DNA of 64,000 nt. It comes from Ancylobacter mangrovi. Its GTDB lineage: Bacteria; Pseudomonadota; Alphaproteobacteria; Rhizobiales; Xanthobacteraceae. The stretch lies in contig NZ_JANTHZ010000001.1 in the NCBI RefSeq assembly GCF_024752355.1, positions 682,001 to 746,000 on the forward strand, read 5' to 3'. A program made the translations under genes and the position numbers. Position 1 is the first letter of the stretch; every line of letters begins with the position of its first letter. The notes under the pieces are model-generated. The model did no database searches. It saw only the letters and a program-made list of their open reading frames with translations, and was not told the origin of the DNA. Shown in pieces: positions 1-64,000 of this stretch.

Positions 1-543
1 GTTTGGAATAATATTCCCGACCACTACTCGTTGATATAAACGACTTGACTGCACTTTCGGATGACCGCAAAGGTGCGAACGTACTCAATATAAATAATAT
101 TTTTCAATTTGAGTATACGACATGACGCAACGACGGGGCGCGCGCCTGCCGGCTTGCAATTCACGTAGCAGTGCCAAAGTGTTGGGCGCAGCGAAAGCCT
201 ACCTGCCCGCCTCGCGGGCAAATCCTGTGCTTCCGGTTGCTTTTCTGCAATATAATACCGGAGCAACGACCAATAAGTGGCGCCGCAGGCGGCGGCCGCC
301 GAGGCCTGGAAGCGCAGCCGCTCATTCGCTCGGGCCCGGCGCGCCGGCTATTTACGCCGGACAAGAGACTGCTGCGCTCTTGATGTCATCAAATCGCTGG
401 ACGATGTTTCCTGAATCTGGGTTGATGGCTGACGTCGATGATTGGAAGTGACAGTTCCGTCATGCGCGGGCCGGCGCGGCGGGCGTCCCGCTCCTCCGGG
501 AACGGGCCCGCGCCTGGGTTGAACCGGAGCAACGTGCATCGTC
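1..543. other. Left-edge non-coding stretch, AT-rich then GC-rich
   Basis: I find no convincing gene here. The first 120 bases are much more AT-rich than the rest of the window and hold two inverted repeats: GGAAT/ATTCC at 5-17 and TACTCAA (82-88)/TTGAGTA (109-115) around a 20-base AT-rich spacer. From about 270 the composition returns to high GC. The short open frames lack coding character or a ribosome binding site. The stretch probably carries the promoter for the gene starting at 544. Confidence 0.4.
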
Positions 544-3500
544 ATGATTGACGTCTCCCGAAGCCCCCGCTCCTCCGAACGATGGCTGCGCGCCGACCTC
601 GCGATCCGGCGCGACGAAGCGCTCGGCGTCGCTTGGGTGCGCGATCCTTCGACCGGCGCCGAGACCATGTTCGAGGGACCGGACTTCTACGTCCTCGACC
701 TGTTCGACGAGACCCGCCGCACCGGCGCAGACAGGAGCCATCGCGAGCGGTTCGGCCGCGACATCGACCTGCTGGCGCGCAAGACGATGCAGCGGCGCCT
801 GCGCAATGCCGGCCTGCTGAACGGCGCCGACGCCGCGCAAGTTGCCCCCCCTGCCGCCGCGACCCGGGCCGCTATTCCGAAGGCCCGCGTTGCGCCGGCG
901 CCGGCCAGCGCGTCGCCCGCCAATGCAACGCCGCCCGCGGCGACCGCGACCCGCCCCAGCATGCGCGTCGCCCCGCGCACGCCGCTGCGCAGCCGCGACG
1001 CCGCGCCCGCACCGGCCGGCACGCGCCCGGCGGACCGCAAGCCCGCACCGCAGGGCCCTGCACCCGCCAGGAATCCCGTGCCTTCGCCGGCAAAGAATGA
1101 GGCTGCCCGGACGCGAACCAGCGCGCGCATCAACCCGCGCCAGCGCCGGCTTGCCGGAGACAGCGCGGCGCCGGTCGCCGGGCCACAGCCAGCACCGCCG
1201 GCTTCTCCTCCTGCGCCACAGGCCAAGCCTGCGCCCGCGCCGGCGATCGACCGCGCCGCGTTGCTCGAAGCGCTGAACGATTTCGAAGAGATCATCCGCC
1301 GTCCCGCCTCGCCCCGGGAGCCGCCCGCTTCTGAGGCTCCGGCACCCGAGGAGGCTCCACCGCAGGACGCCCCGCCGCAGACGCCGGCCGTGTCGCATGA
1401 AGCGATGTTCGAGGCGCTGAACGACTTCGACGAGACCATCCGACGCCCCGACCCGCCGCCGGAACCCTCGGCGGACTCTCTCCCACCCGACGAGCCTTCG
1501 CCGCAGGACGCCCCGCCGCAGGCACTCGCCACCTCGCATGAGGCGATGTTCGAGGCTCTGAACGACTTCGACGAGACCATCCGTCGCCCTGATGCGCCGC
1601 CTTCCGGCGAGGACAGCCCTTGGCAGGCAAGGGACCTCGCCCCATACGACCCGGCGCCCGAACCGGCGATGGAGTCGACTCCGGTCACCGATGAACCTTC
1701 CGGTCCCGAGGCGTCGGGAAGCGAGGCCGGGAGAGCGGGCGCAGCCGACGAGGCCCCCCGGGCGGCCGATCCGCCAGGCCCGCCGGACCCGCCCGGCATC
1801 GACGCGACATCCGCCGACGGTACCGGGCCGGCAATGGATATGGTCGCAACCGCCACTCCTGCGACGGCTTCCCCCTCATCGGCCGGACATGGCGACGCGA
1901 CGCTGGCGGAGGCGCGGCGGGCGGGACCGAACTCTCCGGCCCCGAAGAGCGGGCGCCGGACGCGGCCGGCGACCAGCGCCGAGCGCCTTGCGGGCAAGCA
2001 GGCGGGCCGGGCCGGGCGGCACGAACGCAAGGTCTCGGACGCGCCTGCGCGGCGTACCGCGCCCACCGTCCTGCCGGCGAGCGAGCGCCTCGCCCTGCCG
2101 GCCCCCACCTCTTCCTCCACGCAAAGCCGCGGCAAGGACGATGCCGCCGAACCGGCGTCCCCCCAGGCGGCGATGCGTTCGGTGGTCGAGGAATCGGTCG
2201 CCGCGCCAGCCTTCGATGCCGACCTGTTCCTCGGCGACATGGATGACGAGCTGTTCGGCGGCACGTCGGCGCGCCACGGCGCGAAGCCCGGCGGGCGCGG
2301 CCGCGGTGAGGGCGCGGCCGGCGAAGCCAGGCATGCCGGAGGCGGGGGGCGCGGCTTCGGTGGAGGCGGGTTCGCGGGCGGTGGCGGCTTCGCCGGCCGC
2401 TTCGGCGGCGGCGGCGGGCTTGGCGGTGGCGGCGGCTTCGGAGGCGGCGGCCCCGGCGGCGGCGGCTTCGGAGGCGGTGGAGGCCTTGGAGGCGGCGGCG
2501 GTCTGGGCGGGGCGATGGGTGCCGGCGGCGGGCGCGAGGCGCTGTTCGCGGCGCTCGCCGGCCGCGGGCGCGGCGGCGGCGAGGCCGAGCGCGCGCCGTC
2601 CGACCGGGTGTCGCTGTTCAACCCGAAATATCTCTTCGCCCTGCTGGCCGTGCTGTTCTGGCCGATGCGCTACCTGCACTGGCTGCTGTGGCCGACGGTG
2701 GTGTTCGCCGGCATGGTGGTGTTCCAGAAATGGACGCTGTTCTCGGCCGACCTTCAGGCCATCACCTGGACCTGGTCGACCATCGCCAGCATGCTGGTCA
2801 GCTTCCTGATCGTGAACTCCACCGCCCGCATGACGCAGGGCACGGTGATCCAGAACGCGGGCGGCGAGGTGAAGCAGTTCGGCATCGTGGTCGAGCTCGG
2901 CATCCTGCCGCGCTTCTTCGTCGACAAGTCGGCGATCCCGACGCTCGACCGCAGCGGCCAGCTCTGGGCCTATGGCGCCCCGCTTGCCGCCCGCCTGTGG
3001 ATGTTCTCCGGCGGCACGGTGCTGTGGAGCATGCTGCACGAGAACGGCACCACCTTCTCCGGCTATGCGCTGGTGGTGGCCCAGGCGGCGCTGATGGAAT
3101 TCCTCATCATCGCCTTCCCGCTGATGCCCGCCGACGGCATGAACTGGCTGACCGTCTGGTTCGGCGATCCCAACCTCAAGAAGAAGGCCCTCGCCTCGCT
3201 GCGCAACTGGCTCACCGGCCGGCCGCGCCCGATGCTGGTCAAGCCGGAGGAGGAGACCGCGCTGATCCTGTTCGGCATCGGCGCGGTGCTGTGCTCGCTG
3301 CTGTTCGTGGGCACGCTGCTGACCTATTTCGCCATCGTGCTGGAGGTGGAGGTCGGCGGCGCGGGCATGGGCATCTTCCTGCTGCTCTGCCTCTCCTGCC
3401 TGATCTGGTTCATCGCCATGCTGACCCGCGACCACCGCACGTCGTGGGTGCCGATGCCTGCGGGCGAGGTCGCCGCGCCGGCCGGCAAGCCGGGCCAGGC

Positions 3501-4554
3501 CGCCGCCCCCGCCAAGCCGCGCACCAACGTCGCCGCCTGGGGGCGGGTGTTCTGGGCCATCGTCTGCGTGTTCCTGCTGGCGGTCGCCTTCCTGCCTTAC
3601 GAATACGAGGCGTCCGGCTCCTTCAACATCCTGCCGATCGCCGAGAACCAGGCCAATGCCCGCACCGACGGCGAGATCGTCAAGGTGATGGTGCGCGAGG
3701 GCGACTGGGTGACGGAGGGCGAGGTGCTGGGCAAGCTCTCCTCCTGGGACCAGGAGCACGAGGTGGCGATCACCCGCGCCCGCCTCGACGAGGCGAAGGC
3801 CAAGCTCCAGCAGTTGGTTGAGGGCGCCAAGGCCGAGCAGGTCGAGGTCGCCGAGAAGGAGGTCGCCTCGCAGCGCGCCAGCGTCGCCTTCTCCGAGGCG
3901 GAGATGAAGCGGCAGGCCGAGCTCGAGAAGACCGGCACCGCCTCGCCCGCCGCCTATGAGCGCGCCAAGTCGCGCTACGACAGCGACGTCGCCAAGCTCA
4001 ACGTCGCCATCGCCAGCCTCGACCTCGTGCGCAGCGCCGCCACCCAGAGCGAGATCGACGCCCGCAAGGCCGATGTCGACCGCCTGTCCGCCGAGTTCAA
4101 ATACCGCGAGGATTTGCTGGAGCGCACCGATATCCGGGCGCCGGCCGACGGGCGCGTGGTCACGCCCAATCTCCACCTGCTGGTCGGCAAGTGGCTGAGG
4201 TCGGGCGACGCGCTGCTCGAGACCGAGGACATGCGCACGGTCGATGCCGAGATCGACCTGCCCGAGGCCGACATCTCGCTGATCCAGCCCGGCGACAACG
4301 TACGCATCAAGGCCTGGGGCTACAGCGACACGCCGATCCTCGGCAAGGTCGTCTCCATCGCCCCCGCGGCCTCGAAGCGCAGCTACGGCATGGTGGTGCG
4401 CGTCAAGGCAACCATCCCGAACGGGAATGGCGCGCTGAAATCGGGCATGACAGGCTATGCGAAGGTCGACGGCGCGCGGATGATGACCTGGCAGGCCTTC
4501 CTGCGCTTCATCGTGCGCTTCTTCCAGGTCGAGGTCTGGTCGTGGATACCGTGA
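544..4554 (+). CDS. PqqD-like / inactive M50-like membrane domain / HlyD adaptor fusion protein
   Basis: A 1336-residue inner-membrane protein. Residues 1-95 resemble the PqqD-like N-terminal domain found in M50/HlyD fusions. Residues 95-590 are Pro/Ala-rich and probably disordered, with a motif ALNDF(D/E)E(T/I)IRRP repeated at about 240, 288 and 335. Residues 598-662 are almost pure glycine. A multi-pass domain (about 690-980) follows the M50 peptidase layout: GGEVKQFG (773-780), PRFFVD, and ADG at 863-865 where the family has LDG. Where HExxH is expected the protein reads NSTAR (758-762), so it should not be a zinc protease. The C-terminus (about 1003-1330) is an HlyD membrane-fusion domain with a lipoyl-like part and a coiled coil. 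Such proteins usually act in type I-like export. No ABC transporter or TolC partner lies in the window. The stop overlaps the next start (TGATG), so the two are probably coupled. Confidence 0.8.
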   Translation: MIDVSRSPRSSERWLRADLAIRRDEALGVAWVRDPSTGAETMFEGPDFYVLDLFDETRRTGADRSHRERFGRDIDLLARKTMQRRLRNAGLLNGADAAQVAPPAAATRAAIPKARVAPAPASASPANATPPAATATRPSMRVAPRTPLRSRDAAPAPAGTRPADRKPAPQGPAPARNPVPSPAKNEAARTRTSARINPRQRRLAGDSAAPVAGPQPAPPASPPAPQAKPAPAPAIDRAALLEALNDFEEIIRRPASPREPPASEAPAPEEAPPQDAPPQTPAVSHEAMFEALNDFDETIRRPDPPPEPSADSLPPDEPSPQDAPPQALATSHEAMFEALNDFDETIRRPDAPPSGEDSPWQARDLAPYDPAPEPAMESTPVTDEPSGPEASGSEAGRAGAADEAPRAADPPGPPDPPGIDATSADGTGPAMDMVATATPATASPSSAGHGDATLAEARRAGPNSPAPKSGRRTRPATSAERLAGKQAGRAGRHERKVSDAPARRTAPTVLPASERLALPAPTSSSTQSRGKDDAAEPASPQAAMRSVVEESVAAPAFDADLFLGDMDDELFGGTSARHGAKPGGRGRGEGAAGEARHAGGGGRGFGGGGFAGGGGFAGRFGGGGGLGGGGGFGGGGPGGGGFGGGGGLGGGGGLGGAMGAGGGREALFAALAGRGRGGGEAERAPSDRVSLFNPKYLFALLAVLFWPMRYLHWLLWPTVVFAGMVVFQKWTLFSADLQAITWTWSTIASMLVSFLIVNSTARMTQGTVIQNAGGEVKQFGIVVELGILPRFFVDKSAIPTLDRSGQLWAYGAPLAARLWMFSGGTVLWSMLHENGTTFSGYALVVAQAALMEFLIIAFPLMPADGMNWLTVWFGDPNLKKKALASLRNWLTGRPRPMLVKPEEETALILFGIGAVLCSLLFVGTLLTYFAIVLEVEVGGAGMGIFLLLCLSCLIWFIAMLTRDHRTSWVPMPAGEVAAPAGKPGQAAAPAKPRTNVAAWGRVFWAIVCVFLLAVAFLPYEYEASGSFNILPIAENQANARTDGEIVKVMVREGDWVTEGEVLGKLSSWDQEHEVAITRARLDEAKAKLQQLVEGAKAEQVEVAEKEVASQRASVAFSEAEMKRQAELEKTGTASPAAYERAKSRYDSDVAKLNVAIASLDLVRSAATQSEIDARKADVDRLSAEFKYREDLLERTDIRAPADGRVVTPNLHLLVGKWLRSGDALLETEDMRTVDAEIDLPEADISLIQPGDNVRIKAWGYSDTPILGKVVSIAPAASKRSYGMVVRVKATIPNGNGALKSGMTGYAKVDGARMMTWQAFLRFIVRFFQVEVWSWIP
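1258..1590 (+). repeat. Three in-frame repeats encoding an ALNDFDETIRRP motif
   Basis: Three near-copies begin at 1258, 1402 and 1543, spaced 144 and 141 bases, inside the disordered part of the first gene. Copies two and three encode the same 15-residue core (AMFEALNDFDETIRR); copy one is more diverged. The acidic/Pro-rich linkers between them are also related. The regular spacing and conserved aromatic/acidic core look like repeated docking motifs. That role is inferred. Confidence 0.75.
2335..2535 (+). repeat. Glycine-rich low-complexity tract (GGX repeats)
   Basis: About 65 codons encode almost only Gly with spaced Phe, Leu, Ala and Arg, directly before the membrane domain of the first gene. 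The DNA is a run of GGC/GGT/GGA codons and is likely to vary in length between strains. Confidence 0.75.
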
Positions 4555-5348
4555 TGAGCGAGACCATCGCCGCCACCGCGCAGCAACGGACGCAGCCCGT
4601 GCAGGACAGTGCCCAGCCCATCTTCGTCCTCGGCGCCGCCGCCGGCGGGCGCCATGCCCTGATCGGCGCGATGCTCGGCCAGCACCCGGCCTGCTTCGGC
4701 ATGCCCGAGCTCAACCTGCTGGTTGGCGACAATCTGGAAGAGGTCGCGTTCCGGCTGAACCAGCCGCACAACGCCCAGTTCCATGGCCTGCTGCGCGCCG
4801 CCGCCTACCTGCTGAGCGGCGAGCAGAGCATGGACGCGGTGGCGATGGCCCGCCGCTGGATGATCCGGCGCATGTCGCTGCCGACCTGGCGCATCTTCGA
4901 GGAGCTGCGGGTGAAGGTGGCGCCGCGGCGCATGGTCGACCCCAGCCGCGCCTATTCGCTCAAGCTGGACGCGCTGAAGGTGATCCAGCGGTCCTATCCC
5001 GGCGCCAGCGTGGTCCGGCTGGTCGCGCCGGCGGCGGAGCGTGGCGGGCGCGAGTCCGCCGGCGGGCAGAAGCGCCAGGGCGCCCTCGCCCGCTTCTTCG
5101 AGGCGCTGCCGGACGGCCAGCTCGCCGAGCTCTCCGTAGAAGGTTTCGAGCAGGCGCCCCGCACCACGCTGCGCAAGCTGTGCGCCGCGCTGGCGCTGCC
5201 CTGCGACGACGCCGCGCTCGACGCGATGATGCAACCGCAGAACTCGCCCTTCGCCGGGCTCGGGCCTGCCGGGGCCAATCTCGGCAACGACCCGGCGTTC
5301 CTCGCCAATCCGGCCTTCCGCTCGCCGCTGGAGCGGCGGTCCGCCTAG
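4554..5348 (+). CDS. Sulfotransferase-family-like protein, degenerate PAPS sites
   Basis: 264 residues, translationally coupled to the gene before it by a TGATG overlap. The N-terminal part (PIFVLGAAAGG, then HPACFGMPE) follows the outline of bacterial sulfotransferases, in which a 5'-phosphosulfate loop of type GxPRSGTT is followed by a glutamate about 20 residues later. Here the PRSGTT core reads AAAGGRHA, losing the Arg/Thr positions, and the downstream RDP segment reads VRLVAP. The C-terminal segment with YPGASVV and a final Leu/Pro-rich helix still fits the family. It may bind a substrate without transferring sulfate, or be a divergent enzyme. Its neighbours suggest a role in the same export or modification locus as the HlyD fusion. 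Confidence 0.6.
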   Translation: MSETIAATAQQRTQPVQDSAQPIFVLGAAAGGRHALIGAMLGQHPACFGMPELNLLVGDNLEEVAFRLNQPHNAQFHGLLRAAAYLLSGEQSMDAVAMARRWMIRRMSLPTWRIFEELRVKVAPRRMVDPSRAYSLKLDALKVIQRSYPGASVVRLVAPAAERGGRESAGGQKRQGALARFFEALPDGQLAELSVEGFEQAPRTTLRKLCAALALPCDDAALDAMMQPQNSPFAGLGPAGANLGNDPAFLANPAFRSPLERRSA

Positions 5349-5419
5349 CGATGCAACGGCGCAGGGTTATGGGCGTGCCAGCCTTCTGCGCTCCAGCCCT
5401 GCGACTTGCCTTTTGCGCG

Positions 5420-5872
5420 TCAGTTCCCGGCCTTCTGCCGGCTGCGCAGCAGGGCGGCCTCCAGCATGTCGATCTCCTCGACCAGCACCTTGGAGAGTGC
5501 GGTGAGCATGCCGACCCGGTGGCGTAGATCCGCCATGTGGCTCTCGATCTCCTCCGGCGTGCTGGAACTGTCCAGCGTCGCCGTGCTGAGGTCCATCTCC
5601 AGCGAGCTGTGCAGGAAGTCCTGCAGATGCATCATCTGCTGCATCTTCTCGCTGTTGGCGTTGTTGACCGGGATCACGTCCTCGATCACCGCGGGCGCGG
5701 GGGGCGGCATCGGCGCGCGCCGGTGCCGGGCCGCCGGGGCGGGCACCGCCTCGGAGAGGCCGGCCGCCGGGATGCGGGGCCGGGAGGGGCGGGCGTCGTG
5801 CGTGCCGGCCGATGTCGGGGCAGCGGGCGTCGCGGCCCCGCTCGTCCCGTTCGCCTCGCGTGGCCCGTTCAT
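5420..5872 (-). CDS. Unknown protein with Pro/Ala-rich N-terminus and C-terminal coiled coil
   Basis: 150 residues on the minus strand, pointing against its neighbours. I chose the ATG at 5872 because a GAGG lies eight bases upstream; a GTG nine bases earlier is the alternative. The first half is Pro/Ala/Arg-rich and probably disordered. Residues about 72-148 are predicted helical, with many Met, Leu and Glu and heptad-like spacing (for example LRHRVGMLTALSKVLVEEID). I recognise no family and see no signal peptide or membrane segment. A scaffold or adaptor for the surrounding cluster is possible, but that is a guess. Confidence 0.55.
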   Translation of the reverse strand: MNGPREANGTSGAATPAAPTSAGTHDARPSRPRIPAAGLSEAVPAPAARHRRAPMPPPAPAVIEDVIPVNNANSEKMQQMMHLQDFLHSSLEMDLSTATLDSSSTPEEIESHMADLRHRVGMLTALSKVLVEEIDMLEAALLRSRQKAGN

Positions 5873-6038
5873 GCAAGTCACCTCGTATCTGGCGGCCGCG
5901 GCATCGATCTTGCCTGCGAAATCCGCGTCGCCGTAACGCGCCGATTCCGTCGTGAAACGCCTCGACGCATCATGCTAGCTTAAGGGCAGGGGCCGCGCAC
6001 GCACAGCCTTTCCATCCATTTGAGGCAATGATAGGCTC

Positions 6039-6050
6039 TCGCAGCTGCGA
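6039..6050. promoter_or_regulatory. Perfect 12-bp palindrome, candidate operator
   Basis: TCGCAGCTGCGA is a perfect palindrome in the 270-base divergent spacer between the coiled-coil gene (5872, minus) and the phosphatase-family gene (6143, plus), 93 bases before the latter start. Its position fits a regulator site for one or both genes. No cognate regulator is evident. Confidence 0.35.
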
Positions 6051-6142
6051 AAAGAAGACGTTTCTAGTTGCCGTTTGATGTAACGGGAACAGTTCGAATT
6101 ACCGTGTATCGCGCCGGGGGCGGCGGTGGAGGGTGCGATTCG

Positions 6143-7720
6143 ATGAAAGTCTTGATGATCGGGCTCGACGGAGCCACCTTTACGTTGCTCGACCCCCTGA
6201 TTCAACAGGGAATCATGCCCTTCCTGGGGTCAATTCTTGAGAATGGCGTGCGGGCCAATCTCATGTCGACGCGCAATCCCCTGACGCCGCCGGCCTGGAC
6301 CTCGATGGTGTCCGGCCGCCGTCCCGAGGCGCACGGCATCTACGACTTCCTGCGCCCGATCACGATGCGCGACGGGGGCGTGTTCCTCAAGATCAACGAT
6401 TTCCGCGACAACCACTGCGAGACGCTGTGGTCGATCGTCAATCGCCGCGGCAAGCGGGCCACCAGCCTGAACTTCTACGGCATGTCGCCGGCGCCAGCGA
6501 TCGACGGCTACGTCATCTCCGGCTTCGTGCCCTGGAGGCACCTGCGGCACGGCATCCACCCGAAGAGCCTGTTCGACACGGTCCGCTCCATGGACAAGTT
6601 CGACTATCGCGACCTCGGCATGGATATCGGCGAGGAGAAGAAGTGCGTGCAGGGCCTGCACGAGGGCGAGCACGTCGAGTGGATCGAGCTGCAGGACCGG
6701 CGCGATTCCGCCTGGGCCGAGATGACGAGCTACATCCTGTCCACCGACCCGACCGACCTCACCGCTGTCGTGCTCGACGGGCCGGACAAGGTGCAGCACC
6801 TGTTCTGGCGCTTCGTCGACCCGGAGCTGGTGAAGAAGGACGGCGACGCCTGGTACCAGCAGATCCGCGAGCTGTGCCTCGGCTTCTACCGCAAGCTCGA
6901 CGAGAACATCCGCAAGATGGTCGAGGCGGCGGGGCCGGACACCGACGTCATCCTTACCTCCGACCACGGCTTCGGCCCGACCACCGAGATCTTCTACGTG
7001 AACGAGTGGCTGTCGCGGAACGGCTACCTGACCTGGTCCAACACGGCGGCCGACGACGCGCTCGGCCAGCTCACCGCCGAGAAGATCCGCGACCATCTCG
7101 GCATGATCCAGTGGCAGGCCACCACCGCCTTCTGCCCCACCCCCTCCAGCAACGCGATCTACATCAAGAAGGATCTCGGCTCCGGCTCGGGCGTGAAGGA
7201 GGAGGACTATCTCGACTTCGCCATGAAGCTGCAGCGCGAGCTGCTCGAGATCCGCGACCCGGTCAACGGCGAGAAGATCGTGCTCGGCGCCGATCTCAAC
7301 AAGCTGCGCGGCACCAGCTATGTCGAGCCCTGCCCCGACATCACGCTGCGCCTGCGCGACGGCGGCTTCGTCTCGATCCTCAAGGCGCGCGAGATCATCG
7401 CCCAGCGCGAGGAAGCCGACGGCACCCACCGCCCGGCCGGCATCTTCGTCGGCTACGGGCCGAGCTTCCGCAAGGGCGCGCGGGTCGAGGACTTCAGCCT
7501 GCTCGACATCGCCCCGCTGATCCTCACCCTGATGGGCCTGCCGGTGCCCAGCGACCTCGACGGCCAGGTGCCGCAGGCCGCCCTCGCCGATACCCGCGAG
7601 GCGGTGATCGGCGGCGCGACGCAGGCGGCCGGCACCAGCGAGGACGACCGCGAGGAGCCGAGCGAAGAGGAGCGCGAGGCCCTGATGAAGCAGCTCAAGA
7701 TCCTCGGCTACATGGACTGA
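6143..7720 (+). CDS. Alkaline phosphatase superfamily protein (type I phosphodiesterase/nucleotide pyrophosphatase-like)
   Basis: 525 residues. The ATG at 6143 has a GGTGGAGGG ribosome binding site nine bases upstream and starts directly at the conserved MKVLMIGLDG strand, so the longer TTG-initiated frame is unlikely. The metal site of the superfamily looks complete: Asp in GLDGA, the nucleophile region TPPAWTSMVSG, DGPDKVQH with Asp and His, TSDHGFGP with Asp and His, and a final His before RPAGIFVGYGP. The family hydrolyses phosphate mono- or diesters, or transfers phospho-groups. No signal peptide is seen, so a cytoplasmic location is likely. It heads a run of seven plus-strand genes to 13675. 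Substrate unknown. Confidence 0.85.
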   Translation: MKVLMIGLDGATFTLLDPLIQQGIMPFLGSILENGVRANLMSTRNPLTPPAWTSMVSGRRPEAHGIYDFLRPITMRDGGVFLKINDFRDNHCETLWSIVNRRGKRATSLNFYGMSPAPAIDGYVISGFVPWRHLRHGIHPKSLFDTVRSMDKFDYRDLGMDIGEEKKCVQGLHEGEHVEWIELQDRRDSAWAEMTSYILSTDPTDLTAVVLDGPDKVQHLFWRFVDPELVKKDGDAWYQQIRELCLGFYRKLDENIRKMVEAAGPDTDVILTSDHGFGPTTEIFYVNEWLSRNGYLTWSNTAADDALGQLTAEKIRDHLGMIQWQATTAFCPTPSSNAIYIKKDLGSGSGVKEEDYLDFAMKLQRELLEIRDPVNGEKIVLGADLNKLRGTSYVEPCPDITLRLRDGGFVSILKAREIIAQREEADGTHRPAGIFVGYGPSFRKGARVEDFSLLDIAPLILTLMGLPVPSDLDGQVPQAALADTREAVIGGATQAAGTSEDDREEPSEEEREALMKQLKILGYMD

Positions 7721-7786
7721 CCGCGTTGCCGGGCGTGCGGGGCCGCCCGGCTCCGCAGGCCGGCGCCGGCCTTTGGAACCCCTTCC

Positions 7787-8746
7787 ATGCCGATGCTCGC
7801 CCTCAACGACCTGGAGGTCCATTACCAGCGCCTCGGCGCGGGCGAGGACGTCATCCTGATCCATGGTCTCGGTGCCAATCTCGCCTTCTGGTATCTCGGC
7901 GGCGGGCGCCACCTCGCCGCGAGCCGGCACCTGCTGCTCTACGACCTGCGCGGCCATGGCCGCTCCTCCATGCCGCCCAGCAGCTACCGGCTGCCGAGCA
8001 TGGTGGCGGACCTCAGCGCGCTGATGAGCCATCTCGGCCTCGCCCAGGCGCACATCGTCGGCCACAGCTTCGGCGGGCGCGTCGCGCTGGCCTTCGCCGG
8101 GCTGCACCCGGACAAGGTGCGCAGCCTCGTGGTCGCCGACACGCAGATCCGCGCCTTCCAGCCGCCCATGCGCCTGCGCGACTGGCCGCACTGGAAGAGC
8201 TGGAAGGAGGAGCTGATGGCACTCGGCCTCGAGGAGCCGCCGAGCGACGATTCCATCATCGACTTCCGCCTGCTGTCCGAGCTCAACAAATATGGCGGCG
8301 ACCTCGCCGGCACCGGCACGGCGCGCACGCAGCGGCGCATCTCGCTGCGCTCGCGCGACATGGGCAATCGCGGCCGCGAGAACTGGCAGACCATGCTCGC
8401 CAGCACCACCGCCGGCGCCGAGTTCGAGGATGAGACACCGCTGGAGACCGACTTCTTCTCCCGCGTCACCGCCCCCACCCTGCTGCTGTTCGGCGCGCTG
8501 TCGCACTGCCTGCCGACCGCCTACGCCCTGCTCGACCACCTGCCGCGCTCGCGGCTGATCACGGTGCCGCGCGCCGGGCATTTCTTCCCGGTGGTCGAGC
8601 CGGTGCGCTTCGCCCGCGCCGTCGACCGCTTCCTCACCATCAACGAGAGGCGCGGCGAGCGCATCGCCCCGCCATCGCTCGAAAACCGGCGCGGCCGGCT
8701 GCGCGCCATTCTGCGCGGCGACGATCGCCCGGGCCGGAGCCACTGA
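7787..8746 (+). CDS. Alpha/beta hydrolase
   Basis: 319 residues with the usual fold order: oxyanion-hole HGLGANLAF near residue 26, nucleophile elbow GHSFGGR near residue 90, and a C-terminal AGHFFPVVEP histidine. Where this family usually has the acid residue (G..D after strand 6) the sequence reads FGALSHCLP, so the catalytic Asp is absent or moved. The next gene starts one base after the stop, so the pair is probably one transcript. In a locus with an acyl carrier protein and ketoreductase-like SDRs, a thioesterase or ester hydrolase role is reasonable but unproven. Confidence 0.8.
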   Translation: MPMLALNDLEVHYQRLGAGEDVILIHGLGANLAFWYLGGGRHLAASRHLLLYDLRGHGRSSMPPSSYRLPSMVADLSALMSHLGLAQAHIVGHSFGGRVALAFAGLHPDKVRSLVVADTQIRAFQPPMRLRDWPHWKSWKEELMALGLEEPPSDDSIIDFRLLSELNKYGGDLAGTGTARTQRRISLRSRDMGNRGRENWQTMLASTTAGAEFEDETPLETDFFSRVTAPTLLLFGALSHCLPTAYALLDHLPRSRLITVPRAGHFFPVVEPVRFARAVDRFLTINERRGERIAPPSLENRRGRLRAILRGDDRPGRSH

Positions 8747-8747
8747 G

Positions 8748-9515
8748 TTGCGGACCGGTCATGTCAGCCTCATCACCGGCGGCAGCAGCGGCATCGGCCG
8801 CGGCATCGCCGAGGAGCTCGCACGGCGGGGCGGCTCGGTTGCGATCGTCGGGCGCGACGCCGGGCGCCTCGAGGAGACGCTGGGCGCGCTGCGCGCCCTC
8901 GGCCCCGGCCGCCACGAGGCGCTCGCGCTCGATGTCGGCGACCCGGAAGCCTTCGGCGCGCTCGCGACGCTGATCGCCGGTTACGGCCGCGTCGACCTCA
9001 TGCTCGCCGCGGCGGCACTGGGAGAGGGCCCGGCCGGCGGCGAACGCCTGCCGAAGGCGACGCGCGACCTGCCGCTCTCCACCTTCCAGCGCGTGATCGA
9101 CATCAACCTGCACGGCGTGTTCCTGGCGGTGAAGGCGGTGCTGCCGGCGATGATCGAGCAGGGCGACGGCGACATCGCCGCGGTCAGCTCTTCCACCACC
9201 CCGCACGGGCTTGGCGGGCGGCCGATGGCGCCGGCCTATTGCAGCTCGAAATTCGCAATCGCCGCGCTGTTCGCCACGCTGGCGGAAGAGGTGGCCGAGC
9301 ACGGCATCCGCGTGCACACGCTGTTCCCCGGGCCGGTCGAGACGCCGCTCATCGCCGACACCATGCTGCACGCCCCCTATGGCGGGCGCATCACGGCCGA
9401 CAATTTCGCCACCGCCGTGCTCGGGGCGATCGAACTCAACCGCTCGGTAGTGTTTGCCGATCCCATTATCCTGCCGGTGCCGGTGGAGCGCGGGGCTCCT
9501 CCGGCCGCAAGCTGA
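8748..9515 (+). CDS. Short-chain dehydrogenase/reductase (first of pair)
   Basis: 255 residues. It starts at TTG 8748: the Rossmann motif LITGGSSGIGRG begins only six residues later, so a later start would break the fold, and GGAG lies eight bases upstream. The active-site Ser (VSSSTTPHG) and YCSSK (YxxxK) are present, as is the NLHGVF segment before the active site. SDRs reduce carbonyls or oxidise alcohols with NAD(P)H. This one is only about 20 bases from a second SDR, and the pair may act on successive steps. Substrate not predictable from sequence. Confidence 0.85.
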   Translation: MRTGHVSLITGGSSGIGRGIAEELARRGGSVAIVGRDAGRLEETLGALRALGPGRHEALALDVGDPEAFGALATLIAGYGRVDLMLAAAALGEGPAGGERLPKATRDLPLSTFQRVIDINLHGVFLAVKAVLPAMIEQGDGDIAAVSSSTTPHGLGGRPMAPAYCSSKFAIAALFATLAEEVAEHGIRVHTLFPGPVETPLIADTMLHAPYGGRITADNFATAVLGAIELNRSVVFADPIILPVPVERGAPPAAS

Positions 9516-9534
9516 CGGTGCTTTGGAGAGTGCG

Positions 9535-10311
9535 ATGACCGACCCGCTGAACGGCAAGACCGTGATCGTCACCGGCGCGACGGGCGGCATCGGCGGCGCC
9601 TGCGTGCGCGCGCTGTTCGCGCGCGGCGCGAACGTGACCTTGGTCGACCGCAGCCCGGAGCGCCTCGCCAGCCTCGCCGCCGAGGGCGGGGAGAGATCGC
9701 TGCCGCTGGCGCTGGACGTCGCGAGCGAGGAGGACATGGCGCGCATGGCGGCCGAGACGGTGGAACGCTTCGGCGCCGTCGACGTGCTCATCTGCGCCGC
9801 CGGCATCCTGCGCACCGGGGGCCAGCCGCGCATGGTGGCGGACACCAGCTTCGAGGAGTGGAAGACCATCCTCTCGGTGAACCTCACCGGCACCTTCCTC
9901 GCCAACCGCGCGGTGCTGGGGCAGATGACGAAGCAGGGCCGGGGCGACATCGTCAACGTGTCCTCCACCTCCGGCCGGCAGGGGCGCCCGTTCGACGCGC
10001 CCTACTGCGCCTCCAAGTTCGGCGTGGTCGGCTTTTCCGAATCCCTCGCCGAAGAGGTCGGGCGCATCGGCATCCGGGTGCAGACCCTGCTGCCGGACGC
10101 GGTCGACACGCCGCTGTGGGACCAGAGCGGCACCGCCGCCATCCGTCCGCGCGAGTTGCTGACGCCTGAGCGCGTCGCCGAGGTGATCCTCTATCTGATC
10201 ACCCTGCCGCGCGACACCTACCTGCTCAACCCCACGCTCTATCCCTCGCGCCAGCGGGCCCGGCGCAAGCCGGCCTCCCCCGCCGCCGCCAATCGTGAAA
10301 CGGTGAGCTGA
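9535..10311 (+). CDS. Short-chain dehydrogenase/reductase (second of pair)
   Basis: 258 residues from ATG 9535, preceded by a GGAGAG site. It carries TGATGGIGG for cofactor binding, the catalytic Ser in VNVSSTSGR and YCASK. It resembles FabG-like 3-ketoacyl reductases in layout, which would suit a locus with an acyl carrier protein, but the family is too broad for a firm call. Its stop overlaps the next start (TGATG), indicating coupled translation with the propeller-like gene. Confidence 0.87.
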   Translation: MTDPLNGKTVIVTGATGGIGGACVRALFARGANVTLVDRSPERLASLAAEGGERSLPLALDVASEEDMARMAAETVERFGAVDVLICAAGILRTGGQPRMVADTSFEEWKTILSVNLTGTFLANRAVLGQMTKQGRGDIVNVSSTSGRQGRPFDAPYCASKFGVVGFSESLAEEVGRIGIRVQTLLPDAVDTPLWDQSGTAAIRPRELLTPERVAEVILYLITLPRDTYLLNPTLYPSRQRARRKPASPAAANRETVS

Positions 10312-11813
10312 TGCTGGCCCCCGAATTCCCGCACGGACCCGCGCCGCTGCCGGGCCTGTCGCGCGCCGACTTCGCCTGCGTGGGCAAGGGCGGCCTCGGC
10401 GACGGGCACAACAACTACGCCCACTCCATGGAGTGGTTCAACGGCAAGCTCTATCTCGGCACCACGCGCTCGAACCTGTGCATGCTGCGCATGCAGTCCT
10501 CCTACTCCGACATTCCCTTCACCACCTGGCCGGTGGAATGCCCGGAGACGATGGACGAGCTCTACAAGCTCGACCGCCGCGCGCAGATCTGGTGCTACGA
10601 CCCGGCGACGCAGGCGTGGGAGATGGTGTTCCGCGCGCCGATGGTGGACGGCATCGGCGGCGCCAAGGTGCCGCGCGAGATCGGCTACCGCTCGATGCAG
10701 ATCTTCCAGGGCGCGCACGACCCCGCCCCCGCGCTCTATGTCTCGGCCTGGGCGCCGGGCCGGGCGCCGGGCGGGCTCATCATGCGCAGCTTCGACGGGC
10801 GCCATTTCGAGCAGGTCTCGCGCTACGGCATATTGGAGAACGCGCCGATCTCCACCACGCGCTGCCTCACCGCCTTCAAGGGCCGCATGTTCTTCTCGCC
10901 CACCGCGAAGCGCGGCACGGACGGGGCGCAGCAGAACACGACCGGCCTGCCGGTGGTGTTCGAATCCGCCGACCCCGCCTCCGACCTCTGGATCGAGGCG
11001 AGCGAGTTCGGCTTCGGCGACGCCGGCAATCTCGGCATCTTCACCCTGTGCGCGGAAGGCGACCGGCTCTATGCCGGCACCTTCAACCTCGACGGCTTCC
11101 AGGTCTGGGCCAGCGACTGCGAGGGCAAGCCGCCCTATCGCTGGACCCGGCTGATCGACAAGGGCGGCCATCGCGGCGCGCTCAACCAGGCGGTGGCCTC
11201 GATGACCGGCTTCAAAGGCGCGGTCTATGTCGGCTCCGGCATCCAGGGCGGAGGCTATGACCGCGTGAACGGCGTCGGACCGGCGGGATCGGAGCTGATC
11301 CGCATCAACCCGGACGATAGCTGGGACCTCATCGTCGGCGAGCCGCGCGATACGCCGGAGGGACGGCGCGAACCGCTCAGCCTGATGCGCTCGGGCTTCG
11401 GCAACCTGTTCAACGGCTATTTCTGGACGCTCACCGCGCATCAGGACTGGCTGTATCTGGGCACCTATGACTGGACCGTCACGCTGCGCTGGACCGAGGG
11501 CGACGCGGCGCCGGCGCGCGTGCAGCGCCTGTTCCAGATAATGACCCGCGAGCAACTCATCGCCCATGAGGGCGGCGCGGACCTGTGGCGCTCCAGCGAC
11601 GGCGACAACTGGCTGCCGGTCACCCGCAAGGGCTTCGACAACCCGTATAATTTCGGCGTCCGCAACCTTGTGTCGTCGGAGGCGGGGCTGTTCGTGGGCA
11701 TCGCCAACGTGTTCGGCCCCCGCGTCGCGGTGCGGCGCGGCGAGCGCTGGGAATATGAGGACAACCCGGACGGCGGGCTGGAGGTCTGGCTGGGCAGCAA
11801 GGTCGGGACCTGA
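10311..11813 (+). CDS. Propeller-like protein of unknown function
   Basis: 500 residues with no recognised catalytic family. Several segments repeat a propeller-blade pattern, an aromatic or hydrophobic residue then LGT/AGT/VGS and a turn: LYLGTTRSN, LYAGTFNLDG, VYVGSGIQ, LYLGTYDW and LFVGIANVFG. The N-terminal third holds a conserved-looking GDGHNNYAHSMEWFNG stretch. No signal peptide is visible. Overlaps of the TGATG type join it to both neighbours, so it is translated in a tight block with an SDR and an esterase. It could be a binding subunit or an enzyme such as a lactonase or lyase; both are guesses. Confidence 0.75.
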   Translation: MLAPEFPHGPAPLPGLSRADFACVGKGGLGDGHNNYAHSMEWFNGKLYLGTTRSNLCMLRMQSSYSDIPFTTWPVECPETMDELYKLDRRAQIWCYDPATQAWEMVFRAPMVDGIGGAKVPREIGYRSMQIFQGAHDPAPALYVSAWAPGRAPGGLIMRSFDGRHFEQVSRYGILENAPISTTRCLTAFKGRMFFSPTAKRGTDGAQQNTTGLPVVFESADPASDLWIEASEFGFGDAGNLGIFTLCAEGDRLYAGTFNLDGFQVWASDCEGKPPYRWTRLIDKGGHRGALNQAVASMTGFKGAVYVGSGIQGGGYDRVNGVGPAGSELIRINPDDSWDLIVGEPRDTPEGRREPLSLMRSGFGNLFNGYFWTLTAHQDWLYLGTYDWTVTLRWTEGDAAPARVQRLFQIMTREQLIAHEGGADLWRSSDGDNWLPVTRKGFDNPYNFGVRNLVSSEAGLFVGIANVFGPRVAVRRGERWEYEDNPDGGLEVWLGSKVGT

Positions 11814-12778
11814 TGCGCGGCCACGTCATCCTCGTCCTGCTGCTGATCCTCGTCCTGTTCCTGTGGCTGCGCCGGCGCCAGCGCCTCGGCCGACCGATCC
11901 TCCTGCCCCGCTTCGGGCGCCGGCCGCACACGCTCGCCGTCCTCGTCGGAGGCACGAGGCGCGTTGCCCAGATCTACCGCCCGCGGGCCAGCGCCGGCGC
12001 GCCGCTGCTGCTGTGCTTCCATGGCGGGCTCGGCCGGATCGACCGCTTCGCGCGCGGCAGCGGGCTGGTGGACCGGGGGCTGGAGCGCGGCTGCGTGGTC
12101 GCCTTCCCCTCCGCGCCGACCGGCTGGGTCGACGGGAGGCCCGAGCTCGGGGAAAGCGCCGAGGACCTCGATTTCGTCGAGGCGCTGGTCGACAGGCTCG
12201 CCGCCGAGATGCACATCGACCGGGCGCGGGTGTTCGCCATCGGCGTCTCGAACGGGGGGATGTTCGTCGAGCGCCTCGCGGCCGAGCGCCCGCATCTGCT
12301 GGCGGGCGCGGCCGCCGTCATCGCCTCGGTGCCGGTGCGCATGGCGAGGCCGGTCGCCGACGGCCCGCCCCTGCCCTTCGTCCTCGTCTGCGACCGCAAC
12401 GACCAGATCATGCCCTGGCATGGCGGGCAGATCCTGCGCGGGCAGAACCGGGGCCATGGCGGCGAGGTGATCCCGGTGGAGGACGCGCTGGCGCTGTGGG
12501 TCGAGCGCAACCGCGCGGTGCCCGCCGGCGCACCGCTGCGCATTCCCGGGCCCGACGGCCATTTCGCCGAGATGGTGGATTTCAGCCCCGGCCCGGGCGG
12601 CGCGCCGCTGCGCTTCGTCGCCGTCAGCGGCGAGGGCCACCGCTGGCCGCGCTGGCCGTCCGGGCGCGGCGCACGCGGCTTCGACGCCGGCGAGGTCGCG
12701 CTCGACTTTCTCGCCCAAGCCGCCGCGGACGCGCCCGGCACGGGCGGCCTCGACGATCCGCTATCCGCCAGAGCCTAG
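11813..12778 (+). CDS. Membrane-anchored esterase of the PHB depolymerase/LpqC type
   Basis: 321 residues. An N-terminal hydrophobic helix (about residues 3-19, followed by RRRQR) should anchor it in the inner membrane. The alpha/beta hydrolase domain has FHGGLGRIDR, the nucleophile elbow GVSNGGMF, CDRNDQIMPWHGG with the likely catalytic Asp, and GEGHRWP with the His. This combination is typical of poly(3-hydroxyalkanoate) depolymerase and feruloyl-esterase-like LpqC proteins, often secreted. It is coupled to the propeller-like gene by a TGATG overlap. The substrate could be the product of this locus rather than PHB. Confidence 0.8.
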   Translation: MRGHVILVLLLILVLFLWLRRRQRLGRPILLPRFGRRPHTLAVLVGGTRRVAQIYRPRASAGAPLLLCFHGGLGRIDRFARGSGLVDRGLERGCVVAFPSAPTGWVDGRPELGESAEDLDFVEALVDRLAAEMHIDRARVFAIGVSNGGMFVERLAAERPHLLAGAAAVIASVPVRMARPVADGPPLPFVLVCDRNDQIMPWHGGQILRGQNRGHGGEVIPVEDALALWVERNRAVPAGAPLRIPGPDGHFAEMVDFSPGPGGAPLRFVAVSGEGHRWPRWPSGRGARGFDAGEVALDFLAQAAADAPGTGGLDDPLSARA

Positions 12779-12793
12779 CCAGGGGGCAGTCTC

Positions 12794-13675
12794 ATGAGCA
12801 CGTCCATGGTCGACACGACCTACGAATCCTACGCCAACCTGCCCGAATACGTGTCGGTCAATCAGGTCCTCATCGACCAGATCGACCTTCAGGGCGTGCG
12901 CCGCGTGGCCGATCTCGCCTGCGGCACCGGCCTGCTCTCCGGGCTGCTGCTCGACCGGAAGCCGGGCCTCGCCATCTGCGGCGTCGACCTCGATCCCGAG
13001 CAGACCGGCATCGCCGCGCGCACCTTCGCCGCGCGCGGGCGCCTGCTGCCCGATCTCGACGCCTTTCGCGCCGAGGGGGCGCAGGGCGCCTGCTTCCTGA
13101 CCCGGAGCGCGGACGAGCTGCCGCTCGCGGACGGCGAGGTCGATTTGGTGATGATCGGCAACGCCATCCACCTGATGCCCGACAAGGACAAGTTCCTCGC
13201 CGAAGTGGCCCGCATCCTGCGGCCCGGCGGCGCGTTCATCTTCAACTCGCTGTTCTATGTCGGCACCTTCCCGGAAGGCAGCGAGCCGGTCTACACCGAG
13301 TGGCTGAAGCAGTCCGCCATCATTCTCGACGAGAAGAACCGCGCCCGCATCGCGGCCGGCGAGCCGCCCATCCCGCGCAAGCGGGGCGGCGGCGGGCGGG
13401 CCTTCGCCAAGGGCTGGCTCTCGCCCGAGGGCTGGGCCGAGAAGGTGGAGGCGGCGGGCATGAGCGTCACCAGCGTCGGACGCAGCGAATCCGTCATCTC
13501 GCGCAGCGGGCTCCAGCTCATCGGGGCCTATGGCGGGCTCGCCGAGGTGCTGATGAGCGGCTATCCGGTCGACATCGCCGCCGCCTGCCTGTTCGAGGGC
13601 GTCGACCGCGCCTTCGACGAGATGGGCATCGAATCGGTACCAAGGTACTGGATGGAAATGAAGGCGCGGCGCTGA
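12794..13675 (+). CDS. Class I SAM-dependent methyltransferase
   Basis: 293 residues starting 15 bases after the esterase gene, with GGGGGCAG ahead of the ATG. SAM motif I is VADLACGTGLLSG near residue 40, with the acidic residue of motif II in GVDLDPEQ. A motif IV-like GEVDLVMIGNAIHLMP and LRPGGAFIFN complete the fold. The order resembles UbiE/type 11 methyltransferases acting on small molecules. It is the last gene of the compact run that starts at 6143. A hairpin follows the stop. Confidence 0.85.
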   Translation: MSTSMVDTTYESYANLPEYVSVNQVLIDQIDLQGVRRVADLACGTGLLSGLLLDRKPGLAICGVDLDPEQTGIAARTFAARGRLLPDLDAFRAEGAQGACFLTRSADELPLADGEVDLVMIGNAIHLMPDKDKFLAEVARILRPGGAFIFNSLFYVGTFPEGSEPVYTEWLKQSAIILDEKNRARIAAGEPPIPRKRGGGGRAFAKGWLSPEGWAEKVEAAGMSVTSVGRSESVISRSGLQLIGAYGGLAEVLMSGYPVDIAAACLFEGVDRAFDEMGIESVPRYWMEMKARR

Positions 13676-14124
13676 CCCCGCCGCCGGCAACGCCCGCCAC
13701 CCGTCCGGCGGCAGGCGCCTTCCTTTCAGTCAACGCGCTCCCACCGGCAAGCAGCGGGGGCGCTCGAGGACTTCGTGACACTTTTTCCGGGCTACGGCCA
13801 AAGAAAAGCCCAACGCTGAAACCGCGCCGACGTAGCGTGGCACCATTGGCGCGCTTTGTTTTCATCCTGCCGCGAAATTCTTCGAAGGCAGGGTGGCCGG
13901 CCGTTGCAGAGCCGGCTTGTCGAATACCGATCGGTACCTCTTTAGACGAATTCGCCGGCCCGGAAACTCTGCCGCAGCAGCTCCCGATTGCGCCGGTGGG
14001 ACGAAATGCTAGAGTTTCCTCTGCGCCACCGGAACGCCCCGTGACGCCTGCGTTCGGACCGGAAGAGGGCGGAGCCTGCCCGATATTCGCTCTGCCCCGG
14101 CCGGTCTGACATCGGAGCATTCGC
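13676..14124. other. 449-base spacer with a terminator-like hairpin
   Basis: A GCCGCCGG/CCGGCGGC hairpin (13680-13712) just after the methyltransferase stop, followed by a pyrimidine-rich CCTTCCTTTC, may end that transcript. The rest holds no convincing gene. It is less GC-rich than its neighbours in places (about 13780-13960) and presumably carries the promoter for the secreted protein at 14125. Confidence 0.4.
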
Positions 14125-14469
14125 ATGCGAGCGACGTTCCCGGCGTTCCTGCTCTCGGTCGTGCTGGCCATCACCTCGTCGCCCGGCGCGCACGCGCAGT
14201 CGGCGCCGCGCATCGAACTGCGTGCCGGCGGGCTCAATCACTGTTGCGACCTCTACGTCCCGCCCGGCCGCGGCGGGTTCACCTCGCCGGACGTCATCCG
14301 GCGCGTCAGCGGCTATCAGAGCCTACCGTGGCGCGAGGGGTTTATGGACGGCATCATGATCGGCACCGGGAATTTCGGCGCCGAGCAACCGGTGTGGAAC
14401 GCGGGCGGCGGCTGCGCCTCAGCCATGCACAACAACGCGAACGAGCGCGCCCATGTGCACGCCGCGTGA
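14125..14469 (+). CDS. Small secreted protein, possibly a truncated gene
   Basis: 114 residues with a clear Sec signal peptide (basic start, hydrophobic LLSVVLAITSS, cleavage after AHA about residue 24). The mature part has a CC pair (NHCCDLYV), a further Cys (GGGCAS) and a Gly/Asn-rich end. I recognise no family. The frame stops at 14469, while coding-like sequence resumes in another frame (about 14590-14765), so the gene may be the front half of a frameshifted longer protein. It lies between the methyltransferase and acyl carrier protein genes. Confidence 0.5.
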   Translation: MRATFPAFLLSVVLAITSSPGAHAQSAPRIELRAGGLNHCCDLYVPPGRGGFTSPDVIRRVSGYQSLPWREGFMDGIMIGTGNFGAEQPVWNAGGGCASAMHNNANERAHVHAA

Positions 14470-14924
14470 CGCTGCCGTTGGACTGGGCTGTGCACTCGCG
14501 GTTCGGCGGGGAGCGCGCATCGAATACGGCGCTCGCCGCTACCGCCGCGGCGTGGGAGTTTCCGAGGATTTTCAGGAAGCAGGCCGAGGGCTGGAAATGG
14601 CGGGCATCGTGACGGGGACCGACACCGGCCGCGACCCCACATACGACATCCAGCTCATGGCGGATGGCGGGACGCTGGTGGTCGCCTATCTCAACGCCGG
14701 CGACCGGGTGATCTCCGCCGAATACGACTACGACACCGGCGCCAACAGCTGGGCCCGAGCCCGCGCCAGCGCGGCGGATGTCACGCGGGATCGGAATGAA
14801 AGTTGCTTGCGCCAACCGAATGCTTCCGCAACCGTCGCCCGGGCACCGAGGCGGTCGGCGCGTATTGGGACTTGCCGCAACTGGCAGCGGGTGCCGGCGC
14901 GGCCTGATGGGGGGGTAATGGATC
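14470..14924 (+). pseudogene. Possible decayed 3' part of the secreted-protein gene
   Basis: About 455 bases with no clean gene. One frame, different from that of the gene ending at 14469, has a stretch with protein-like composition at about 14636-14760 (for example DIQLMADGGTLVVAYLNAG followed by an acidic Tyr-rich segment) but no good start, and it becomes random-looking after about 14770. This could be the original C-terminus after a frameshift, or chance. The final 20 bases supply the G-rich ribosome binding site of the acyl carrier protein gene. Confidence 0.25.
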
Positions 14925-15218
14925 ATGAGTCTTGCGACGCGTAGCGATGTCGAGGGGGCCGTCATAAATGTCGCCAACGACATGGTCGCCGGCTGGGATA
15001 TCGAATTGCCGAACGGCATCAATGCCGAGACCCGGCTGATGGAGGACCTGTCCTTCGAGTCGATCGATGTCGTGCAGTTCGCGGTCGCCATCGAGCAGGC
15101 GGTCGACCGCAAGGGGCTGCCGTTCGAGAAGCTGTTCATGAAGGACGGCGAATATGTCGACGACGTTGAGCTGCGCGAGGTGAGCGAGTTCCTGTGCAGG
15201 GAGTTGGGCGTGCACTGA
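14925..15218 (+). CDS. Acyl carrier protein
   Basis: 97 residues. The motif DLSFESIDVVQF (41-52) matches the phosphopantetheine attachment site of carrier proteins, with Ser46 as the expected modified residue, then the helix-rich second half ending SEFLCRELGVH. Length and acidity fit a stand-alone ACP. A run of G residues upstream of the ATG is the ribosome binding site. It is not next to fatty-acid synthase genes, so it is probably a dedicated carrier for a specialised acyl group. With two SDRs, two hydrolases and a methyltransferase on the same strand, it may belong to their pathway. No ketosynthase or acyl ligase is present in the window. Confidence 0.85.
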   Translation: MSLATRSDVEGAVINVANDMVAGWDIELPNGINAETRLMEDLSFESIDVVQFAVAIEQAVDRKGLPFEKLFMKDGEYVDDVELREVSEFLCRELGVH

Positions 15219-15390
15219 GCTGGGCGCGCACTGAACCGCTCGACATGCCGGCCGGATGAGGGCGCCCCCGGGGCGCCATCACGCGACCATAATCGATGCC
15301 CTGAATGACGCTGCGAGACCTTGCTGGCGGGCGCGGGAACCGGGCTCGCCTCTTCACGTTTCCTTTGCGTCACGACCGTTGGAGACCGCG

Positions 15391-15651
15391 ATGAGGCATT
15401 CAGTCATGATCGGTGCGCTGCTGGGCGGCCTTGTTCTGGCCGGCTCCGCGTCGGCGCAGGACGCGATGTCGCCGGAGATGAAGCAGCTCTTCGTGCAGAA
15501 CTGCCGTCAGGACCTCGCCACCTACTGCTCGGGCGTGCAACCCGGCAACGGCGCGGTCAAGGGCTGCATCCGCGACAATTTCCGCAGCTTTTCCCAGCCC
15601 TGCAAATCGGCGCTGCGGCAGATGATGGCGCAGCGCTCGCAGCAGCAATAG
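15391..15651 (+). CDS. Small secreted cysteine-rich-repeat protein
   Basis: 86 residues from an ATG with TTGGAG seven bases upstream. The signal peptide (MRHSVMIGALLGGLVLAGSASA) is followed by a mature domain with four Cys in the pattern seen in GLG1-type cysteine-rich repeats: NCRQDLATYCSG, then KGCIRDNFR and QPCKSAL. These repeats are common in small periplasmic proteins of Rhizobiales; function unknown. A 10-bp hairpin (15674-15699) follows the stop. Confidence 0.75.
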   Translation: MRHSVMIGALLGGLVLAGSASAQDAMSPEMKQLFVQNCRQDLATYCSGVQPGNGAVKGCIRDNFRSFSQPCKSALRQMMAQRSQQQ

Positions 15652-15673
15652 CGAGGCCGCCCGGGCGCTTCCG

Positions 15674-15699
15674 GATCGCCGCCACTCGCGGCGGCGATC
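15674..15699 (+). terminator. Stem-loop after the cysteine-rich protein gene
   Basis: GATCGCCGCC pairs perfectly with GGCGGCGATC around a six-base loop, 23 bases after the stop codon at 15651. There is no T-tract, so it may stabilise the 3' end or act with Rho rather than end transcription alone. Confidence 0.4.
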
Positions 15700-15950
15700 G
15701 CGTGGGCGCGTGACGGCGGGAAGAGCGCGCGACCGGCGCGGCAGATGTCGCTCGGGTGCGCTATCGGCTGGCTGCTCGACGGGCAAGCCGGATGACCGGC
15801 TGTCCGGCTTCAGGCCGCTGCACGGATGCAGGCCGCGCCGAGGCGGCGACCGCCCTTTCTTCACGCGGACGGAAAGGCTCCGTTCAGGAAGCGCGCCCTT
15901 CCGCGCCTGCCTTGCCGTCCCCCGATCCGCCTCGATGCGCCCTCACCCCA

Positions 15951-17369
15951 TCAAAGCCCCCGCCGGGCGGGCGCGTAGAAGCTCTCCGACATGTCGGTCT
16001 CGTTCAGCGTGAAATGGTGGTCGGTCGGCGGCTGGGCGCGCTGGCCGCAGTCGAGCCGCGGGCAGATGCGGCAGCCCACGCCGATCGGCACCGCCTGCGA
16101 GGGGTCCGACAGGTCCATGCCGTCCGAATAGATCATCGCCCCGGCATGGCTGATGTGGCAACCGAGCCCGATGGAGAGATGCCGGCGCGGCGCGTTGTAG
16201 CGGTAGCCACCCTTGGTGATCGAGCGCGCGATGCAGAAATAGCGCTGGCCCTCGGGCATCTGGCTGATCTGCACGTTGATGCGCTCGGGATGCAGGAAGG
16301 CGGAGTAGACGTTCCAGCGCGGGCAGGCGCCGGAATGGCGCGAGATGTGGATCCCCGACAGCGAGAAGCGCTTGGAGATGTTGCCGGCGATATCGGTGCG
16401 CACCAGGTGCAGCGGAACGCCGCTCAGCCCGGGGCGCTGCAGCGTGGTCATGCGGTGGCACACCTGCTCGAAGCTGGTGCGGAAGCGGCGCTGGATGCGC
16501 TCGATGTCGTAGCGCGTCTCCTGGCAGGCGCGCAGGAACGGCTCGTAGGGCATCACCAGCGCGGCGGCGAAGTAGCTCGCCAGCGCGTTGCGGGTGAGCA
16601 CCGGCGCGTCGGCGGAAAGGTTGCCGCTCTCGATCAGCTGCTCGATCTCGCGCGAGGCGGCGAGCAGGCCGAGCTGGTGGGCGACGGCGAAGAGCGCGGA
16701 TTCGGGCGGCAGCACGTCGGCGGTGATGAGTTCGCGCCCATTGGCGTCGTGGCGCCGGGCGATCCCCGCCGGCAGCGAGGCGGCGTGCCAGTTCAGGCCG
16801 AACACGTTGAAGAGATAGGTCTTCAGCCCGTACTCGAAGGAATCCGAGGCGCTGTCGATGTCATGGCGCACCCGCTCGGCCGCCGCCTCCAGCGTCGGAA
16901 AATAGTTGGCGTTCTCCTGGATGAAGTCGGACACCGCGTCGGTCGCCGGGTGATAGCCGGTCTCCTCGTCCTCGACCGCCGGCGCACCGGTGCGGCGGGC
17001 GTCGCGCAGGGTCTTGTACTGGTCGAAAAGGCGCACCACGGCACGCCCGACCGTCGGGTTGGAGGCGGCGAGGTCGCGTATGTCCTGATTGGTCAGGGCG
17101 TGCTCGGCGAACACATCGTCGCTGAACAGCTCCATCAGGTCGCCGACGAGACGGGACTCGTCATTCTCCACCAGTTCGCCCGGCTCGATACCGAAATAGC
17201 CCGCGAGCTTCATCAGCAGCGGCACGGTGATGCGCCGGCGATTGTGCTCTATCAGGTTGAGATAGCTCGCGGAAATGCCCAGCGCGCTCGCAAGGTCGGC
17301 CTGCGAGATGCGCCTGGCCCGTCGCAGCCTCTGCACCCGGCTGCCGATGCGCGGCTCCATGGCGGACAT
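15951..17369 (-). CDS. XRE-family regulator of the ScfR/RamB type (glyoxylate/short-chain acyl control)
   Basis: 472 residues, usual length for this family. An N-terminal helix-turn-helix (about 7-62, with QADLASALGISASYLNLIE) is followed by a domain related to IrrE/M78 peptidases in which the zinc motif is degenerate (AHQLGL). The C-terminal domain has GLGCHISHAG and a Cys cluster GVGCRICPRLDC. RamB in Actinobacteria and ScfR in alphaproteobacteria have this architecture and control isocitrate lyase and acetate/propionate genes. It is divergent from the genes leading to aceA, and the intervening DNA carries two AT-rich inverted repeats, which fits control of aceA and itself. The start at 17369 has AAAGGAG seven bases upstream. 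Confidence 0.85.
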   Translation of the reverse strand: MSAMEPRIGSRVQRLRRARRISQADLASALGISASYLNLIEHNRRRITVPLLMKLAGYFGIEPGELVENDESRLVGDLMELFSDDVFAEHALTNQDIRDLAASNPTVGRAVVRLFDQYKTLRDARRTGAPAVEDEETGYHPATDAVSDFIQENANYFPTLEAAAERVRHDIDSASDSFEYGLKTYLFNVFGLNWHAASLPAGIARRHDANGRELITADVLPPESALFAVAHQLGLLAASREIEQLIESGNLSADAPVLTRNALASYFAAALVMPYEPFLRACQETRYDIERIQRRFRTSFEQVCHRMTTLQRPGLSGVPLHLVRTDIAGNISKRFSLSGIHISRHSGACPRWNVYSAFLHPERINVQISQMPEGQRYFCIARSITKGGYRYNAPRRHLSIGLGCHISHAGAMIYSDGMDLSDPSQAVPIGVGCRICPRLDCGQRAQPPTDHHFTLNETDMSESFYAPARRGL

Positions 17370-17382
17370 TGCCCGCTCCTTT

Positions 17383-17416
17383 GCTCGGTTTACAAAACAG
17401 CTCGGTAAACTTTACA
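17383..17416. promoter_or_regulatory. Tandem 17-bp operator candidate between regulator and aceA-side genes
   Basis: Two 17-base units (17383-17399 and 17400-17416) both begin GCTCGGT and each holds an inverted repeat: GTTT-ACA-AAAC and GTAAA-C-TTTAC. As I recall, the RamB site in Corynebacterium resembles AANTTTGCAAA, and AACTTTACAAG is close to it. A weaker related sequence, GTGAAATCTTTAC, lies at 17473-17485. The site sits 13 bases upstream of the regulator start, so autoregulation is likely. Confidence 0.6.
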
Positions 17417-17512
17417 AGCCTTATCAGCTTAACACATTCATATTGCTATATTTCTTGTTCGCCCATGTCGAGTGTGAAATCTTTACATCACATCCCAAGC
17501 GGAGGAATTGAC

Positions 17513-17740
17513 ATGAGACCGCCCCATCACAACGGCGACGAGGAATTCGTCACCATCGTCGGCGGCGACGCCGAGGAGATCGGCCGGGCCTTCCGGGCGG
17601 AAGGTCTCGCCGAGAAGGACTTCACCATCGTGCACCGCATCGGCCGCCACCGCTTCGCCATGGCGCCGGGCCGCGAGCTCACCTCGCTGCTCGACGGCGG
17701 CACGCTGGTCGCCGCGACCTATACCCGCCGTGCCCGCTAG
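17513..17740 (+). CDS. Small conserved-looking protein of unknown function
   Basis: 75 residues, ATG at 17513 with GGAGG seven bases upstream. It has an alternating strand/helix pattern ([17 protein letters not shown], then [17 protein letters not shown]) and ends with Arg-rich ARRAR-like residues. No signal or membrane segment. It lies between the ScfR/RamB-like regulator and aceA and has the only visible AT-rich promoter on this strand, so aceA may be transcribed through it. I do not recognise the family; a small ligand-binding or regulatory role is possible. Confidence 0.65.
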
Positions 17741-17781
17741 GCCGCGCTTCCACGCGCGCCGCGCCATCGACATGTGGCCCA

Positions 17782-17811
17782 TCGATTCTCGGCCCGTCGA
17801 TTCCCGGCCCG
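17782..17811. repeat. Two tandem 15-bp repeats upstream of aceA
   Basis: TCGATTCTCGGCCCG is followed immediately by TCGATTCCCGGCCCG (one mismatch). The 236-base spacer before aceA otherwise holds no gene. Role unknown; it may be simple local duplication. Confidence 0.5.
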
Positions 17812-17976
17812 GCGCGCCGGGCACCGGCCCCGCGAGCCTCGCGGCGCCGGCGCCCGTTCACCCCGCTTCCCTCCACTCCGCTTCCATTCGCCCCGCCACC
17901 CGCACCGGCGTCCCCGCGACGACCCGCACGGCGGCCCGCCCGAACGCAACCGACCCTTCAGCCGCAGGAGCCGACC

Positions 17977-19296
17977 ATGCTCGACACGATCCGCGAAACC
18001 GCGCGCGAGACCTCGCCTGACCAGTTCCCCGCACCGCCCTGGGCGCCCGACCGCTGGGCCGGCATCCACCGCAGCTACACCCGCGCCGATGTCGGCCGCC
18101 TCGCCGGCTCGCTGCGCATCGAGCACACGCTGGCGCAGAACGGCGCGCGCCGGCTGTGGGACCTGCTGCAGATGCAGGAATTCGTGCCCACGCTCGGCAC
18201 CTACACCGGCAGCCAGGCGGTGCAGCAGGTGAAGGCGGGGCTGGAGGCGATCTACCTCTCCGGCTGGCAAGTCGCCGCCGACGGCAACTCGGCCGGCGAC
18301 ATGTACCCGGACCAGAGCCTCTACCCGGTCGACAGCGTCCCCGCCGTAGTCCGGCGCATCAACAAGGCGCTGGCCCGCGCCGACCAGATCCAGACCATGG
18401 AGCGCGTCTCCAATGGTGCCGGCGCGGCCGGGCCGGAGCTCGACTTCTTCGTGCCGATCATCGCCGATGCCGAGGCCGGCTTCGGCGGCCCGCTCAACGC
18501 CTATGAACTCACCAAGGCACTGATCGAGGCCGGTGCGGCGGCGGTCCATTTCGAGGACCAGCTCGCCTCGGAGAAGAAGTGCGGCCATCTCGGCGGCAAG
18601 GTGCTGGTGCCGACCCGCCAGTTCGTCCGCACCCTGAACGCGGCGCGGCTCGCGGCAGATGTCGCCGGCGTGCCGACCGTCATCATGGCGCGCACCGACG
18701 CGGAATCGGCGAGGCTCATCACCTCGGACATCGACGAGACCGACCGGCCCTTCATCACCGGCGAGCGCACGCCCGAGGGCTTCTACCGCTACCAGGGCGG
18801 CTTCGAGGCCGGCATCGCCCGCGCCGTGGCCTACGCGCCCTATGCGGACCTGCTGTGGTGCGAGACCTCGACCCCGAGCCTCGAGGACGCGCGCCGCTTC
18901 GCCGAAGGGGTGCACAAGGTCCATCCGGGCAAGATGCTGGCCTATAACTGCTCGCCCTCCTTCAACTGGGCGAAGCACATGGACCGCGATCAGATGAAGC
19001 ACTTCCAGCGCGAGCTGGGAGCGATGGGCTACCGCTACCAGTTCATCACGCTGGCCGGCTTCCACAACCTCAACTACACGACCTTCGAGCTGGCGCGGCG
19101 CTACCGCGAGGACGGCATGGCCGCCTATTCGGAGCTGCAGCAGGCCGAATTCGCGGCCGAGAAGGACGGCTTCACCGCTACGCGCCACCAGCGCGAGGTC
19201 GGCACCAGCTATTTCGACGCCATCGCCACCGTGCTCAGCGAAGGCATGAGCTCGACCATGGCGATGAAGGAATCGACCGAAACCGCCCAGTTCTAG
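17977..19296 (+). CDS. aceA: Isocitrate lyase
   Basis: 439 residues. Cleaves isocitrate to glyoxylate and succinate, the first step of the glyoxylate shunt. The catalytic signature KKCGH is at 200-204 (Cys202 as general base/acid), followed by LGGKVLVP. The metal-binding region ADAEAGFGG and substrate-binding NCSPSFNW are intact, so it should be active. Start at ATG 17977 with GGAG upstream. It is followed after 190 bases by malate synthase G, completing the shunt, and controlled probably by the divergent ScfR/RamB-like regulator. Needed for growth on acetate and other C2 units. Confidence 0.96.
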
Positions 19297-19307
19297 GAGG
19301 TCTCGCG

Positions 19308-19335
19308 GCGAGCGCCGGCACCGGGCCGGCCTCGC
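19308..19335 (+). promoter_or_regulatory. Intercistronic hairpin after aceA
   Basis: GCGAG-C-GCCGGC pairs with GCCGGC-CTCGC around a five-base loop, 12 bases after the aceA stop. No T-tract follows, so it is more likely a message-stabilising or partial terminator structure between aceA and the malate synthase gene. Confidence 0.45.
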
Positions 19336-19486
19336 TCTGCGATGGGCGCTGGGGAGCTATGCGCATTTTTGCGCCCATCGGACCATCTGCGATATTGCGT
19401 CGCATCCGCCTCTTGCTGCATAGCACAAAGTGAGTTGGTGGCTCCGGGAGGGTGCCAACTCCCAAACGAACGGAGGAACCCCGCAT

Positions 19487-21658
19487 ATGAGCTATACAGA
19501 CGTCGCCGGCCTCAAGGTGGATTCTGCGCTTGTAAACTTTATTAATGATGAGGCGATGCCCGGCACCGGGGTCGACGCGGCCGTGTTCTGGGAGAGATTC
19601 GCCGGCCTGGTCGGCACGTTCGCTCCCCGCAACAAGGAGCTGCTCGCCCGCCGCGACGAGCTTCAGGCGCAGATCGACGCCTGGAATCGTGCCCATCGCA
19701 ACAAGCCGATCGACCCTGCCGCCTATGAGGTGTTTCTCGCGGAGATCGGCTATCTGCTGCCCGAGCCCGAGCCCTTCGAGGTGGCGACCGACAAGGTCGA
19801 CGACGAACTCGCCCGCATTCCTGGCCCGCAGCTCGTGGTGCCCGTCACCAATGCGCGCTACGCGCTCAATGCTGCCAATGCGCGCTGGGGCAGCCTGTAC
19901 GACGCGCTCTACGGCACCGACGCCCTGCCCGAGGACAACGGCGCCACCCGCTCCGGCGGCTTCAACCCGATCCGCGCCCAGCGCGTGATCGAGCGCGCCC
20001 GCATCTTCCTCGACGAATCCGTTCCGCTCGCCGCCGGCACCCACGCCAATGCGGTGGCCTACCGGGTCGAGGGCGGCGCGCTGAAGGTCGAGCTGAACAC
20101 CGGCTCGGTGGTCGGGCTGAAGGACCCGGCGCAGTTCGCCGGCCATCGCGGCGCGGACGCCTCGCCCACCTCGGTGCTGCTGGTCAATCACGGCCTGCAC
20201 ATCGACATCGAGATCGACCGCAAGCACCGCGTGGGCAGCACCGACCCGGCCGGTGTCGCCGACATCGTCATCGAGGCGGCGGTGACCACCATCGTCGACT
20301 GCGAGGATTCGGTCGCGGCGGTGGACGCCGAGGACAAGGTGCACGTCTATCGCAACTGGCTCGGCCTGATGAAGGGCACGCTCAGCGCCGCCTTCGCCAA
20401 GGGCCGCGAGACCGTCGAGCGCCGCCTCGCCGCCGACCGCCACTACAGCCGCGCCGGCGGCGGCGACCTCACCCTGCACGGGCGCAGCCTGCTGCTGGTG
20501 CGCAATGTCGGCCAGCACATGATGACGGACGCGGTGCTCGACGCCGAGGGCAACGAGATCCCCGAGACCATCCTCGACGCCGCCGTCACCTCGCTGATCG
20601 CGATCCACGACCTCAAGGGCGATGCGGAGCTGCGCAACAGCCGCACCGGCTCGGTCTACATCGTGAAGCCGAAGATGCACGGCCCGGAGGAGGTCGCCTT
20701 CGCGGTCGACCTGTTCGCCGCCGTCGAGGGCGTGCTCGACCTCGAGCGCAACACGCTCAAGATCGGCATCATGGACGAGGAGCGCCGCACCAGCGCCAAC
20801 CTCTCGGCCTCGATCCACGCCGCCCGCGAGCGCGTCGTCTTCATCAACACCGGCTTCCTCGACCGCACCGGCGACGAGATCCACACCTCGATCGAGGTGG
20901 GTCCGATGGTGCGCAAGAACGAGATGAAGGCGCAGGCCTGGATCAAGGCCTATGAGGACAACAATGTCGACGCCGGCCTTGCCGCCCATCTCGACGGGCA
21001 CGGCCAGATCGGCAAGGGCATGTGGGCCATGCCCGACCGCATGGCCGACATGCTGGTGCAGAAGATCGCCCACCCCATGGCGGGCGCCAACACCGCCTGG
21101 GTCCCCTCGCCGACCGCCGCGACGCTGCACGCGCTGCACTACCACAAGGTCGACGTGTTCCAGCGCCAGGAGGAGCTGCGCTCGCGCCAGCCCGCCTCCA
21201 AGCGCGACCTGCTCACCATCCCGGTGGTCGACCGCGGCAACTGGGAGCCGGCGGCCGTGCAGGAGGAGCTCGACAACAACATCCAGGGCATCCTCGGCTA
21301 TGTGGTGCGCTGGATCGACCAGGGCGTCGGCTGCTCCAAGGTGCCGGACATCCACGATGTCGGGCTGATGGAAGACCGCGCCACGCTGCGCATCTCCTCC
21401 CAGCACGTCGCCAACTGGCTGCTGCACGGGGTCGTCACCGAGGAGCAGGTCGAGGAGACGCTGCGCCGCATGGCGAAGGTGGTCGACGGCCAGAACGCCG
21501 GCGATCCGGACTACGAGCCGATGGCGCCGGCCTATGACGGCTTCGCCTTCCGGGCCGCGCGCGACCTCATCTTCGAGGGCCGCACCCAGCCCAACGGCTA
21601 CACCGAGTTCATCCTCACCCAGCGCCGACGCGAGGCGAAGCAGGCGCGCGCCGCCTGA
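19487..21658 (+). CDS. glcB: Malate synthase G
   Basis: 723 residues, the length of the monomeric G isoform. Condenses glyoxylate with acetyl-CoA to malate. The ATG at 19487 has CGGAGG upstream. Family segments are present: [30 protein letters not shown], the active-site region with [17 protein letters not shown], and [11 protein letters not shown]. It pairs with aceA upstream. A terminator follows at 21695. Codons 16-20 (GTA AAC TTT ATT AAT) are strikingly AT-rich for this gene and contain the same GTAAACTTTA 10-mer found in the regulator's promoter. Confidence 0.95.
19532..19541 (+). promoter_or_regulatory. Possible intragenic operator in malate synthase gene
   Basis: GTAAACTTTA, 45 bases after the start codon, is identical to part of the operator candidate at 17405-17414. 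It is spelled by codons unusual in this GC-rich gene, which suggests the DNA word itself is under constraint. Confidence 0.4.
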
Positions 21659-21694
21659 GCCCCGCATAACCGCAGACAGGCACAGCCTGACAGG

Positions 21695-21727
21695 AGGGCC
21701 GCGCGGCATCGCCCGCGCGGCCCTTTT
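21695..21727 (+). terminator. Rho-independent terminator after malate synthase gene
   Basis: An 11-bp stem GGGCCGCGCGG (21696-21706)/CCGCGCGGCCC (21713-21723) with a six-base loop is followed by TTTT. It lies 37 bases after the stop. The remaining spacer to 21929 holds no gene. Confidence 0.85.
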
Positions 21728-21929
21728 CGTGTCTCCCACGCCACGTCCGCCTGCGCGCAGACGGGTCGGACAATCGCGCGTTCATCGTCCCGGCAATTGC
21801 GGATGGACAGGCCGTGCCGGGCGAAAGATATTGTGGGCTCGTTACCTAGCGACCGCCTCGACACGGCCCGCTTTGAAGATCACCGGCCGGTGGGCGGCCA
21901 GAGCCGGTGATCGCACGCACGGTCCTGTC

Positions 21930-24566
21930 ATGATGCTGAGACGCCTCCGGCCCCTGTTCCTCGCGCTGTCCATGCTGGCCGCGACGCTCCCTTCTGCGCT
22001 GGCGCAGAGCGCCGCCGGGCCGGCACCGCAGGCGGCGGCCACCGCGCAAGGGGCTGAACCGCAAGCGGGCGCAACTCAGGGCGCTGCAGGGGCGGCGCTG
22101 CCTCTGTCGCCGCAGCAGTTCGACGCGCTGGTCGACGCGCTGTCGAAATCGGTGGCCGAACGGCTCGGCAAAACCCCGCCCGCCGCCGCAACGCCTGCCG
22201 GCACAGCCCCTGCCGCCGCGGACCATCCGGGGGCGGCCAAGGCCGGCGCCACCGCCGCCGGCGCGGCCCATTCCGACGCCATGATGATGGCGATGGCCAG
22301 CGAGGCGCCCTTCAGCGAGGTCTTCATCGACGTCATGGAGCGCGGCGACGACGCGCTCGAGCAGTTTCCCTCGCTGGTCACGGAGAGCGGGCGCATCCCC
22401 ACCCTGCTGAGCGCGGAGATGAATGGCGGACGCAGCCGCTCCGCCTTCTTCCTGCTGCTCGCCGCCTGCGTCGCCGCCGCGCTCGCCGTCGAGGCGCTGC
22501 TGCTGTTCGCCCTGCGCGGCCCCCGGTCCTATCTCGCCGGCCGCATGGAGGGCGCGGCCTCGATCTGGGCGCTGGCCGCGCTGGTGAGCCTCGACGTCGT
22601 GGTGCTCACCGGGCTCTGGCTCGCGACCCATGGCATGGTGATCGGCCTGTTCGACGGCACCGAGCCGCAGGCCCGGCTCGGCTATCTCGTTCTCACCAGC
22701 GTGTTCTACTGGCGGCTCTATCTGGTGGTCTTCCGCATCGCGCTGCGCCCCGGCCTCACGCCGGCGCGGCTCGCCATGGTCGACGACCACGAGGCGCGCG
22801 CCATCTATCGCTGGGCCTCGGCGGTGATCCTGGTGGCGATCGCGCTGAGCGACTTCCGCCGCGTGCTGGAGGCCATCCATTCGCCGCAGCTCGTGGTGGT
22901 CTGCGCCATGCTGATCAACACCGCGATCCTCACCTCGCTGCTGATCGCGGCGGCGGTGGCGGTGCGCGAGCCGGTGGCGAAGTGGTTTCACGGCCTGTCG
23001 CAGGAGGGCCGGCCGGGGCCGATCGTGGCGACGGTGGCGCGCTGGTGGCTGGTGGTGGCGGTTCCCGTCTTCCTCGCCCTCGGCATCGCCCGCGTCTATG
23101 GCGCGCTGACCACCTGGGACGGCGTGCACACGGCGATCCTTCTGACCATGCACGTCCTGCTCGCCCTGGTGCTGCTCGAATCCTTCATGGACAAGGTCTG
23201 CCGCCTGATGCGGGCGGAGGTGGCCTCCGTCACCGCGGCGGAGGAAGTGGCGGTCGAAAACGCCGAGCTCGCCGCCGAGGTCGCCAGCGCCGCCGCGCAG
23301 CCGGTCGTTGCCGAGCCCGTGACGGCAGAGGCAATGCCCGCCGCCGGGGCCGAGCCGTCCGTGCTGGAGATTGCGCCGCTCGACCCGGCCGCCCTCGAGC
23401 GGGCCGCCGCGGAGCAGGCGGCGGCAGAGCAAGCGGCGGCCGAACAGGCGGCCCTCGCCGAGCAGATGGCCGCGCAGGAGCGCGCGGCCGCCCTGCACGC
23501 CATCGCCCGCGAGCGGGCGATCGAAGCGGTGATGCGCTGCCTGCGCGTCGCCATCCTGCTGGTCTCGCTCTCGCTGCTGGTGCGCATCTGGGTGGTCCAT
23601 GGCGTCGGCATGATGGAGATGAGCCGCTACAACGCCCTCGCCGGCGCCGCCCTGCCGGCGGGCGCGATCCTGCTCGCCGCCTATTGCGCGTGGCAGGCGG
23701 TGGACTACTTCACCGGCCGCCATGCGCGCGAGGGCCTGCACGGCGGGCCGGCCATGCCGGGAACCGACGTCGAGGACGGACTTCACGGGCCGCGCTCGCG
23801 CATGTCCACGCTGCTGCCGCTGCTGCGCGTCACGCTCATGCTCGCCATCATCATCATGGCCGGGCTCACGCTGCTGGGGCAGCTCGGCATCGACGTGATG
23901 CCGCTGATCGCCGGCGCCTCGATCATCGGCCTCGCCATCTCCTTCGGCAGCCAGACGCTGGTGAAGGACATCGTGTCCGGCGTGTTCTATCTGGTCGACG
24001 ATGCCTTCCGCGTCGGCGAGTACATCGACTGCGGCAAGGCCAAGGGCACGGTGGAGGGCTTCACCCTGCGTTCGCTGAAGCTGCGCCACCAGAACGGCAT
24101 GATCCACACCATCCCGTTCGGCCAGCTCGGGCAGATCACGAACTTCAGCCGCGACTGGACGACGATGAAGTTCAACCTGCGCTTCACCCGCGACACCGAC
24201 CTCGAGAAGCTGCGCAAGACGGTGAAGAAGATCGGCGCCGAGATGCTGGAGGACCCGGAGCTGAAGGAGGAGTTCCTGGCGCCGCTGAAGATGCAGGGGG
24301 TGGCCGACATCATCGACAACGCGCTGATCGTGCGCTTCAAGTTCACCGTGCGGCCGATCAAGCCGACCGTGGTGCGGCGCGAGGCGATCAAGCGTATGGT
24401 CTACCAGCTGCCGCAGCAGGGCATCCAGTTCGCCAACAACCTGGTGCCTGTGCAGGCGATGGGCGGGGATGCCGACACCGGAGCCGGCGCCGCCGCGGCG
24501 GTGACGCGCGCCCGCATCGCCAACGACCTCGCCGCCCGCGCGGAGAGCGAGGCCGCGACAGGCTGA
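21930..24566 (+). CDS. Large mechanosensitive channel, MscS family
   Basis: 878 residues. Two adjacent ATGs at 21930/21933 begin a signal peptide (LFLALSMLAATLPSALA), which favours this start over the longer open frame. A periplasmic Ala/Pro-rich part is followed by several membrane helices, an Ala/Glu-rich probable coiled coil (about residues 430-535), and the MscS core from about 627: a pore helix region with LLGQLGIDVMPLIAGASIIGL, then SFGSQTLVKDIVSG and the beta domain with YLVDDAFRVGEYI and HTIPFGQLGQITNFSRDW. Such channels release solutes on hypo-osmotic shock. The gene runs convergently into the nitroreductase gene, ten bases apart. Confidence 0.88.
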   Translation: MMLRRLRPLFLALSMLAATLPSALAQSAAGPAPQAAATAQGAEPQAGATQGAAGAALPLSPQQFDALVDALSKSVAERLGKTPPAAATPAGTAPAAADHPGAAKAGATAAGAAHSDAMMMAMASEAPFSEVFIDVMERGDDALEQFPSLVTESGRIPTLLSAEMNGGRSRSAFFLLLAACVAAALAVEALLLFALRGPRSYLAGRMEGAASIWALAALVSLDVVVLTGLWLATHGMVIGLFDGTEPQARLGYLVLTSVFYWRLYLVVFRIALRPGLTPARLAMVDDHEARAIYRWASAVILVAIALSDFRRVLEAIHSPQLVVVCAMLINTAILTSLLIAAAVAVREPVAKWFHGLSQEGRPGPIVATVARWWLVVAVPVFLALGIARVYGALTTWDGVHTAILLTMHVLLALVLLESFMDKVCRLMRAEVASVTAAEEVAVENAELAAEVASAAAQPVVAEPVTAEAMPAAGAEPSVLEIAPLDPAALERAAAEQAAAEQAAAEQAALAEQMAAQERAAALHAIARERAIEAVMRCLRVAILLVSLSLLVRIWVVHGVGMMEMSRYNALAGAALPAGAILLAAYCAWQAVDYFTGRHAREGLHGGPAMPGTDVEDGLHGPRSRMSTLLPLLRVTLMLAIIIMAGLTLLGQLGIDVMPLIAGASIIGLAISFGSQTLVKDIVSGVFYLVDDAFRVGEYIDCGKAKGTVEGFTLRSLKLRHQNGMIHTIPFGQLGQITNFSRDWTTMKFNLRFTRDTDLEKLRKTVKKIGAEMLEDPELKEEFLAPLKMQGVADIIDNALIVRFKFTVRPIKPTVVRREAIKRMVYQLPQQGIQFANNLVPVQAMGGDADTGAGAAAAVTRARIANDLAARAESEAATG

Positions 24567-24576
24567 GCCTTGCCGG

Positions 24577-25218
24577 CTACGGCGCGGCCGGATCCGGCGC
24601 GCTCCAGAAGGCGGTCCGCTCGCCGACATCGGGGCGCGGGCGCTCGCCGGGCGCCTCGCGCGCGGTGCCGAGATGGACGATGCCGGCCACCTTCTCGCCC
24701 TCGACCAGCCCGAGCAGCCGCTGCGCATGCGTATTCGTCGCGGCCCAGCCGGTGACCCAGATGCCGGAGAAGCCGAAGCCGTGCGCGGCGTGCAGCAGGT
24801 TCATACACACCGCGCCGGCGGAGAGTTCCTGCTCGAATACCGGGATCATGGTCTCCCGGTTCGGCCGGCTGACCACCACCACCGCGAGCGGGGCCGGGAA
24901 CAGGCGCGACATGATCCCCGCGAACTTCTCGCGCCGCTCCGGCGCCATGTCGGGATTGCCGGCACGATAGGCCTCGGCGAGCAGCGCGCCGAGCCGCCCG
25001 CGCGCCTCCCCGCCGATCACGATGAAGCGCCACGGCGCCAGCATCGCGTGGTCGGGCACCCGCGTCGCCAGCTCCAGCATGCGTTGCAGCGTCGCCTCGT
25101 CCGGGCCCGGCTCGGCAAGCCCCGCCGCCGGGACCGAGCGCCGCCGGGCCATGGCGTCGAGCCAGCCGTCGGAGGGCGCGGAGGGGCGAGCGGAGGGCGA
25201 CGAGGGGGGCACGGGCAT
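24577..25218 (-). CDS. Nitroreductase family protein (YdjA-like)
   Basis: 213 residues from the ATG at 25218 with AGGA upstream. An FMN-binding nitroreductase fold is indicated by RRRSVP near the start, PDHAMLAPWRF around residue 55, the SRPNRETMIP strand, and HGFGFSGIWVTGW near 147. The short single-domain layout and APWRF motif resemble E. coli YdjA. It probably reduces nitro or quinone compounds with NAD(P)H. Single gene, convergent with the MscS gene. Confidence 0.85.
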   Translation of the reverse strand: MPVPPSSPSARPSAPSDGWLDAMARRRSVPAAGLAEPGPDEATLQRMLELATRVPDHAMLAPWRFIVIGGEARGRLGALLAEAYRAGNPDMAPERREKFAGIMSRLFPAPLAVVVVSRPNRETMIPVFEQELSAGAVCMNLLHAAHGFGFSGIWVTGWAATNTHAQRLLGLVEGEKVAGIVHLGTAREAPGERPRPDVGERTAFWSAPDPAAP

Positions 25219-25452
25219 GAAACGGTCCTGTTGGGGGATATGCGCGCATCGCCGGGTTTCAATCGGCTGCGCACACACTAGATAGGTCGCTGGCGATAAA
25301 TTCGCCGGCTGGCCACGTAAAGGGGGACGTGCCACCTGACGGGATCTGCCATGCGCTGTGGCGGCCATCGCGGCCGGCCTCCTGCGCGTGCCGGTGCCGA
25401 AGGCCCCCCGGACGGCGGCGAGCCACCAACCGAACCAGAAGGAGGAATCCGC

Positions 25453-25773
25453 ATGAGCATGAACGGCGAAATCCCGGTCCGCGACAACCGCGCCGCCGAT
25501 CGCTTCGAAATCGAGCAGGACGGCCATCTCGCCATTGCGCAGTACCTCCTCGCGCCCGACCACATCATCTTCATGCACACCGAGGTGCCGCCCGAGCTTG
25601 GCGGGCGCGGCCTTGCGACGCGGCTGGTGGAGGCCGGGCTCGCCAGCGCCCGCGAGCGCGGGCTCTCCGTGGTTCCGCGCTGCTCGGTATTCGGGCGCTA
25701 CATGATCAAGCATCCCGAGACCCACGACCTGCTCGCGCCCGAGATCCGCGCGACGCTCGGCCTGCCGGCCTGA
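25453..25773 (+). CDS. Small GNAT-like N-acetyltransferase (YjdJ type)
   Basis: 106 residues starting at an ATG with AAGGAGG seven bases upstream. The sequence EVPPELGGRGLATRLVEAGL is the acetyl-CoA pyrophosphate loop of the short GCN5-related family that includes E. coli YjdJ, followed by RCSVFGRYMIKHPE. These proteins are about 95-105 residues and of unknown substrate. It stands alone between the nitroreductase gene and the ftsK-like gene. Confidence 0.85.
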   Translation: MSMNGEIPVRDNRAADRFEIEQDGHLAIAQYLLAPDHIIFMHTEVPPELGGRGLATRLVEAGLASARERGLSVVPRCSVFGRYMIKHPETHDLLAPEIRATLGLPA

Positions 25774-25865
25774 GGCCGCGCCGCCACGGAACCTGCCCTC
25801 GCGCACGGGAAAAACCGGCCTTTCATACCCTTCCTTAACGCTGTGCTCCTAACGATGGGAGCACA

Positions 25866-25894
25866 GCCGGCAGGGTGAACGAAAGCCTGCCGGC
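25866..25894 (+). promoter_or_regulatory. Leader hairpin upstream of ftsK-like gene
   Basis: GCCGGCAGG (25866-25874) and CCTGCCGGC (25886-25894) form a perfect 9-bp stem. Nine bases later a 12-codon open frame (25904-25942) begins and overlaps the start of the translocase gene. Confidence 0.4.
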
Positions 25895-25928
25895 CGGTGC
25901 CCGATGTTCATGAGCGGCAAAGGTTCCG

Positions 25929-28712
<2,784 letters not shown>

Positions 28713-28736
28713 TCGAAGCCGGCCGCCGGGCTGCGC

Positions 28737-29096
28737 TCAGGCGGTCAGCCAGCCCCACAGGGTGAGCAGCGCGCTCATAACGAACGCCGCGCCGGCCAGC
28801 ATCAGGGCGGCGCGCCAGTTGCGCCGCCGCCCGCCGGGCCACGGCGTCGAACGCCGCTTTGCCGGCGCCGCGGGCCGCGCGCCCGTACCCTCGTCGCGGC
28901 GCTGGCCGTTTCCCGGTTCGGAGGGGATGGACACTCCCGGATGTCCTTCGCCCGGCTGGCCGCGCTCGCCCACCCAGCCGGCGGCGGCCGGGTTCGGGCG
29001 CTGCGGCGCGGGCCGGACGGATGCGCGGCCGGCGCTCGCGGCGTCGTCCCTGTGGCTGCGGTCGGTGTCGTCGCGCGCACGTACGGCGGTCGTCAT
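28737..29096 (-). CDS. Small tail-anchored membrane protein, unknown
   Basis: About 119 residues, convergent with the translocase gene and 24 bases from it. The N-terminal 95 residues are hydrophilic, Pro/Arg/Gly-rich and probably disordered; the end is a single hydrophobic helix (LMLAGAAFVMSALLTLWGW) preceded by RRRNWR, typical of a C-terminal membrane anchor. I chose the ATG at 29096 because the frame upstream is poor, but the ribosome binding site is weak. The clear membrane helix is the main support that it is real. Confidence 0.5.
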   Translation of the reverse strand: MTTAVRARDDTDRSHRDDAASAGRASVRPAPQRPNPAAAGWVGERGQPGEGHPGVSIPSEPGNGQRRDEGTGARPAAPAKRRSTPWPGGRRRNWRAALMLAGAAFVMSALLTLWGWLTA

Positions 29097-29248
29097 CACG
29101 TTGCCCCGGTGCTGATGCCTCAAACCTGCTCGAGCTTCATGTCGAGCTTCACGTCAAACTTCCCTCGGGGAGAACCGGACCGGCGCCCGCTGGTTCCCCT
29201 CGCGCGCCGCTGGCCTGCCCGGCGACAGGCCCGTTTCGGGCCGCAGAC

Positions 29249-29262
29249 GCTGGCATGCCAGC
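29249..29262. promoter_or_regulatory. 14-bp perfect palindrome upstream of aldehyde dehydrogenase gene
   Basis: GCTGGCATGCCAGC reads the same on both strands and lies about 97 bases before the dehydrogenase start, in the 262-base divergent spacer. A dimeric repressor site is the natural reading. Confidence 0.4.
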
Positions 29263-29358
29263 ACGTGCCTCTTTCGCTGGAGGGTCCGGAGGATTAGGTG
29301 TGTGCCGCACCCGCCCTTCCGGCGCGCCCGCGCCGCGTCTTCCATCGAGAGGTCAGTC

Positions 29359-30813
29359 ATGTCCACGGTCAGCTATCCCGACGTCCAGCTCTTCATCGAC
29401 GGCGTATGGCGCGAGGGGCACGGCCATGACGGCGCGGCGCACCAGCCGATCGTCAACCCGGCGACCGAGGAGGAGATCGGCACCCTCGCCCATGCGAGCC
29501 GGGCCGACCTCGACGCCGCGCTGCTGGCCGCCGAGAAGGGCTTCGCCACCTGGCGCCACGTGCCGGCGCATGAGCGCTACAAGCTTATGCGCAAGGCGGC
29601 CGAGATCCTGCGCGAGCGGGCCGAGGACATTGCCCGCATCATGACCATGGAGCAGGGCAAGCCGCTGCCGGAATCCCGCATGGAGACGCTGGCCGCCGCC
29701 GACATCATCGACTGGTTCGCCGAGGAGGCGCGCCGCCTCTATGGCCGGCTCATCCCCGCCCGCGGCGCCGGCGTGCAGCAGATCGTGCACAAGGAGCCGG
29801 TAGGCGTCGTCGCCGCCTTCACCCCGTGGAACTTCCCGATCAACCAGGCGGTGCGCAAGATCTCCGCCGCGCTGGCGGCCGGCTGCTCGATCATCCTGAA
29901 GGGCCCGGAGGAGACCCCCGCCTCCTGCGCCGCGCTGGTCAAGGCCTATGAGGATGCCGGCCTGCCCAAGGGCGTGGTCAACCTCGTCTTCGGCGTGCCG
30001 GCGGAAATCTCGCAGTATCTGATCCCGCATCCGATCGTGAAGAAGGTCACCTTCACCGGCTCGACGGCGGTCGGCAAGCAGCTCGCCGCGCTGGCCGGCG
30101 CGCATATGAAGCGTGTCACCATGGAGCTCGGCGGTCACGCGCCGGCGGTGGTGTTCGAGGATGCCGACGTCGACCTCGCGGTGAAGCTGCTCTCGGGCGC
30201 CAAGTTCCGCAATGCCGGCCAGGTCTGCGTCTCGCCGACCCGCTTCCTGGTGCATGAGGACATCTATTCGCGCTTCGTCGACGGCTTCACCGAGGCGGTC
30301 GGCCAGGTGAAGGTCGGCAACGGCCTCGAGGACGGCGTGCGCATGGGCCCGCTCGCCAATTCGCGCCGCGTCGACGCGATGGAGGCACTCACCGCCGACG
30401 CGCTGTCGAAGGGCGCGACGCTGCATGCCGGCGGCGCGCGCATCGGCAACAAGGGCTATTTCTTCCAGCCCACCGTACTGACCGACCTCGCGGCGGATTC
30501 GCGTATCCTCAACGAGGAGCCGTTCGGCCCGATCGTGCCGATCATGCCCTTCACCTCGACCGAGGCGGTGATCGAGGAGGCGAACCGCCTGCCCTATGGG
30601 CTCGCGGCCTATGCCTACACCACCTCCTCCGCCCGCGCCGACGAGTTCGCGCGCCGGGTCGAGAGCGGGATGATCTCGATCAACCATCACGGCCTCGCCC
30701 TGCCCGAGGTGCCGTTCGGCGGCATCAAGGATTCCGGCTACGGCTCGGAAGGCGGCATCGAGGCGATGGAAGCCTATGTGAACACCAAGTTCGTCACCCA
30801 GCTCGGCGTCTGA
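29359..30813 (+). CDS. NAD(P)-dependent aldehyde dehydrogenase, succinate-semialdehyde dehydrogenase-like
   Basis: 484 residues from ATG 29359 with GAGAGG upstream. The aldehyde dehydrogenase fold is complete: [10 protein letters not shown], the catalytic Glu256 in MELGGHAP, catalytic Cys290 in [12 protein letters not shown], and NEEPFGPI near 395. The [12 protein letters not shown] and GQVCVSPTR segments are like GabD-type enzymes that oxidise succinate semialdehyde, but other semialdehydes are possible. It stands alone with its own promoter and palindrome. Likely part of GABA or related amine breakdown. Confidence 0.88.
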
Positions 30814-30978
30814 CGACCACGCGCCCCACACCCTGCCCCGCGCGGGCTGGCGTGAGGGGCGCCCTCTCCCGAAACCCGGCGCGGCGGCGCTAGACCGCCG
30901 CCCGTCGGCCCGGCCGCTCCCTTGCCCACGCGAGGCGAGCGGCAAGGGCATGCGTGTCCCTCCTGTTCCGGCATTCCG

Positions 30979-31821
30979 ATGGATCCCAGCGTCTTCATCG
31001 CGGTCATGGCCGCAGCCGCGATGCATGCCTCATGGAACGCGATCCTCAAGATCCGCCTCGACCCGTTCCTCGCCATGGTGCTGGTCAACGCCGCCTGCGG
31101 CGTCTTCGCGCTGCCGGTGGCGCTCGCGCTCGGCCCGCCGGAGCCGGATGTCTGGCTGTGGATTCTCGCCTCGATCCTGCTCCATCTCGGCTATTACCTG
31201 ACGCTGTGCGGCGCTTACCGGCGCGCCGATATGGGGCTCGTCTACCCGATCGCGCGCGGCACCGCGCCGCTGCTGACCACGATGCTGTCGGCGACCCTGC
31301 TCGACGAGGCGATCGACCTGCAGAGCTTCCTCGGCGTGGCGCTGCTCGCCTGCGGCATCCTCGCCATCGCCTGGCCGCGCCGCGGCATGGCGGCGTTCGA
31401 CGGCGCGGCGCTGCGGCTTGCGCTCTCCTGCGGCGTCAGCATCACCATCTACACGCTGGTGGACGGGCTCGGCGCGCGCCATGCGGGCAGCCCGCACCTC
31501 TACACCTCGTGGCTGTTCGTGGCCGACAGCATCCTGCTGTCTGTGGTCGGCCTCGTCTGGAAGGGGCCGTCCGGGCTGAAGCCCGCCCTCTCCTTCCTCG
31601 GCCCGGGCTTCGCGGGCGGGGCGATGTCGCTCACCGCCTACTGGATCACGATCTGGGCCATGACCCAGGCGCCGATCGGCCTCGTCGCGGCGGTGCGCGA
31701 ATCGAGCGTGCTGTTCGCCGCCGTCATCGCCGTGGTGGTGCTGCGCGAGCCGCTGCGAGCCGAGCGCATGGCCGCCGCCGCGCTGATCGTGGCCGGGCTG
31801 GTGCTGATCAAGCTGCACTGA
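30979..31821 (+). CDS. EamA/DMT-family transporter
   Basis: 280 residues, ten predicted hydrophobic helices in two repeats, the first holding MHASWNAILK and ARGTAPLLTTM and the second VAAVRESSVLFAAV. This is the drug/metabolite transporter (EamA) pattern. The ATG at 30979 begins directly at the first helix. Usually exports amino acids or metabolites; the substrate cannot be told. No operon partners are obvious. Confidence 0.85.
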   Translation: MDPSVFIAVMAAAAMHASWNAILKIRLDPFLAMVLVNAACGVFALPVALALGPPEPDVWLWILASILLHLGYYLTLCGAYRRADMGLVYPIARGTAPLLTTMLSATLLDEAIDLQSFLGVALLACGILAIAWPRRGMAAFDGAALRLALSCGVSITIYTLVDGLGARHAGSPHLYTSWLFVADSILLSVVGLVWKGPSGLKPALSFLGPGFAGGAMSLTAYWITIWAMTQAPIGLVAAVRESSVLFAAVIAVVVLREPLRAERMAAAALIVAGLVLIKLH

Positions 31822-31882
31822 GCGCGCCGTTCGCGGTCCTGCGGCGTTCCTTCGCGGGCCGGCCTGTGCTTCCCTGCGCCGC

Positions 31883-33244
31883 ATGAGCCTTCCGAACGCC
31901 AGCGAGATTCGCCCCGCCGCCCCTGCGACCGTCCCCATCGTGCCGGCCGAGGACGCCTTCGCCGGTCCGCTGGCGGTGGTCGGGCGCGGCGCGCCGCTGG
32001 TGATGGTGCTGGGCGGGGCCGGCACCGGCAAGACCACCTTCCTGCACGCGCTGCGCCGGCATGGCGGCAGCAAGCAGGCCTTCCTCGCCCCGACCGGCGT
32101 CGCCGCGCTGCAGCTCGGCGGGCAGACCATCCATTCCTTCTTCGGCATCCCGCCGCGCCTCGTCGATCCCGACGAGGTGAAGCCGCGCCCGCAGAAGCGC
32201 CGGCTGATGAAGAAGCTGGAGCGCCTCGTCATCGACGAGGTCTCGATGGTGCGGGCCGACCTTCTCGACGCGGTCGACCGCTCGCTCCGGCTGGCGCGCG
32301 GCGATCCCTCGCCCTTCGGCGGCGTGCAGGTGGTGCTGGTCGGCGACTTCCTCCAGCTTCCCCCGGTGGTGCCGATGGCCGAGCGCGAGATCCTCGGCCG
32401 GCTCGGCTATGAGGGTCCGTTCGCCTTCGACGCGCGGGTGCTGCGCGAGACCGAGGTGGCGCGCCTGCCCTTCCTCCAGGTGTACCGCCAGAGCGACGCC
32501 GCCTTCGTCGGCCATCTGGCGGACCTGCGGGCCGGCCGGCAGGTGGAGCGCGCCGTCGCCGCCATCAACGCCGCCTCCTTCCGCGCCCATCGCGAGGGGC
32601 GCATCCCGGTGGTGCTGGCGCCGACCAATGCCCGCGTCGACGCCTATAACCGGCGCGGCATGGAGACCCTTACCGAGGCCGGGCGCATCTATGAGGGCAA
32701 GAGCGAGGGCGAGTTCGACCTCGCCAATGACCGGCTGCCGGTGCCCGAGGTGCTGGTGCTGAAGGTCGGCGCGCGCGTCATGGCGGTGCGCAACGACCCG
32801 GAGCGGCAATGGGTCAACGGTTCGGTCGGCACCGTCATCGGCCTCGCCCCGGACCGCGCCTTCGTGCGGCTCGACGGGGCCGGCGTGGTCGAGATCGAGC
32901 GCACGAGCTGGGAGCGCATCCGCTACGACTGGGACGAGGCCACGGGCGGGCTCGCGGCCAAGGTGGTCGGCACCTATACCCAGCTCCCGCTGGTTCCCGC
33001 CTGGGCGGTGACGGTGCACAAGGCGCAGGGCCTGACGCTCGAGGACGTGCGGATCGACTTCGACAGCGGCGCCTTCGCCGCCGGCCAGGCCTATGTCGCG
33101 CTCTCTCGCGCGCGCTCCCTGGAGGGGCTGTCGTTGGTGCGTCCGCTGCGGGCCGGCGACATCCGCATCGACCGCCGCGTGGCCGCCTTCACCATGGCCT
33201 TCGAGGAATCGTCCACAGGGCTGGAGGCGCCGCGCTTTACATAA
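31883..33244 (+). CDS. Pif1/RecD-like ATP-dependent DNA helicase
   Basis: 453 residues. Walker A is GGAGTGKTTF near 48; then FLAPTGVAALQLGGQTIHSFF (motif Ia region), Walker B VIDEVSMVR near 115, GDFLQLPPV (motif III), and near the end WAVTVHKAQGLTLEDV and AYVALSRARSLEG. This is the Pif1-like branch of superfamily 1B. Bacterial members unwind G-quadruplexes and forked DNA. Length is near the minimum for a functional helicase, without large accessory domains. Confidence 0.9.
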   Translation: MSLPNASEIRPAAPATVPIVPAEDAFAGPLAVVGRGAPLVMVLGGAGTGKTTFLHALRRHGGSKQAFLAPTGVAALQLGGQTIHSFFGIPPRLVDPDEVKPRPQKRRLMKKLERLVIDEVSMVRADLLDAVDRSLRLARGDPSPFGGVQVVLVGDFLQLPPVVPMAEREILGRLGYEGPFAFDARVLRETEVARLPFLQVYRQSDAAFVGHLADLRAGRQVERAVAAINAASFRAHREGRIPVVLAPTNARVDAYNRRGMETLTEAGRIYEGKSEGEFDLANDRLPVPEVLVLKVGARVMAVRNDPERQWVNGSVGTVIGLAPDRAFVRLDGAGVVEIERTSWERIRYDWDEATGGLAAKVVGTYTQLPLVPAWAVTVHKAQGLTLEDVRIDFDSGAFAAGQAYVALSRARSLEGLSLVRPLRAGDIRIDRRVAAFTMAFEESSTGLEAPRFT

Positions 33245-33296
33245 TCGACCTTGTCGGTAGACTAATTGGGAACGAAAACAGCTGCGGGAGGGGACG

Positions 33297-33449
33297 ATGA
33301 CGAATCGCACGGGCCTGCGCCGCTATCGCGACAAGCTGCTTTTCGCCCTCGCCTATGGCGCGATCATCGGCGCCATCCTCTTCGCCCACCCGTTCGGCGG
33401 AGCGAAGGACGCGCAGGTGGTGGCGGCCTCGGTGGCGCCCGCGCCGTGA
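33297..33449 (+). CDS. 50-residue single-pass membrane protein
   Basis: A short gene with an excellent ribosome binding site (GGGAGGGG four bases before the ATG). A basic start (NRTGLRRYRDK) precedes a hydrophobic helix (LLFALAYGAIIGAILFAH) and an Ala/Val tail. It starts 53 bases after the helicase gene and may be co-transcribed. Function unknown. Confidence 0.6.
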   Translation: MTNRTGLRRYRDKLLFALAYGAIIGAILFAHPFGGAKDAQVVAASVAPAP

Positions 33450-33571
33450 CCACGATCCGGCGATTCGCGCGAAATGTTCCAATTCTGCGCTCGCCTCGCC
33501 ACCGCTCTCGTATATAGGATTTCGGTGAGGGCTTCCTGCGGGGGGCGCGTCTCGTCGGAATTCACGCGGAT

Positions 33572-34027
33572 ATGCTGACCAACAAGGGCAAGTACGGCCT
33601 CAAGGCGATGCTTTTTCTCGCTCAGCTCGAGCCGGGGACGAGCGCCATGGGGCAGGAAATCGCCACCGCCAACAACATTCCCAAGAAGTTCCTCGACGCC
33701 ATCCTGCTCGAATTGCGCAATGCCGGGCTGCTGCGCTCGAAGAAGGGGCCGGGCGGGGGCTACGCGCTCTCGCGCTCGGCGGCGGAGATCAATATCGGGC
33801 ACATCATCCGCACGCTGGATGGCCCGCTGGCGCCGATAAGCTGCGCCAGCAAGAGCGCCTATGTGCCCTGCCAGGACTGCGAGGACCTCGAGACCTGCGC
33901 CGTGCGCCGGACCATGAGCCGGGTGCGCGACGCCATGTCCGACATCCTCGACCGCATGACGCTGGCCGAGATGGTCGCCACCGCCTGCCCCTCGGCCTCG
34001 CCCGCCGGCGCCCTCACCGAGGGCTGA
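33572..34027 (+). CDS. Rrf2-family transcriptional regulator
   Basis: 151 residues. The Rrf2 winged helix is recognisable from MLTNKGKYGLKAM, a recognition helix around KKFLDAILLELRNAGLL and the wing KKGPGGGYAL. Cys at 91, 100, 103 and 109 fall where IscR, NsrR and RirA bind an iron-sulfur cluster (those use three Cys), so a redox, iron or NO signal is likely. It converges with the glutaryl-CoA dehydrogenase gene (34-base gap). Targets unknown. Confidence 0.88.
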   Translation: MLTNKGKYGLKAMLFLAQLEPGTSAMGQEIATANNIPKKFLDAILLELRNAGLLRSKKGPGGGYALSRSAAEINIGHIIRTLDGPLAPISCASKSAYVPCQDCEDLETCAVRRTMSRVRDAMSDILDRMTLAEMVATACPSASPAGALTEG

Positions 34028-34060
34028 GCGACCGGCGGTTCCCGCGTGGGGACGCTTTCC

Positions 34061-35272
34061 TCAGAAAAACGCCTGATGGCCGGTGATCGCGCGGCCGAGG
34101 ATCAGCGCGTGAATGTCGTGCGTGCCCTCATAGGTGTTCACCGTCTCGAGGTTCACCATGTGGCGCATCACCGGATATTCGGCCGAGATGCCGTTGCCGC
34201 CATGCATGTCGCGGGCGAGCCGGGCGATGTCGAGCGCCTTGCCGCAATTGTTGCGCTTGAGCATGGAGATCGTCTCCGGCGGCAGCCGTCCCTCGTCGAA
34301 CAGCCGCCCGGCGCGCAGCGCGAGCTGCAGGCCGAGCGTGATCTCGGTCGCCATGTCGGAGAGCTTCCTCTGCACGAGCTGCATCGCCGCCAGCGGCTTG
34401 CCGAACTGGTGGCGGTCGAGCGTGTAGCTGCGGGCGGCGTGGTAGCAGGCCTCCGCCGCGCCCATCGTGCCCCAGCCGATGCCGTAGCGCGCGCGGTTGA
34501 GACAGCCGAACGGCCCCTTCAGCCCCGAGGCGCCGGGCAGCAGGTTCGCCTCGGGCACCTCGACCTCGTCCATCACGATCTCGCCGGTGATGGAGGCGCG
34601 CAGCGAGAGCTTGTTCTCGATCTTCGGGGTCGAGAGGCCCTTCATGCCGCGCTCCAGCAGGAAGCCGCGAATGTCGTTGTCGTGCGCCGCCGACTTCGCC
34701 CACACCACCGCGACGTCGGCGATCGGCGAGTTGGTGATCCACATCTTGCTGCCCGAGAGCCGGTAGCCGCCCTCGATCTTCTCGGCGCGGGTACGCATGC
34801 CGGCGGGGTCGGAGCCCGCATCCGGCTCGGTGAGGCCGAAGCAGCCGACCATCTCGCCGGTCGCGAGCCTGGGCAGGAACTTCTTCTTCTGCTCTTCCGT
34901 GCCATAGGCGTTGATCGGGTGCATCACCAGCGAGGACTGCACGCTCATCGCCGAGCGATAGCCCGAATCGACGCGCTCCACCTCGCGCGCCACCAGCCCG
35001 TAGGAGACATAGCCGAGGCCGGCGCCGCCATATTCTTCTGGGATGGTCGGCCCGAGCAGGCCGAGCGCGCCCATCTCCTGCATGATCTCGCGGTCAAAGC
35101 GCTCGTCCATATAGGCGGAGGCCACGCGCGGCAGCAGCTTCTCCTGGGCATAGTCGCGCGCCGTGTCGCGGACCATGCGCTCCTCTTCCGTGAGCTGGCC
35201 ATCGAGGTCGAGCGGGTCGCTCCAGTCGAAGACGGCGCGGGCGGATTTTCCGGTGGACGGGGCGGCACTCAT
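34061..35272 (-). CDS. gcdH: Glutaryl-CoA dehydrogenase
   Basis: 403 residues. Oxidises and decarboxylates glutaryl-CoA to crotonyl-CoA in lysine/tryptophan and dicarboxylate breakdown. Acyl-CoA dehydrogenase motifs are intact: [24 protein letters not shown] (FAD and substrate sites), RYGIGWG, and the catalytic Glu in [12 protein letters not shown] near residue 388. The [12 protein letters not shown] and YEGTHDIH wording is typical of GcdH rather than short-chain enzymes. The start at 35272 has GGAGAAG eight bases upstream; beyond it lies an eight-fold tetranucleotide repeat. Confidence 0.93.
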
Positions 35273-35288
35273 GAGGCGACTTCTCCGG

Positions 35289-35321
35289 GACGGACGGACG
35301 GACGGACGGACGGACGGACGG
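35289..35321. repeat. (GACG)8 tetranucleotide repeat in the gcdH leader
   Basis: Eight perfect copies of GACG plus one G (CGTC on the coding strand of gcdH), 16-49 bases upstream of the start codon and immediately above the ribosome binding site. Such tracts change copy number by slipped-strand mispairing. Confidence 0.9.
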
Positions 35322-35569
35322 CACGGCGCCGGCGCAGGCGGGCTTACGCAGCGGTCTTACAACGCCGGCGTGCTGCGCGCATCCCCGCCTCTCGACGCAT
35401 GAAACCGGCCTCGACGGGCGCGCCTATTCGACTTTTGTCTGGGGGTAGGGTGAGATTGCGCAACTCGAAATGGCATGATTGAGTCCAATCTCGGACGATG
35501 CAGTTCAACAATTAATCGGGCCTGATAAACGGGCAGTCTGCGTCGGATCCACGAGAGGGAAATCTCATC

Positions 35570-37171
35570 ATGCCGGTCATCAATGCCAAACTGGCCGCCG
35601 CCGCGGCCGTCCTGATGGCGCTTTCCGCGCCGGCCTACGCCGCGAAGACGCTTGTCTACTGCTCGGAAGGCAGCCCGGAGAACTTCACTCCGGCCCTCAA
35701 CACGACCGGCACCAGCTTCGACGCGGCGCGTCCGGTCTACAACCAGCTCGTCGAGTTCGAGCGCGGCACCACCAAGGTGGTTCCCGGCCTCGCCGAGAGC
35801 TGGACGATCAGCGACGACGGCAAGGAAATCACCTTCAAGCTGCGCAAGGGCGTGAAGTTCCACTCCGGCGTCAACGGCTTCACCCCGACCCGCGACTTCA
35901 ACGCCGACGACGTGCTGTTCTCGTTCAACCGCCAGTGGAAGGAAGACAATCCCTACCACAAGGTCACCGGCGGGGCTTACGACTACTTCAACGACATGGG
36001 CATGCCCGACCTTCTGAAGTCGATCGACAAGGTCGACGACTACACGGTCAAGTTCACGCTCAACGAGCCGAACGCGCCGATGCTGGCGAACCTCGCCATG
36101 GACTTCGGCACCATCATGTCGGCCGAATATGCCGACTACCTGCTCAAGAAGGGCACGCCCGAGCAGTTCGACCAGATCCCGGTCGGCACCGGCCCGTTCC
36201 AGTTCGTCGCCTACCAGAAGGACGCGGTGATCCGCTACAAGGCGTTCCCGGACTATTTCGGCGGCAAGGCGGCGCTGGACAACCTCGTCTACGCCATCAC
36301 GCCCGACGCGACCGCGCGCTACGCCAAGCTGAAGAAGGGCGAGTGCCACGTGATGATGGCGCCGAACCCGGCCGACATCGCCTCGATGAAGTCCGATCCC
36401 GCGATCAACCTGCTCTCGCAGCCGGGCCTCAACATCGCCTATCTCGCGCTCAACGTCGAAAAGCCGCCCTTCGACAAGAAGGAGGTCCGCCAGGCCTTCA
36501 ACATGGCGATCGACAAGGCGGCGATCATCAAGGACGTCTATCAGGGCGCCGGCCAGGCCGCGATCAACCCGATCCCGCCGACCATCTGGTCCTACAACAG
36601 CTCGATCAAGGACTATCCCTACGATCCGGAGAAGGCCAAGGCGATGATGGCCGACGCGGGGGTGAAGTTCCCGCTCGACATCGACCTGTGGTGGATGCCG
36701 GTGCAGCGCCCCTACAACCCGAACGCCAAGCGCATCGCCGAGATGATGCAGTCGGACCTCGCCAAGATCGGCATCAACGCCAAGCTCGTCTCATATGAGT
36801 GGGGCGAGTACCGCAAGCGCCTGCAGGAGGGCGAGCACATCACCGGCCAGCTCGGCTGGACCGGCGACAATGGCGACCCGGACAACTTCTTCTTCCTGCT
36901 CGGCTGCCCCGCCGCGCGCAAGGGCGGCCAGAACCTTGCCAAATGGTGCAACAAGGACTTCGACGCCCTGATCGACAAGGCCCGTACGATCTCCGACGTC
37001 GAGGAGCGCACCAAGCTCTACGAGCAGGCCCAGGTGATCTTCAAGGAAGAGGCCCCCTGGTTCACCATCGCCCACTCGGTGGTCTACGAGCCGACCCGCA
37101 AGGAGGTCGTGGACTACAAGGTGAGCCCGTTCGGCCGCCACGAGTTCTACGGCGTCGACCTGAAGCAGTGA
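35570..37171 (+). CDS. dppA: Periplasmic dipeptide-binding protein of ABC transporter
   Basis: 533 residues with a signal peptide (LAAAAAVLMALSAPAYA). The mature sequence follows E. coli DppA closely in layout: LVYCSEGSPENF, RPVYNQLVEFERG, the GYDYF-like YDYFNDMGM, and MAPNPADI; paired Cys residues (CSEGS, GECHVM, LGCP, KWCNKD) fit the disulfides of that protein. Binds peptides in the periplasm and hands them to DppBC. First gene of an operon with dppB, dppC, an extra gene, dppD and dppF. A 13-bp hairpin after the stop probably keeps its message more abundant. Confidence 0.92.
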   Translation: MPVINAKLAAAAAVLMALSAPAYAAKTLVYCSEGSPENFTPALNTTGTSFDAARPVYNQLVEFERGTTKVVPGLAESWTISDDGKEITFKLRKGVKFHSGVNGFTPTRDFNADDVLFSFNRQWKEDNPYHKVTGGAYDYFNDMGMPDLLKSIDKVDDYTVKFTLNEPNAPMLANLAMDFGTIMSAEYADYLLKKGTPEQFDQIPVGTGPFQFVAYQKDAVIRYKAFPDYFGGKAALDNLVYAITPDATARYAKLKKGECHVMMAPNPADIASMKSDPAINLLSQPGLNIAYLALNVEKPPFDKKEVRQAFNMAIDKAAIIKDVYQGAGQAAINPIPPTIWSYNSSIKDYPYDPEKAKAMMADAGVKFPLDIDLWWMPVQRPYNPNAKRIAEMMQSDLAKIGINAKLVSYEWGEYRKRLQEGEHITGQLGWTGDNGDPDNFFFLLGCPAARKGGQNLAKWCNKDFDALIDKARTISDVEERTKLYEQAQVIFKEEAPWFTIAHSVVYEPTRKEVVDYKVSPFGRHEFYGVDLKQ

Positions 37172-37180
37172 CGAACCGGC

Positions 37181-37214
37181 CGGTGCCGGCGGCGGGAGCG
37201 AGCCGCCGGCACCG
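37181..37214 (+). promoter_or_regulatory. 13-bp intercistronic hairpin between dppA and dppB
   Basis: CGGTGCCGGCGGC and GCCGCCGGCACCG form a perfect stem around an eight-base loop, ten bases after dppA. No long T-tract follows. The 289-base dppA-dppB gap holds no other gene. Confidence 0.7.
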
Positions 37215-37460
37215 TGCCTTTGCGAAAGACGGGCCGCTCGCGTGCGATCAGGAAAGACGAAGCGCCATCGGCCCGTCCGCTCGCCATGAGGCGCCTTTTC
37301 CGAACACGGCGCCCGCGAACGTGATGCCCCTGAAGGCGACGCCCCGAACTGGCGCCCTCGAACGTGGCGCCCTCAACCCTGCCTCCCGTGCCGTGCCCCT
37401 CCCGGGCCCGGCCCGGCGTGACGCGAAGCTGGTCCCCGACCGGCCAAGCCCGGGACATAC

Positions 37461-38471
37461 ATGCTGAAATTCTTCATCCGCCGTGTCGCGCTGACCGTGC
37501 CGACCTTCGTGGCGCTGATGTTCGTCACCTTCGTCGCGGTACGTCTCGTGCCTGGCGACCCGATCGAGGCGCGCACCGGCGAGCGCGGCATCGCCCCCGA
37601 GCGCCTCGCCCAGCTCCGCCACCAGCTCGGTCTCGACCAGCCGGTGTGGAAGCAGTTCCTCGATTATGCGAACGGGCTGATCCACGGCGATTTCGGCGTC
37701 TCCATCGTCACCAAGACGCCGGTGCTGCACGAATTCGCGACCCTGTTCCCGGCGACGCTGGAACTGTCGATCTGCGCGCTGATATTCGCCGTCGTGCTTG
37801 GCATCCCCGCCGGCGTGATCGCGGCGGTCAAGCGTGGCGGCATCATCGACCACGCGGTGATGACGGTCGCCCTCGCCGGCTATTCCATGCCGATCTTCTG
37901 GTGGGGCCTGCTGCTCATCATGTTCATGTCGGAATATCTGGGGCTGACCCCGGTCTCCGGCCGCATGGACCTCATCAACTACTATTTCGAGCCGGTGACC
38001 GGCTTCATGCTGATCGACAGCCTGCTGTCGGACCAGGAAGGCGCCTTCGGCGCGGCGGTGGCCCACCTCATCCTGCCCTCGATCGTGCTCGGCACCATAC
38101 CTCTGGCGGTGATCGCGCGCATGACGCGCTCCTCCATGCTGGAGGTGCTGGGCGAGGACTATGTGCGCACCGCCCGCGCCAAGGGGCTCTCGCCGCTCAG
38201 GGTAGTGGGGCTGCACGCGCTGCGCAATGCGCTGATCCCGGTCGTCACCGTGATCGGCCTGCAGACCGGCACGCTGCTCGCCGGCGCCGTGCTGACGGAG
38301 ACCATCTTCGCCTGGCCCGGGGTCGGCAAATGGCTGATCGAGTCGATCTCGCGCCGCGACTACCCCGCGCTGCAGGGCGGGATCATGCTGATCTCCGGCA
38401 TCGTCATCCTCGTCAATCTCATCGTCGACATGCTCTATGTCGCCATCAATCCGAGGATCCGGCATGGCTGA
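37461..38471 (+). CDS. dppB: Dipeptide ABC transporter permease, DppB type
   Basis: 336 residues with about six membrane helices. N-terminal FFIRRVALTVPTF is typical of DppB/OppB. The cytoplasmic coupling (EAA-like) loop that contacts the ATPases is at EDYVRTARAKGLSPLRV, and PGVGKWLIESISRRDYP is a family signature. Forms the channel with DppC. It overlaps dppC by eight bases. The 289-base spacing from dppA suggests separate or attenuated expression. Confidence 0.93.
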   Translation: MLKFFIRRVALTVPTFVALMFVTFVAVRLVPGDPIEARTGERGIAPERLAQLRHQLGLDQPVWKQFLDYANGLIHGDFGVSIVTKTPVLHEFATLFPATLELSICALIFAVVLGIPAGVIAAVKRGGIIDHAVMTVALAGYSMPIFWWGLLLIMFMSEYLGLTPVSGRMDLINYYFEPVTGFMLIDSLLSDQEGAFGAAVAHLILPSIVLGTIPLAVIARMTRSSMLEVLGEDYVRTARAKGLSPLRVVGLHALRNALIPVVTVIGLQTGTLLAGAVLTETIFAWPGVGKWLIESISRRDYPALQGGIMLISGIVILVNLIVDMLYVAINPRIRHG

Positions 38472-39456
38472 GGAGACCGCCATCGGAGACCCGATGCCGA
38501 CCGCGCCGGAGCGGCTGGGGCTCGACCCGGCCAGTGAGGGTAGCCTGACCGCGGAGGTGGTCACCGCCGACCCCATCGTCGAGACGGTGCCGCCCGAGGT
38601 CTCCGCGCTGAGGGCATTCTGGTCCGCCTTCACCGAGAACCGGGGCGCCCTGCTCGGCCTCGCCGTGGTGGTGTTCATCGCCCTGCTCGCGCTCTTCGCG
38701 CCGTGGGTCGCGCCGCACTCGCCGATCGAGCAGTTCCGCGACCACGTGCAGCAGCCGCCGGTGTGGGCGGGCGGCACCTGGGAGTTCGCCTTCGGCACCG
38801 ACGCGGTCGGGCGCGACGTGCTCTCGCGGCTCATCTATGGCGCGCGCATCTCGCTCGGCATCGGCCTGTCGGTGATGCTGGTCTCGGTCGCGGTCGGCAT
38901 CGTGCTCGGCCTCGCCAGCGCCTTCATGCGCGGCGTCGTCGAGGTGGTGGTGATGCGCATCATGGACCTCGTGGTGGCGATCCCGAGCCTGGTGCTCGCC
39001 ATCCTCGTGGTCGCGGTGCTGGGGCCGAGCCTCATCAACACCATCATCGCGGTCACCGTGGTCTATCTGCCGCGCTATGTGCGGCTCGTCCGCGCTTCCG
39101 CGCTCGCCGAGCTGTCGAAGGAATATGTCGTTGCCGCGCAAGTCGCCGGTGTCGGGCGGCTGCGGCTGATGTTCGTGACCGTGCTGCCGAACTGCCTCGC
39201 CCCGCTCATCGTGCAGGCCGCACTCGGCATTTCCGACGCGATCCTCGAGGCGGCGGCGCTCGGCTTCCTCGGCCTCGGCGCCCAGCCGCCGACGCCCGAA
39301 TGGGGTGCGATGCTGGCCGACAGCCGCGAATTCATCCGCGCCGCGCCGTGGATCGTGACCCTGCCGGGACTGGCGATCCTGGTGACGGTGGTGGCGATCA
39401 ACCTGATGGGCGACGGCCTGCGCGATGCGCTCGACCCGAAGCTGCGGCGGAGCTGA
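38464..39456 (+). CDS. dppC: Dipeptide ABC transporter permease, DppC type
   Basis: 330 residues. A 50-residue acidic cytoplasmic start precedes the first membrane helix (GALLGLAVVVFIALLALFAPW), then FGTDAVGRDVLSRLIYGARISL and the coupling loop SKEYVVAAQVAGVGRLRL. The final FLGLGAQPPTPEWGAML is characteristic of DppC/OppC. Translationally coupled to dppB through the overlap. The next gene downstream is not a transporter part. Confidence 0.93.
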   Translation: MAEETAIGDPMPTAPERLGLDPASEGSLTAEVVTADPIVETVPPEVSALRAFWSAFTENRGALLGLAVVVFIALLALFAPWVAPHSPIEQFRDHVQQPPVWAGGTWEFAFGTDAVGRDVLSRLIYGARISLGIGLSVMLVSVAVGIVLGLASAFMRGVVEVVVMRIMDLVVAIPSLVLAILVVAVLGPSLINTIIAVTVVYLPRYVRLVRASALAELSKEYVVAAQVAGVGRLRLMFVTVLPNCLAPLIVQAALGISDAILEAAALGFLGLGAQPPTPEWGAMLADSREFIRAAPWIVTLPGLAILVTVVAINLMGDGLRDALDPKLRRS

Positions 39457-39460
39457 GGGC

Positions 39461-40114
39461 ATGGAGGCGACGGCCGACAGCCTGTACTCCGGCCTTCTCG
39501 TCGCCCTCGTCGGCGCGCTGGGCGCGGTGCTCGGCGCGGCCGCGACCGTCGCGCTGCAGAGCCGCTCGGTCGTGCAGCAGGACAGCCGCCACCGCGCGCA
39601 GCGCCAGCGCGACCTGCTGATCGCCATGCATGCCGAGATTCTCGCCGGCGTTGGCGCGAGCCGGCACCAGCTCACCCCTGAGGAGCGCGCCTACGCGCTC
39701 GCCAACGACAATCCGTTCGCCACGCCCGACGACAACGATTTCGTGTTCGCCGGCACGCAGGGGGACCTCAGCATCCTCCCGGAGCCGGTGATACATTCGG
39801 TGGTGCAGTATTATCGGCGGGCCGCGCAGTCGAACGCCATGACACGCGACCTGCGGGACGTTCAGTTCCGTGAACAGAGCGTGGAGGAGCGGCGCAAATT
39901 CGTCGCGTTGCTGCTTGGCGTCGTCGGCCAGCAACGTCGTATCGGCCACAAGGCACTTGATGAGATTGAAAGCTATGGCGACGGGCTGGGGCTCGATCTC
40001 GCGGCCAAACGCATAGCCTTCGAGGCCGCGGATGCCGCCCCGGCCATGAATGCGTCAGACGATGGGAACGATCGGGCCGACCATGATGCTTCCTCCAACC
40101 GCCAAGAAATATAG
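39461..40114 (+). CDS. Membrane-anchored protein of unknown function inside the dpp operon
   Basis: 217 residues, starting four bases after dppC and ending four bases before dppD, so in one transcript. One N-terminal helix (SGLLVALVGALGAVLGAAATVAL) is followed by a long charged helical region with many Arg and Gln, and an acidic Asp/Asn-rich end. I recognise no family and it has no counterpart in standard dpp operons. Its last 200 bases are less GC-rich than its neighbours, suggesting later acquisition. A regulator or accessory of the transporter is possible. Confidence 0.7.
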   Translation: MEATADSLYSGLLVALVGALGAVLGAAATVALQSRSVVQQDSRHRAQRQRDLLIAMHAEILAGVGASRHQLTPEERAYALANDNPFATPDDNDFVFAGTQGDLSILPEPVIHSVVQYYRRAAQSNAMTRDLRDVQFREQSVEERRKFVALLLGVVGQQRRIGHKALDEIESYGDGLGLDLAAKRIAFEAADAAPAMNASDDGNDRADHDASSNRQEI

Positions 40115-40118
40115 GCGC

Positions 40119-41126
40119 ATGCAGGACGGAATGAAAGAACCCCTCCTCTCCATCCGCAACCTCACGGTCAGCTTCGACACCGCGCGCGGCCCGTTCAAGG
40201 CGGTCGACGGGGTCGACCTCGACGTCGCGCCCGGCGAGCTGGTCGCCATCGTCGGCGAATCCGGCTCGGGCAAGTCGGTCGCCATGCTCGCCGTCATGGG
40301 CCTGCTGCCCTGGACCGCGACCATCACCGCCGACCGGCTGAGCTTCGACGGGCACGACCTGCTCGCCCTCGCCCCGCGCGAGCGGCGCCGGATCATCGGG
40401 CGCGACCTTGCCATGATCTTCCAGGAGCCGATGTCGAGCCTCAACCCCTGCTTCACGGTCGGCTTCCAGATCCGCGAGGCGATGAAGGCCCATCTCGACC
40501 TCTCCCGCGCGGAGCGCCAGGCGCGGGCGGTGGAGCTGCTGGAGCTGGTCGGCATTCCCGAGCCGGAACGCCGCCTCCGGGCCTTCCCGCACCAGCTCTC
40601 CGGCGGCATGAGCCAGCGGGTGATGATCGCCATGGCGCTCGCCTGCAACCCCAAGCTCATCATCGCCGACGAGCCGACCACCGCGCTCGACGTCACCATC
40701 CAGGCGCAGATCCTCGACCTGCTGCTGCGTCTGCAGAAGGAGAGCGGGGTCGGCCTCGTCCTGATCACCCACGACATGGGCGTGGTGGCGGAAACCGCGC
40801 AGCGGGTCTGCGTCCACTATGCCGGCCAGCAGGTGGAGATGCAGCCGACGCGCGGCCTGTTCGCCGACCCGCACCATCCCTACACCGCGGCCCTGCTCGC
40901 TGCGCTGCCCGAACGCGCCAAGGGGCGCATCCTGCCTTCCATCCCCGGCGTGGTGCCGGGCCTCGCCGACCGGCCGCAGGGCTGCCTGTTCTCGCCGCGC
41001 TGCCGTTTCGCCACCGAGACCTGCCGCCGCGTCCCGCCGCCGCGCATGGGCTCCGAGCTCGGCCTCGCGCTGTGCCACTACCCGCTCGTCGAGGGCGTGC
41101 CCCAGAACCGGGAGATCGCCGCGTGA
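40119..41126 (+). CDS. dppD: Dipeptide ABC transporter ATP-binding protein, DppD type
   Basis: 335 residues. I chose ATG 40119, just after the previous stop; ATG 40131, with AGGACGGA ahead, is an alternative. Walker A is GESGSGKSVAM near 42, the Q-loop IFQEPMSSLNPCF, the signature LSGGMSQRVMIAMAL and Walker B IIADEPTTALD. The C-terminus has the CLFSPRC Cys motif of the oligopeptide-type ATPases. Hydrolyses ATP with DppF to drive uptake. Overlaps dppF by four bases. Confidence 0.93.
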   Translation: MQDGMKEPLLSIRNLTVSFDTARGPFKAVDGVDLDVAPGELVAIVGESGSGKSVAMLAVMGLLPWTATITADRLSFDGHDLLALAPRERRRIIGRDLAMIFQEPMSSLNPCFTVGFQIREAMKAHLDLSRAERQARAVELLELVGIPEPERRLRAFPHQLSGGMSQRVMIAMALACNPKLIIADEPTTALDVTIQAQILDLLLRLQKESGVGLVLITHDMGVVAETAQRVCVHYAGQQVEMQPTRGLFADPHHPYTAALLAALPERAKGRILPSIPGVVPGLADRPQGCLFSPRCRFATETCRRVPPPRMGSELGLALCHYPLVEGVPQNREIAA

Positions 41127-42157
41127 CACAGGCCATACACGGAACCGCCCGCGAGAGAACCGCACCCGACACGGTCGCCCCCGGCGAGCCGCCGGCCGCC
41201 CACTCGGTGATGGAGGCGGTGAATCTCGCACAGTCCTACGAGGTCGCGCGCGGCATGTTCGCGAAGTCGGCGACGGTGAAGGCGGTGGCCGGCATCAGCT
41301 TCCGCCTCGCCCCGCGCTCGACCCTCGCCATCGTCGGCGAATCCGGCTCGGGCAAGTCCACGCTGGCGCGCATGCTGACCATGATCGAGCGCCCGGGCGA
41401 CGGCTCGCTGCTGCTCGACGACGTCGACGTCGCCGAGGCCGACACCGCCACGCTGCGCCGCTATCGCGGCGAGGTGCAGATGGTGTTCCAGAATCCCTAT
41501 GGCTCGCTCAACCCGCGCCAGACGGTGGGCAAGGCGATCGAGGAGCCGCTGCTCGTCAATACCAGCCTTTCCGCCGCAGAACGGCGCGCGCGGGCGCTCG
41601 ACATGATGGCGCGCGTCGGTCTCCGACCCGAGCATCACGGGCGCTACCCGCACATGTTCTCCGGCGGGCAGCGCCAGCGTATCGCCATCGCCCGCGCGCT
41701 GGTGCTGCGCCCGAAGATCCTGGTACTGGACGAGCCGGTCTCCGCGCTCGACGTCTCGGTGCGCGCGCAGGTGCTCAACCTGCTGGTGGAGCTGCAGGAA
41801 AGCCTCGGCGTCGCCTATGTGTTCGTCTCGCACGATCTCGGCGTGGTGCGGCACATGGCCGACGAGGTGCTGGTGATGTATCTCGGCCGCGGGGTCGAGC
41901 ACGGCCCGCGCGACGCCATCTTCGACGCGCCCAAGCATCCCTATACGCGCGCGCTGCTCTCGGCGACGCCGGTCGCCGACCCGGAATCGCGGCGCGAGCG
42001 CATCGTGCTGGAGGGCGAGCTGCCCTCCCCCTTCAACCCGCCGGCCGGCTGCCCCTTCAACCCGCGCTGCCCGCTGGTGATGGACCGCTGCCGGGTAGAG
42101 ATGCCCCCGCTGGAACGCAAGGGCGGGCAGCTCGTCGCCTGCTGGGCGGCGCAATAG
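41123..42157 (+). CDS. dppF: Dipeptide ABC transporter ATP-binding protein, DppF type
   Basis: 344 residues starting at GTG 41123 within a GTGA overlap with dppD, GGGAG nine bases upstream. Walker A GESGSGKSTLAR near 75, Q-loop MVFQNPYGSLNPR, signature FSGGQRQRIAIARAL and Walker B LVLDEPVSALD are intact. The end has the paired CPFNPRCPLVMDRC cysteines of this family. Its first 40 residues are an extra hydrophilic extension. Last gene of the operon; a strong bidirectional terminator follows. Confidence 0.93.
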   Translation: MTQAIHGTARERTAPDTVAPGEPPAAHSVMEAVNLAQSYEVARGMFAKSATVKAVAGISFRLAPRSTLAIVGESGSGKSTLARMLTMIERPGDGSLLLDDVDVAEADTATLRRYRGEVQMVFQNPYGSLNPRQTVGKAIEEPLLVNTSLSAAERRARALDMMARVGLRPEHHGRYPHMFSGGQRQRIAIARALVLRPKILVLDEPVSALDVSVRAQVLNLLVELQESLGVAYVFVSHDLGVVRHMADEVLVMYLGRGVEHGPRDAIFDAPKHPYTRALLSATPVADPESRRERIVLEGELPSPFNPPAGCPFNPRCPLVMDRCRVEMPPLERKGGQLVACWAAQ

Positions 42158-42167
42158 CGAACGAAAA

Positions 42168-42211
42168 GCGCCCGGAAGAGGCGCCGCCATCGGGCGGGCT
42201 CTTCCGGGCGC
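42168..42211. terminator. Bidirectional terminator between dppF and katG
   Basis: GCGCCCGGAAGAG (42168-42180) pairs perfectly with CTCTTCCGGGCGC (42199-42211), with a smaller GC-rich hairpin inside the loop. T-rich sequence follows on the plus strand (TCTTT) and TTTT on the minus strand, so it serves both convergent transcripts. Confidence 0.85.
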
Positions 42212-42262
42212 CGGTCTTTCACGATGGCCGGCCTTCCCGAGGGCGGAAAGGCCGGCGCGCGC

Positions 42263-44539
<2,277 letters not shown>

Positions 44540-45526
44540 ATGGGCGATATCTCCATGAAGCATCTGCGCTATTTCGAGGCGCTGGCCCAGCATGGCCATT
44601 TCGGCCGCGCGGCCGTGGCCTGCGCGATCTCGCAGCCGGCCCTGTCGCTGCAGATCAAGGAGCTGGAGGAGATCCTCGGCGCGCCGCTGGTGGAGCGCGG
44701 GCCGCGCCAGATCCGCCTCACGGGGCTCGGCGAATCCTTCGCCGCGCGGGCGCGCGAGATCCTGCGGGCGGTGGACGAGCTCGACGACCTCGCGCGCGCC
44801 TCGCACAGCCCGCTGGCGGGAAGGCTGCGGATCGGGGTGATCCCGACCGTCGCGCCCTACCTGCTGCCGACCGTGATGAAGCGCCTCACCGACCGCCATC
44901 CCGAGCTCGACCTGCGCCCGCGCGAGGCGGTGACGCAGCGGCTGGTCGAGGACCTGCTTGAGGGGCGGCTCGACGCGGCGCTGGTGGCGCTGCCGGTCTC
45001 CGAGCCGGCGCTGGCCGAATACCCGCTGTTCGACGAGGAATTCATCCTGGTGCGGCCCCGCGAGGACGCGGGAAGGCCGGTGCCCAACCCGGAGATCCTG
45101 CGCGAGATGCGCCTGCTGCTGCTCGAGGAAGGGCACTGCTTCCGTGAGCAGGCGCTCTCCTTCTGCCGCATGTCGTCGAGCCTGCCGCGCGACCTGATGG
45201 AGGGAAGCTCGCTCACCACGCTGGTGCAGATGGTCGGCGCCGGCATCGGCGTCACGCTGATCCCGCAGATGGCGCTGCCGATCGAGACCCGCTCCTCCGC
45301 CGTCTCGGTCGCCCGCCTGCCGCAGCCGCGGCCCACGCGCACCATCGGCATGGTCTGGCGCAAGACCAATCCGCTGTCGGCCTCGTTCCAGCACATCGCC
45401 GAGATCGTACGCGAGGTGGGGCTGGAGGCGCTGGGCGACATCGTCTCCGGCGCCGGGCTCGACTGGAAGCCCGACGACGCGCCGGCCGGCGAGATTGCAC
45501 CCGCCCGCCGCCTCAGCGCCGGGTGA
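44540..45526 (+). CDS. oxyR: Peroxide-sensing LysR-type regulator
   Basis: 328 residues (ATG 44540; ATG 44555 is the alternative). LysR helix-turn-helix HGHFGRAAVACAISQPALSLQI at the start. Cys200 and Cys209 (LLEEGHCFREQALSFC) match the pair that forms the peroxide-induced disulfide in OxyR. Adjacent to and divergent from katG, its classic target. Its last 14 bases overlap the 3' end of the convergent tonB gene. Confidence 0.93.
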   Translation: MGDISMKHLRYFEALAQHGHFGRAAVACAISQPALSLQIKELEEILGAPLVERGPRQIRLTGLGESFAARAREILRAVDELDDLARASHSPLAGRLRIGVIPTVAPYLLPTVMKRLTDRHPELDLRPREAVTQRLVEDLLEGRLDAALVALPVSEPALAEYPLFDEEFILVRPREDAGRPVPNPEILREMRLLLLEEGHCFREQALSFCRMSSSLPRDLMEGSSLTTLVQMVGAGIGVTLIPQMALPIETRSSAVSVARLPQPRPTRTIGMVWRKTNPLSASFQHIAEIVREVGLEALGDIVSGAGLDWKPDDAPAGEIAPARRLSAG

Positions 45527-46382
45527 AGTCCACCGGCACGGTGAAGGAGATGGTGCGCCCGCCCACATCGTCCGGCGGCGCGGGCACGGGCGAGGAACGA
45601 CGGATCATCGCCACCGCTTCCTGATCGAAGCGCGGATTGCCCGAGCTGCCGACGAGGCGCGCCGCCACCACCCGCCCGGAGCGGTCGATGGTGAAGGCCA
45701 CCCGCGACTTGCCGCGCCCGTTCTCGCCGGCAGGGAAGCGCTTGTGGCGGTTGAGATGGGCCATCAGCCGCGAGCGCCAGTTCGCCGCCGCCCGGCTGTT
45801 CGACGAGCTGGCACCCTGCGTCGGCGCGGCGACCCGGTCCGAGCGCGCGGCGTCGAGCGCGGGCGCGGCGGCGGTGCGCGGCGCGGGCGGCTTCTTGTTC
45901 TTCTTGCGCGGCTTGGGCTTCTCCTTCGGCCGCTCCTTGGGCTTCTCGACCGGCTTCTCCGGCGGGGTCAGTTCCTGAGCCAGCGGCGGAGGCGGCGGCA
46001 GCGGCACCTCGATGTCGGGCGTGGGCGATTCGTCGACCTCCGGCACCGGCTCCTGTTCGATCTCGGGCTCCGGCTCGGGCGGCGGCGTGTCCTCGACCTC
46101 GGCGAGCGGGTCGGGCTTGACCTCCTCCTCCACCTCCTTGGGCGCCTCCACCATGGGCGGGCCCGGCGCGGTCTCGGTCGGCTCCGCCTCGGGCGAGACC
46201 GGCATCTCGGCAAGCTCGATCATGATCGCGGCCGGTGCGTCGGCGGCGGCGACCGGCGGCTTCGACAGCAGATAGCCGAGCGCGCCGCCATGCACGGCGA
46301 GGACGACGCAGCCGCACGCCAGCCAGCCGGCCGCCTCGCGCAGGCGATGGCGCGGGCCGCCCTTGAGCAGCAGCAGGCTCAT
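45513..46382 (-). CDS. tonB: Energy transducer TonB
   Basis: 289 residues. A single N-terminal helix (GWLACGCVVLAVHGGALGYLL) is followed by a long Pro/Glu then Pro/Lys-rich periplasmic spacer (KPKERPKEKPKPRKK) and a C-terminal TonB domain (about 205-289) with RVAFTIDRSGRVV and the end FTVPVDF. It passes proton-motive energy from ExbBD to outer-membrane receptors for siderophores or haem. Translationally coupled to exbD by an ATGA overlap. Confidence 0.93.
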   Translation of the reverse strand: MSLLLLKGGPRHRLREAAGWLACGCVVLAVHGGALGYLLSKPPVAAADAPAAIMIELAEMPVSPEAEPTETAPGPPMVEAPKEVEEEVKPDPLAEVEDTPPPEPEPEIEQEPVPEVDESPTPDIEVPLPPPPPLAQELTPPEKPVEKPKERPKEKPKPRKKNKKPPAPRTAAAPALDAARSDRVAAPTQGASSSNSRAAANWRSRLMAHLNRHKRFPAGENGRGKSRVAFTIDRSGRVVAARLVGSSGNPRFDQEAVAMIRRSSPVPAPPDDVGGRTISFTVPVDFTRR

Positions 46383-46891
46383 TGCGCCGGCGCCCCCGCG
46401 GACGGAGCGGGCGCAGCGGGGGACGGGGAGCCGGCGGGAGCGGCACCGGCATCGGACGGCGCGGCGGGACCGCCGACGGTCTCGAGGCCGACCAGCGCGA
46501 TCTTGAGGTAGCCGGCCGCGCGCAGCAGGTTCATCACCTGCATCAGGTCGCCATAGGCGACCGCCTTGTCCGCGCGCAGGAAGATGCGGGTGTCCTTGTT
46601 GCCGTCGGTGGCGCGCGCGAGCTCGGCCCCAAGCGCGGGACGCGCCACGTCGTCATTGCCGAGCGCAAGGCTGAGGTCGCCCTTCACGGTGAGGTAGAGC
46701 GGCTTGTCGGGGCGCTGCTGCGGGACAGCGTTGGAGGCCGGCAGGTCGACCTTGACGTCGACGGTCGAGAGCGGCGCCGCCACCATGAAGATGATGAGCA
46801 GCACCAGCATCACGTCGATGAACGGGGTGACGTTGATCTCGTGGTTCTCGACCAGATCGTCGCTGTCGCTGCTCTGGAGCTTGGCCGCCAT
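46379..46891 (-). CDS. exbD: Biopolymer transport protein ExbD
   Basis: 170 residues. One membrane helix, [19 protein letters not shown], carries the essential Asp in PFIDV. A periplasmic domain follows with [20 protein letters not shown], then an extra Ala/Pro-rich tail of about 25 residues. Part of the ExbB-ExbD-TonB motor. Seven bases after exbB. Confidence 0.93.
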
Positions 46892-46897
46892 GGCGCC

Positions 46898-48064
46898 TCA
46901 CTCCGCGGCCGCGCGCAGCCGCGCCGGGGCGTGCGCGGTGCGGGCGGCGACGTCGCGCCGGTCGAGGTCGCGCGAGAGCAGGCGCAGCACCTCGGCGCCG
47001 GCGTCGCCCATCAGCACCCGGTAGCCGGAGACGTGGCGGGTGAAGTGATTGTAGATCACCACCGCCGGGATCGCCGCGACGAGGCCGATGGCGGTCGCGA
47101 GCAGCGCCTCGGCGATGCCGGGCGCGACCACGGCGAGATTGGTGGTCTGCGCCTTCGAGATGCCGATGAAGGCATTCATGATGCCCCACACCGTGCCGAA
47201 CAGGCCGACGAAGGGCGCCGTCGCGCCGATGGTGGCGAGCAGGCCGGTGCCGCGGGTGATGGCGCGCCCGGCGCCGACCTCGATGCGGTGGAGCGAGATC
47301 GACACGCGCTCCTTGATGCCGTCGGCGGGCAGGTCGCCCGAGCGCATAATCTCGAGATCGGTCGCGCGCAGCATCGCGCCGGCGGGCCCGGCCGGGGAGA
47401 CGCGACGCGCCTCGTCGAGCGAGGCCGAAGCGAGGAAGCCGCGCAGCGCACGCCGCAGCCGGCGCTGGGCGAAGGCGAGCTCCAGCGACTTCACCAGCCA
47501 GACGGTCCAGGTCACGACCGAGGCGAAGGCGAGGCCGATCATCACCGCCTTCACGATCCAGTCCGCCGCCATGAACATGCCCCAGGGCGACAGGTCGTGC
47601 GGAAGCTGGGCGGAGACGGAGGTGTCCTCGTCGGGGAGCGGCAGCGCGCCGTCTTCGGTGCCGGGCGGCACTTCGGCCGCGCCCGCGTCCTCGCTCCCGG
47701 CCGGACCGGCGACGCCCGCCGCGCCGTCGGCGGAGGGCATCGGCGGCACCAGCCCGTCATCGGCCGGCGGGGCGGTCGTGCCGCCGGACAGCGAGGCGTT
47801 GGCCGGAACGGTGGTGGCCGGTGCGGGGGTGGGTGCCGTGGTCGAAGTGGCCGGAGCCGCCGGCGTTTCGGCCGGCTGTGCGGGGGCCTGCGAGATGGCC
47901 GGCGCCGAATTTTGGGCAGGCGCCGGCGTCTGGGCGGGCGCGGGCGCCGTCTGCTGAGCGAGCGCCGGCCCCGCCACGGCCGGCGCCAGCAGGCCGCAGA
48001 TCAGGGCCGTGGCCAGCGCGCGGCGGCGCATCGGATGCGGGAAGGCTCGGCGAAGTGTCGGCAT
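46898..48064 (-). CDS. exbB: Biopolymer transport protein ExbB with long periplasmic extension
   Basis: 388 residues from ATG 48064. A signal-like helix ([17 protein letters not shown]) is followed by an Ala/Pro/Thr-rich stretch of about 130 residues, then three ExbB helices ([41 protein letters not shown], and [21 protein letters not shown]). The extended N-terminus is common in rhizobial ExbB. The start is uncertain because no strong ribosome binding site is visible. First gene of the exbB-exbD-tonB operon. Confidence 0.9.
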
Positions 48065-48281
48065 GGCGGTGACCCGAAGTTCTGGCCGCCCGTCCCGCAA
48101 CGCAGGGTGCGCATACACGTATCGGGCCGCCGGTCTCGTCAGTTACCGGCTTCCATAAACCCGCAAGTACGCTGCCGACAATATGAAAAAGCTCGATCAG
48201 CTCAATGTAGAATTCTTCAAAATAAGGAATACGAAGAAGAATTCCAGTTTATCATCGTTCCAGACTAACGAATATTACCCG
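48065..48281. promoter_or_regulatory. AT-rich promoter region of exbB-exbD-tonB
   Basis: A 217-base spacer much richer in A and T than its surroundings. It contains TGTAGAATTCTTCAAAA (48206-48222), which resembles the interrupted palindrome of the rhizobial iron control element bound by Irr (TTTAGAA...TTCTAAA, from memory). Iron control would suit this operon. No gene is visible. Confidence 0.4.
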
Positions 48282-49715
48282 TCATTCCTCGATCACCTTG
48301 CCCGGGTTGAGCAGGCCCGCCGGGTCCAGCGCCTGCTTGAGCCTGCGCATCAGGTCGAGGGCGACCGGATCGCCGTAGTGGACGAGCTCGTGCGCCTTCA
48401 ACCGGCCGATGCCGTGCTCGGCCGCGATGGAGCCGTCCATCTCGGTCACGATGTCGTGCACGATGCGGTTGAAGGTCTCCCACATGTCGATGAAGGCGGC
48501 CTTCTCCATGCCCTCGGGCTGGCTCAGGTTGAAGTGGATGTTGCCGTCGCCGACATGGCCGAACGGGCATGGCCGCAGCCCCGGCAGCGCCGCCGTCACC
48601 GCGGCGAGCGCGCGCTCCAGGAATTCCGGCACGCGGGAGACCGGCACCGAGACGTCGTGCTTGATCGAGCCGCCCTCGTGCTTCTGCGCCTCCGACATGT
48701 CCTCGCGCAGCCGCCACAGCGCGTCGGCCTGCGCCTCGCTGGCGGCGATCACCGCGTCCAGCACCTCGCCCGCCTCCATCGCCTCGCCCAGCCCCTCTTC
48801 CATCAGCGCCGCGAGATCGAAGGCCCGCGTCGGCGCGGAGAACTCGGCGAGCACGTACCAGTCGTAGCGCTCGGCGAGCGGGCGCACCGTGCCGGGCATG
48901 TGCTTCAGCACCGTCTCGACGCCGAAGGCGGCCATCAGCTCGAAGGTGGTGAGCGCGTCGCCCGCCTCGCCCCGCAGCCGCTTCAGCAGCGCCAGCGCCG
49001 CCCCCGGACCGGGCACGGCGAGGAAGGCGGTGGAGCGCTGCGCGGGCTGCGGGAACAGCTTCAGCACCGCGGCGGTGATGATGCCGAGCGTGCCCTCGGT
49101 GCCGAGGAAGAGCTGCTTCAGGTCGTAGCCGGCATTGTTCTTGCGCAGCCGCTTGAGCCCGTTCCACACCCGCCCGTCGGCCAGCACCACCTCGAGCCCG
49201 AGCACCAGCTCGCGGGCGTTGCCGTAGCGCAGCACCGCCGTGCCGCCGGCATTGGTGGAAAGGTTGCCGCCGATGCGGCACGAGCCCTGCGAGGCGATAT
49301 GCAGCGGGAACAGGCAGCCCGCATCCTCCGCCGCGTGGTGCACGGTGTCGAGGATGACGCCGGCCTCCACCGTCATCGTCATGTCCACCGGGTCGACGTT
49401 GCGGATGCGATCGAGGCGGGTCAGCGACAGCAGCAGCTCGCCGAACGGGGTCTGCCCGCCGACGAGGCCTGTATTGCCGCCCTGCGGGACGATCGGCACC
49501 CCGGCCTCCGCGCAGGCGGCGACCACGAAGGCGACCTCCTCGGTGGTTCCCGGCCGGATCACGGCGGCCGTGCGCCCCTGATAGAGCCCGCGCTCCTCGC
49601 GCAGATAGGGCGCCATGTCGGCGGGGTCGGTCAGCACATGAGCCGCGCCGAGGCGCTGGGTGATGGCGGCGAGCAAGAGGGAGAGGTCGGCGCGGACGGG
49701 CGAGGTGACGGACAT
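48282..49715 (-). CDS. FAD-linked oxidase, D-lactate/2-hydroxyacid dehydrogenase (GlcD-like)
   Basis: 477 residues starting at ATG 49715 with GAGAG upstream. The PCMH-type FAD-binding domain has PQGGNTGLVGGQTP and GGNLSTNAGGTAVLRYG; the C-terminal substrate domain has HVGDGNIHFN and the end EHGIGRLK. This is the architecture of D-lactate, D-2-hydroxyglutarate and glycolate (GlcD) dehydrogenases. Lacking glcE/glcF neighbours, a single-subunit D-2-hydroxyacid dehydrogenase is more likely than a glycolate oxidase subunit. Divergent from the uup-like gene. Confidence 0.88.
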   Translation of the reverse strand: MSVTSPVRADLSLLLAAITQRLGAAHVLTDPADMAPYLREERGLYQGRTAAVIRPGTTEEVAFVVAACAEAGVPIVPQGGNTGLVGGQTPFGELLLSLTRLDRIRNVDPVDMTMTVEAGVILDTVHHAAEDAGCLFPLHIASQGSCRIGGNLSTNAGGTAVLRYGNARELVLGLEVVLADGRVWNGLKRLRKNNAGYDLKQLFLGTEGTLGIITAAVLKLFPQPAQRSTAFLAVPGPGAALALLKRLRGEAGDALTTFELMAAFGVETVLKHMPGTVRPLAERYDWYVLAEFSAPTRAFDLAALMEEGLGEAMEAGEVLDAVIAASEAQADALWRLREDMSEAQKHEGGSIKHDVSVPVSRVPEFLERALAAVTAALPGLRPCPFGHVGDGNIHFNLSQPEGMEKAAFIDMWETFNRIVHDIVTEMDGSIAAEHGIGRLKAHELVHYGDPVALDLMRRLKQALDPAGLLNPGKVIEE

Positions 49716-49938
49716 TGAACTCTCGTGCGACAGGCGGCTGGAGCGGGCATCGGGGCGGGGCCGGCATGCGGCGTGAAGCACCATAAGTCCGCTTCGCCCG
49801 CGAGTCAGGACCGTCCGGGAAGGCGCGGCCGCAACCCGGCGCGAGGCCCGGCCGTTCTGTCCCCTGTTTCGCCGCCCTGCTGCTCTCCCTGCTGCTCTCC
49901 CTCTTGCCCGCGGTCCGCTTTGCCCCTATCGGAGCGCC

Positions 49939-51750
49939 ATGGCGCCCCCTCTTCTTCTGCTTCAGGACACGCGGCTCACCTTCGGCGGCACGCCGCTGCT
50001 CGAAGGTGCGGAGCTGTCCGTCTCTCCCGGCGAGCGCGTCGGCCTCGTCGGCCGCAACGGCTCGGGCAAGTCGACCCTGCTCAAGATCGCAGCCGGCCTC
50101 GTCGAGGCCGACGGCGGCACGCGCTTCGTGCAGCCTGGCGCCACGGTGCGCTACCTGCCGCAGGAGCCGGACCTTTCCGGCTTTCCCGACGTGCTCGCCT
50201 ATGTCGAGGCCGGCATGGGGCCGGGCGATCAGGACTACCGCGCCCGCTACCTGCTGGAGCAGCTCGGCCTCACCGGCGAGGAAGACCCGGCGAGCCTGTC
50301 GGGCGGCGAGGCCCGCCGCGCCGCGCTCGCCCGCGTGCTGGCGCCCGAGCCCGACATCCTGCTGCTGGACGAGCCGACCAACCATCTCGACCTGCCGGCC
50401 ATCGAGTGGCTGGAGGGGGAGATCGCCTCCTCCCGTTCGGCCCTCGTGCTGATCAGCCACGACCGGCGCTTCCTCGAGGACCTCACCCGCGCCACGGTCT
50501 GGCTCGACCGCGGCACGACGCGGCGCATGGAGCGCGGTTTCAGGTTCTTCGAGGAATGGCGCGACCAGGTGCTGGAAGAGGAAGAACGCGACCAGCAGAA
50601 GCTCGCCCGCAAGATCGTCGCCGAAGAGCACTGGATGCGCTACGGCGTGACCGCGCGGCGCAAGCGCAACATGCGCCGCGTCGGCCAGCTCGCCGACCTG
50701 CGCAAGGAACTGCGCGAGCACCGGCGCGCGCTCGGCACCGTCACCCTCGCCACCACCGAGGCGGAGGTCTCCGGCAAGACGGTGATCGAGGCCGAGAACA
50801 TCGCCAAGGCCTATGAGGGCCGGCCGATCGTGCGCGACCTCTCGATCCGCATCCAGCGCGGCGACCGGATCGGCGTGGTGGGGCCGAACGGGGCCGGCAA
50901 GACGACGCTGATCCGCATGCTGACCGGCCAGCTCGCGCCCGATTCCGGCACGTTGAAACTCGGCACCAATATCGAGATGGCAACGCTCGACCAGCGCCGC
51001 GCCAGCCTCGACCCGAACCGCTCGGTGCGCGACACGCTGACCGAGGGGCGCGGCGACCAGGTGTTCATCGGCGGCAATCCGCGCCATGTCATCGGCTACA
51101 TGAAGGACTTCCTGTTCGCGCCCGAGCAGGCCGGCACGCCGGTCTCCTCGCTGTCGGGCGGCGAGCGCGGGCGGCTGCTGCTGGCCTGCGCGCTGGCGCA
51201 GGCCTCGAACCTGATGGTGCTCGACGAGCCGACCAACGACCTCGACCTCGAGACCCTCGACCTCCTGGAAGAGATGATCGACGACTATGCCGGCACCGTC
51301 CTGCTGGTCAGCCACGATCGCGACTTCCTCGACCGTACCGTGACCGCCACCATCGCCTATGAGGGCGATGGCAACTGGAACGTCTATGCCGGCGGCTATT
51401 CCGACATGGTGGCCCAGCGCGGGCGCGGCGTCGAAGCGCGGGAGAATGGCGCCCGCCAGACCGCTCCGGCGAAGGGGAGCGCCCCGCCGGCGGCCGGAAA
51501 GGCGGCCGGCAAACGCAAGCTCTCCTTCAAGGAGAAGCACGCGCTGGAGCAGCTTCCGAAACAGATCGCGAAGCTGGAGGCGGATATCGCCAGGCTCGCC
51601 GAGAAGATGCAGGCGCCGGACCTCTACACCAAGGACCCGGCCGGCTTCGCCAAGACCTCCGCCGCGCTGGAGAAGGCGCAGGGCGAGCTGTCGAAGGCCG
51701 AGGAGCAGTGGCTGGAGCTGGAGATGCTGCGCGAGGAACTGGGCGGGTGA
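49939..51750 (+). CDS. uup: ABC-F family ATPase, Uup type
   Basis: 603 residues with two ATPase domains and no membrane helices. Walker [12 protein letters not shown] and [11 protein letters not shown]; signatures [15 protein letters not shown] and [15 protein letters not shown]; Walker [12 protein letters not shown] and [11 protein letters not shown]. The C-terminal coiled coil (about 530-603) after a Lys/Ala-rich linker is the Uup DNA-binding module. ABC-F proteins act on ribosomes; Uup also affects transposon excision. It overlaps the downstream RNA methyltransferase gene by four bases (GTGA). Confidence 0.92.
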
Positions 51751-52556
51751 ACCGCCTCATCCCCCTCGCCTCGCCGGACGACCCCCGCATCGACGCCTAT
51801 CGCGTCATCAAGGAACGCGACCTCGTCGGGCGCGGCGGGCGCTTCATCCTCGAAGGGCGCACCGTGCTCGACGTGGCGCTCTCCCCGCGCAACCGCTTCG
51901 CGCTGGAATCGCTGCTGATCGCGGAAAGCCGGGCACAGGCGCTGGCGCCGCTGCTGGCGCAGGCGCCCGAAGGCGTGCCTATCTACACCGCCAGCCAGGC
52001 GATCCTCGACGGCATCACCGGCTTCCACATCCATCGCGGCCTGCTCGGCGTCGGGCTGCGTGGTGCGGAGCCGAATGCGGCGGAGCTTCTGGCGCGCCTG
52101 CCGGAGGAGGCGCTGGTGGTGGTCCCGCTCGGCATCACCAACCATGACAATGTCGGCGGCATCATGCGCAACGCCGCCGCCTTCGGCGCGGATGCGGCGC
52201 TGTTCGACTTCGCCTCCTGCGATCCGCTCTACCGCAAGGCGATCCGCGTCTCGGTCGGCGGCAGCCTGATCGTGCCCTTCGCCCGCGAGGGCATGGCGCA
52301 CGAGCTTATCGACCTGCTGGCGGCACAGGGTTTCGAGCTTCTGGCGCTGAGCCCGGCCGGCGCGAGCGAGCTGTCCGCCCTCGCCCGCCCGCGCCGCGCG
52401 GCGCTGCTGCTGGGCGCGGAAGGGCCGGGGCTCGCGCCCGACATCATGGCCCGCACGCGCACGGTGCGCATCGCGATGAGAGGCGATTTCGATTCCCTCA
52501 ACGTCGCCACCACCAGCGGTATCGCGCTACACGCTTTGATGAAGCCGGCGCCATAA
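51747..52556 (+). CDS. SpoU-family RNA 2'-O-methyltransferase (TrmH/RlmB type)
   Basis: 269 residues from GTG 51747 overlapping the uup stop. N-terminal substrate-recognition part ([14 protein letters not shown]), then the knotted SPOUT domain: [24 protein letters not shown] (motif 1), [14 protein letters not shown] (motif 2) and [17 protein letters not shown] (motif 3). Methylates a ribose in rRNA or tRNA. A terminator follows about 110 bases downstream. Confidence 0.9.
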
Positions 52557-52665
52557 CGCCAGCGTGATCGGGCGATTCAGCCCTCGACAATCCCCGAAAC
52601 TGCGCTCATGCTCCTAGGTGGAATGCCGGACGGAAGCACCGTCTGAATGACCGTCTACCTTTTCC

Positions 52666-52697
52666 AGACCCGAAGCCCCGCTTCGGGTCTTTTTTTG
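52666..52697 (+). terminator. Rho-independent terminator
   Basis: A perfect 11-bp stem AGACCCGAAGC/GCTTCGGGTCT with a three-base loop is followed by seven more T residues. It is the strongest terminator in the window. It lies about 110 bases after the methyltransferase stop and 90 bases before the MfnE-like gene; the sequence just before it can form another hairpin (52629-52643). Confidence 0.93.
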
Positions 52698-52787
52698 GCG
52701 GCAATCGGCCCGATTGATCGGGCGGATGGCTGCGCTAGGTTGCGGCCTCGGTGCCGGCCCCGGCGGGCACCCGTTGAGGACGCATCG

Positions 52788-53405
52788 ATGCCAGCAGATC
52801 CCCTCGCCGCCCCGGCCCCGCGCCCGCATGTGGTCAAGCTCGGCGGCAGCCTGATCGGCGCGCCGGCGCTATCCCGGCTGCTCCAGGCGCTCGCGCGCGC
52901 CCGCACGCCCGTGCTGCTGGTGACGGGCGGCGGGCCCTTCGCCGACGCGGTGCGCGAGGCCCAGCCCCGGCTCGGCCTGTCCGACGCAGCCTGCCACCGC
53001 ATGGCGATCCTCGCCATGGAGCAGACCGCCCTCGCCTTCGCCGACCTCGCCCCCGGCCTCGTCCCGGTCGACAGCGCCGATGCCATCGCCCGCGCCAGTG
53101 AGGGGGCCCGCCCCGCCATCTGGCTGCCGGCACGGATGGCGCTCGCCGCGCTGGAGCTGCCCGAGAGCTGGGCGCTGACCTCGGACAGCCTCGCCGCCTG
53201 GCTCGCCGGGTCGATCGGGGCCGGCCGGCTGACGCTGGTGAAGTCCGCCCCCGCCGCACCCGGCTCGGGACCGCGCGACTGGGCCGCCGGCGGGCTGGTC
53301 GACCCGCTGTTTCCCGATTATGCCGGGTCCATCGCCGGGCCGGTCGAGGTGATGAGCCTCGAGGCCGCGCTCGGCCATTTCACCGACGGGAGCCTCGCGG
53401 CATGA
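52788..53405 (+). CDS. Amino-acid-kinase-family protein, MfnE-like (methylofuran biosynthesis)
   Basis: 205 residues from ATG 52788 (GAGG nine bases upstream). VVKLGGSLIGA and LLVTGGGPFADAVREAQ are the phosphate-binding loops of the aspartate/uridylate kinase fold, and TSDSLAAWLAG and VDPLFPDYAG fit the archaeal MfnE family that phosphorylates 5-aminomethyl-3-furanmethanol phosphate. Methylotrophs with the H4MPT pathway carry a homologue for methylofuran, the cofactor of Fhc. First of five overlapping genes including mfnB. The kinase assignment is from family plus context. Confidence 0.75.
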   Translation: MPADPLAAPAPRPHVVKLGGSLIGAPALSRLLQALARARTPVLLVTGGGPFADAVREAQPRLGLSDAACHRMAILAMEQTALAFADLAPGLVPVDSADAIARASEGARPAIWLPARMALAALELPESWALTSDSLAAWLAGSIGAGRLTLVKSAPAAPGSGPRDWAAGGLVDPLFPDYAGSIAGPVEVMSLEAALGHFTDGSLAA

Positions 53406-53968
53406 GCGGGAACAAGGGCACCTATCCGCGCTGGGCCTGGGCGCTGACCGGATCGGGGCATTTCTTCACCGAGTCGATCGCCCTCATCAAGCAGCTCGGC
53501 GCGGTCGACCTGTTCGTGTCGAAGGCCGCCGACGAGGTGCTGCGCATGTACAAGCAGGACCTGCCGCCGGACACCCGCATCTTCAAGGAGACGACCGCCA
53601 GCTCGGCGCCGGTGGGGCGTTTCTACGAAGGCCTCTACCACACGCTGGTGGTCTCGCCCGCCTCTTCCAACACGGTGGCGAAATGCGTGTTCGGCATCTC
53701 CGACACGCTGGTGACGAACTGCTTCGCCCAGGCCGGCAAGTGCCGCGTGCACGCCATCGTCTTCGCCTGCGACACCGCCCCGGAGATGATCACCATGGCG
53801 CCGAAGGGGCCCTATCCGGTCTATCCGCGCCGGATCGACCTCGAGAACACCGCCAAGCTCAAGGAGTTCGACGACACGACGGTGGTCGAATCCATTCGCG
53901 AGCTGGAGGACGCCATCGCCGCCCGCGCCCGGCTGGTGGCGGAGAAGGGCGCGGCCGTCGATGGCTGA
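53402..53968 (+). CDS. Archaeal-type flavoprotein, DmrB-like dihydromethanopterin reductase
   Basis: 188 residues, ATGA overlap with the kinase gene. The start WAWALTGSGHFF and the segment VSPASSNTVAKCVFGISDTLVTN are typical of the FMN-binding flavoprotein fold of archaeal AfpA and bacterial DmrB, which reduce dihydromethanopterin to H4MPT. VFACDTAPEM follows. Several methylotrophs use the unrelated DmrA instead; no DmrA-like gene lies here. Position inside the H4MPT block supports the call. Confidence 0.75.
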   Translation: MSGNKGTYPRWAWALTGSGHFFTESIALIKQLGAVDLFVSKAADEVLRMYKQDLPPDTRIFKETTASSAPVGRFYEGLYHTLVVSPASSNTVAKCVFGISDTLVTNCFAQAGKCRVHAIVFACDTAPEMITMAPKGPYPVYPRRIDLENTAKLKEFDDTTVVESIRELEDAIAARARLVAEKGAAVDG

Positions 53969-55475
53969 CGCGGACCCGCCCTCCCCGCTGCGCCGCCCCG
54001 AGAAGGTCGCCCTCGTCACCGGCTCGCTGGCCGAGCCGCGGCTCAGCCGGATCGCCGCCGAGATCGGCGACGTCGAGCTGGAGCCGGTAGTGGTCAATGT
54101 CGGGGTCAAGGTCGCGGCGCTGATGACGGCCGAGATCGTCGAGCGCCGGCTCAAGCTGCCCGAGGGCACCGACCGGGTGCTGATGCCGGGCCGGTTCCGC
54201 GGCGATCTCGACCGGCTGGAGCGCTTCTTCGGCGTGCCCTTCGCCCGCGGGCCGGACGAGATGGCGGACATTCCCGACTATTTCGGCCAGAAGCACCGCG
54301 GCGTCGACCTGTCGCGGCACGACGTCACCATCTTCGCCGAGATCGTCGACGCGACGGCGCTGGACACCGATGCTATCCTCGCCCGCGCGCGCATCCTCAA
54401 GGGCGAGGGCGCGGACGTGATCGACCTCGGCTGCATGCCCGACACACGCTTCCCGCATCTGGAAGAGGCGATCGCGGCGATGCATTCGGAAGGGCTGAAG
54501 GTCAGCGTCGATTCGTTCGACCTATCCGAGCTGTCGCGTGCCACCCGCGCCGGGGCCGACTATTTGCTCAGCCTCAACGAGACCAATCTTCACGTCGCCG
54601 CGGAAGGCCCGGCGGTGCCTGTGCTGGTGCCGGCGACCCAGGGCGACCTCGACTCGCTCATTCGTGCGGTCGAGACATGCCGGGCGCGGGGGCAGGCCTT
54701 CTATGCCGACCCGATCCTCGACCCGATCCATTACGGCTTCACCGCCTCGATCGTGCGCTATGCCGAGCTGAGACGGCGCTGCCCCGACATTCCGATCCTC
54801 ATGGGCATCGGCAACGTCACCGAGCTCACCGACGCGGACACCACCGGCATCAACGCGCTGCTGATGGGGATGATCTCCGAGCTTCACATCACCGCCGTGC
54901 TGGCGGTGCAGGTGAGCCCGCACTGCCGCACGGCGGTACGCGAGTTCGACCGCGCACGGCGCGAGTTCTTCGCCGCCCGCGAGGCCGGCGCGTTGCCGCA
55001 GGGCTTCGGCGGCGGGCTGATGGCGCTGCGCGACCGCCGGCCCTATGCCGCCAGCCCGCAGGAGATCGCCCGGCTGGCGGGCGAGGTGCGCGACCGCAAT
55101 TTCCGCATCGACGTCGCCGAGGACGGGGTCCACATCTACAATCGCGACGGGCACCATGTCGCGGACGACCCGTTCACGCTGTTCCCGCATCTCAAGGTCG
55201 AGGAGGACGGCGCCCACGCCTTCTATCTCGGCGTCGAGACGGCGCGGGCGGAGATCGCCTACAAGCTCGGCAAGCGCTATGCGCAGGACGAGGGCCTTGC
55301 CTGGGGCGTCGCCGGCGAGATCGCCGGCAGTCCCGAGGAGGCGCACCGTTTGACATTCAAGCAGGCCGGCACGACGCTCGCGGCGACATCCGCGAAAGCG
55401 GCCGGAGCGACGGCCCGCAAACCGCAAGGACCGGCGGGGGAAAACGTCCCGCGACCGGGCGAGGAAGAGACCTGA
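53961..55475 (+). CDS. Dihydropteroate-synthase-like protein (DUF6513 + pterin-binding domain)
   Basis: 504 residues, overlapping the flavoprotein gene by eight bases. After an N-terminal domain of about 110 residues it has a TIM-barrel of the pterin-binding family: VTIFAEIVDATAL, GADVIDLGCMP, KVSVDSFD, FYADPILDPIHYGF, and ILMGIGNVTELTDADTTGINALL. The Asp and Asn positions of dihydropteroate synthase are broadly kept. Such genes accompany H4MPT pathways in archaea and methylotrophs and probably join the pterin to its arylamine side chain. The extra C-terminal 40 residues are low-complexity. Confidence 0.8.
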   Translation: MADADPPSPLRRPEKVALVTGSLAEPRLSRIAAEIGDVELEPVVVNVGVKVAALMTAEIVERRLKLPEGTDRVLMPGRFRGDLDRLERFFGVPFARGPDEMADIPDYFGQKHRGVDLSRHDVTIFAEIVDATALDTDAILARARILKGEGADVIDLGCMPDTRFPHLEEAIAAMHSEGLKVSVDSFDLSELSRATRAGADYLLSLNETNLHVAAEGPAVPVLVPATQGDLDSLIRAVETCRARGQAFYADPILDPIHYGFTASIVRYAELRRRCPDIPILMGIGNVTELTDADTTGINALLMGMISELHITAVLAVQVSPHCRTAVREFDRARREFFAAREAGALPQGFGGGLMALRDRRPYAASPQEIARLAGEVRDRNFRIDVAEDGVHIYNRDGHHVADDPFTLFPHLKVEEDGAHAFYLGVETARAEIAYKLGKRYAQDEGLAWGVAGEIAGSPEEAHRLTFKQAGTTLAATSAKAAGATARKPQGPAGENVPRPGEEET

Positions 55476-55480
55476 CGGCC

Positions 55481-56047
55481 ATGATCCGCGAAACCATCGT
55501 CACCACCCGCTCGCTCGACGGCGAACCGCACATTGCCCCGATGGGCGCGACGGTGATCGAGGGCGGCTACCTGCTGCAGCCCTTCCGGCCCTCGCGCACG
55601 CTGACCAACCTCGCCACCACGCGCATCGGCGTCGTCAACTTCACCGACGACGTGCGCATCTTCGCCGGCTGCGTGGTCGGCCGGCGCATGTCGGTGGACG
55701 TGAAGAAGGCGACCTATATCGACTGCCCGCGCCTCGCCGACGCGCTCTCCCATGACGAGATCACGGTCGAGACCATGGAGGACGACCCGCAGCGGCCGAA
55801 ATTCTTCTGCAAGACCTACCATTCGGAGGGCCATACCCGCTTCGAGGGGATGAACCGCGCCAAGGCGGCGGTGCTGGAGGCGGCGGTGCTGGTCAGCCGG
55901 ATGAACATCCTGACCGACGAGAAGATCGACCAGGAGATGGCCTATCTCGCCATTGCGGTCGAGAAGACCGCCGGCCCGGACGAGCTGGAAGCCTGGAGCT
56001 GGATGGTCGAGGCGGTCGACGACTTCCGCCGCAAGCGTGCCTCATGA
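55481..56047 (+). CDS. DUF447 family protein of the H4MPT gene set
   Basis: 188 residues. The start IRETIVTTRSLDGEPHIAPMGATV resembles flavin-binding split barrels, and FRPSRTLTNLATTRIGVVNFTDDVRIFA fits the DUF447 family conserved in archaea and H4MPT-using bacteria, where gene loss affects growth on C1 compounds. Exact reaction unknown; a role in cofactor synthesis is likely. Overlaps mfnB by four bases. Confidence 0.8.
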   Translation: MIRETIVTTRSLDGEPHIAPMGATVIEGGYLLQPFRPSRTLTNLATTRIGVVNFTDDVRIFAGCVVGRRMSVDVKKATYIDCPRLADALSHDEITVETMEDDPQRPKFFCKTYHSEGHTRFEGMNRAKAAVLEAAVLVSRMNILTDEKIDQEMAYLAIAVEKTAGPDELEAWSWMVEAVDDFRRKRAS

Positions 56048-56781
56048 CCGGCGCCTCCTCCCCCGGCCTGCTGGCGAGCGTCGCCGACCTCCACGAGATG
56101 GAGCTTGCGCGCGTGGGCGGTGCCGACATCGTCGACCTGAAGCAGCCCGCCTTCGGCGCGCTCGGCGCGTGGAGCAGCGAGGCGCTGACCGCGGCGGTGA
56201 TGCTGTGGAACGCGTGGGACGAGCAGCAGGCGCCGGGCGCCCGCCGCCCGATGCTGAGCGCGACCGCCGGCGACCAGCCCATGGTGCCGGCGCTGCTGCG
56301 CGCCGCCGCCGAGCGGGTGGCCGGCACCGGCGTGCCGATCGTCAAGGTCGGCCTGTTCGCCTCCAAGCACACCAATGAATGCATCGAGGCGCTGGCCCCG
56401 CTGGCCGGGCGGTGCTGGGTGATCGGGGTGCTGTTCGCCGACCAGGAGCCCGATTTCGGCACGCTCGCGGCGCTGAGCCGCGCCGGCTTCACCGGGGTGA
56501 TGATCGACACCGCCGACAAGGCGTCGGGCCGGCTGACCGACCATCTCGACGCGCTCACCCTCGGCCAGTTCATCGCCGAGGCGCGCCGGCACGGGCTGAT
56601 GACCGGCCTCGCCGGCTCGCTCATCGCCGAGGATATCGGCGTGCTGACGGCGGCCGGGCCGGACTATCTCGGCTTCCGCGGCGCGCTGTGCGAGGGCGGG
56701 CGCACCGGCCGGCTCGACCCGGCGCGGCTCGCCGATCTGCGCGCGCGGCTGAAGGCGCATAGCGGCACCGCAAGGGGCTGA
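56044..56781 (+). CDS. mfnB: 4-(hydroxymethyl)-2-furancarboxaldehyde-phosphate synthase (MfnB)
   Basis: 245 residues. Makes the furan ring of methanofuran/methylofuran from two glyceraldehyde-3-phosphates. The catalytic set recalled for the archaeal enzyme can be placed: Asp31 and Lys33 in DIVDLKQPAFGALG, Lys101 in VKVGLF, and Asp155 and Lys159 in MIDTADKASG. The pair spacings (2 and 4 residues) match those in the M. jannaschii protein. Last gene of the biosynthetic block, ATGA overlap with the DUF447 gene. Confidence 0.9.
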   Translation: MTGASSPGLLASVADLHEMELARVGGADIVDLKQPAFGALGAWSSEALTAAVMLWNAWDEQQAPGARRPMLSATAGDQPMVPALLRAAAERVAGTGVPIVKVGLFASKHTNECIEALAPLAGRCWVIGVLFADQEPDFGTLAALSRAGFTGVMIDTADKASGRLTDHLDALTLGQFIAEARRHGLMTGLAGSLIAEDIGVLTAAGPDYLGFRGALCEGGRTGRLDPARLADLRARLKAHSGTARG

Positions 56782-57033
56782 GGCCGGGCGCGGAAGGCCG
56801 CCTTCCGCGCCGCTTGACTTCCCCGTGCGCCGGGTCCATCTCCGCCCCGCCGCTCGTCACGGCGGCGCAATCGGAACCCCTTACCCATGCCCAGCGACAG
56901 TCCAAGTCGATTGTCCGGCCATCGGCGGCCGGCGCCGTGAGCCGAATTCGGGGCTGACCTACAAGTCGACCCGCTGGGATTTCGGCTCTCCGCTCCCGCC
57001 ACCCGACGGCCGGACGTCGGAAAGAGAGCCGAA

Positions 57034-58455
57034 ATGGAAGACATCCGGAACACGGGCGGCGACCGTCACGAGGATCCCCGTCGCGAGGATTTCCGCGACG
57101 ACGAGCTGGCGAGCGCCCGCGCGGCCTCCATTGCCGCCGAGCTCGCCGAGGAACACCCCGCCGACATCGCCGCCGCACTCGACGAGGAGGAGCCGGAGAC
57201 CGCTTCCGCCGTCCTCGCCAGCCTGCCGCGCGACAAGCAGATCGAGATCCTCGACCTGCCCGATTTCGATCTCTCCGGCGACCTGATCGAGGCGCTGCCG
57301 GTCGAGGAGGCGGTGCATCTCATCGCCGAAATGTCGGCCGACCGCGCCGCCGACCTGTTCCGCTGGATGGAGGAGCCGGCGCGCTCGCATCTGTTCGCGC
57401 GGCTGCCTCCCGCCACCCAGGCCGAGCTCGACCGCCTGCTGGCCTGGCCCGAGGACACCGCCGGCAGCCTGATGACGACCGAGTTCGTCACCGTGCCATC
57501 CTCCTGGACGGTGGGCGAGACGCTGCGCCATCTGCGCGAGATCGAGCGCACGCGCGAGACCATCTACGCCATCTACGTGCTCGACCCGGAAAGCCACAGG
57601 CTGCTCAAGGCGGTGACGCTGCGCCGGCTCATCACCGGCGAGCCGGGCCAGCCGATCCTCTCGGTGGCGCCGGGCCACGACCCGATCACCGCCGACCCGC
57701 TGATGGACCGCGAGGAGGTGGCGCGGCTGATCTCCAAATACGACCTGCTCGCCGTGCCGGTGGTCGACAAGGACGAGCATGTGCTCGGCATCGTCACCGT
57801 CGACGACATGATCGACGCGATCATCGAGGAAGGCACCGAGGACGCGCAGAAGTTCGGCGGCATGGAGGCGCTGGACGAGCCCTATATGGAGATCAGTTTC
57901 TTCGACATGCTGAAGAAGCGCGCCGGCTGGCTCTCCATCCTGTTCATCGGCGAGTTGCTCACCGCCAACGCCATGCAGCATTTCGAGGCGGAGCTGGAGC
58001 GCGCCATCGTGCTCACCCTGTTCATCCCTCTGATCATGAGCTCGGGCGGCAATTCCGGCTCGCAGGCGACCTCGCTCATCATCCGCGCGCTGGCGCTGGG
58101 CGAAATCCGGCTGCGGGACTGGTGGCGCGTCGCGCTGCGCGAGCTGCCCTCGGGCCTCGTGCTCGGGAGCATCCTCGCCGTGCTCGGCATGATCCGCATC
58201 ACCGTGTGGCAGATGCTGGACCTGCACGACTATGGCGAGCACTGGACGCTGGTGGCGGCGACCGTCGGGGCGGCGCTGGTGGCGATCGTGACCTTCGGCT
58301 CGCTGATCGGCTCGATGCTGCCATTCGTGCTGCGCCGGCTCGGCTTCGACCCGGCGAGCGCCTCGGCCCCGTTCGTCGCCACCTTCGTCGACGTCACCGG
58401 GCTGGTGATCTACTTCTCGGTCGCGCTGGTGATCCTGCACGGCACGCTGCTGTGA
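57034..58455 (+). CDS. mgtE: Magnesium transporter MgtE
   Basis: 473 residues. Cytoplasmic MgtE N domain (about 20-150, with AAALDEEEPETASAVLASLP), two CBS domains (about 155-285, ending LGIVTVDDMIDAI) and five C-terminal helices containing LIMSSGGNSGSQATSLIIRAL, the Mg-binding pore signature. Imports Mg2+ when cytoplasmic levels fall. It lies between the two H4MPT blocks and is probably independent. AAAGAGAG before the ATG. The 252 bases upstream show no obvious Mg riboswitch. Confidence 0.95.
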   Translation: MEDIRNTGGDRHEDPRREDFRDDELASARAASIAAELAEEHPADIAAALDEEEPETASAVLASLPRDKQIEILDLPDFDLSGDLIEALPVEEAVHLIAEMSADRAADLFRWMEEPARSHLFARLPPATQAELDRLLAWPEDTAGSLMTTEFVTVPSSWTVGETLRHLREIERTRETIYAIYVLDPESHRLLKAVTLRRLITGEPGQPILSVAPGHDPITADPLMDREEVARLISKYDLLAVPVVDKDEHVLGIVTVDDMIDAIIEEGTEDAQKFGGMEALDEPYMEISFFDMLKKRAGWLSILFIGELLTANAMQHFEAELERAIVLTLFIPLIMSSGGNSGSQATSLIIRALALGEIRLRDWWRVALRELPSGLVLGSILAVLGMIRITVWQMLDLHDYGEHWTLVAATVGAALVAIVTFGSLIGSMLPFVLRRLGFDPASASAPFVATFVDVTGLVIYFSVALVILHGTLL

Positions 58456-58460
58456 GCGCG

Positions 58461-58492
58461 CCTCGGCCGACGTCGCCCGACGTCGGCCGAGG
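58461..58492. terminator. Strong palindromic stem between mgtE and the DUF1059 gene
   Basis: CCTCGGCCGACGTCG (58461-58475) and CGACGTCGGCCGAGG (58478-58492) form a 15-bp perfect stem with a two-base gap, between two convergent genes. No T-tract, but its location fits a shared terminator. Confidence 0.65.
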
Positions 58493-58514
58493 GTTCGCGC
58501 CATCGCGCCGCCGG

Positions 58515-58727
58515 TCAGGCGGCGTGGTGGACCTGCATGGGCGGCGTGCCCTGATGAATCGCCTTCTTCAGCTCGCCGCGAAATTCCGACGTGTCCTTCG
58601 CGCCGTGCACCGCGACCGCGTGCTGGACGACGGCGTCGAGCAGCTCGCGCTCATTGTCGGCGGCAATGGCGACGGAGCACTTCCTGTCGCTGGGCACTTC
58701 ACGGCAGTCGATGAACATACGGCCCAT
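58515..58727 (-). CDS. DUF1059 family small protein
   Basis: 70 residues from the ATG at 58727 with AGGAGG six bases upstream, which rules out the longer frame. FIDCREVPSDRKCSVAIAAD followed by a helical HAVAVHG matches the DUF1059 pattern (two Cys, a His-x-x-x-x-His-Gly). Function unknown. It lies 99 bases downstream of fhcC, in the same direction. Confidence 0.75.
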   Translation of the reverse strand: MGRMFIDCREVPSDRKCSVAIAADNERELLDAVVQHAVAVHGAKDTSEFRGELKKAIHQGTPPMQVHHAA

Positions 58728-58826
58728 GGGCGCCTCCTGTGGTTCGGCGCCGAACGGCACGCCCGGCGCCGGCTGGGCAATTTACACCCGACCGGCCCGG
58801 GGACCCCAATCACGAAAACGGGCCGC

Positions 58827-59627
58827 TCAGGCCTGCACCAGCACCTCGCCCTGCCCGCCCATCAGCGTGTCGCCGACGATGCGGCGCGTGCTCTCCCAGC
58901 CCTCCAGCACGCCGGCGAGTTCGGGCACGCGGCGGGCGATCAGCCGTACCGCCACCAGTTCGTGCGCGCCGGTGTCGACGAAGCCCGCCGGCAGGTCGGG
59001 AAGCGCCGAGGCGAAGATGGTGCCGCGCCGCATGCCGCGCCCCATACGCGGGCCGATGGCGCCGGCGACGCTCACCGTGCCGGCGATCATGTCGGTCGCC
59101 AGCCCCTCGCCGGCATCGCCGTCGATCACGATCAGCCCGCCGCGCTGGCGGTCCGCCGCGCGGGTGCCGACCGAGCCGGCGATGCGGATCGTGCCGCCCG
59201 ACATGCCGCGCCGGGCGCCGGAGGAGGCGGTACCGACGCGCTCGCCGGCATTGCCGCCGAGGCTGATCTCGCCGCCGGAGAGTTCGGCGCCGAGGAAGTC
59301 GCCGGCGTCGCCCGCGATGCGCAGCACCCCGCCCGACATGCCGCGCCCCGCCCAGGCGCCGACCGGGCCGTCGACGATCAGCTCGCCCTTGTCCATGCCG
59401 GCGCCGACGCCGTCGAGCCGCGCGTCGCCGATCTCGATCAGCAGCACGCCCTCCGGCGCGCCCTCGATGAAGAACAGCTCGGCGAGCGGCACGCTGCGTG
59501 CACCGAAGGGCACGGCGAGGCGCTCCAGCTCCGGCAGGGTCAGCGCACAGGTGACGACCGGCGTGATGCCGGCCATGTCGACGCGTGCCTCGAAGGGCGC
59601 GCGCGGCTTCAGTGACACCCCGCTCAT
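58827..59627 (-). CDS. fhcC: Formyltransferase/hydrolase complex subunit C
   Basis: 266 residues with the repeated glycine pattern of the FwdC/FhcC beta-helix (GAGMDKGELIVDG, GRGMSGGVLRIAGDAGD, RRGMSGGTIRIAGS). Structural subunit of the Fhc complex, which moves a formyl group from formyl-H4MPT through methylofuran to formate. ATGA overlap with fhcD; last gene of the operon. Confidence 0.93.
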   Translation of the reverse strand: MSGVSLKPRAPFEARVDMAGITPVVTCALTLPELERLAVPFGARSVPLAELFFIEGAPEGVLLIEIGDARLDGVGAGMDKGELIVDGPVGAWAGRGMSGGVLRIAGDAGDFLGAELSGGEISLGGNAGERVGTASSGARRGMSGGTIRIAGSVGTRAADRQRGGLIVIDGDAGEGLATDMIAGTVSVAGAIGPRMGRGMRRGTIFASALPDLPAGFVDTGAHELVAVRLIARRVPELAGVLEGWESTRRIVGDTLMGGQGEVLVQA

Positions 59628-60553
59628 GCCGCGCCTCCCGCGCCGTTTTCCGCGTCAGCGGCCATGATCTCGCGCAGCTTGAAATGGAACGGGCCGAGAT
59701 TGCCGCCGTAATTGCCGGCGTCGATGGCCACCACGCCGCCTTCGCTGCCCAGCGCGCAGACCGCGGCGATGCCGACCCGTGTCGCCTCCGACACCGCTTC
59801 GAAGCTCACGCCGTCGATCACGATCTCCATCACCGAACCGACCTCGGCCGGAAGCTGGCTCGGCACAGTGCCGCGCAGCGTCGGGCAGTAGGCGTCGTTG
59901 GTGGAGGCGAACAGGCCCTTATATTTCGAGCCGACCTTGGAGCCCGAGCGCACCACCCCGCCCGGAAAAGGCAGGATGACGCCCTCGACCTTGCCCATCT
60001 CGACCACGGCGGCCTCGGCGGCCTTCAGCGCCTGCCCGCGCGAGCGGGCGAGGATGAGGAAATTGCCGCCGCCCACGCCCTCCACCGAGCCGGTGTCCTC
60101 GTCGCAGACGAACTCGCCCTCCATCACCGGCAGGCGCCAGAAGCGCTTGTCGCCGATCTTCTTGGAGATCTGGTGCCCGTCGGCGAAGTAGCGGATGGTC
60201 TTGGCCAGCGGCACGCGCTTGCCGTCCTCGATGCCCGCATAGCAGGCCGTGGTCGGGCAGGTGAGCACGCACTGGCCGAGGCGCAGCGGCACCACGGTCT
60301 TGAGCTGCTTGAAGTCCATCGCGAAGATCAGCAGCGCCACGCCCGGCCGCCCGTCCGGCGTCTCCTCCGGCGCCAGCGTGCGCTCGATCCCCGCCTCGCA
60401 GCCGCAGCCGATGACCGAGGTGGCGAAGCCGGTGGTGGTGCGCCCGGCGGTGAGCGCCCATTCGGGCGTGTCGGCGGTGACGATGAGGCGGGTGCCGACC
60501 ATCGGGAAGGCTTCCGCGAAGGTGTCGCGGATCTCGACGCCGTTGATGATCAT
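59624..60553 (-). CDS. fhcD: Formylmethanofuran:H4MPT formyltransferase subunit
   Basis: 309 residues from ATG 60553, in an ATGA overlap with fhcA. Transfers the formyl group from formyl-H4MPT to methylofuran. Family landmarks: INGVEIRDTFAEAFPM at the start, SVIGCGCEAGIE, CVLTCPTTACYAGIE, and FPGGVVRSGSKVGSKYK. Length matches archaeal Ftr (about 300). Confidence 0.95.
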   Translation of the reverse strand: MIINGVEIRDTFAEAFPMVGTRLIVTADTPEWALTAGRTTTGFATSVIGCGCEAGIERTLAPEETPDGRPGVALLIFAMDFKQLKTVVPLRLGQCVLTCPTTACYAGIEDGKRVPLAKTIRYFADGHQISKKIGDKRFWRLPVMEGEFVCDEDTGSVEGVGGGNFLILARSRGQALKAAEAAVVEMGKVEGVILPFPGGVVRSGSKVGSKYKGLFASTNDAYCPTLRGTVPSQLPAEVGSVMEIVIDGVSFEAVSEATRVGIAAVCALGSEGGVVAIDAGNYGGNLGPFHFKLREIMAADAENGAGGAA

Positions 60554-62217
60554 GGCGCCACCCCCTCGCATTTGAGGATGGTTGGCCCGGCGCCCGCCCT
60601 CAGCTCGCCGTCGGCAATGCGGAAATGCTTCGCCTTCAGCCCCACCGCCTCGTCGAACCAGCGCCCGATGTCGGTCTCGATGGAGCGGTCGAATTCGGGC
60701 CGGGCGACATGGGTGGTGCCCTGCGCCAGCTCCACCACCTCGCCGTCCCTGACGATCAGCCGGCCGTTCTTGAACACGAAGCGCGAGGTCGAGAACATCG
60801 CCTCGCGGTCGGAATCCTCACGATGCACCGCGATGTCCGCCACCGCACCCGGGCCGAGATGGCCCTTGTCCTTCAGCCCGAGGATGCGCGCGGGCGCGGC
60901 ACGGGTGAGGATGGCGATCTCCTCCAGCGAATATTCGCGGGTGATCTCGCCGATCAGCGTGTGCTTCTGCGCCGCCTTGTGCAGCGTCGCGAGCTGGGCG
61001 TTGCGGAAGTCGCGGTCCATCAGCAGCCGGATGAGGTGCGGATAGGTGGTGAACGGCCCGCCATTGGGGTGGTCGGTGGTGAGGAAGATCCGCCACGGAT
61101 CCTCCACCAGCAGGAACAGCTCCAGCCCGATCGCCCATTGCAGCGCGTTGACGAAGGACTTGTCGCGATACTCGAACGGCACCACGCCGCAGGCGGCGTC
61201 GAGCTCGATGTCCATGCCGATCGACTTCTTCGGCGTGGCGATGCCGCGGTTGCGGTACTGCGACATGTAGTCGGCCGAGGCGGTGACGGTCTGGCCGAAC
61301 ATCACCTGCCCGACATCGACCGAGATGTTCGGATTGGCGTTCACCAGCTCGGCGATCCGCGCCGCCGAGGAGGAGAACCTGCGGTCCCCCTCGGTGCCGT
61401 AGGAGTGGAACTGGAGATGGGTGAGGTGCAGCCGCCGCCCTTCCGCCGCGCGGATGGTGGCGAGCGTGGTCTCGTCATTGCCCGGCACGCCGAGATTGCA
61501 GCCGTGCAGGTGGATCGGGTGCGGCAGGCCGAGCTCGGTCACCGCGCGGATCAGCGTGGTCAGCACGTCGCGCGGCGTCGACCCGTAATGCGGGTTGGCC
61601 TCGTCGAGGTCCATCTTGCGGGCGTTGAACTTGAACGCGTTGATGCCGCCCGGATTGACGATCTTGATCGCGAAGGCCTGCGTCGCCTCGATCATCCAGC
61701 CGACATAGGCGTTGATCTGCTCCTGCCCGGCGCCGGCCGCGAGCAGGCGCAGGAAGTAGTCGTCATTGCCCAGAACCAGATAGGCCCCGGTGTCGAGATT
61801 GGGGATGTCCGCCATCTCGAGATGGGCGCCGCGCGCATTCGCGCCGAGCATCGCCGGCTCGAACACCGTGGTGTAGCCGAGCTGGGCGTAGCGGCAGCCG
61901 GTGGCATGCGCCGTCGGCACCGCCCGCCCGCCGCCGCAGCCGCAGAAATCCCCCGGCATTTCGGGATAGGCCGCCCGGTCCTCCTGCATGAGGAGCCGGG
62001 CGAGGTTCATCTTGCCGCCGGCGATGTGGCTGTGCAGGTCGATGCCGCCGGCCATGACGACATCTCCGCCGAGGTCGTACTCGGCGCTCGCCGGCAGGCC
62101 GGTCGGGGCGACGATGCGCCCGTCGAGGATTTCAATGTCGCGCCGCGTTCCGGTCGCGACCCCGTTCTCGCCATTGGCCGGGTCGAGCACGCGCCCGCCC
62201 TTCAGCCTCAGTCTCAT
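60550..62217 (-). CDS. fhcA: Formyltransferase/hydrolase complex subunit A (amidohydrolase)
   Basis: 555 residues. An amidohydrolase that cleaves formylmethylofuran to formate. Metal ligands are visible: His62 and His64 in DLHSHIAGGK, then HLHGCNLGVPGND, HLTHLQFHSYG and the Asp in FLTTDHPNGGPF. The order matches FwdA/FhcA. Starts directly after the fhcB stop (TGAATG). The third gene of the operon. Confidence 0.95.
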   Translation of the reverse strand: MRLRLKGGRVLDPANGENGVATGTRRDIEILDGRIVAPTGLPASAEYDLGGDVVMAGGIDLHSHIAGGKMNLARLLMQEDRAAYPEMPGDFCGCGGGRAVPTAHATGCRYAQLGYTTVFEPAMLGANARGAHLEMADIPNLDTGAYLVLGNDDYFLRLLAAGAGQEQINAYVGWMIEATQAFAIKIVNPGGINAFKFNARKMDLDEANPHYGSTPRDVLTTLIRAVTELGLPHPIHLHGCNLGVPGNDETTLATIRAAEGRRLHLTHLQFHSYGTEGDRRFSSSAARIAELVNANPNISVDVGQVMFGQTVTASADYMSQYRNRGIATPKKSIGMDIELDAACGVVPFEYRDKSFVNALQWAIGLELFLLVEDPWRIFLTTDHPNGGPFTTYPHLIRLLMDRDFRNAQLATLHKAAQKHTLIGEITREYSLEEIAILTRAAPARILGLKDKGHLGPGAVADIAVHREDSDREAMFSTSRFVFKNGRLIVRDGEVVELAQGTTHVARPEFDRSIETDIGRWFDEAVGLKAKHFRIADGELRAGAGPTILKCEGVAP

Positions 62218-63459
62218 TCATCCCTCCGCCAGGCCTCGCGCAGCCTCGGCGACGCTCGGAAGCGTCGCGACGCGCAGGGCGCCGAGCGGCATGCTCACTA
62301 TGGAATCCATCCGGAACACCGTGCCGGCGTGGTCAACGCCCGGGGTGCCGACCGGGATAAGGACATCCGGTTCCTTGTCGAATTGAGTATCGGGATGGGC
62401 AAGGGCGATCACCTTGCCCGAAAAGGCGGGCGGCGGCTCGGGCCGGAAGGCCGAGGTCCACACCAGAAGATCAGCATCGGCCAGCGCCTGCCCGGTGGCG
62501 TAGAGCGCCCCGTCATGCGCGCTCGCCTGCCCGCGCACCGCCGTGCGCAGCGGGTAGCCGAGCCGCCACAGCAGCAGCTGGTTCACGCCGATGATGTTGT
62601 CGCGCCCGCCGAGTGGGAACACGCCGGCACGGGTCACCAGATTGATCGAATCGACCAGCTTCGTGGCGAACTCGGCGACGAGGTCGCCCTGTGCGAGGCC
62701 GCCCGCATTCCACGTCACCACCGCGTAGTGCGCCCCGCGCAGCGCCTCGGCGAGCGCGCTGATGTCTTGCGCCGGCACGCCGCCGAAGCTGGTGCCGGGC
62801 GGCTGGCCGCCGGCGGCGAACACGCCGAGCGCCTCGAGCGCCGCCACCACGTCGTCAGCGGAGAGATGGGAGACCTCGGCGCCGGCAAGCTGCCGGCGCG
62901 CCTTCTCGCCCGGCGCGCCGCCGAGGAACACCACCCGGCGCGGCGCCCCGGCGAACAGCGGCGCTTCAGGATAGAGGCGCTCGAACAGCCGGCCCCAGGT
63001 CGCCGAGGGGTCCTCGCCGAGCACCAGCAGCAGGTCGCAGCGGTTGCGCACCTCAGCCAGCGTGGTGGAGAGCCAGCCGGTGCGCTGGGCGGCAGCGTAG
63101 TTCGCGAACAGGCCGTCCGAGGCGTAATGGTCGAGCACGCCGCCGAACCGCACGGCGAGGTCGGCGAGCGCGCCCGCGCCCGCCATGTCGACGCCGAGCC
63201 CGGCAAAGACCGGGGCGCGCGCCTCGCCGAGCAGGCGCCGCGCCGCTTGCGTGGCCTCGTCCAGACTCACCGGGGCACCGGCGATGCTCGGCCCGCGATC
63301 GGGCACGTCCATGCGCCGCAGCAGCCGCGCCGCCTCGGGGCAGACCGCGCCGGCGGCCCGCACTTCGCGGCCCTCGACCTCGACCGTGAGGTCGTCACAG
63401 CCCAGCCCGCAGAAGCCGCAGACCACGTCGTCGATCGTCCGGAGAGAAGCCTCGGCCAT
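62218..63459 (-). CDS. fhcB: Formyltransferase/hydrolase complex subunit B
   Basis: 413 residues from ATG 63459 (four bases after the preceding stop; ATG 63471 would overlap it). Related to molybdopterin/tungsten enzyme FwdB. The N-terminus keeps a C-x2-C-x3-C motif (Cys14, 17, 21 in VCGFCGLGCDDL) and a fourth Cys40 (AGAVCPEAARLL), the pattern for a [4Fe-4S] cluster. The rest follows the FhcB layout (GLGVDMAGAG, GEDPSATWGRLFER, NAGGLAQGD). In the bacterial complex FhcB is mostly structural. Second gene in the order pterin dehydratase-like, B, A, D, C. Confidence 0.92.
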   Translation of the reverse strand: MAEASLRTIDDVVCGFCGLGCDDLTVEVEGREVRAAGAVCPEAARLLRRMDVPDRGPSIAGAPVSLDEATQAARRLLGEARAPVFAGLGVDMAGAGALADLAVRFGGVLDHYASDGLFANYAAAQRTGWLSTTLAEVRNRCDLLLVLGEDPSATWGRLFERLYPEAPLFAGAPRRVVFLGGAPGEKARRQLAGAEVSHLSADDVVAALEALGVFAAGGQPPGTSFGGVPAQDISALAEALRGAHYAVVTWNAGGLAQGDLVAEFATKLVDSINLVTRAGVFPLGGRDNIIGVNQLLLWRLGYPLRTAVRGQASAHDGALYATGQALADADLLVWTSAFRPEPPPAFSGKVIALAHPDTQFDKEPDVLIPVGTPGVDHAGTVFRMDSIVSMPLGALRVATLPSVAEAARGLAEG

Positions 63460-63463
63460 GGTC

Positions 63464-63859
63464 TCAATCATACTTGATGTAGGCGAAGCGCAGATCGCTG
63501 CGGGGCGTGCCTTCGAGCGCGCTTTCCGGCTCGATACCGGGCTGCCAGCCGACGACGTCCTCGATCTTCTTCGCAAGCTGCAGGTCGCGCTCGGTGATGC
63601 CCTTGGCGTCATGCGACATCAGTCGCACCTCGACCCAGGCATAGGAGGCGGTGAGGTCGGGATGGTGCCAGGCGGCCTCGGCGAGATGGCCGACGGTGTT
63701 GATCACCATCAGCGTGCCCTTCCAGCTCGAAGTGCGGTAGGTGCGCCGGATCCAACCGTCGACCAGCTTCCACTTCGGAAGCTCGGCGGCAAGGCGCGCG
63801 GCAACCTCCTCGTCGGCAAGGGTTTTCTTGGGATCGATCGTATTCGGATCCACCGCCAT
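63464..63859 (-). CDS. 4a-hydroxytetrahydrobiopterin dehydratase-like protein heading the fhc operon
   Basis: 131 residues. I start at ATG 63859 because AGGAGG lies nine bases before it; the ATG three codons earlier would abut that site. The PCD/DCoH core is recognisable: AEAAWHHPDLTASYAWVEVRL with the catalytic HHPDL, then MSHDAKGITERDLQLAKKI. The family dehydrates 4a-carbinolamine pterins. Here it is four bases from fhcB, so a role on H4MPT or its intermediates is more likely than in phenylalanine metabolism. N-terminal 30 residues are extra relative to short PCDs. Confidence 0.83.
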   Translation of the reverse strand: MAVDPNTIDPKKTLADEEVAARLAAELPKWKLVDGWIRRTYRTSSWKGTLMVINTVGHLAEAAWHHPDLTASYAWVEVRLMSHDAKGITERDLQLAKKIEDVVGWQPGIEPESALEGTPRSDLRFAYIKYD

Positions 63860-64000
63860 TTCGGGCATCCTCCTGGCCGCGCGCCCATTCTGTCGCGGGC
63901 TGCGCTGGCCGATTCGGTAGCACGGTCACGGGGGGTGCGGCAAACCCCGTTCACGCATGGTGAGATTCGCCCGTGCTTGTCCTCGCCGCCTTCCGCGCCT
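63860..64000. other. Right-edge spacer upstream of the fhc operon
   Basis: 141 bases holding the ribosome binding site and presumably the promoter of the minus-strand fhc operon. A short ACGGGG/CCCCGT inverted repeat lies at 63928-63950. A plus-strand gene may begin near the edge but is too short here to support. Confidence 0.4.

Follow-up and report, generated by a model that had tools for sequence, protein, structure and literature searches.

Gene content and extent of the locus

Within the window, i.e., the whole stretch of 64,000 nucleotides that was analyzed, positions 544 to 15,218 carry the genes listed below; those named there by an initial annotation all exist where it had placed them, with support from Pfam, NCBIfam, and AlphaFold.

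544..4554, + strand: fusion of a HlyD adaptor and a membrane domain resembling M50 site-2 proteases, with a long, low-complexity N-terminus (Pfam HlyD_3/HlyD_D23)
4554..5348, + strand: pseudo-sulfotransferase STd, without PAPS-binding loop (Sulfotransfer_3, 1.5e-8; alignment)
5420..5881, - strand: small coiled-coil protein (no Pfam family; homologs in the sister genomes G012 and G003)
6143..7720, + strand: type I phosphodiesterase/nucleotide pyrophosphatase family enzyme (PDE) with PPAWTS motif (PF01663, 3.2e-37)
7787..8746, + strand: alpha/beta hydrolase that may release the chain as a thioesterase, with S94/D118/H265 as putative triad (2.7e-30)
8748..9515, + strand: SDR 1 (adh_short, 7.2e-43)
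9535..10311, + strand: SDR 2 (adh_short, 9.7e-53)
10311..11813, + strand: beta-propeller, marker gene of the locus, with three paralogs upstream of the window (AlphaFold pLDDT 92.1)
11813..12778, + strand: alpha/beta hydrolase estB, G-x-S-x-G present (Peptidase_S9, 1.7e-4, under cut-off)
12794..13675, + strand: SAM methyltransferase (2.5e-16)
14925..15218, + strand: stand-alone acyl carrier protein (ACP), Ser in LSFESID (Pfam PP-binding 0.026, NCBIfam 7.1e-5, both under cut-off)

This gene set is real and encoded mostly on one strand, but it represents only the right third of a cluster of approximately 44 kb (C12:652,871-697,218). One-base TGATG overlaps occur at 4554, 10311, and 11813, i.e., at three junctions, and their earlier description as "many" was therefore generous. 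Upstream of the window lie a PfaA-type PKS (pks1, 2773 aa), a KS-AT-DH-PPTase protein (pks2, 1591 aa), three sulfotransferases (STa, STb, and STc) whose PAPS loops are intact, the three further propellers, a TPR protein, a second, PHB-esterase-like esterase gene (estA), and cysNC/cysD/cysQ. The leftward extension that had been suggested in search of a transporter or ketosynthase hence yielded the ketosynthases (pks1 and pks2) but no inner-membrane pump. An upstream gene resembling a sulfatase was rejected as a true one: formylglycine sulfatases carry the motif C/S-x-P/A-x-R, which is absent here, the sequence reading WTAPSH.

The propeller gave no Pfam match above cut-off and no PDB sequence relative at 0.01; its family is usable as a marker for genome mining. 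Its fold did not point to a function, as the 50 matches listed were generic kelch/WD and other propellers only (TMq ≤ 0.45). In the hydrolase at 7787..8746, S94, D118, H265, and R195 were invariant or near-invariant in 20 aligned sequences. The coiled-coil protein was found in none of the 75 loci outside the genus by tblastn; a protein of similar size and unproven kinship occurs in nine other loci, often adjoining a sulfotransferase. The secreted ORF (14125-14469), initially counted as a member of the system, had no match in the stretches of G012 and G003 and probably lies outside it.

Predicted lipid synthase, sulfotransferases, and PAPS genes

The domain order of pks1 is FabK/PfaD-like ER - KS - AT - ACP - KR - DH. 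It passes the PfaA profile TIGR02813 (1023.9 bits, cut-off 1010.1), whereas pks2 stays under the cut-off (497 bits), and the FabK-like ER (aa 327-615, 5.4e-26) scores below the cut-off of its own profile. Motifs were present for KS, AT, ACP, and the DH of pks1, the KR Tyr was judged by eye, and a pattern search for the catalytic DH His in pks2 gave no match. The domains by which a synthase counts as Pfa-like (at least one KS, ACP, and KR) are there. The two-protein architecture recurs in Rubrivivax and Pseudomonas (2766 + 1595 and 2725 + 1548 aa), and a single GIDSI-type ACP motif, i.e., no tandem ACPs, is present in pks1 and in each of those two.

Secondary lipid (Pfa-like) synthases were catalogued as Types A-T by Shulse and Allen in 2011 (PMC3098273). 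The locus had been called undescribed, which is supported for the gene set as far as a search of open-access literature reaches, where no description of it turned up, but not for the class of synthase. In the parts of the catalogue used here, Type O comprises Dinoroseobacter, Parvularcula, and Gloeobacter, with a product uncharacterised there, and tandem ACPs are usual but optional. The synthase of the locus is perhaps of Type O; a MAG titled Parvularculaceae has the propeller locus together with a PKS. Shared with the Pfa-like synthases of PMC3098273, as described there, are the PfaA-type KS-AT-ACP-KR, the PfaD-like ER, the PPTase, and a patchy distribution. The PPTase motif VSVSH agrees with the hShxH form of Types M-T (PMC3098273), a weak fit, as the x(G/D)xP pattern that accompanies it is matched by chance, too. 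Unlike the synthases in these parts of the catalogue, the locus has its ER as an N-terminal fusion to the PfaA-like protein, a single ACP, and sulfotransferase, propeller, and export genes; the terms "sulfotransferase", "HlyD", and "Rubrivivax" have no occurrences in the text of PMC3098273.

When the sulfotransferase profile was searched against the PDB, the best matches were the sulfotransferases of CurM (2e-33) and of olefin synthase (OLS, 4e-32), whose substrate is beta-hydroxyacyl-ACP, followed by the next entry at 3e-8. The loop binding the 5'-phosphosulfate of PAPS, a feature of PAPS sulfotransferases, was present in 8/10 aligned rows, STa, STb, and STc among them, and absent from STd of the window and from Frigidibacter (L026). 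By this alignment, STd, a sulfotransferase-like protein in the initial annotation, has lost the loop and is a degenerate paralog.

PAPS genes border the cluster in Rubrivivax, Pseudomonas, and two Burkholderiales MAGs as well as in the window genome. Because cysNC is single-copy in all 30 genomes of the genus, cluster-free ones included, where it is a housekeeping gene, the case for cysNC/cysD/cysQ as cluster-specific genes is weakened; one cluster-free genome (G020) carries LysR-YeiH-cysNC-cysD, and cysNC is near the propeller in just 2/75 loci. The linkage in Rubrivivax, Pseudomonas, and the Burkholderiales MAGs is nevertheless suggestive. A cluster sitting beside resident PAPS genes is also what would be expected if unrelated genes had become neighbors by chance in this genus, an explanation that the distribution described below renders hardly credible.

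Distribution and conservation of the gene order

A propeller-seeded scan recovered 77 loci, with Cyanobacteria and anammox Planctomycetes as the extremes of the range; by their titles, the records include phototrophs and nitrifiers besides cyanobacteria and anammox MAGs. The genes of relatives come from home-made gene calls, and many relatives are MAGs, so binning errors may have occurred. A search of 72,556 plasmid records with the propeller gave no match, and a plasmid carrier was rejected. The recurring order is pks1-pks2-ACP-PDE-hydrolase-propeller-HlyD, with the stand-alone ACP between pks2 and PDE in many relatives. Shared genes have the same order in G012 and G003, the one exception being an esterase with a different place in G003, and the core order is also preserved in distant bacteria. 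The ACP and the methyltransferase are kept in G012 and absent from the G003 stretch. Within the genus, propeller and pks2 occur in the same 3/30 genomes.

Outside the genus (75 loci, after dropping L025 and L088), we found PKS in 48, ACP in 40, PDE in 48, the hydrolase in 52, HlyD/M50 in 48, and sulfotransferase in 45 loci, all lower bounds because many contigs end early, against 0-7 loci for eight flanking control genes. The methyltransferase (4/75), TPR (7/75), and sulfatase-like (15/75) genes are not core, and the secreted ORF, methyltransferase, and repeat proteins may be neighbors by chance. Of the 27 loci that have no PKS close by, all except L031 and L089 had their genomes searched (25 genomes): a pks2 ortholog was present at E ≤ 1e-200 in 21, a PKS at the looser 1e-60 in 23, and none in two. 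Thirty loci lack a nearby sulfotransferase, and of the 22 genomes searched for one, 13 have a match below 1e-100 and nine no strong match (seven none at 1e-15, two weak); a Desulfobulbaceae MAG has an otherwise typical locus without a strong sulfotransferase.

As controls, 384 Alphaproteobacteria besides the window's own genome were used, a set that is not phylum-matched because the positives span many phyla. In the pks2 and sulfotransferase searches, 0/384 were positive at both 1e-200 and 1e-60, with the best 4 (propeller), 6 (sulfotransferase), and 2 (pks2) first-look candidates scored per genome, as opposed to nearly all candidates in the positives. Synteny and controls refute chance neighborhood for the core genes. 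The proposal of a single making, tailoring, and exporting system is supported by the order kept in sisters and distant bacteria, the shared presence, and the empty controls; the genes do not occur independently in relatives without common order or presence, the outcome that was to have told against it.

Export genes and proposed pathway

In the fusion (544-4554), the HlyD domain is supported by HlyD_3 (1.3e-17) and by Foldseek matches of the C-terminal part to MacA/EmrA (AF2 model: pLDDT 84.9, pTM 0.49). The M50 assignment is weaker: Pfam gave no M50 match, and the daptide M50-protease profile of NCBIfam matches aa 689-962 at 2.4e-10, with 40.1 bits against a cut-off of 300. Within the aligned block of this M50-like part, HExxH was found in 0/46 sequences (own and 45 of 49 called relatives), in agreement with the domain having been called inactive. 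In relatives, the partner observed for export is an outer membrane factor. Such families occur in the fetched stretch of 17/77 loci (one member per family confirmed by PF02321), one such ORF was recognized by eye in Rubrivivax, and the window genome has none in its cluster and three elsewhere. No inner-membrane pump was found in relatives either, and the pseudo-protease/HlyD fusion may itself serve as exporter.

The locus, with relatives in many phyla, appears to build, sulfonate, and export an unusual lipid. The explanation that we somewhat favor is a horizontally scattered biosynthesis-and-export unit, in which a secondary-lipid synthase would make a chain that is sulfonated from PAPS while bound to ACP and exported by the HlyD/pseudo-M50 protein. 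The PfaA-type iterative synthase and its KS-AT-DH-PPTase partner would produce a long, partly reduced acyl chain, whose beta-hydroxy group would be sulfonated with PAPS from the neighboring CysD/CysNC, CysQ removing the by-product PAP. The alpha/beta hydrolase would free the chain, phosphodiesterase-family enzymes, SDRs, and methyltransferase would tailor it, and the HlyD/pseudo-M50 protein and, probably, an outer membrane factor would ship out the amphiphile. Because propellers and sulfotransferases adjoin upstream of the window, the former might act as scaffolds for the latter or as their specificity partners. Sulfonation is the distinctive chemistry predicted for the locus. Points against this explanation are the genus-wide cysNC and its presence near the propeller in just 2/75 loci, the single ACP motif of pks1, the lack of a match to the DH His pattern in pks2, the searched genomes with no strong sulfotransferase (9/22) or no PKS match at 1e-60 (2/25), the low counts of the sulfatase-like, TPR, and methyltransferase genes, and a window-genome cluster in which neither a pump nor an outer membrane factor was recognized.

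Retention of the sulfate, giving a sulfated secondary lipid, is plausible but held tentatively, and the leaving group, not retained sulfate, that CurM/OLS sulfotransferases produce in the accounts used here speaks against it. In a somewhat unlikely alternative, sulfonation of the beta-hydroxyl on the completed, ACP-bound chain, release by the hydrolase, and decarboxylation with departure of the sulfate would yield a polyene or terminal alkene, the outcome known from OLS and curacin. The closeness of the sulfotransferases to those of CurM and OLS (E-values ~24 orders of magnitude below that of the PDB entry ranked next), the PKS setting, the stand-alone ACP, a hydrolase with S94, D118, H265, and R195 present, and a KR able to supply the beta-hydroxyl all suit this route. 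A CurM-type decarboxylating thioesterase was not recognizable in the hydrolase, whose putative triad is compatible with one but whose best matches are generic, with no special closeness and no CurM or polyketide synthase among the 60 PDB matches listed of 284 and of 340. Unlike CurM/OLS, the locus has separate proteins, a PUFA-type iterative synthase, an exporter, which would suit an amphiphile more than a hydrocarbon, and no FAAL (AMP-binding) domain among the 29 window-genome proteins scanned (cysD lay outside the scan).

Sulfotransferases, phosphodiesterase-family enzymes, and HlyD adaptors occur in polymer export too, and the synthase could instead supply a lipid anchor or carrier for a polysaccharide or protein modified by the sulfotransferases, cf. 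rhizobial capsule loci. We consider this improbable: the Pfam scan of the 29 proteins revealed neither a glycosyltransferase nor a flippase or polymerase, and carbohydrate/protein sulfotransferases match at 3e-8 or weaker, the acyl-ACP ones being closer.

Among other systems, the swf clusters of sponge symbionts (PMC3908369) have a mono-modular PKS/FAS adjoining a sulfotransferase; in the parts of that paper used here, their function is unknown and an alkyl sulfate suspected. They differ in their KS-AT-DH-ER-KR-ACP order, a sulfotransferase fused to a thioester reductase, and a radical SAM gene, with no propeller, phosphodiesterase, or HlyD mentioned in those parts. PUFA-synthase-like enzymes recruited for specialised lipids are also described for hybrid PKS-NRPS-PUFA-synthase clusters (PMC13291983, 2026), which, unlike the locus, are NRPS/PKS hybrids; "sulf", "propeller", and "HlyD" do not occur in its main text. 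Portions of PMC6274090, PMC3903477, and PMC4558948 were also drawn on.

A cross-phylum pathway from a PUFA-type synthase to free-standing CurM-type sulfotransferases with dedicated propeller partners, with an adaptor/dead-protease exit replacing a conventional pump, is unlikely at present; if true, both the class of lipid and the layout of the exporter would be new. For these orphan lipid synthases, the locus offers a chemical hypothesis, the sulfonation from PAPS of a chain bound to ACP, which is accessible to tests in organisms in culture, e.g., Rubrivivax gelatinosus.

Extent and layout of the locus

The genes that the initial annotation had listed at window 544-15218 were all confirmed, with stop/start overlaps of one base at window 4554, 10311, and 11813. 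Following the suggested extension to the left, the cluster was found to go on beyond the window and to include the ketosynthases of two synthase proteins (pks1 and pks2). The full locus covers ~44 kb (C12:652,871-697,218) of the 4.9 Mb source genome, in which the window occupies C12:682,001-746,000, and runs from ~29 kb left of the window up to window 15218. We conclude that it is a real, coherent, and widely scattered lipid-assembly cluster, the distinctive step of which is a predicted PAPS-dependent sulfonation.

Genes of the locus left of the window (stretches L003 and L005)
L003:18654-19877, minus: TPR protein, the first gene going away from the HlyD/M50 fusion gene
L003:17802-18635, minus: 'sulfatase', alkaline-phosphatase superfamily
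L003:17017-17793, minus: Gly/Lys-rich repeat protein
L003:8596-16917, minus: pks1, 2773 aa
L003:3799-8574, minus: pks2, 1591 aa
L005:16540 to L003:3785, plus, left of pks2: propeller A, sulfotransferases a and b, propeller B, sulfotransferase c, propeller C
L005:10871-15600, minus, far left end: cysNC, cysD, cysQ, esterase

The upstream 'sulfatase' carries Thr at the expected formylglycine-precursor site. Two strongly basic repeat proteins (L003:17017-17793 and L005:15810-16460; units ILQRLxAK / RLRRLLQARR) lie among the cluster genes; they have counterparts in the sister genome G012 at 59% and 48% (the latter over 64 residues only), and neither had a match in the stretch of the sister genome G003 or in 75 other loci.

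Synthases, sulfotransferases, and export genes

According to Pfam and NCBIfam, pks1 contains a FabK/PfaD-like enoyl reductase, KS, AT, one ACP, KR, and DH, and pks2 contains KS, AT, DH, and PPTase. The enoyl reductase (aa 327-615) was matched by NCBIfam FabK at 5.4e-26, below the cut-off of that profile, and by no Pfam entry. Pks1 scored 1023.9 bits against the PfaA subfamily profile, above its cut-off of 1010.1. A motif search recovered the KS Cys/His, AT Ser, ACP Ser, and pks1 DH His, found no canonical DH His motif in pks2, and missed the KR Tyr, which was seen by eye only. The stand-alone ACP (window 14925-15218) was recognized weakly, by profile matches below cut-off. The PPTase has a VSVSH motif, i.e., the hShxH form ascribed to Types M-T by Shulse and Allen 2011 (PMC3098273), the nearest catalogue, where 14 uncharacterised types are described; the locus is a candidate Type O secondary lipid synthase. 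No paper describing sulfotransferase, propeller, and HlyD genes together with a PUFA-type synthase was found in the open-access literature searched, and such a description may be in print elsewhere.

Searched against the PDB, the sulfotransferase family profile hit the curacin (CurM, 2e-33) and olefin synthase (OLS, 4e-32) sulfotransferases, followed by the next entry at 3e-8. As described in PMC3908369 and PMC3903477, these enzymes add a sulfonate to the beta-hydroxyl group of a chain held on an ACP, after which thioesterase release, decarboxylation, and desulfation occur. In the present locus, the sulfate may either act as a leaving group or be retained in the product. The PAPS loop is intact in 8 of the 10 aligned sulfotransferases, including the three upstream copies, and missing in the copy at window 4554-5348 and in one Frigidibacter copy. 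The alpha/beta hydrolase has a plausible triad, yet its PDB relatives among the matches listed are generic.

The M50 part of the HlyD/M50 fusion (window 544-4554), recognized weakly by a profile match below cut-off, had been annotated as inactive, and the alignment agrees: the HExxH position is replaced in 46/46 aligned sequences (our own and 45 of the 49 called relatives), so that, judged from sequence, a lack of catalytic activity appears to be typical of the family. In the AlphaFold model (pLDDT 84.9, pTM 0.49), a helical part, for which no fold match appeared among the matches listed, precedes a MacA/EmrA-like adaptor. Two outer-membrane-factor families, one member of each with a PF02321 match, occur in the fetched stretches of relatives (8/77 and 9/77 loci); our genome has three outer-membrane-factor genes, all elsewhere than the cluster, and no inner-membrane pump was found.

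The window propeller (10311-11813) was modelled from 50 sequences (pLDDT 92.1, pTM 0.93), its fold matches in the PDB being generic propellers among the matches listed. The propellers had no PDB sequence relative at 0.01 and no Pfam match above cut-off (best: Kelch_6 for propeller B, 3.3e-4, 21.0 vs 25.3 bits).

Distribution across phyla and within the genus

Scanning genome contigs with the propeller alignment yielded 77 loci, in records titled Frigidibacter, Roseivivax, Rubrivivax, Pseudomonas, Neptuniibacter, Nitrosomonas, Nevskia/Solimonas, Fischerella, Westiellopsis, Desulfobulbaceae, Brocadia, Scalindua, Verrucomicrobia, Myxococcota, Acidobacteria, and Caldilineae, among others, together with a distant Methanolinea MAG. 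Shared presence, on which the proposal of a single system depended, was evident in the 75 loci that come from other genera, where the core genes (PKS 48, ACP 40, PDE 48, hydrolase 52, HlyD/M50 48, sulfotransferase 45) recur far above flanking control genes (0, 0, 3, 0, 1, 2, 0, and 7, where the gene counted 7 times is a HlyD-family member). Rarer were PHB-esterase-like (25), sulfatase-like (15), SDR (15), TPR (7), and methyltransferase (4) genes, as well as cysQ (3) and cysNC (2), and the coiled-coil gene was found in 0/75. Genomes in which no PKS was observed near the propeller encoded a pks2 ortholog in 23/25 cases at 1e-60 and 21/25 at 1e-200; those in which no nearby sulfotransferase was observed encoded a strong match (below 1e-100) in 13/22 cases, a weak one in two more, and none at 1e-15 in 7/22. 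Of 384 control Alphaproteobacteria, each scored for its top few first-look candidates only, none had a pks2 ortholog at 1e-200 or a sulfotransferase at 1e-60. The loci of Rubrivivax DSM 1709 and Pseudomonas R-28-1W-6 likewise start with cysNC/cysD and end at the propeller or HlyD gene. A TauD-like dioxygenase (family assigned by eye) was seen in six loci (L031, L032, L087, L089, L097, and L101), of which five come from records with cyanobacterial titles.

Closer to home, the propeller was present in 3/61 related genomes, our own included, all within the genus (3/30), and pks2 in the same three; among 384 other Alphaproteobacteria the propeller was found in none (best few first-look candidates scored per genome). 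The shared genes keep their order in G012 and G003, except for estA, a PHB-esterase-like gene relocated beside the window sulfotransferase in G003. G012 is without propeller A and the secreted ORF, and the G003 stretch, with only one left sulfotransferase and one left propeller, is without the methyltransferase, ACP, both repeat proteins, and right flank.

As cysNC is single-copy in 30/30 genus genomes and cysD-cysNC occurs in other species without the cluster (3 of the 4 examined also having cysQ), the sulfate-activation operon is the resident in this genus and the cluster next to it is the guest. In G020, a member without the cluster, LysR-YeiH-cysNC-cysD (L128, G020:C1:4040001-4060000) follow the order of our genome's left flank, an apparent empty site.

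Accessory ORFs and flanks

The secreted ORF and a second ORF overlap in different frames at window 14125-14944; no counterpart of either was found in the stretches of G012 and G003, and only ~370 bases separate the methyltransferase and ACP in G012. The secreted ORF may be a decaying or newly arrived gene. Two small secreted Cys-rich-repeat proteins, alike by eye, flank the cluster region on both sides (window 15256-15651 and L005:160-570), possible traces of a flank duplication; the right-hand one matches PF00839 and is retained in G012. Farther right, genes at window 52600-56800 resemble, by eye, tetrahydromethanopterin-linked C1 metabolism, which suggests a methylotrophic host.
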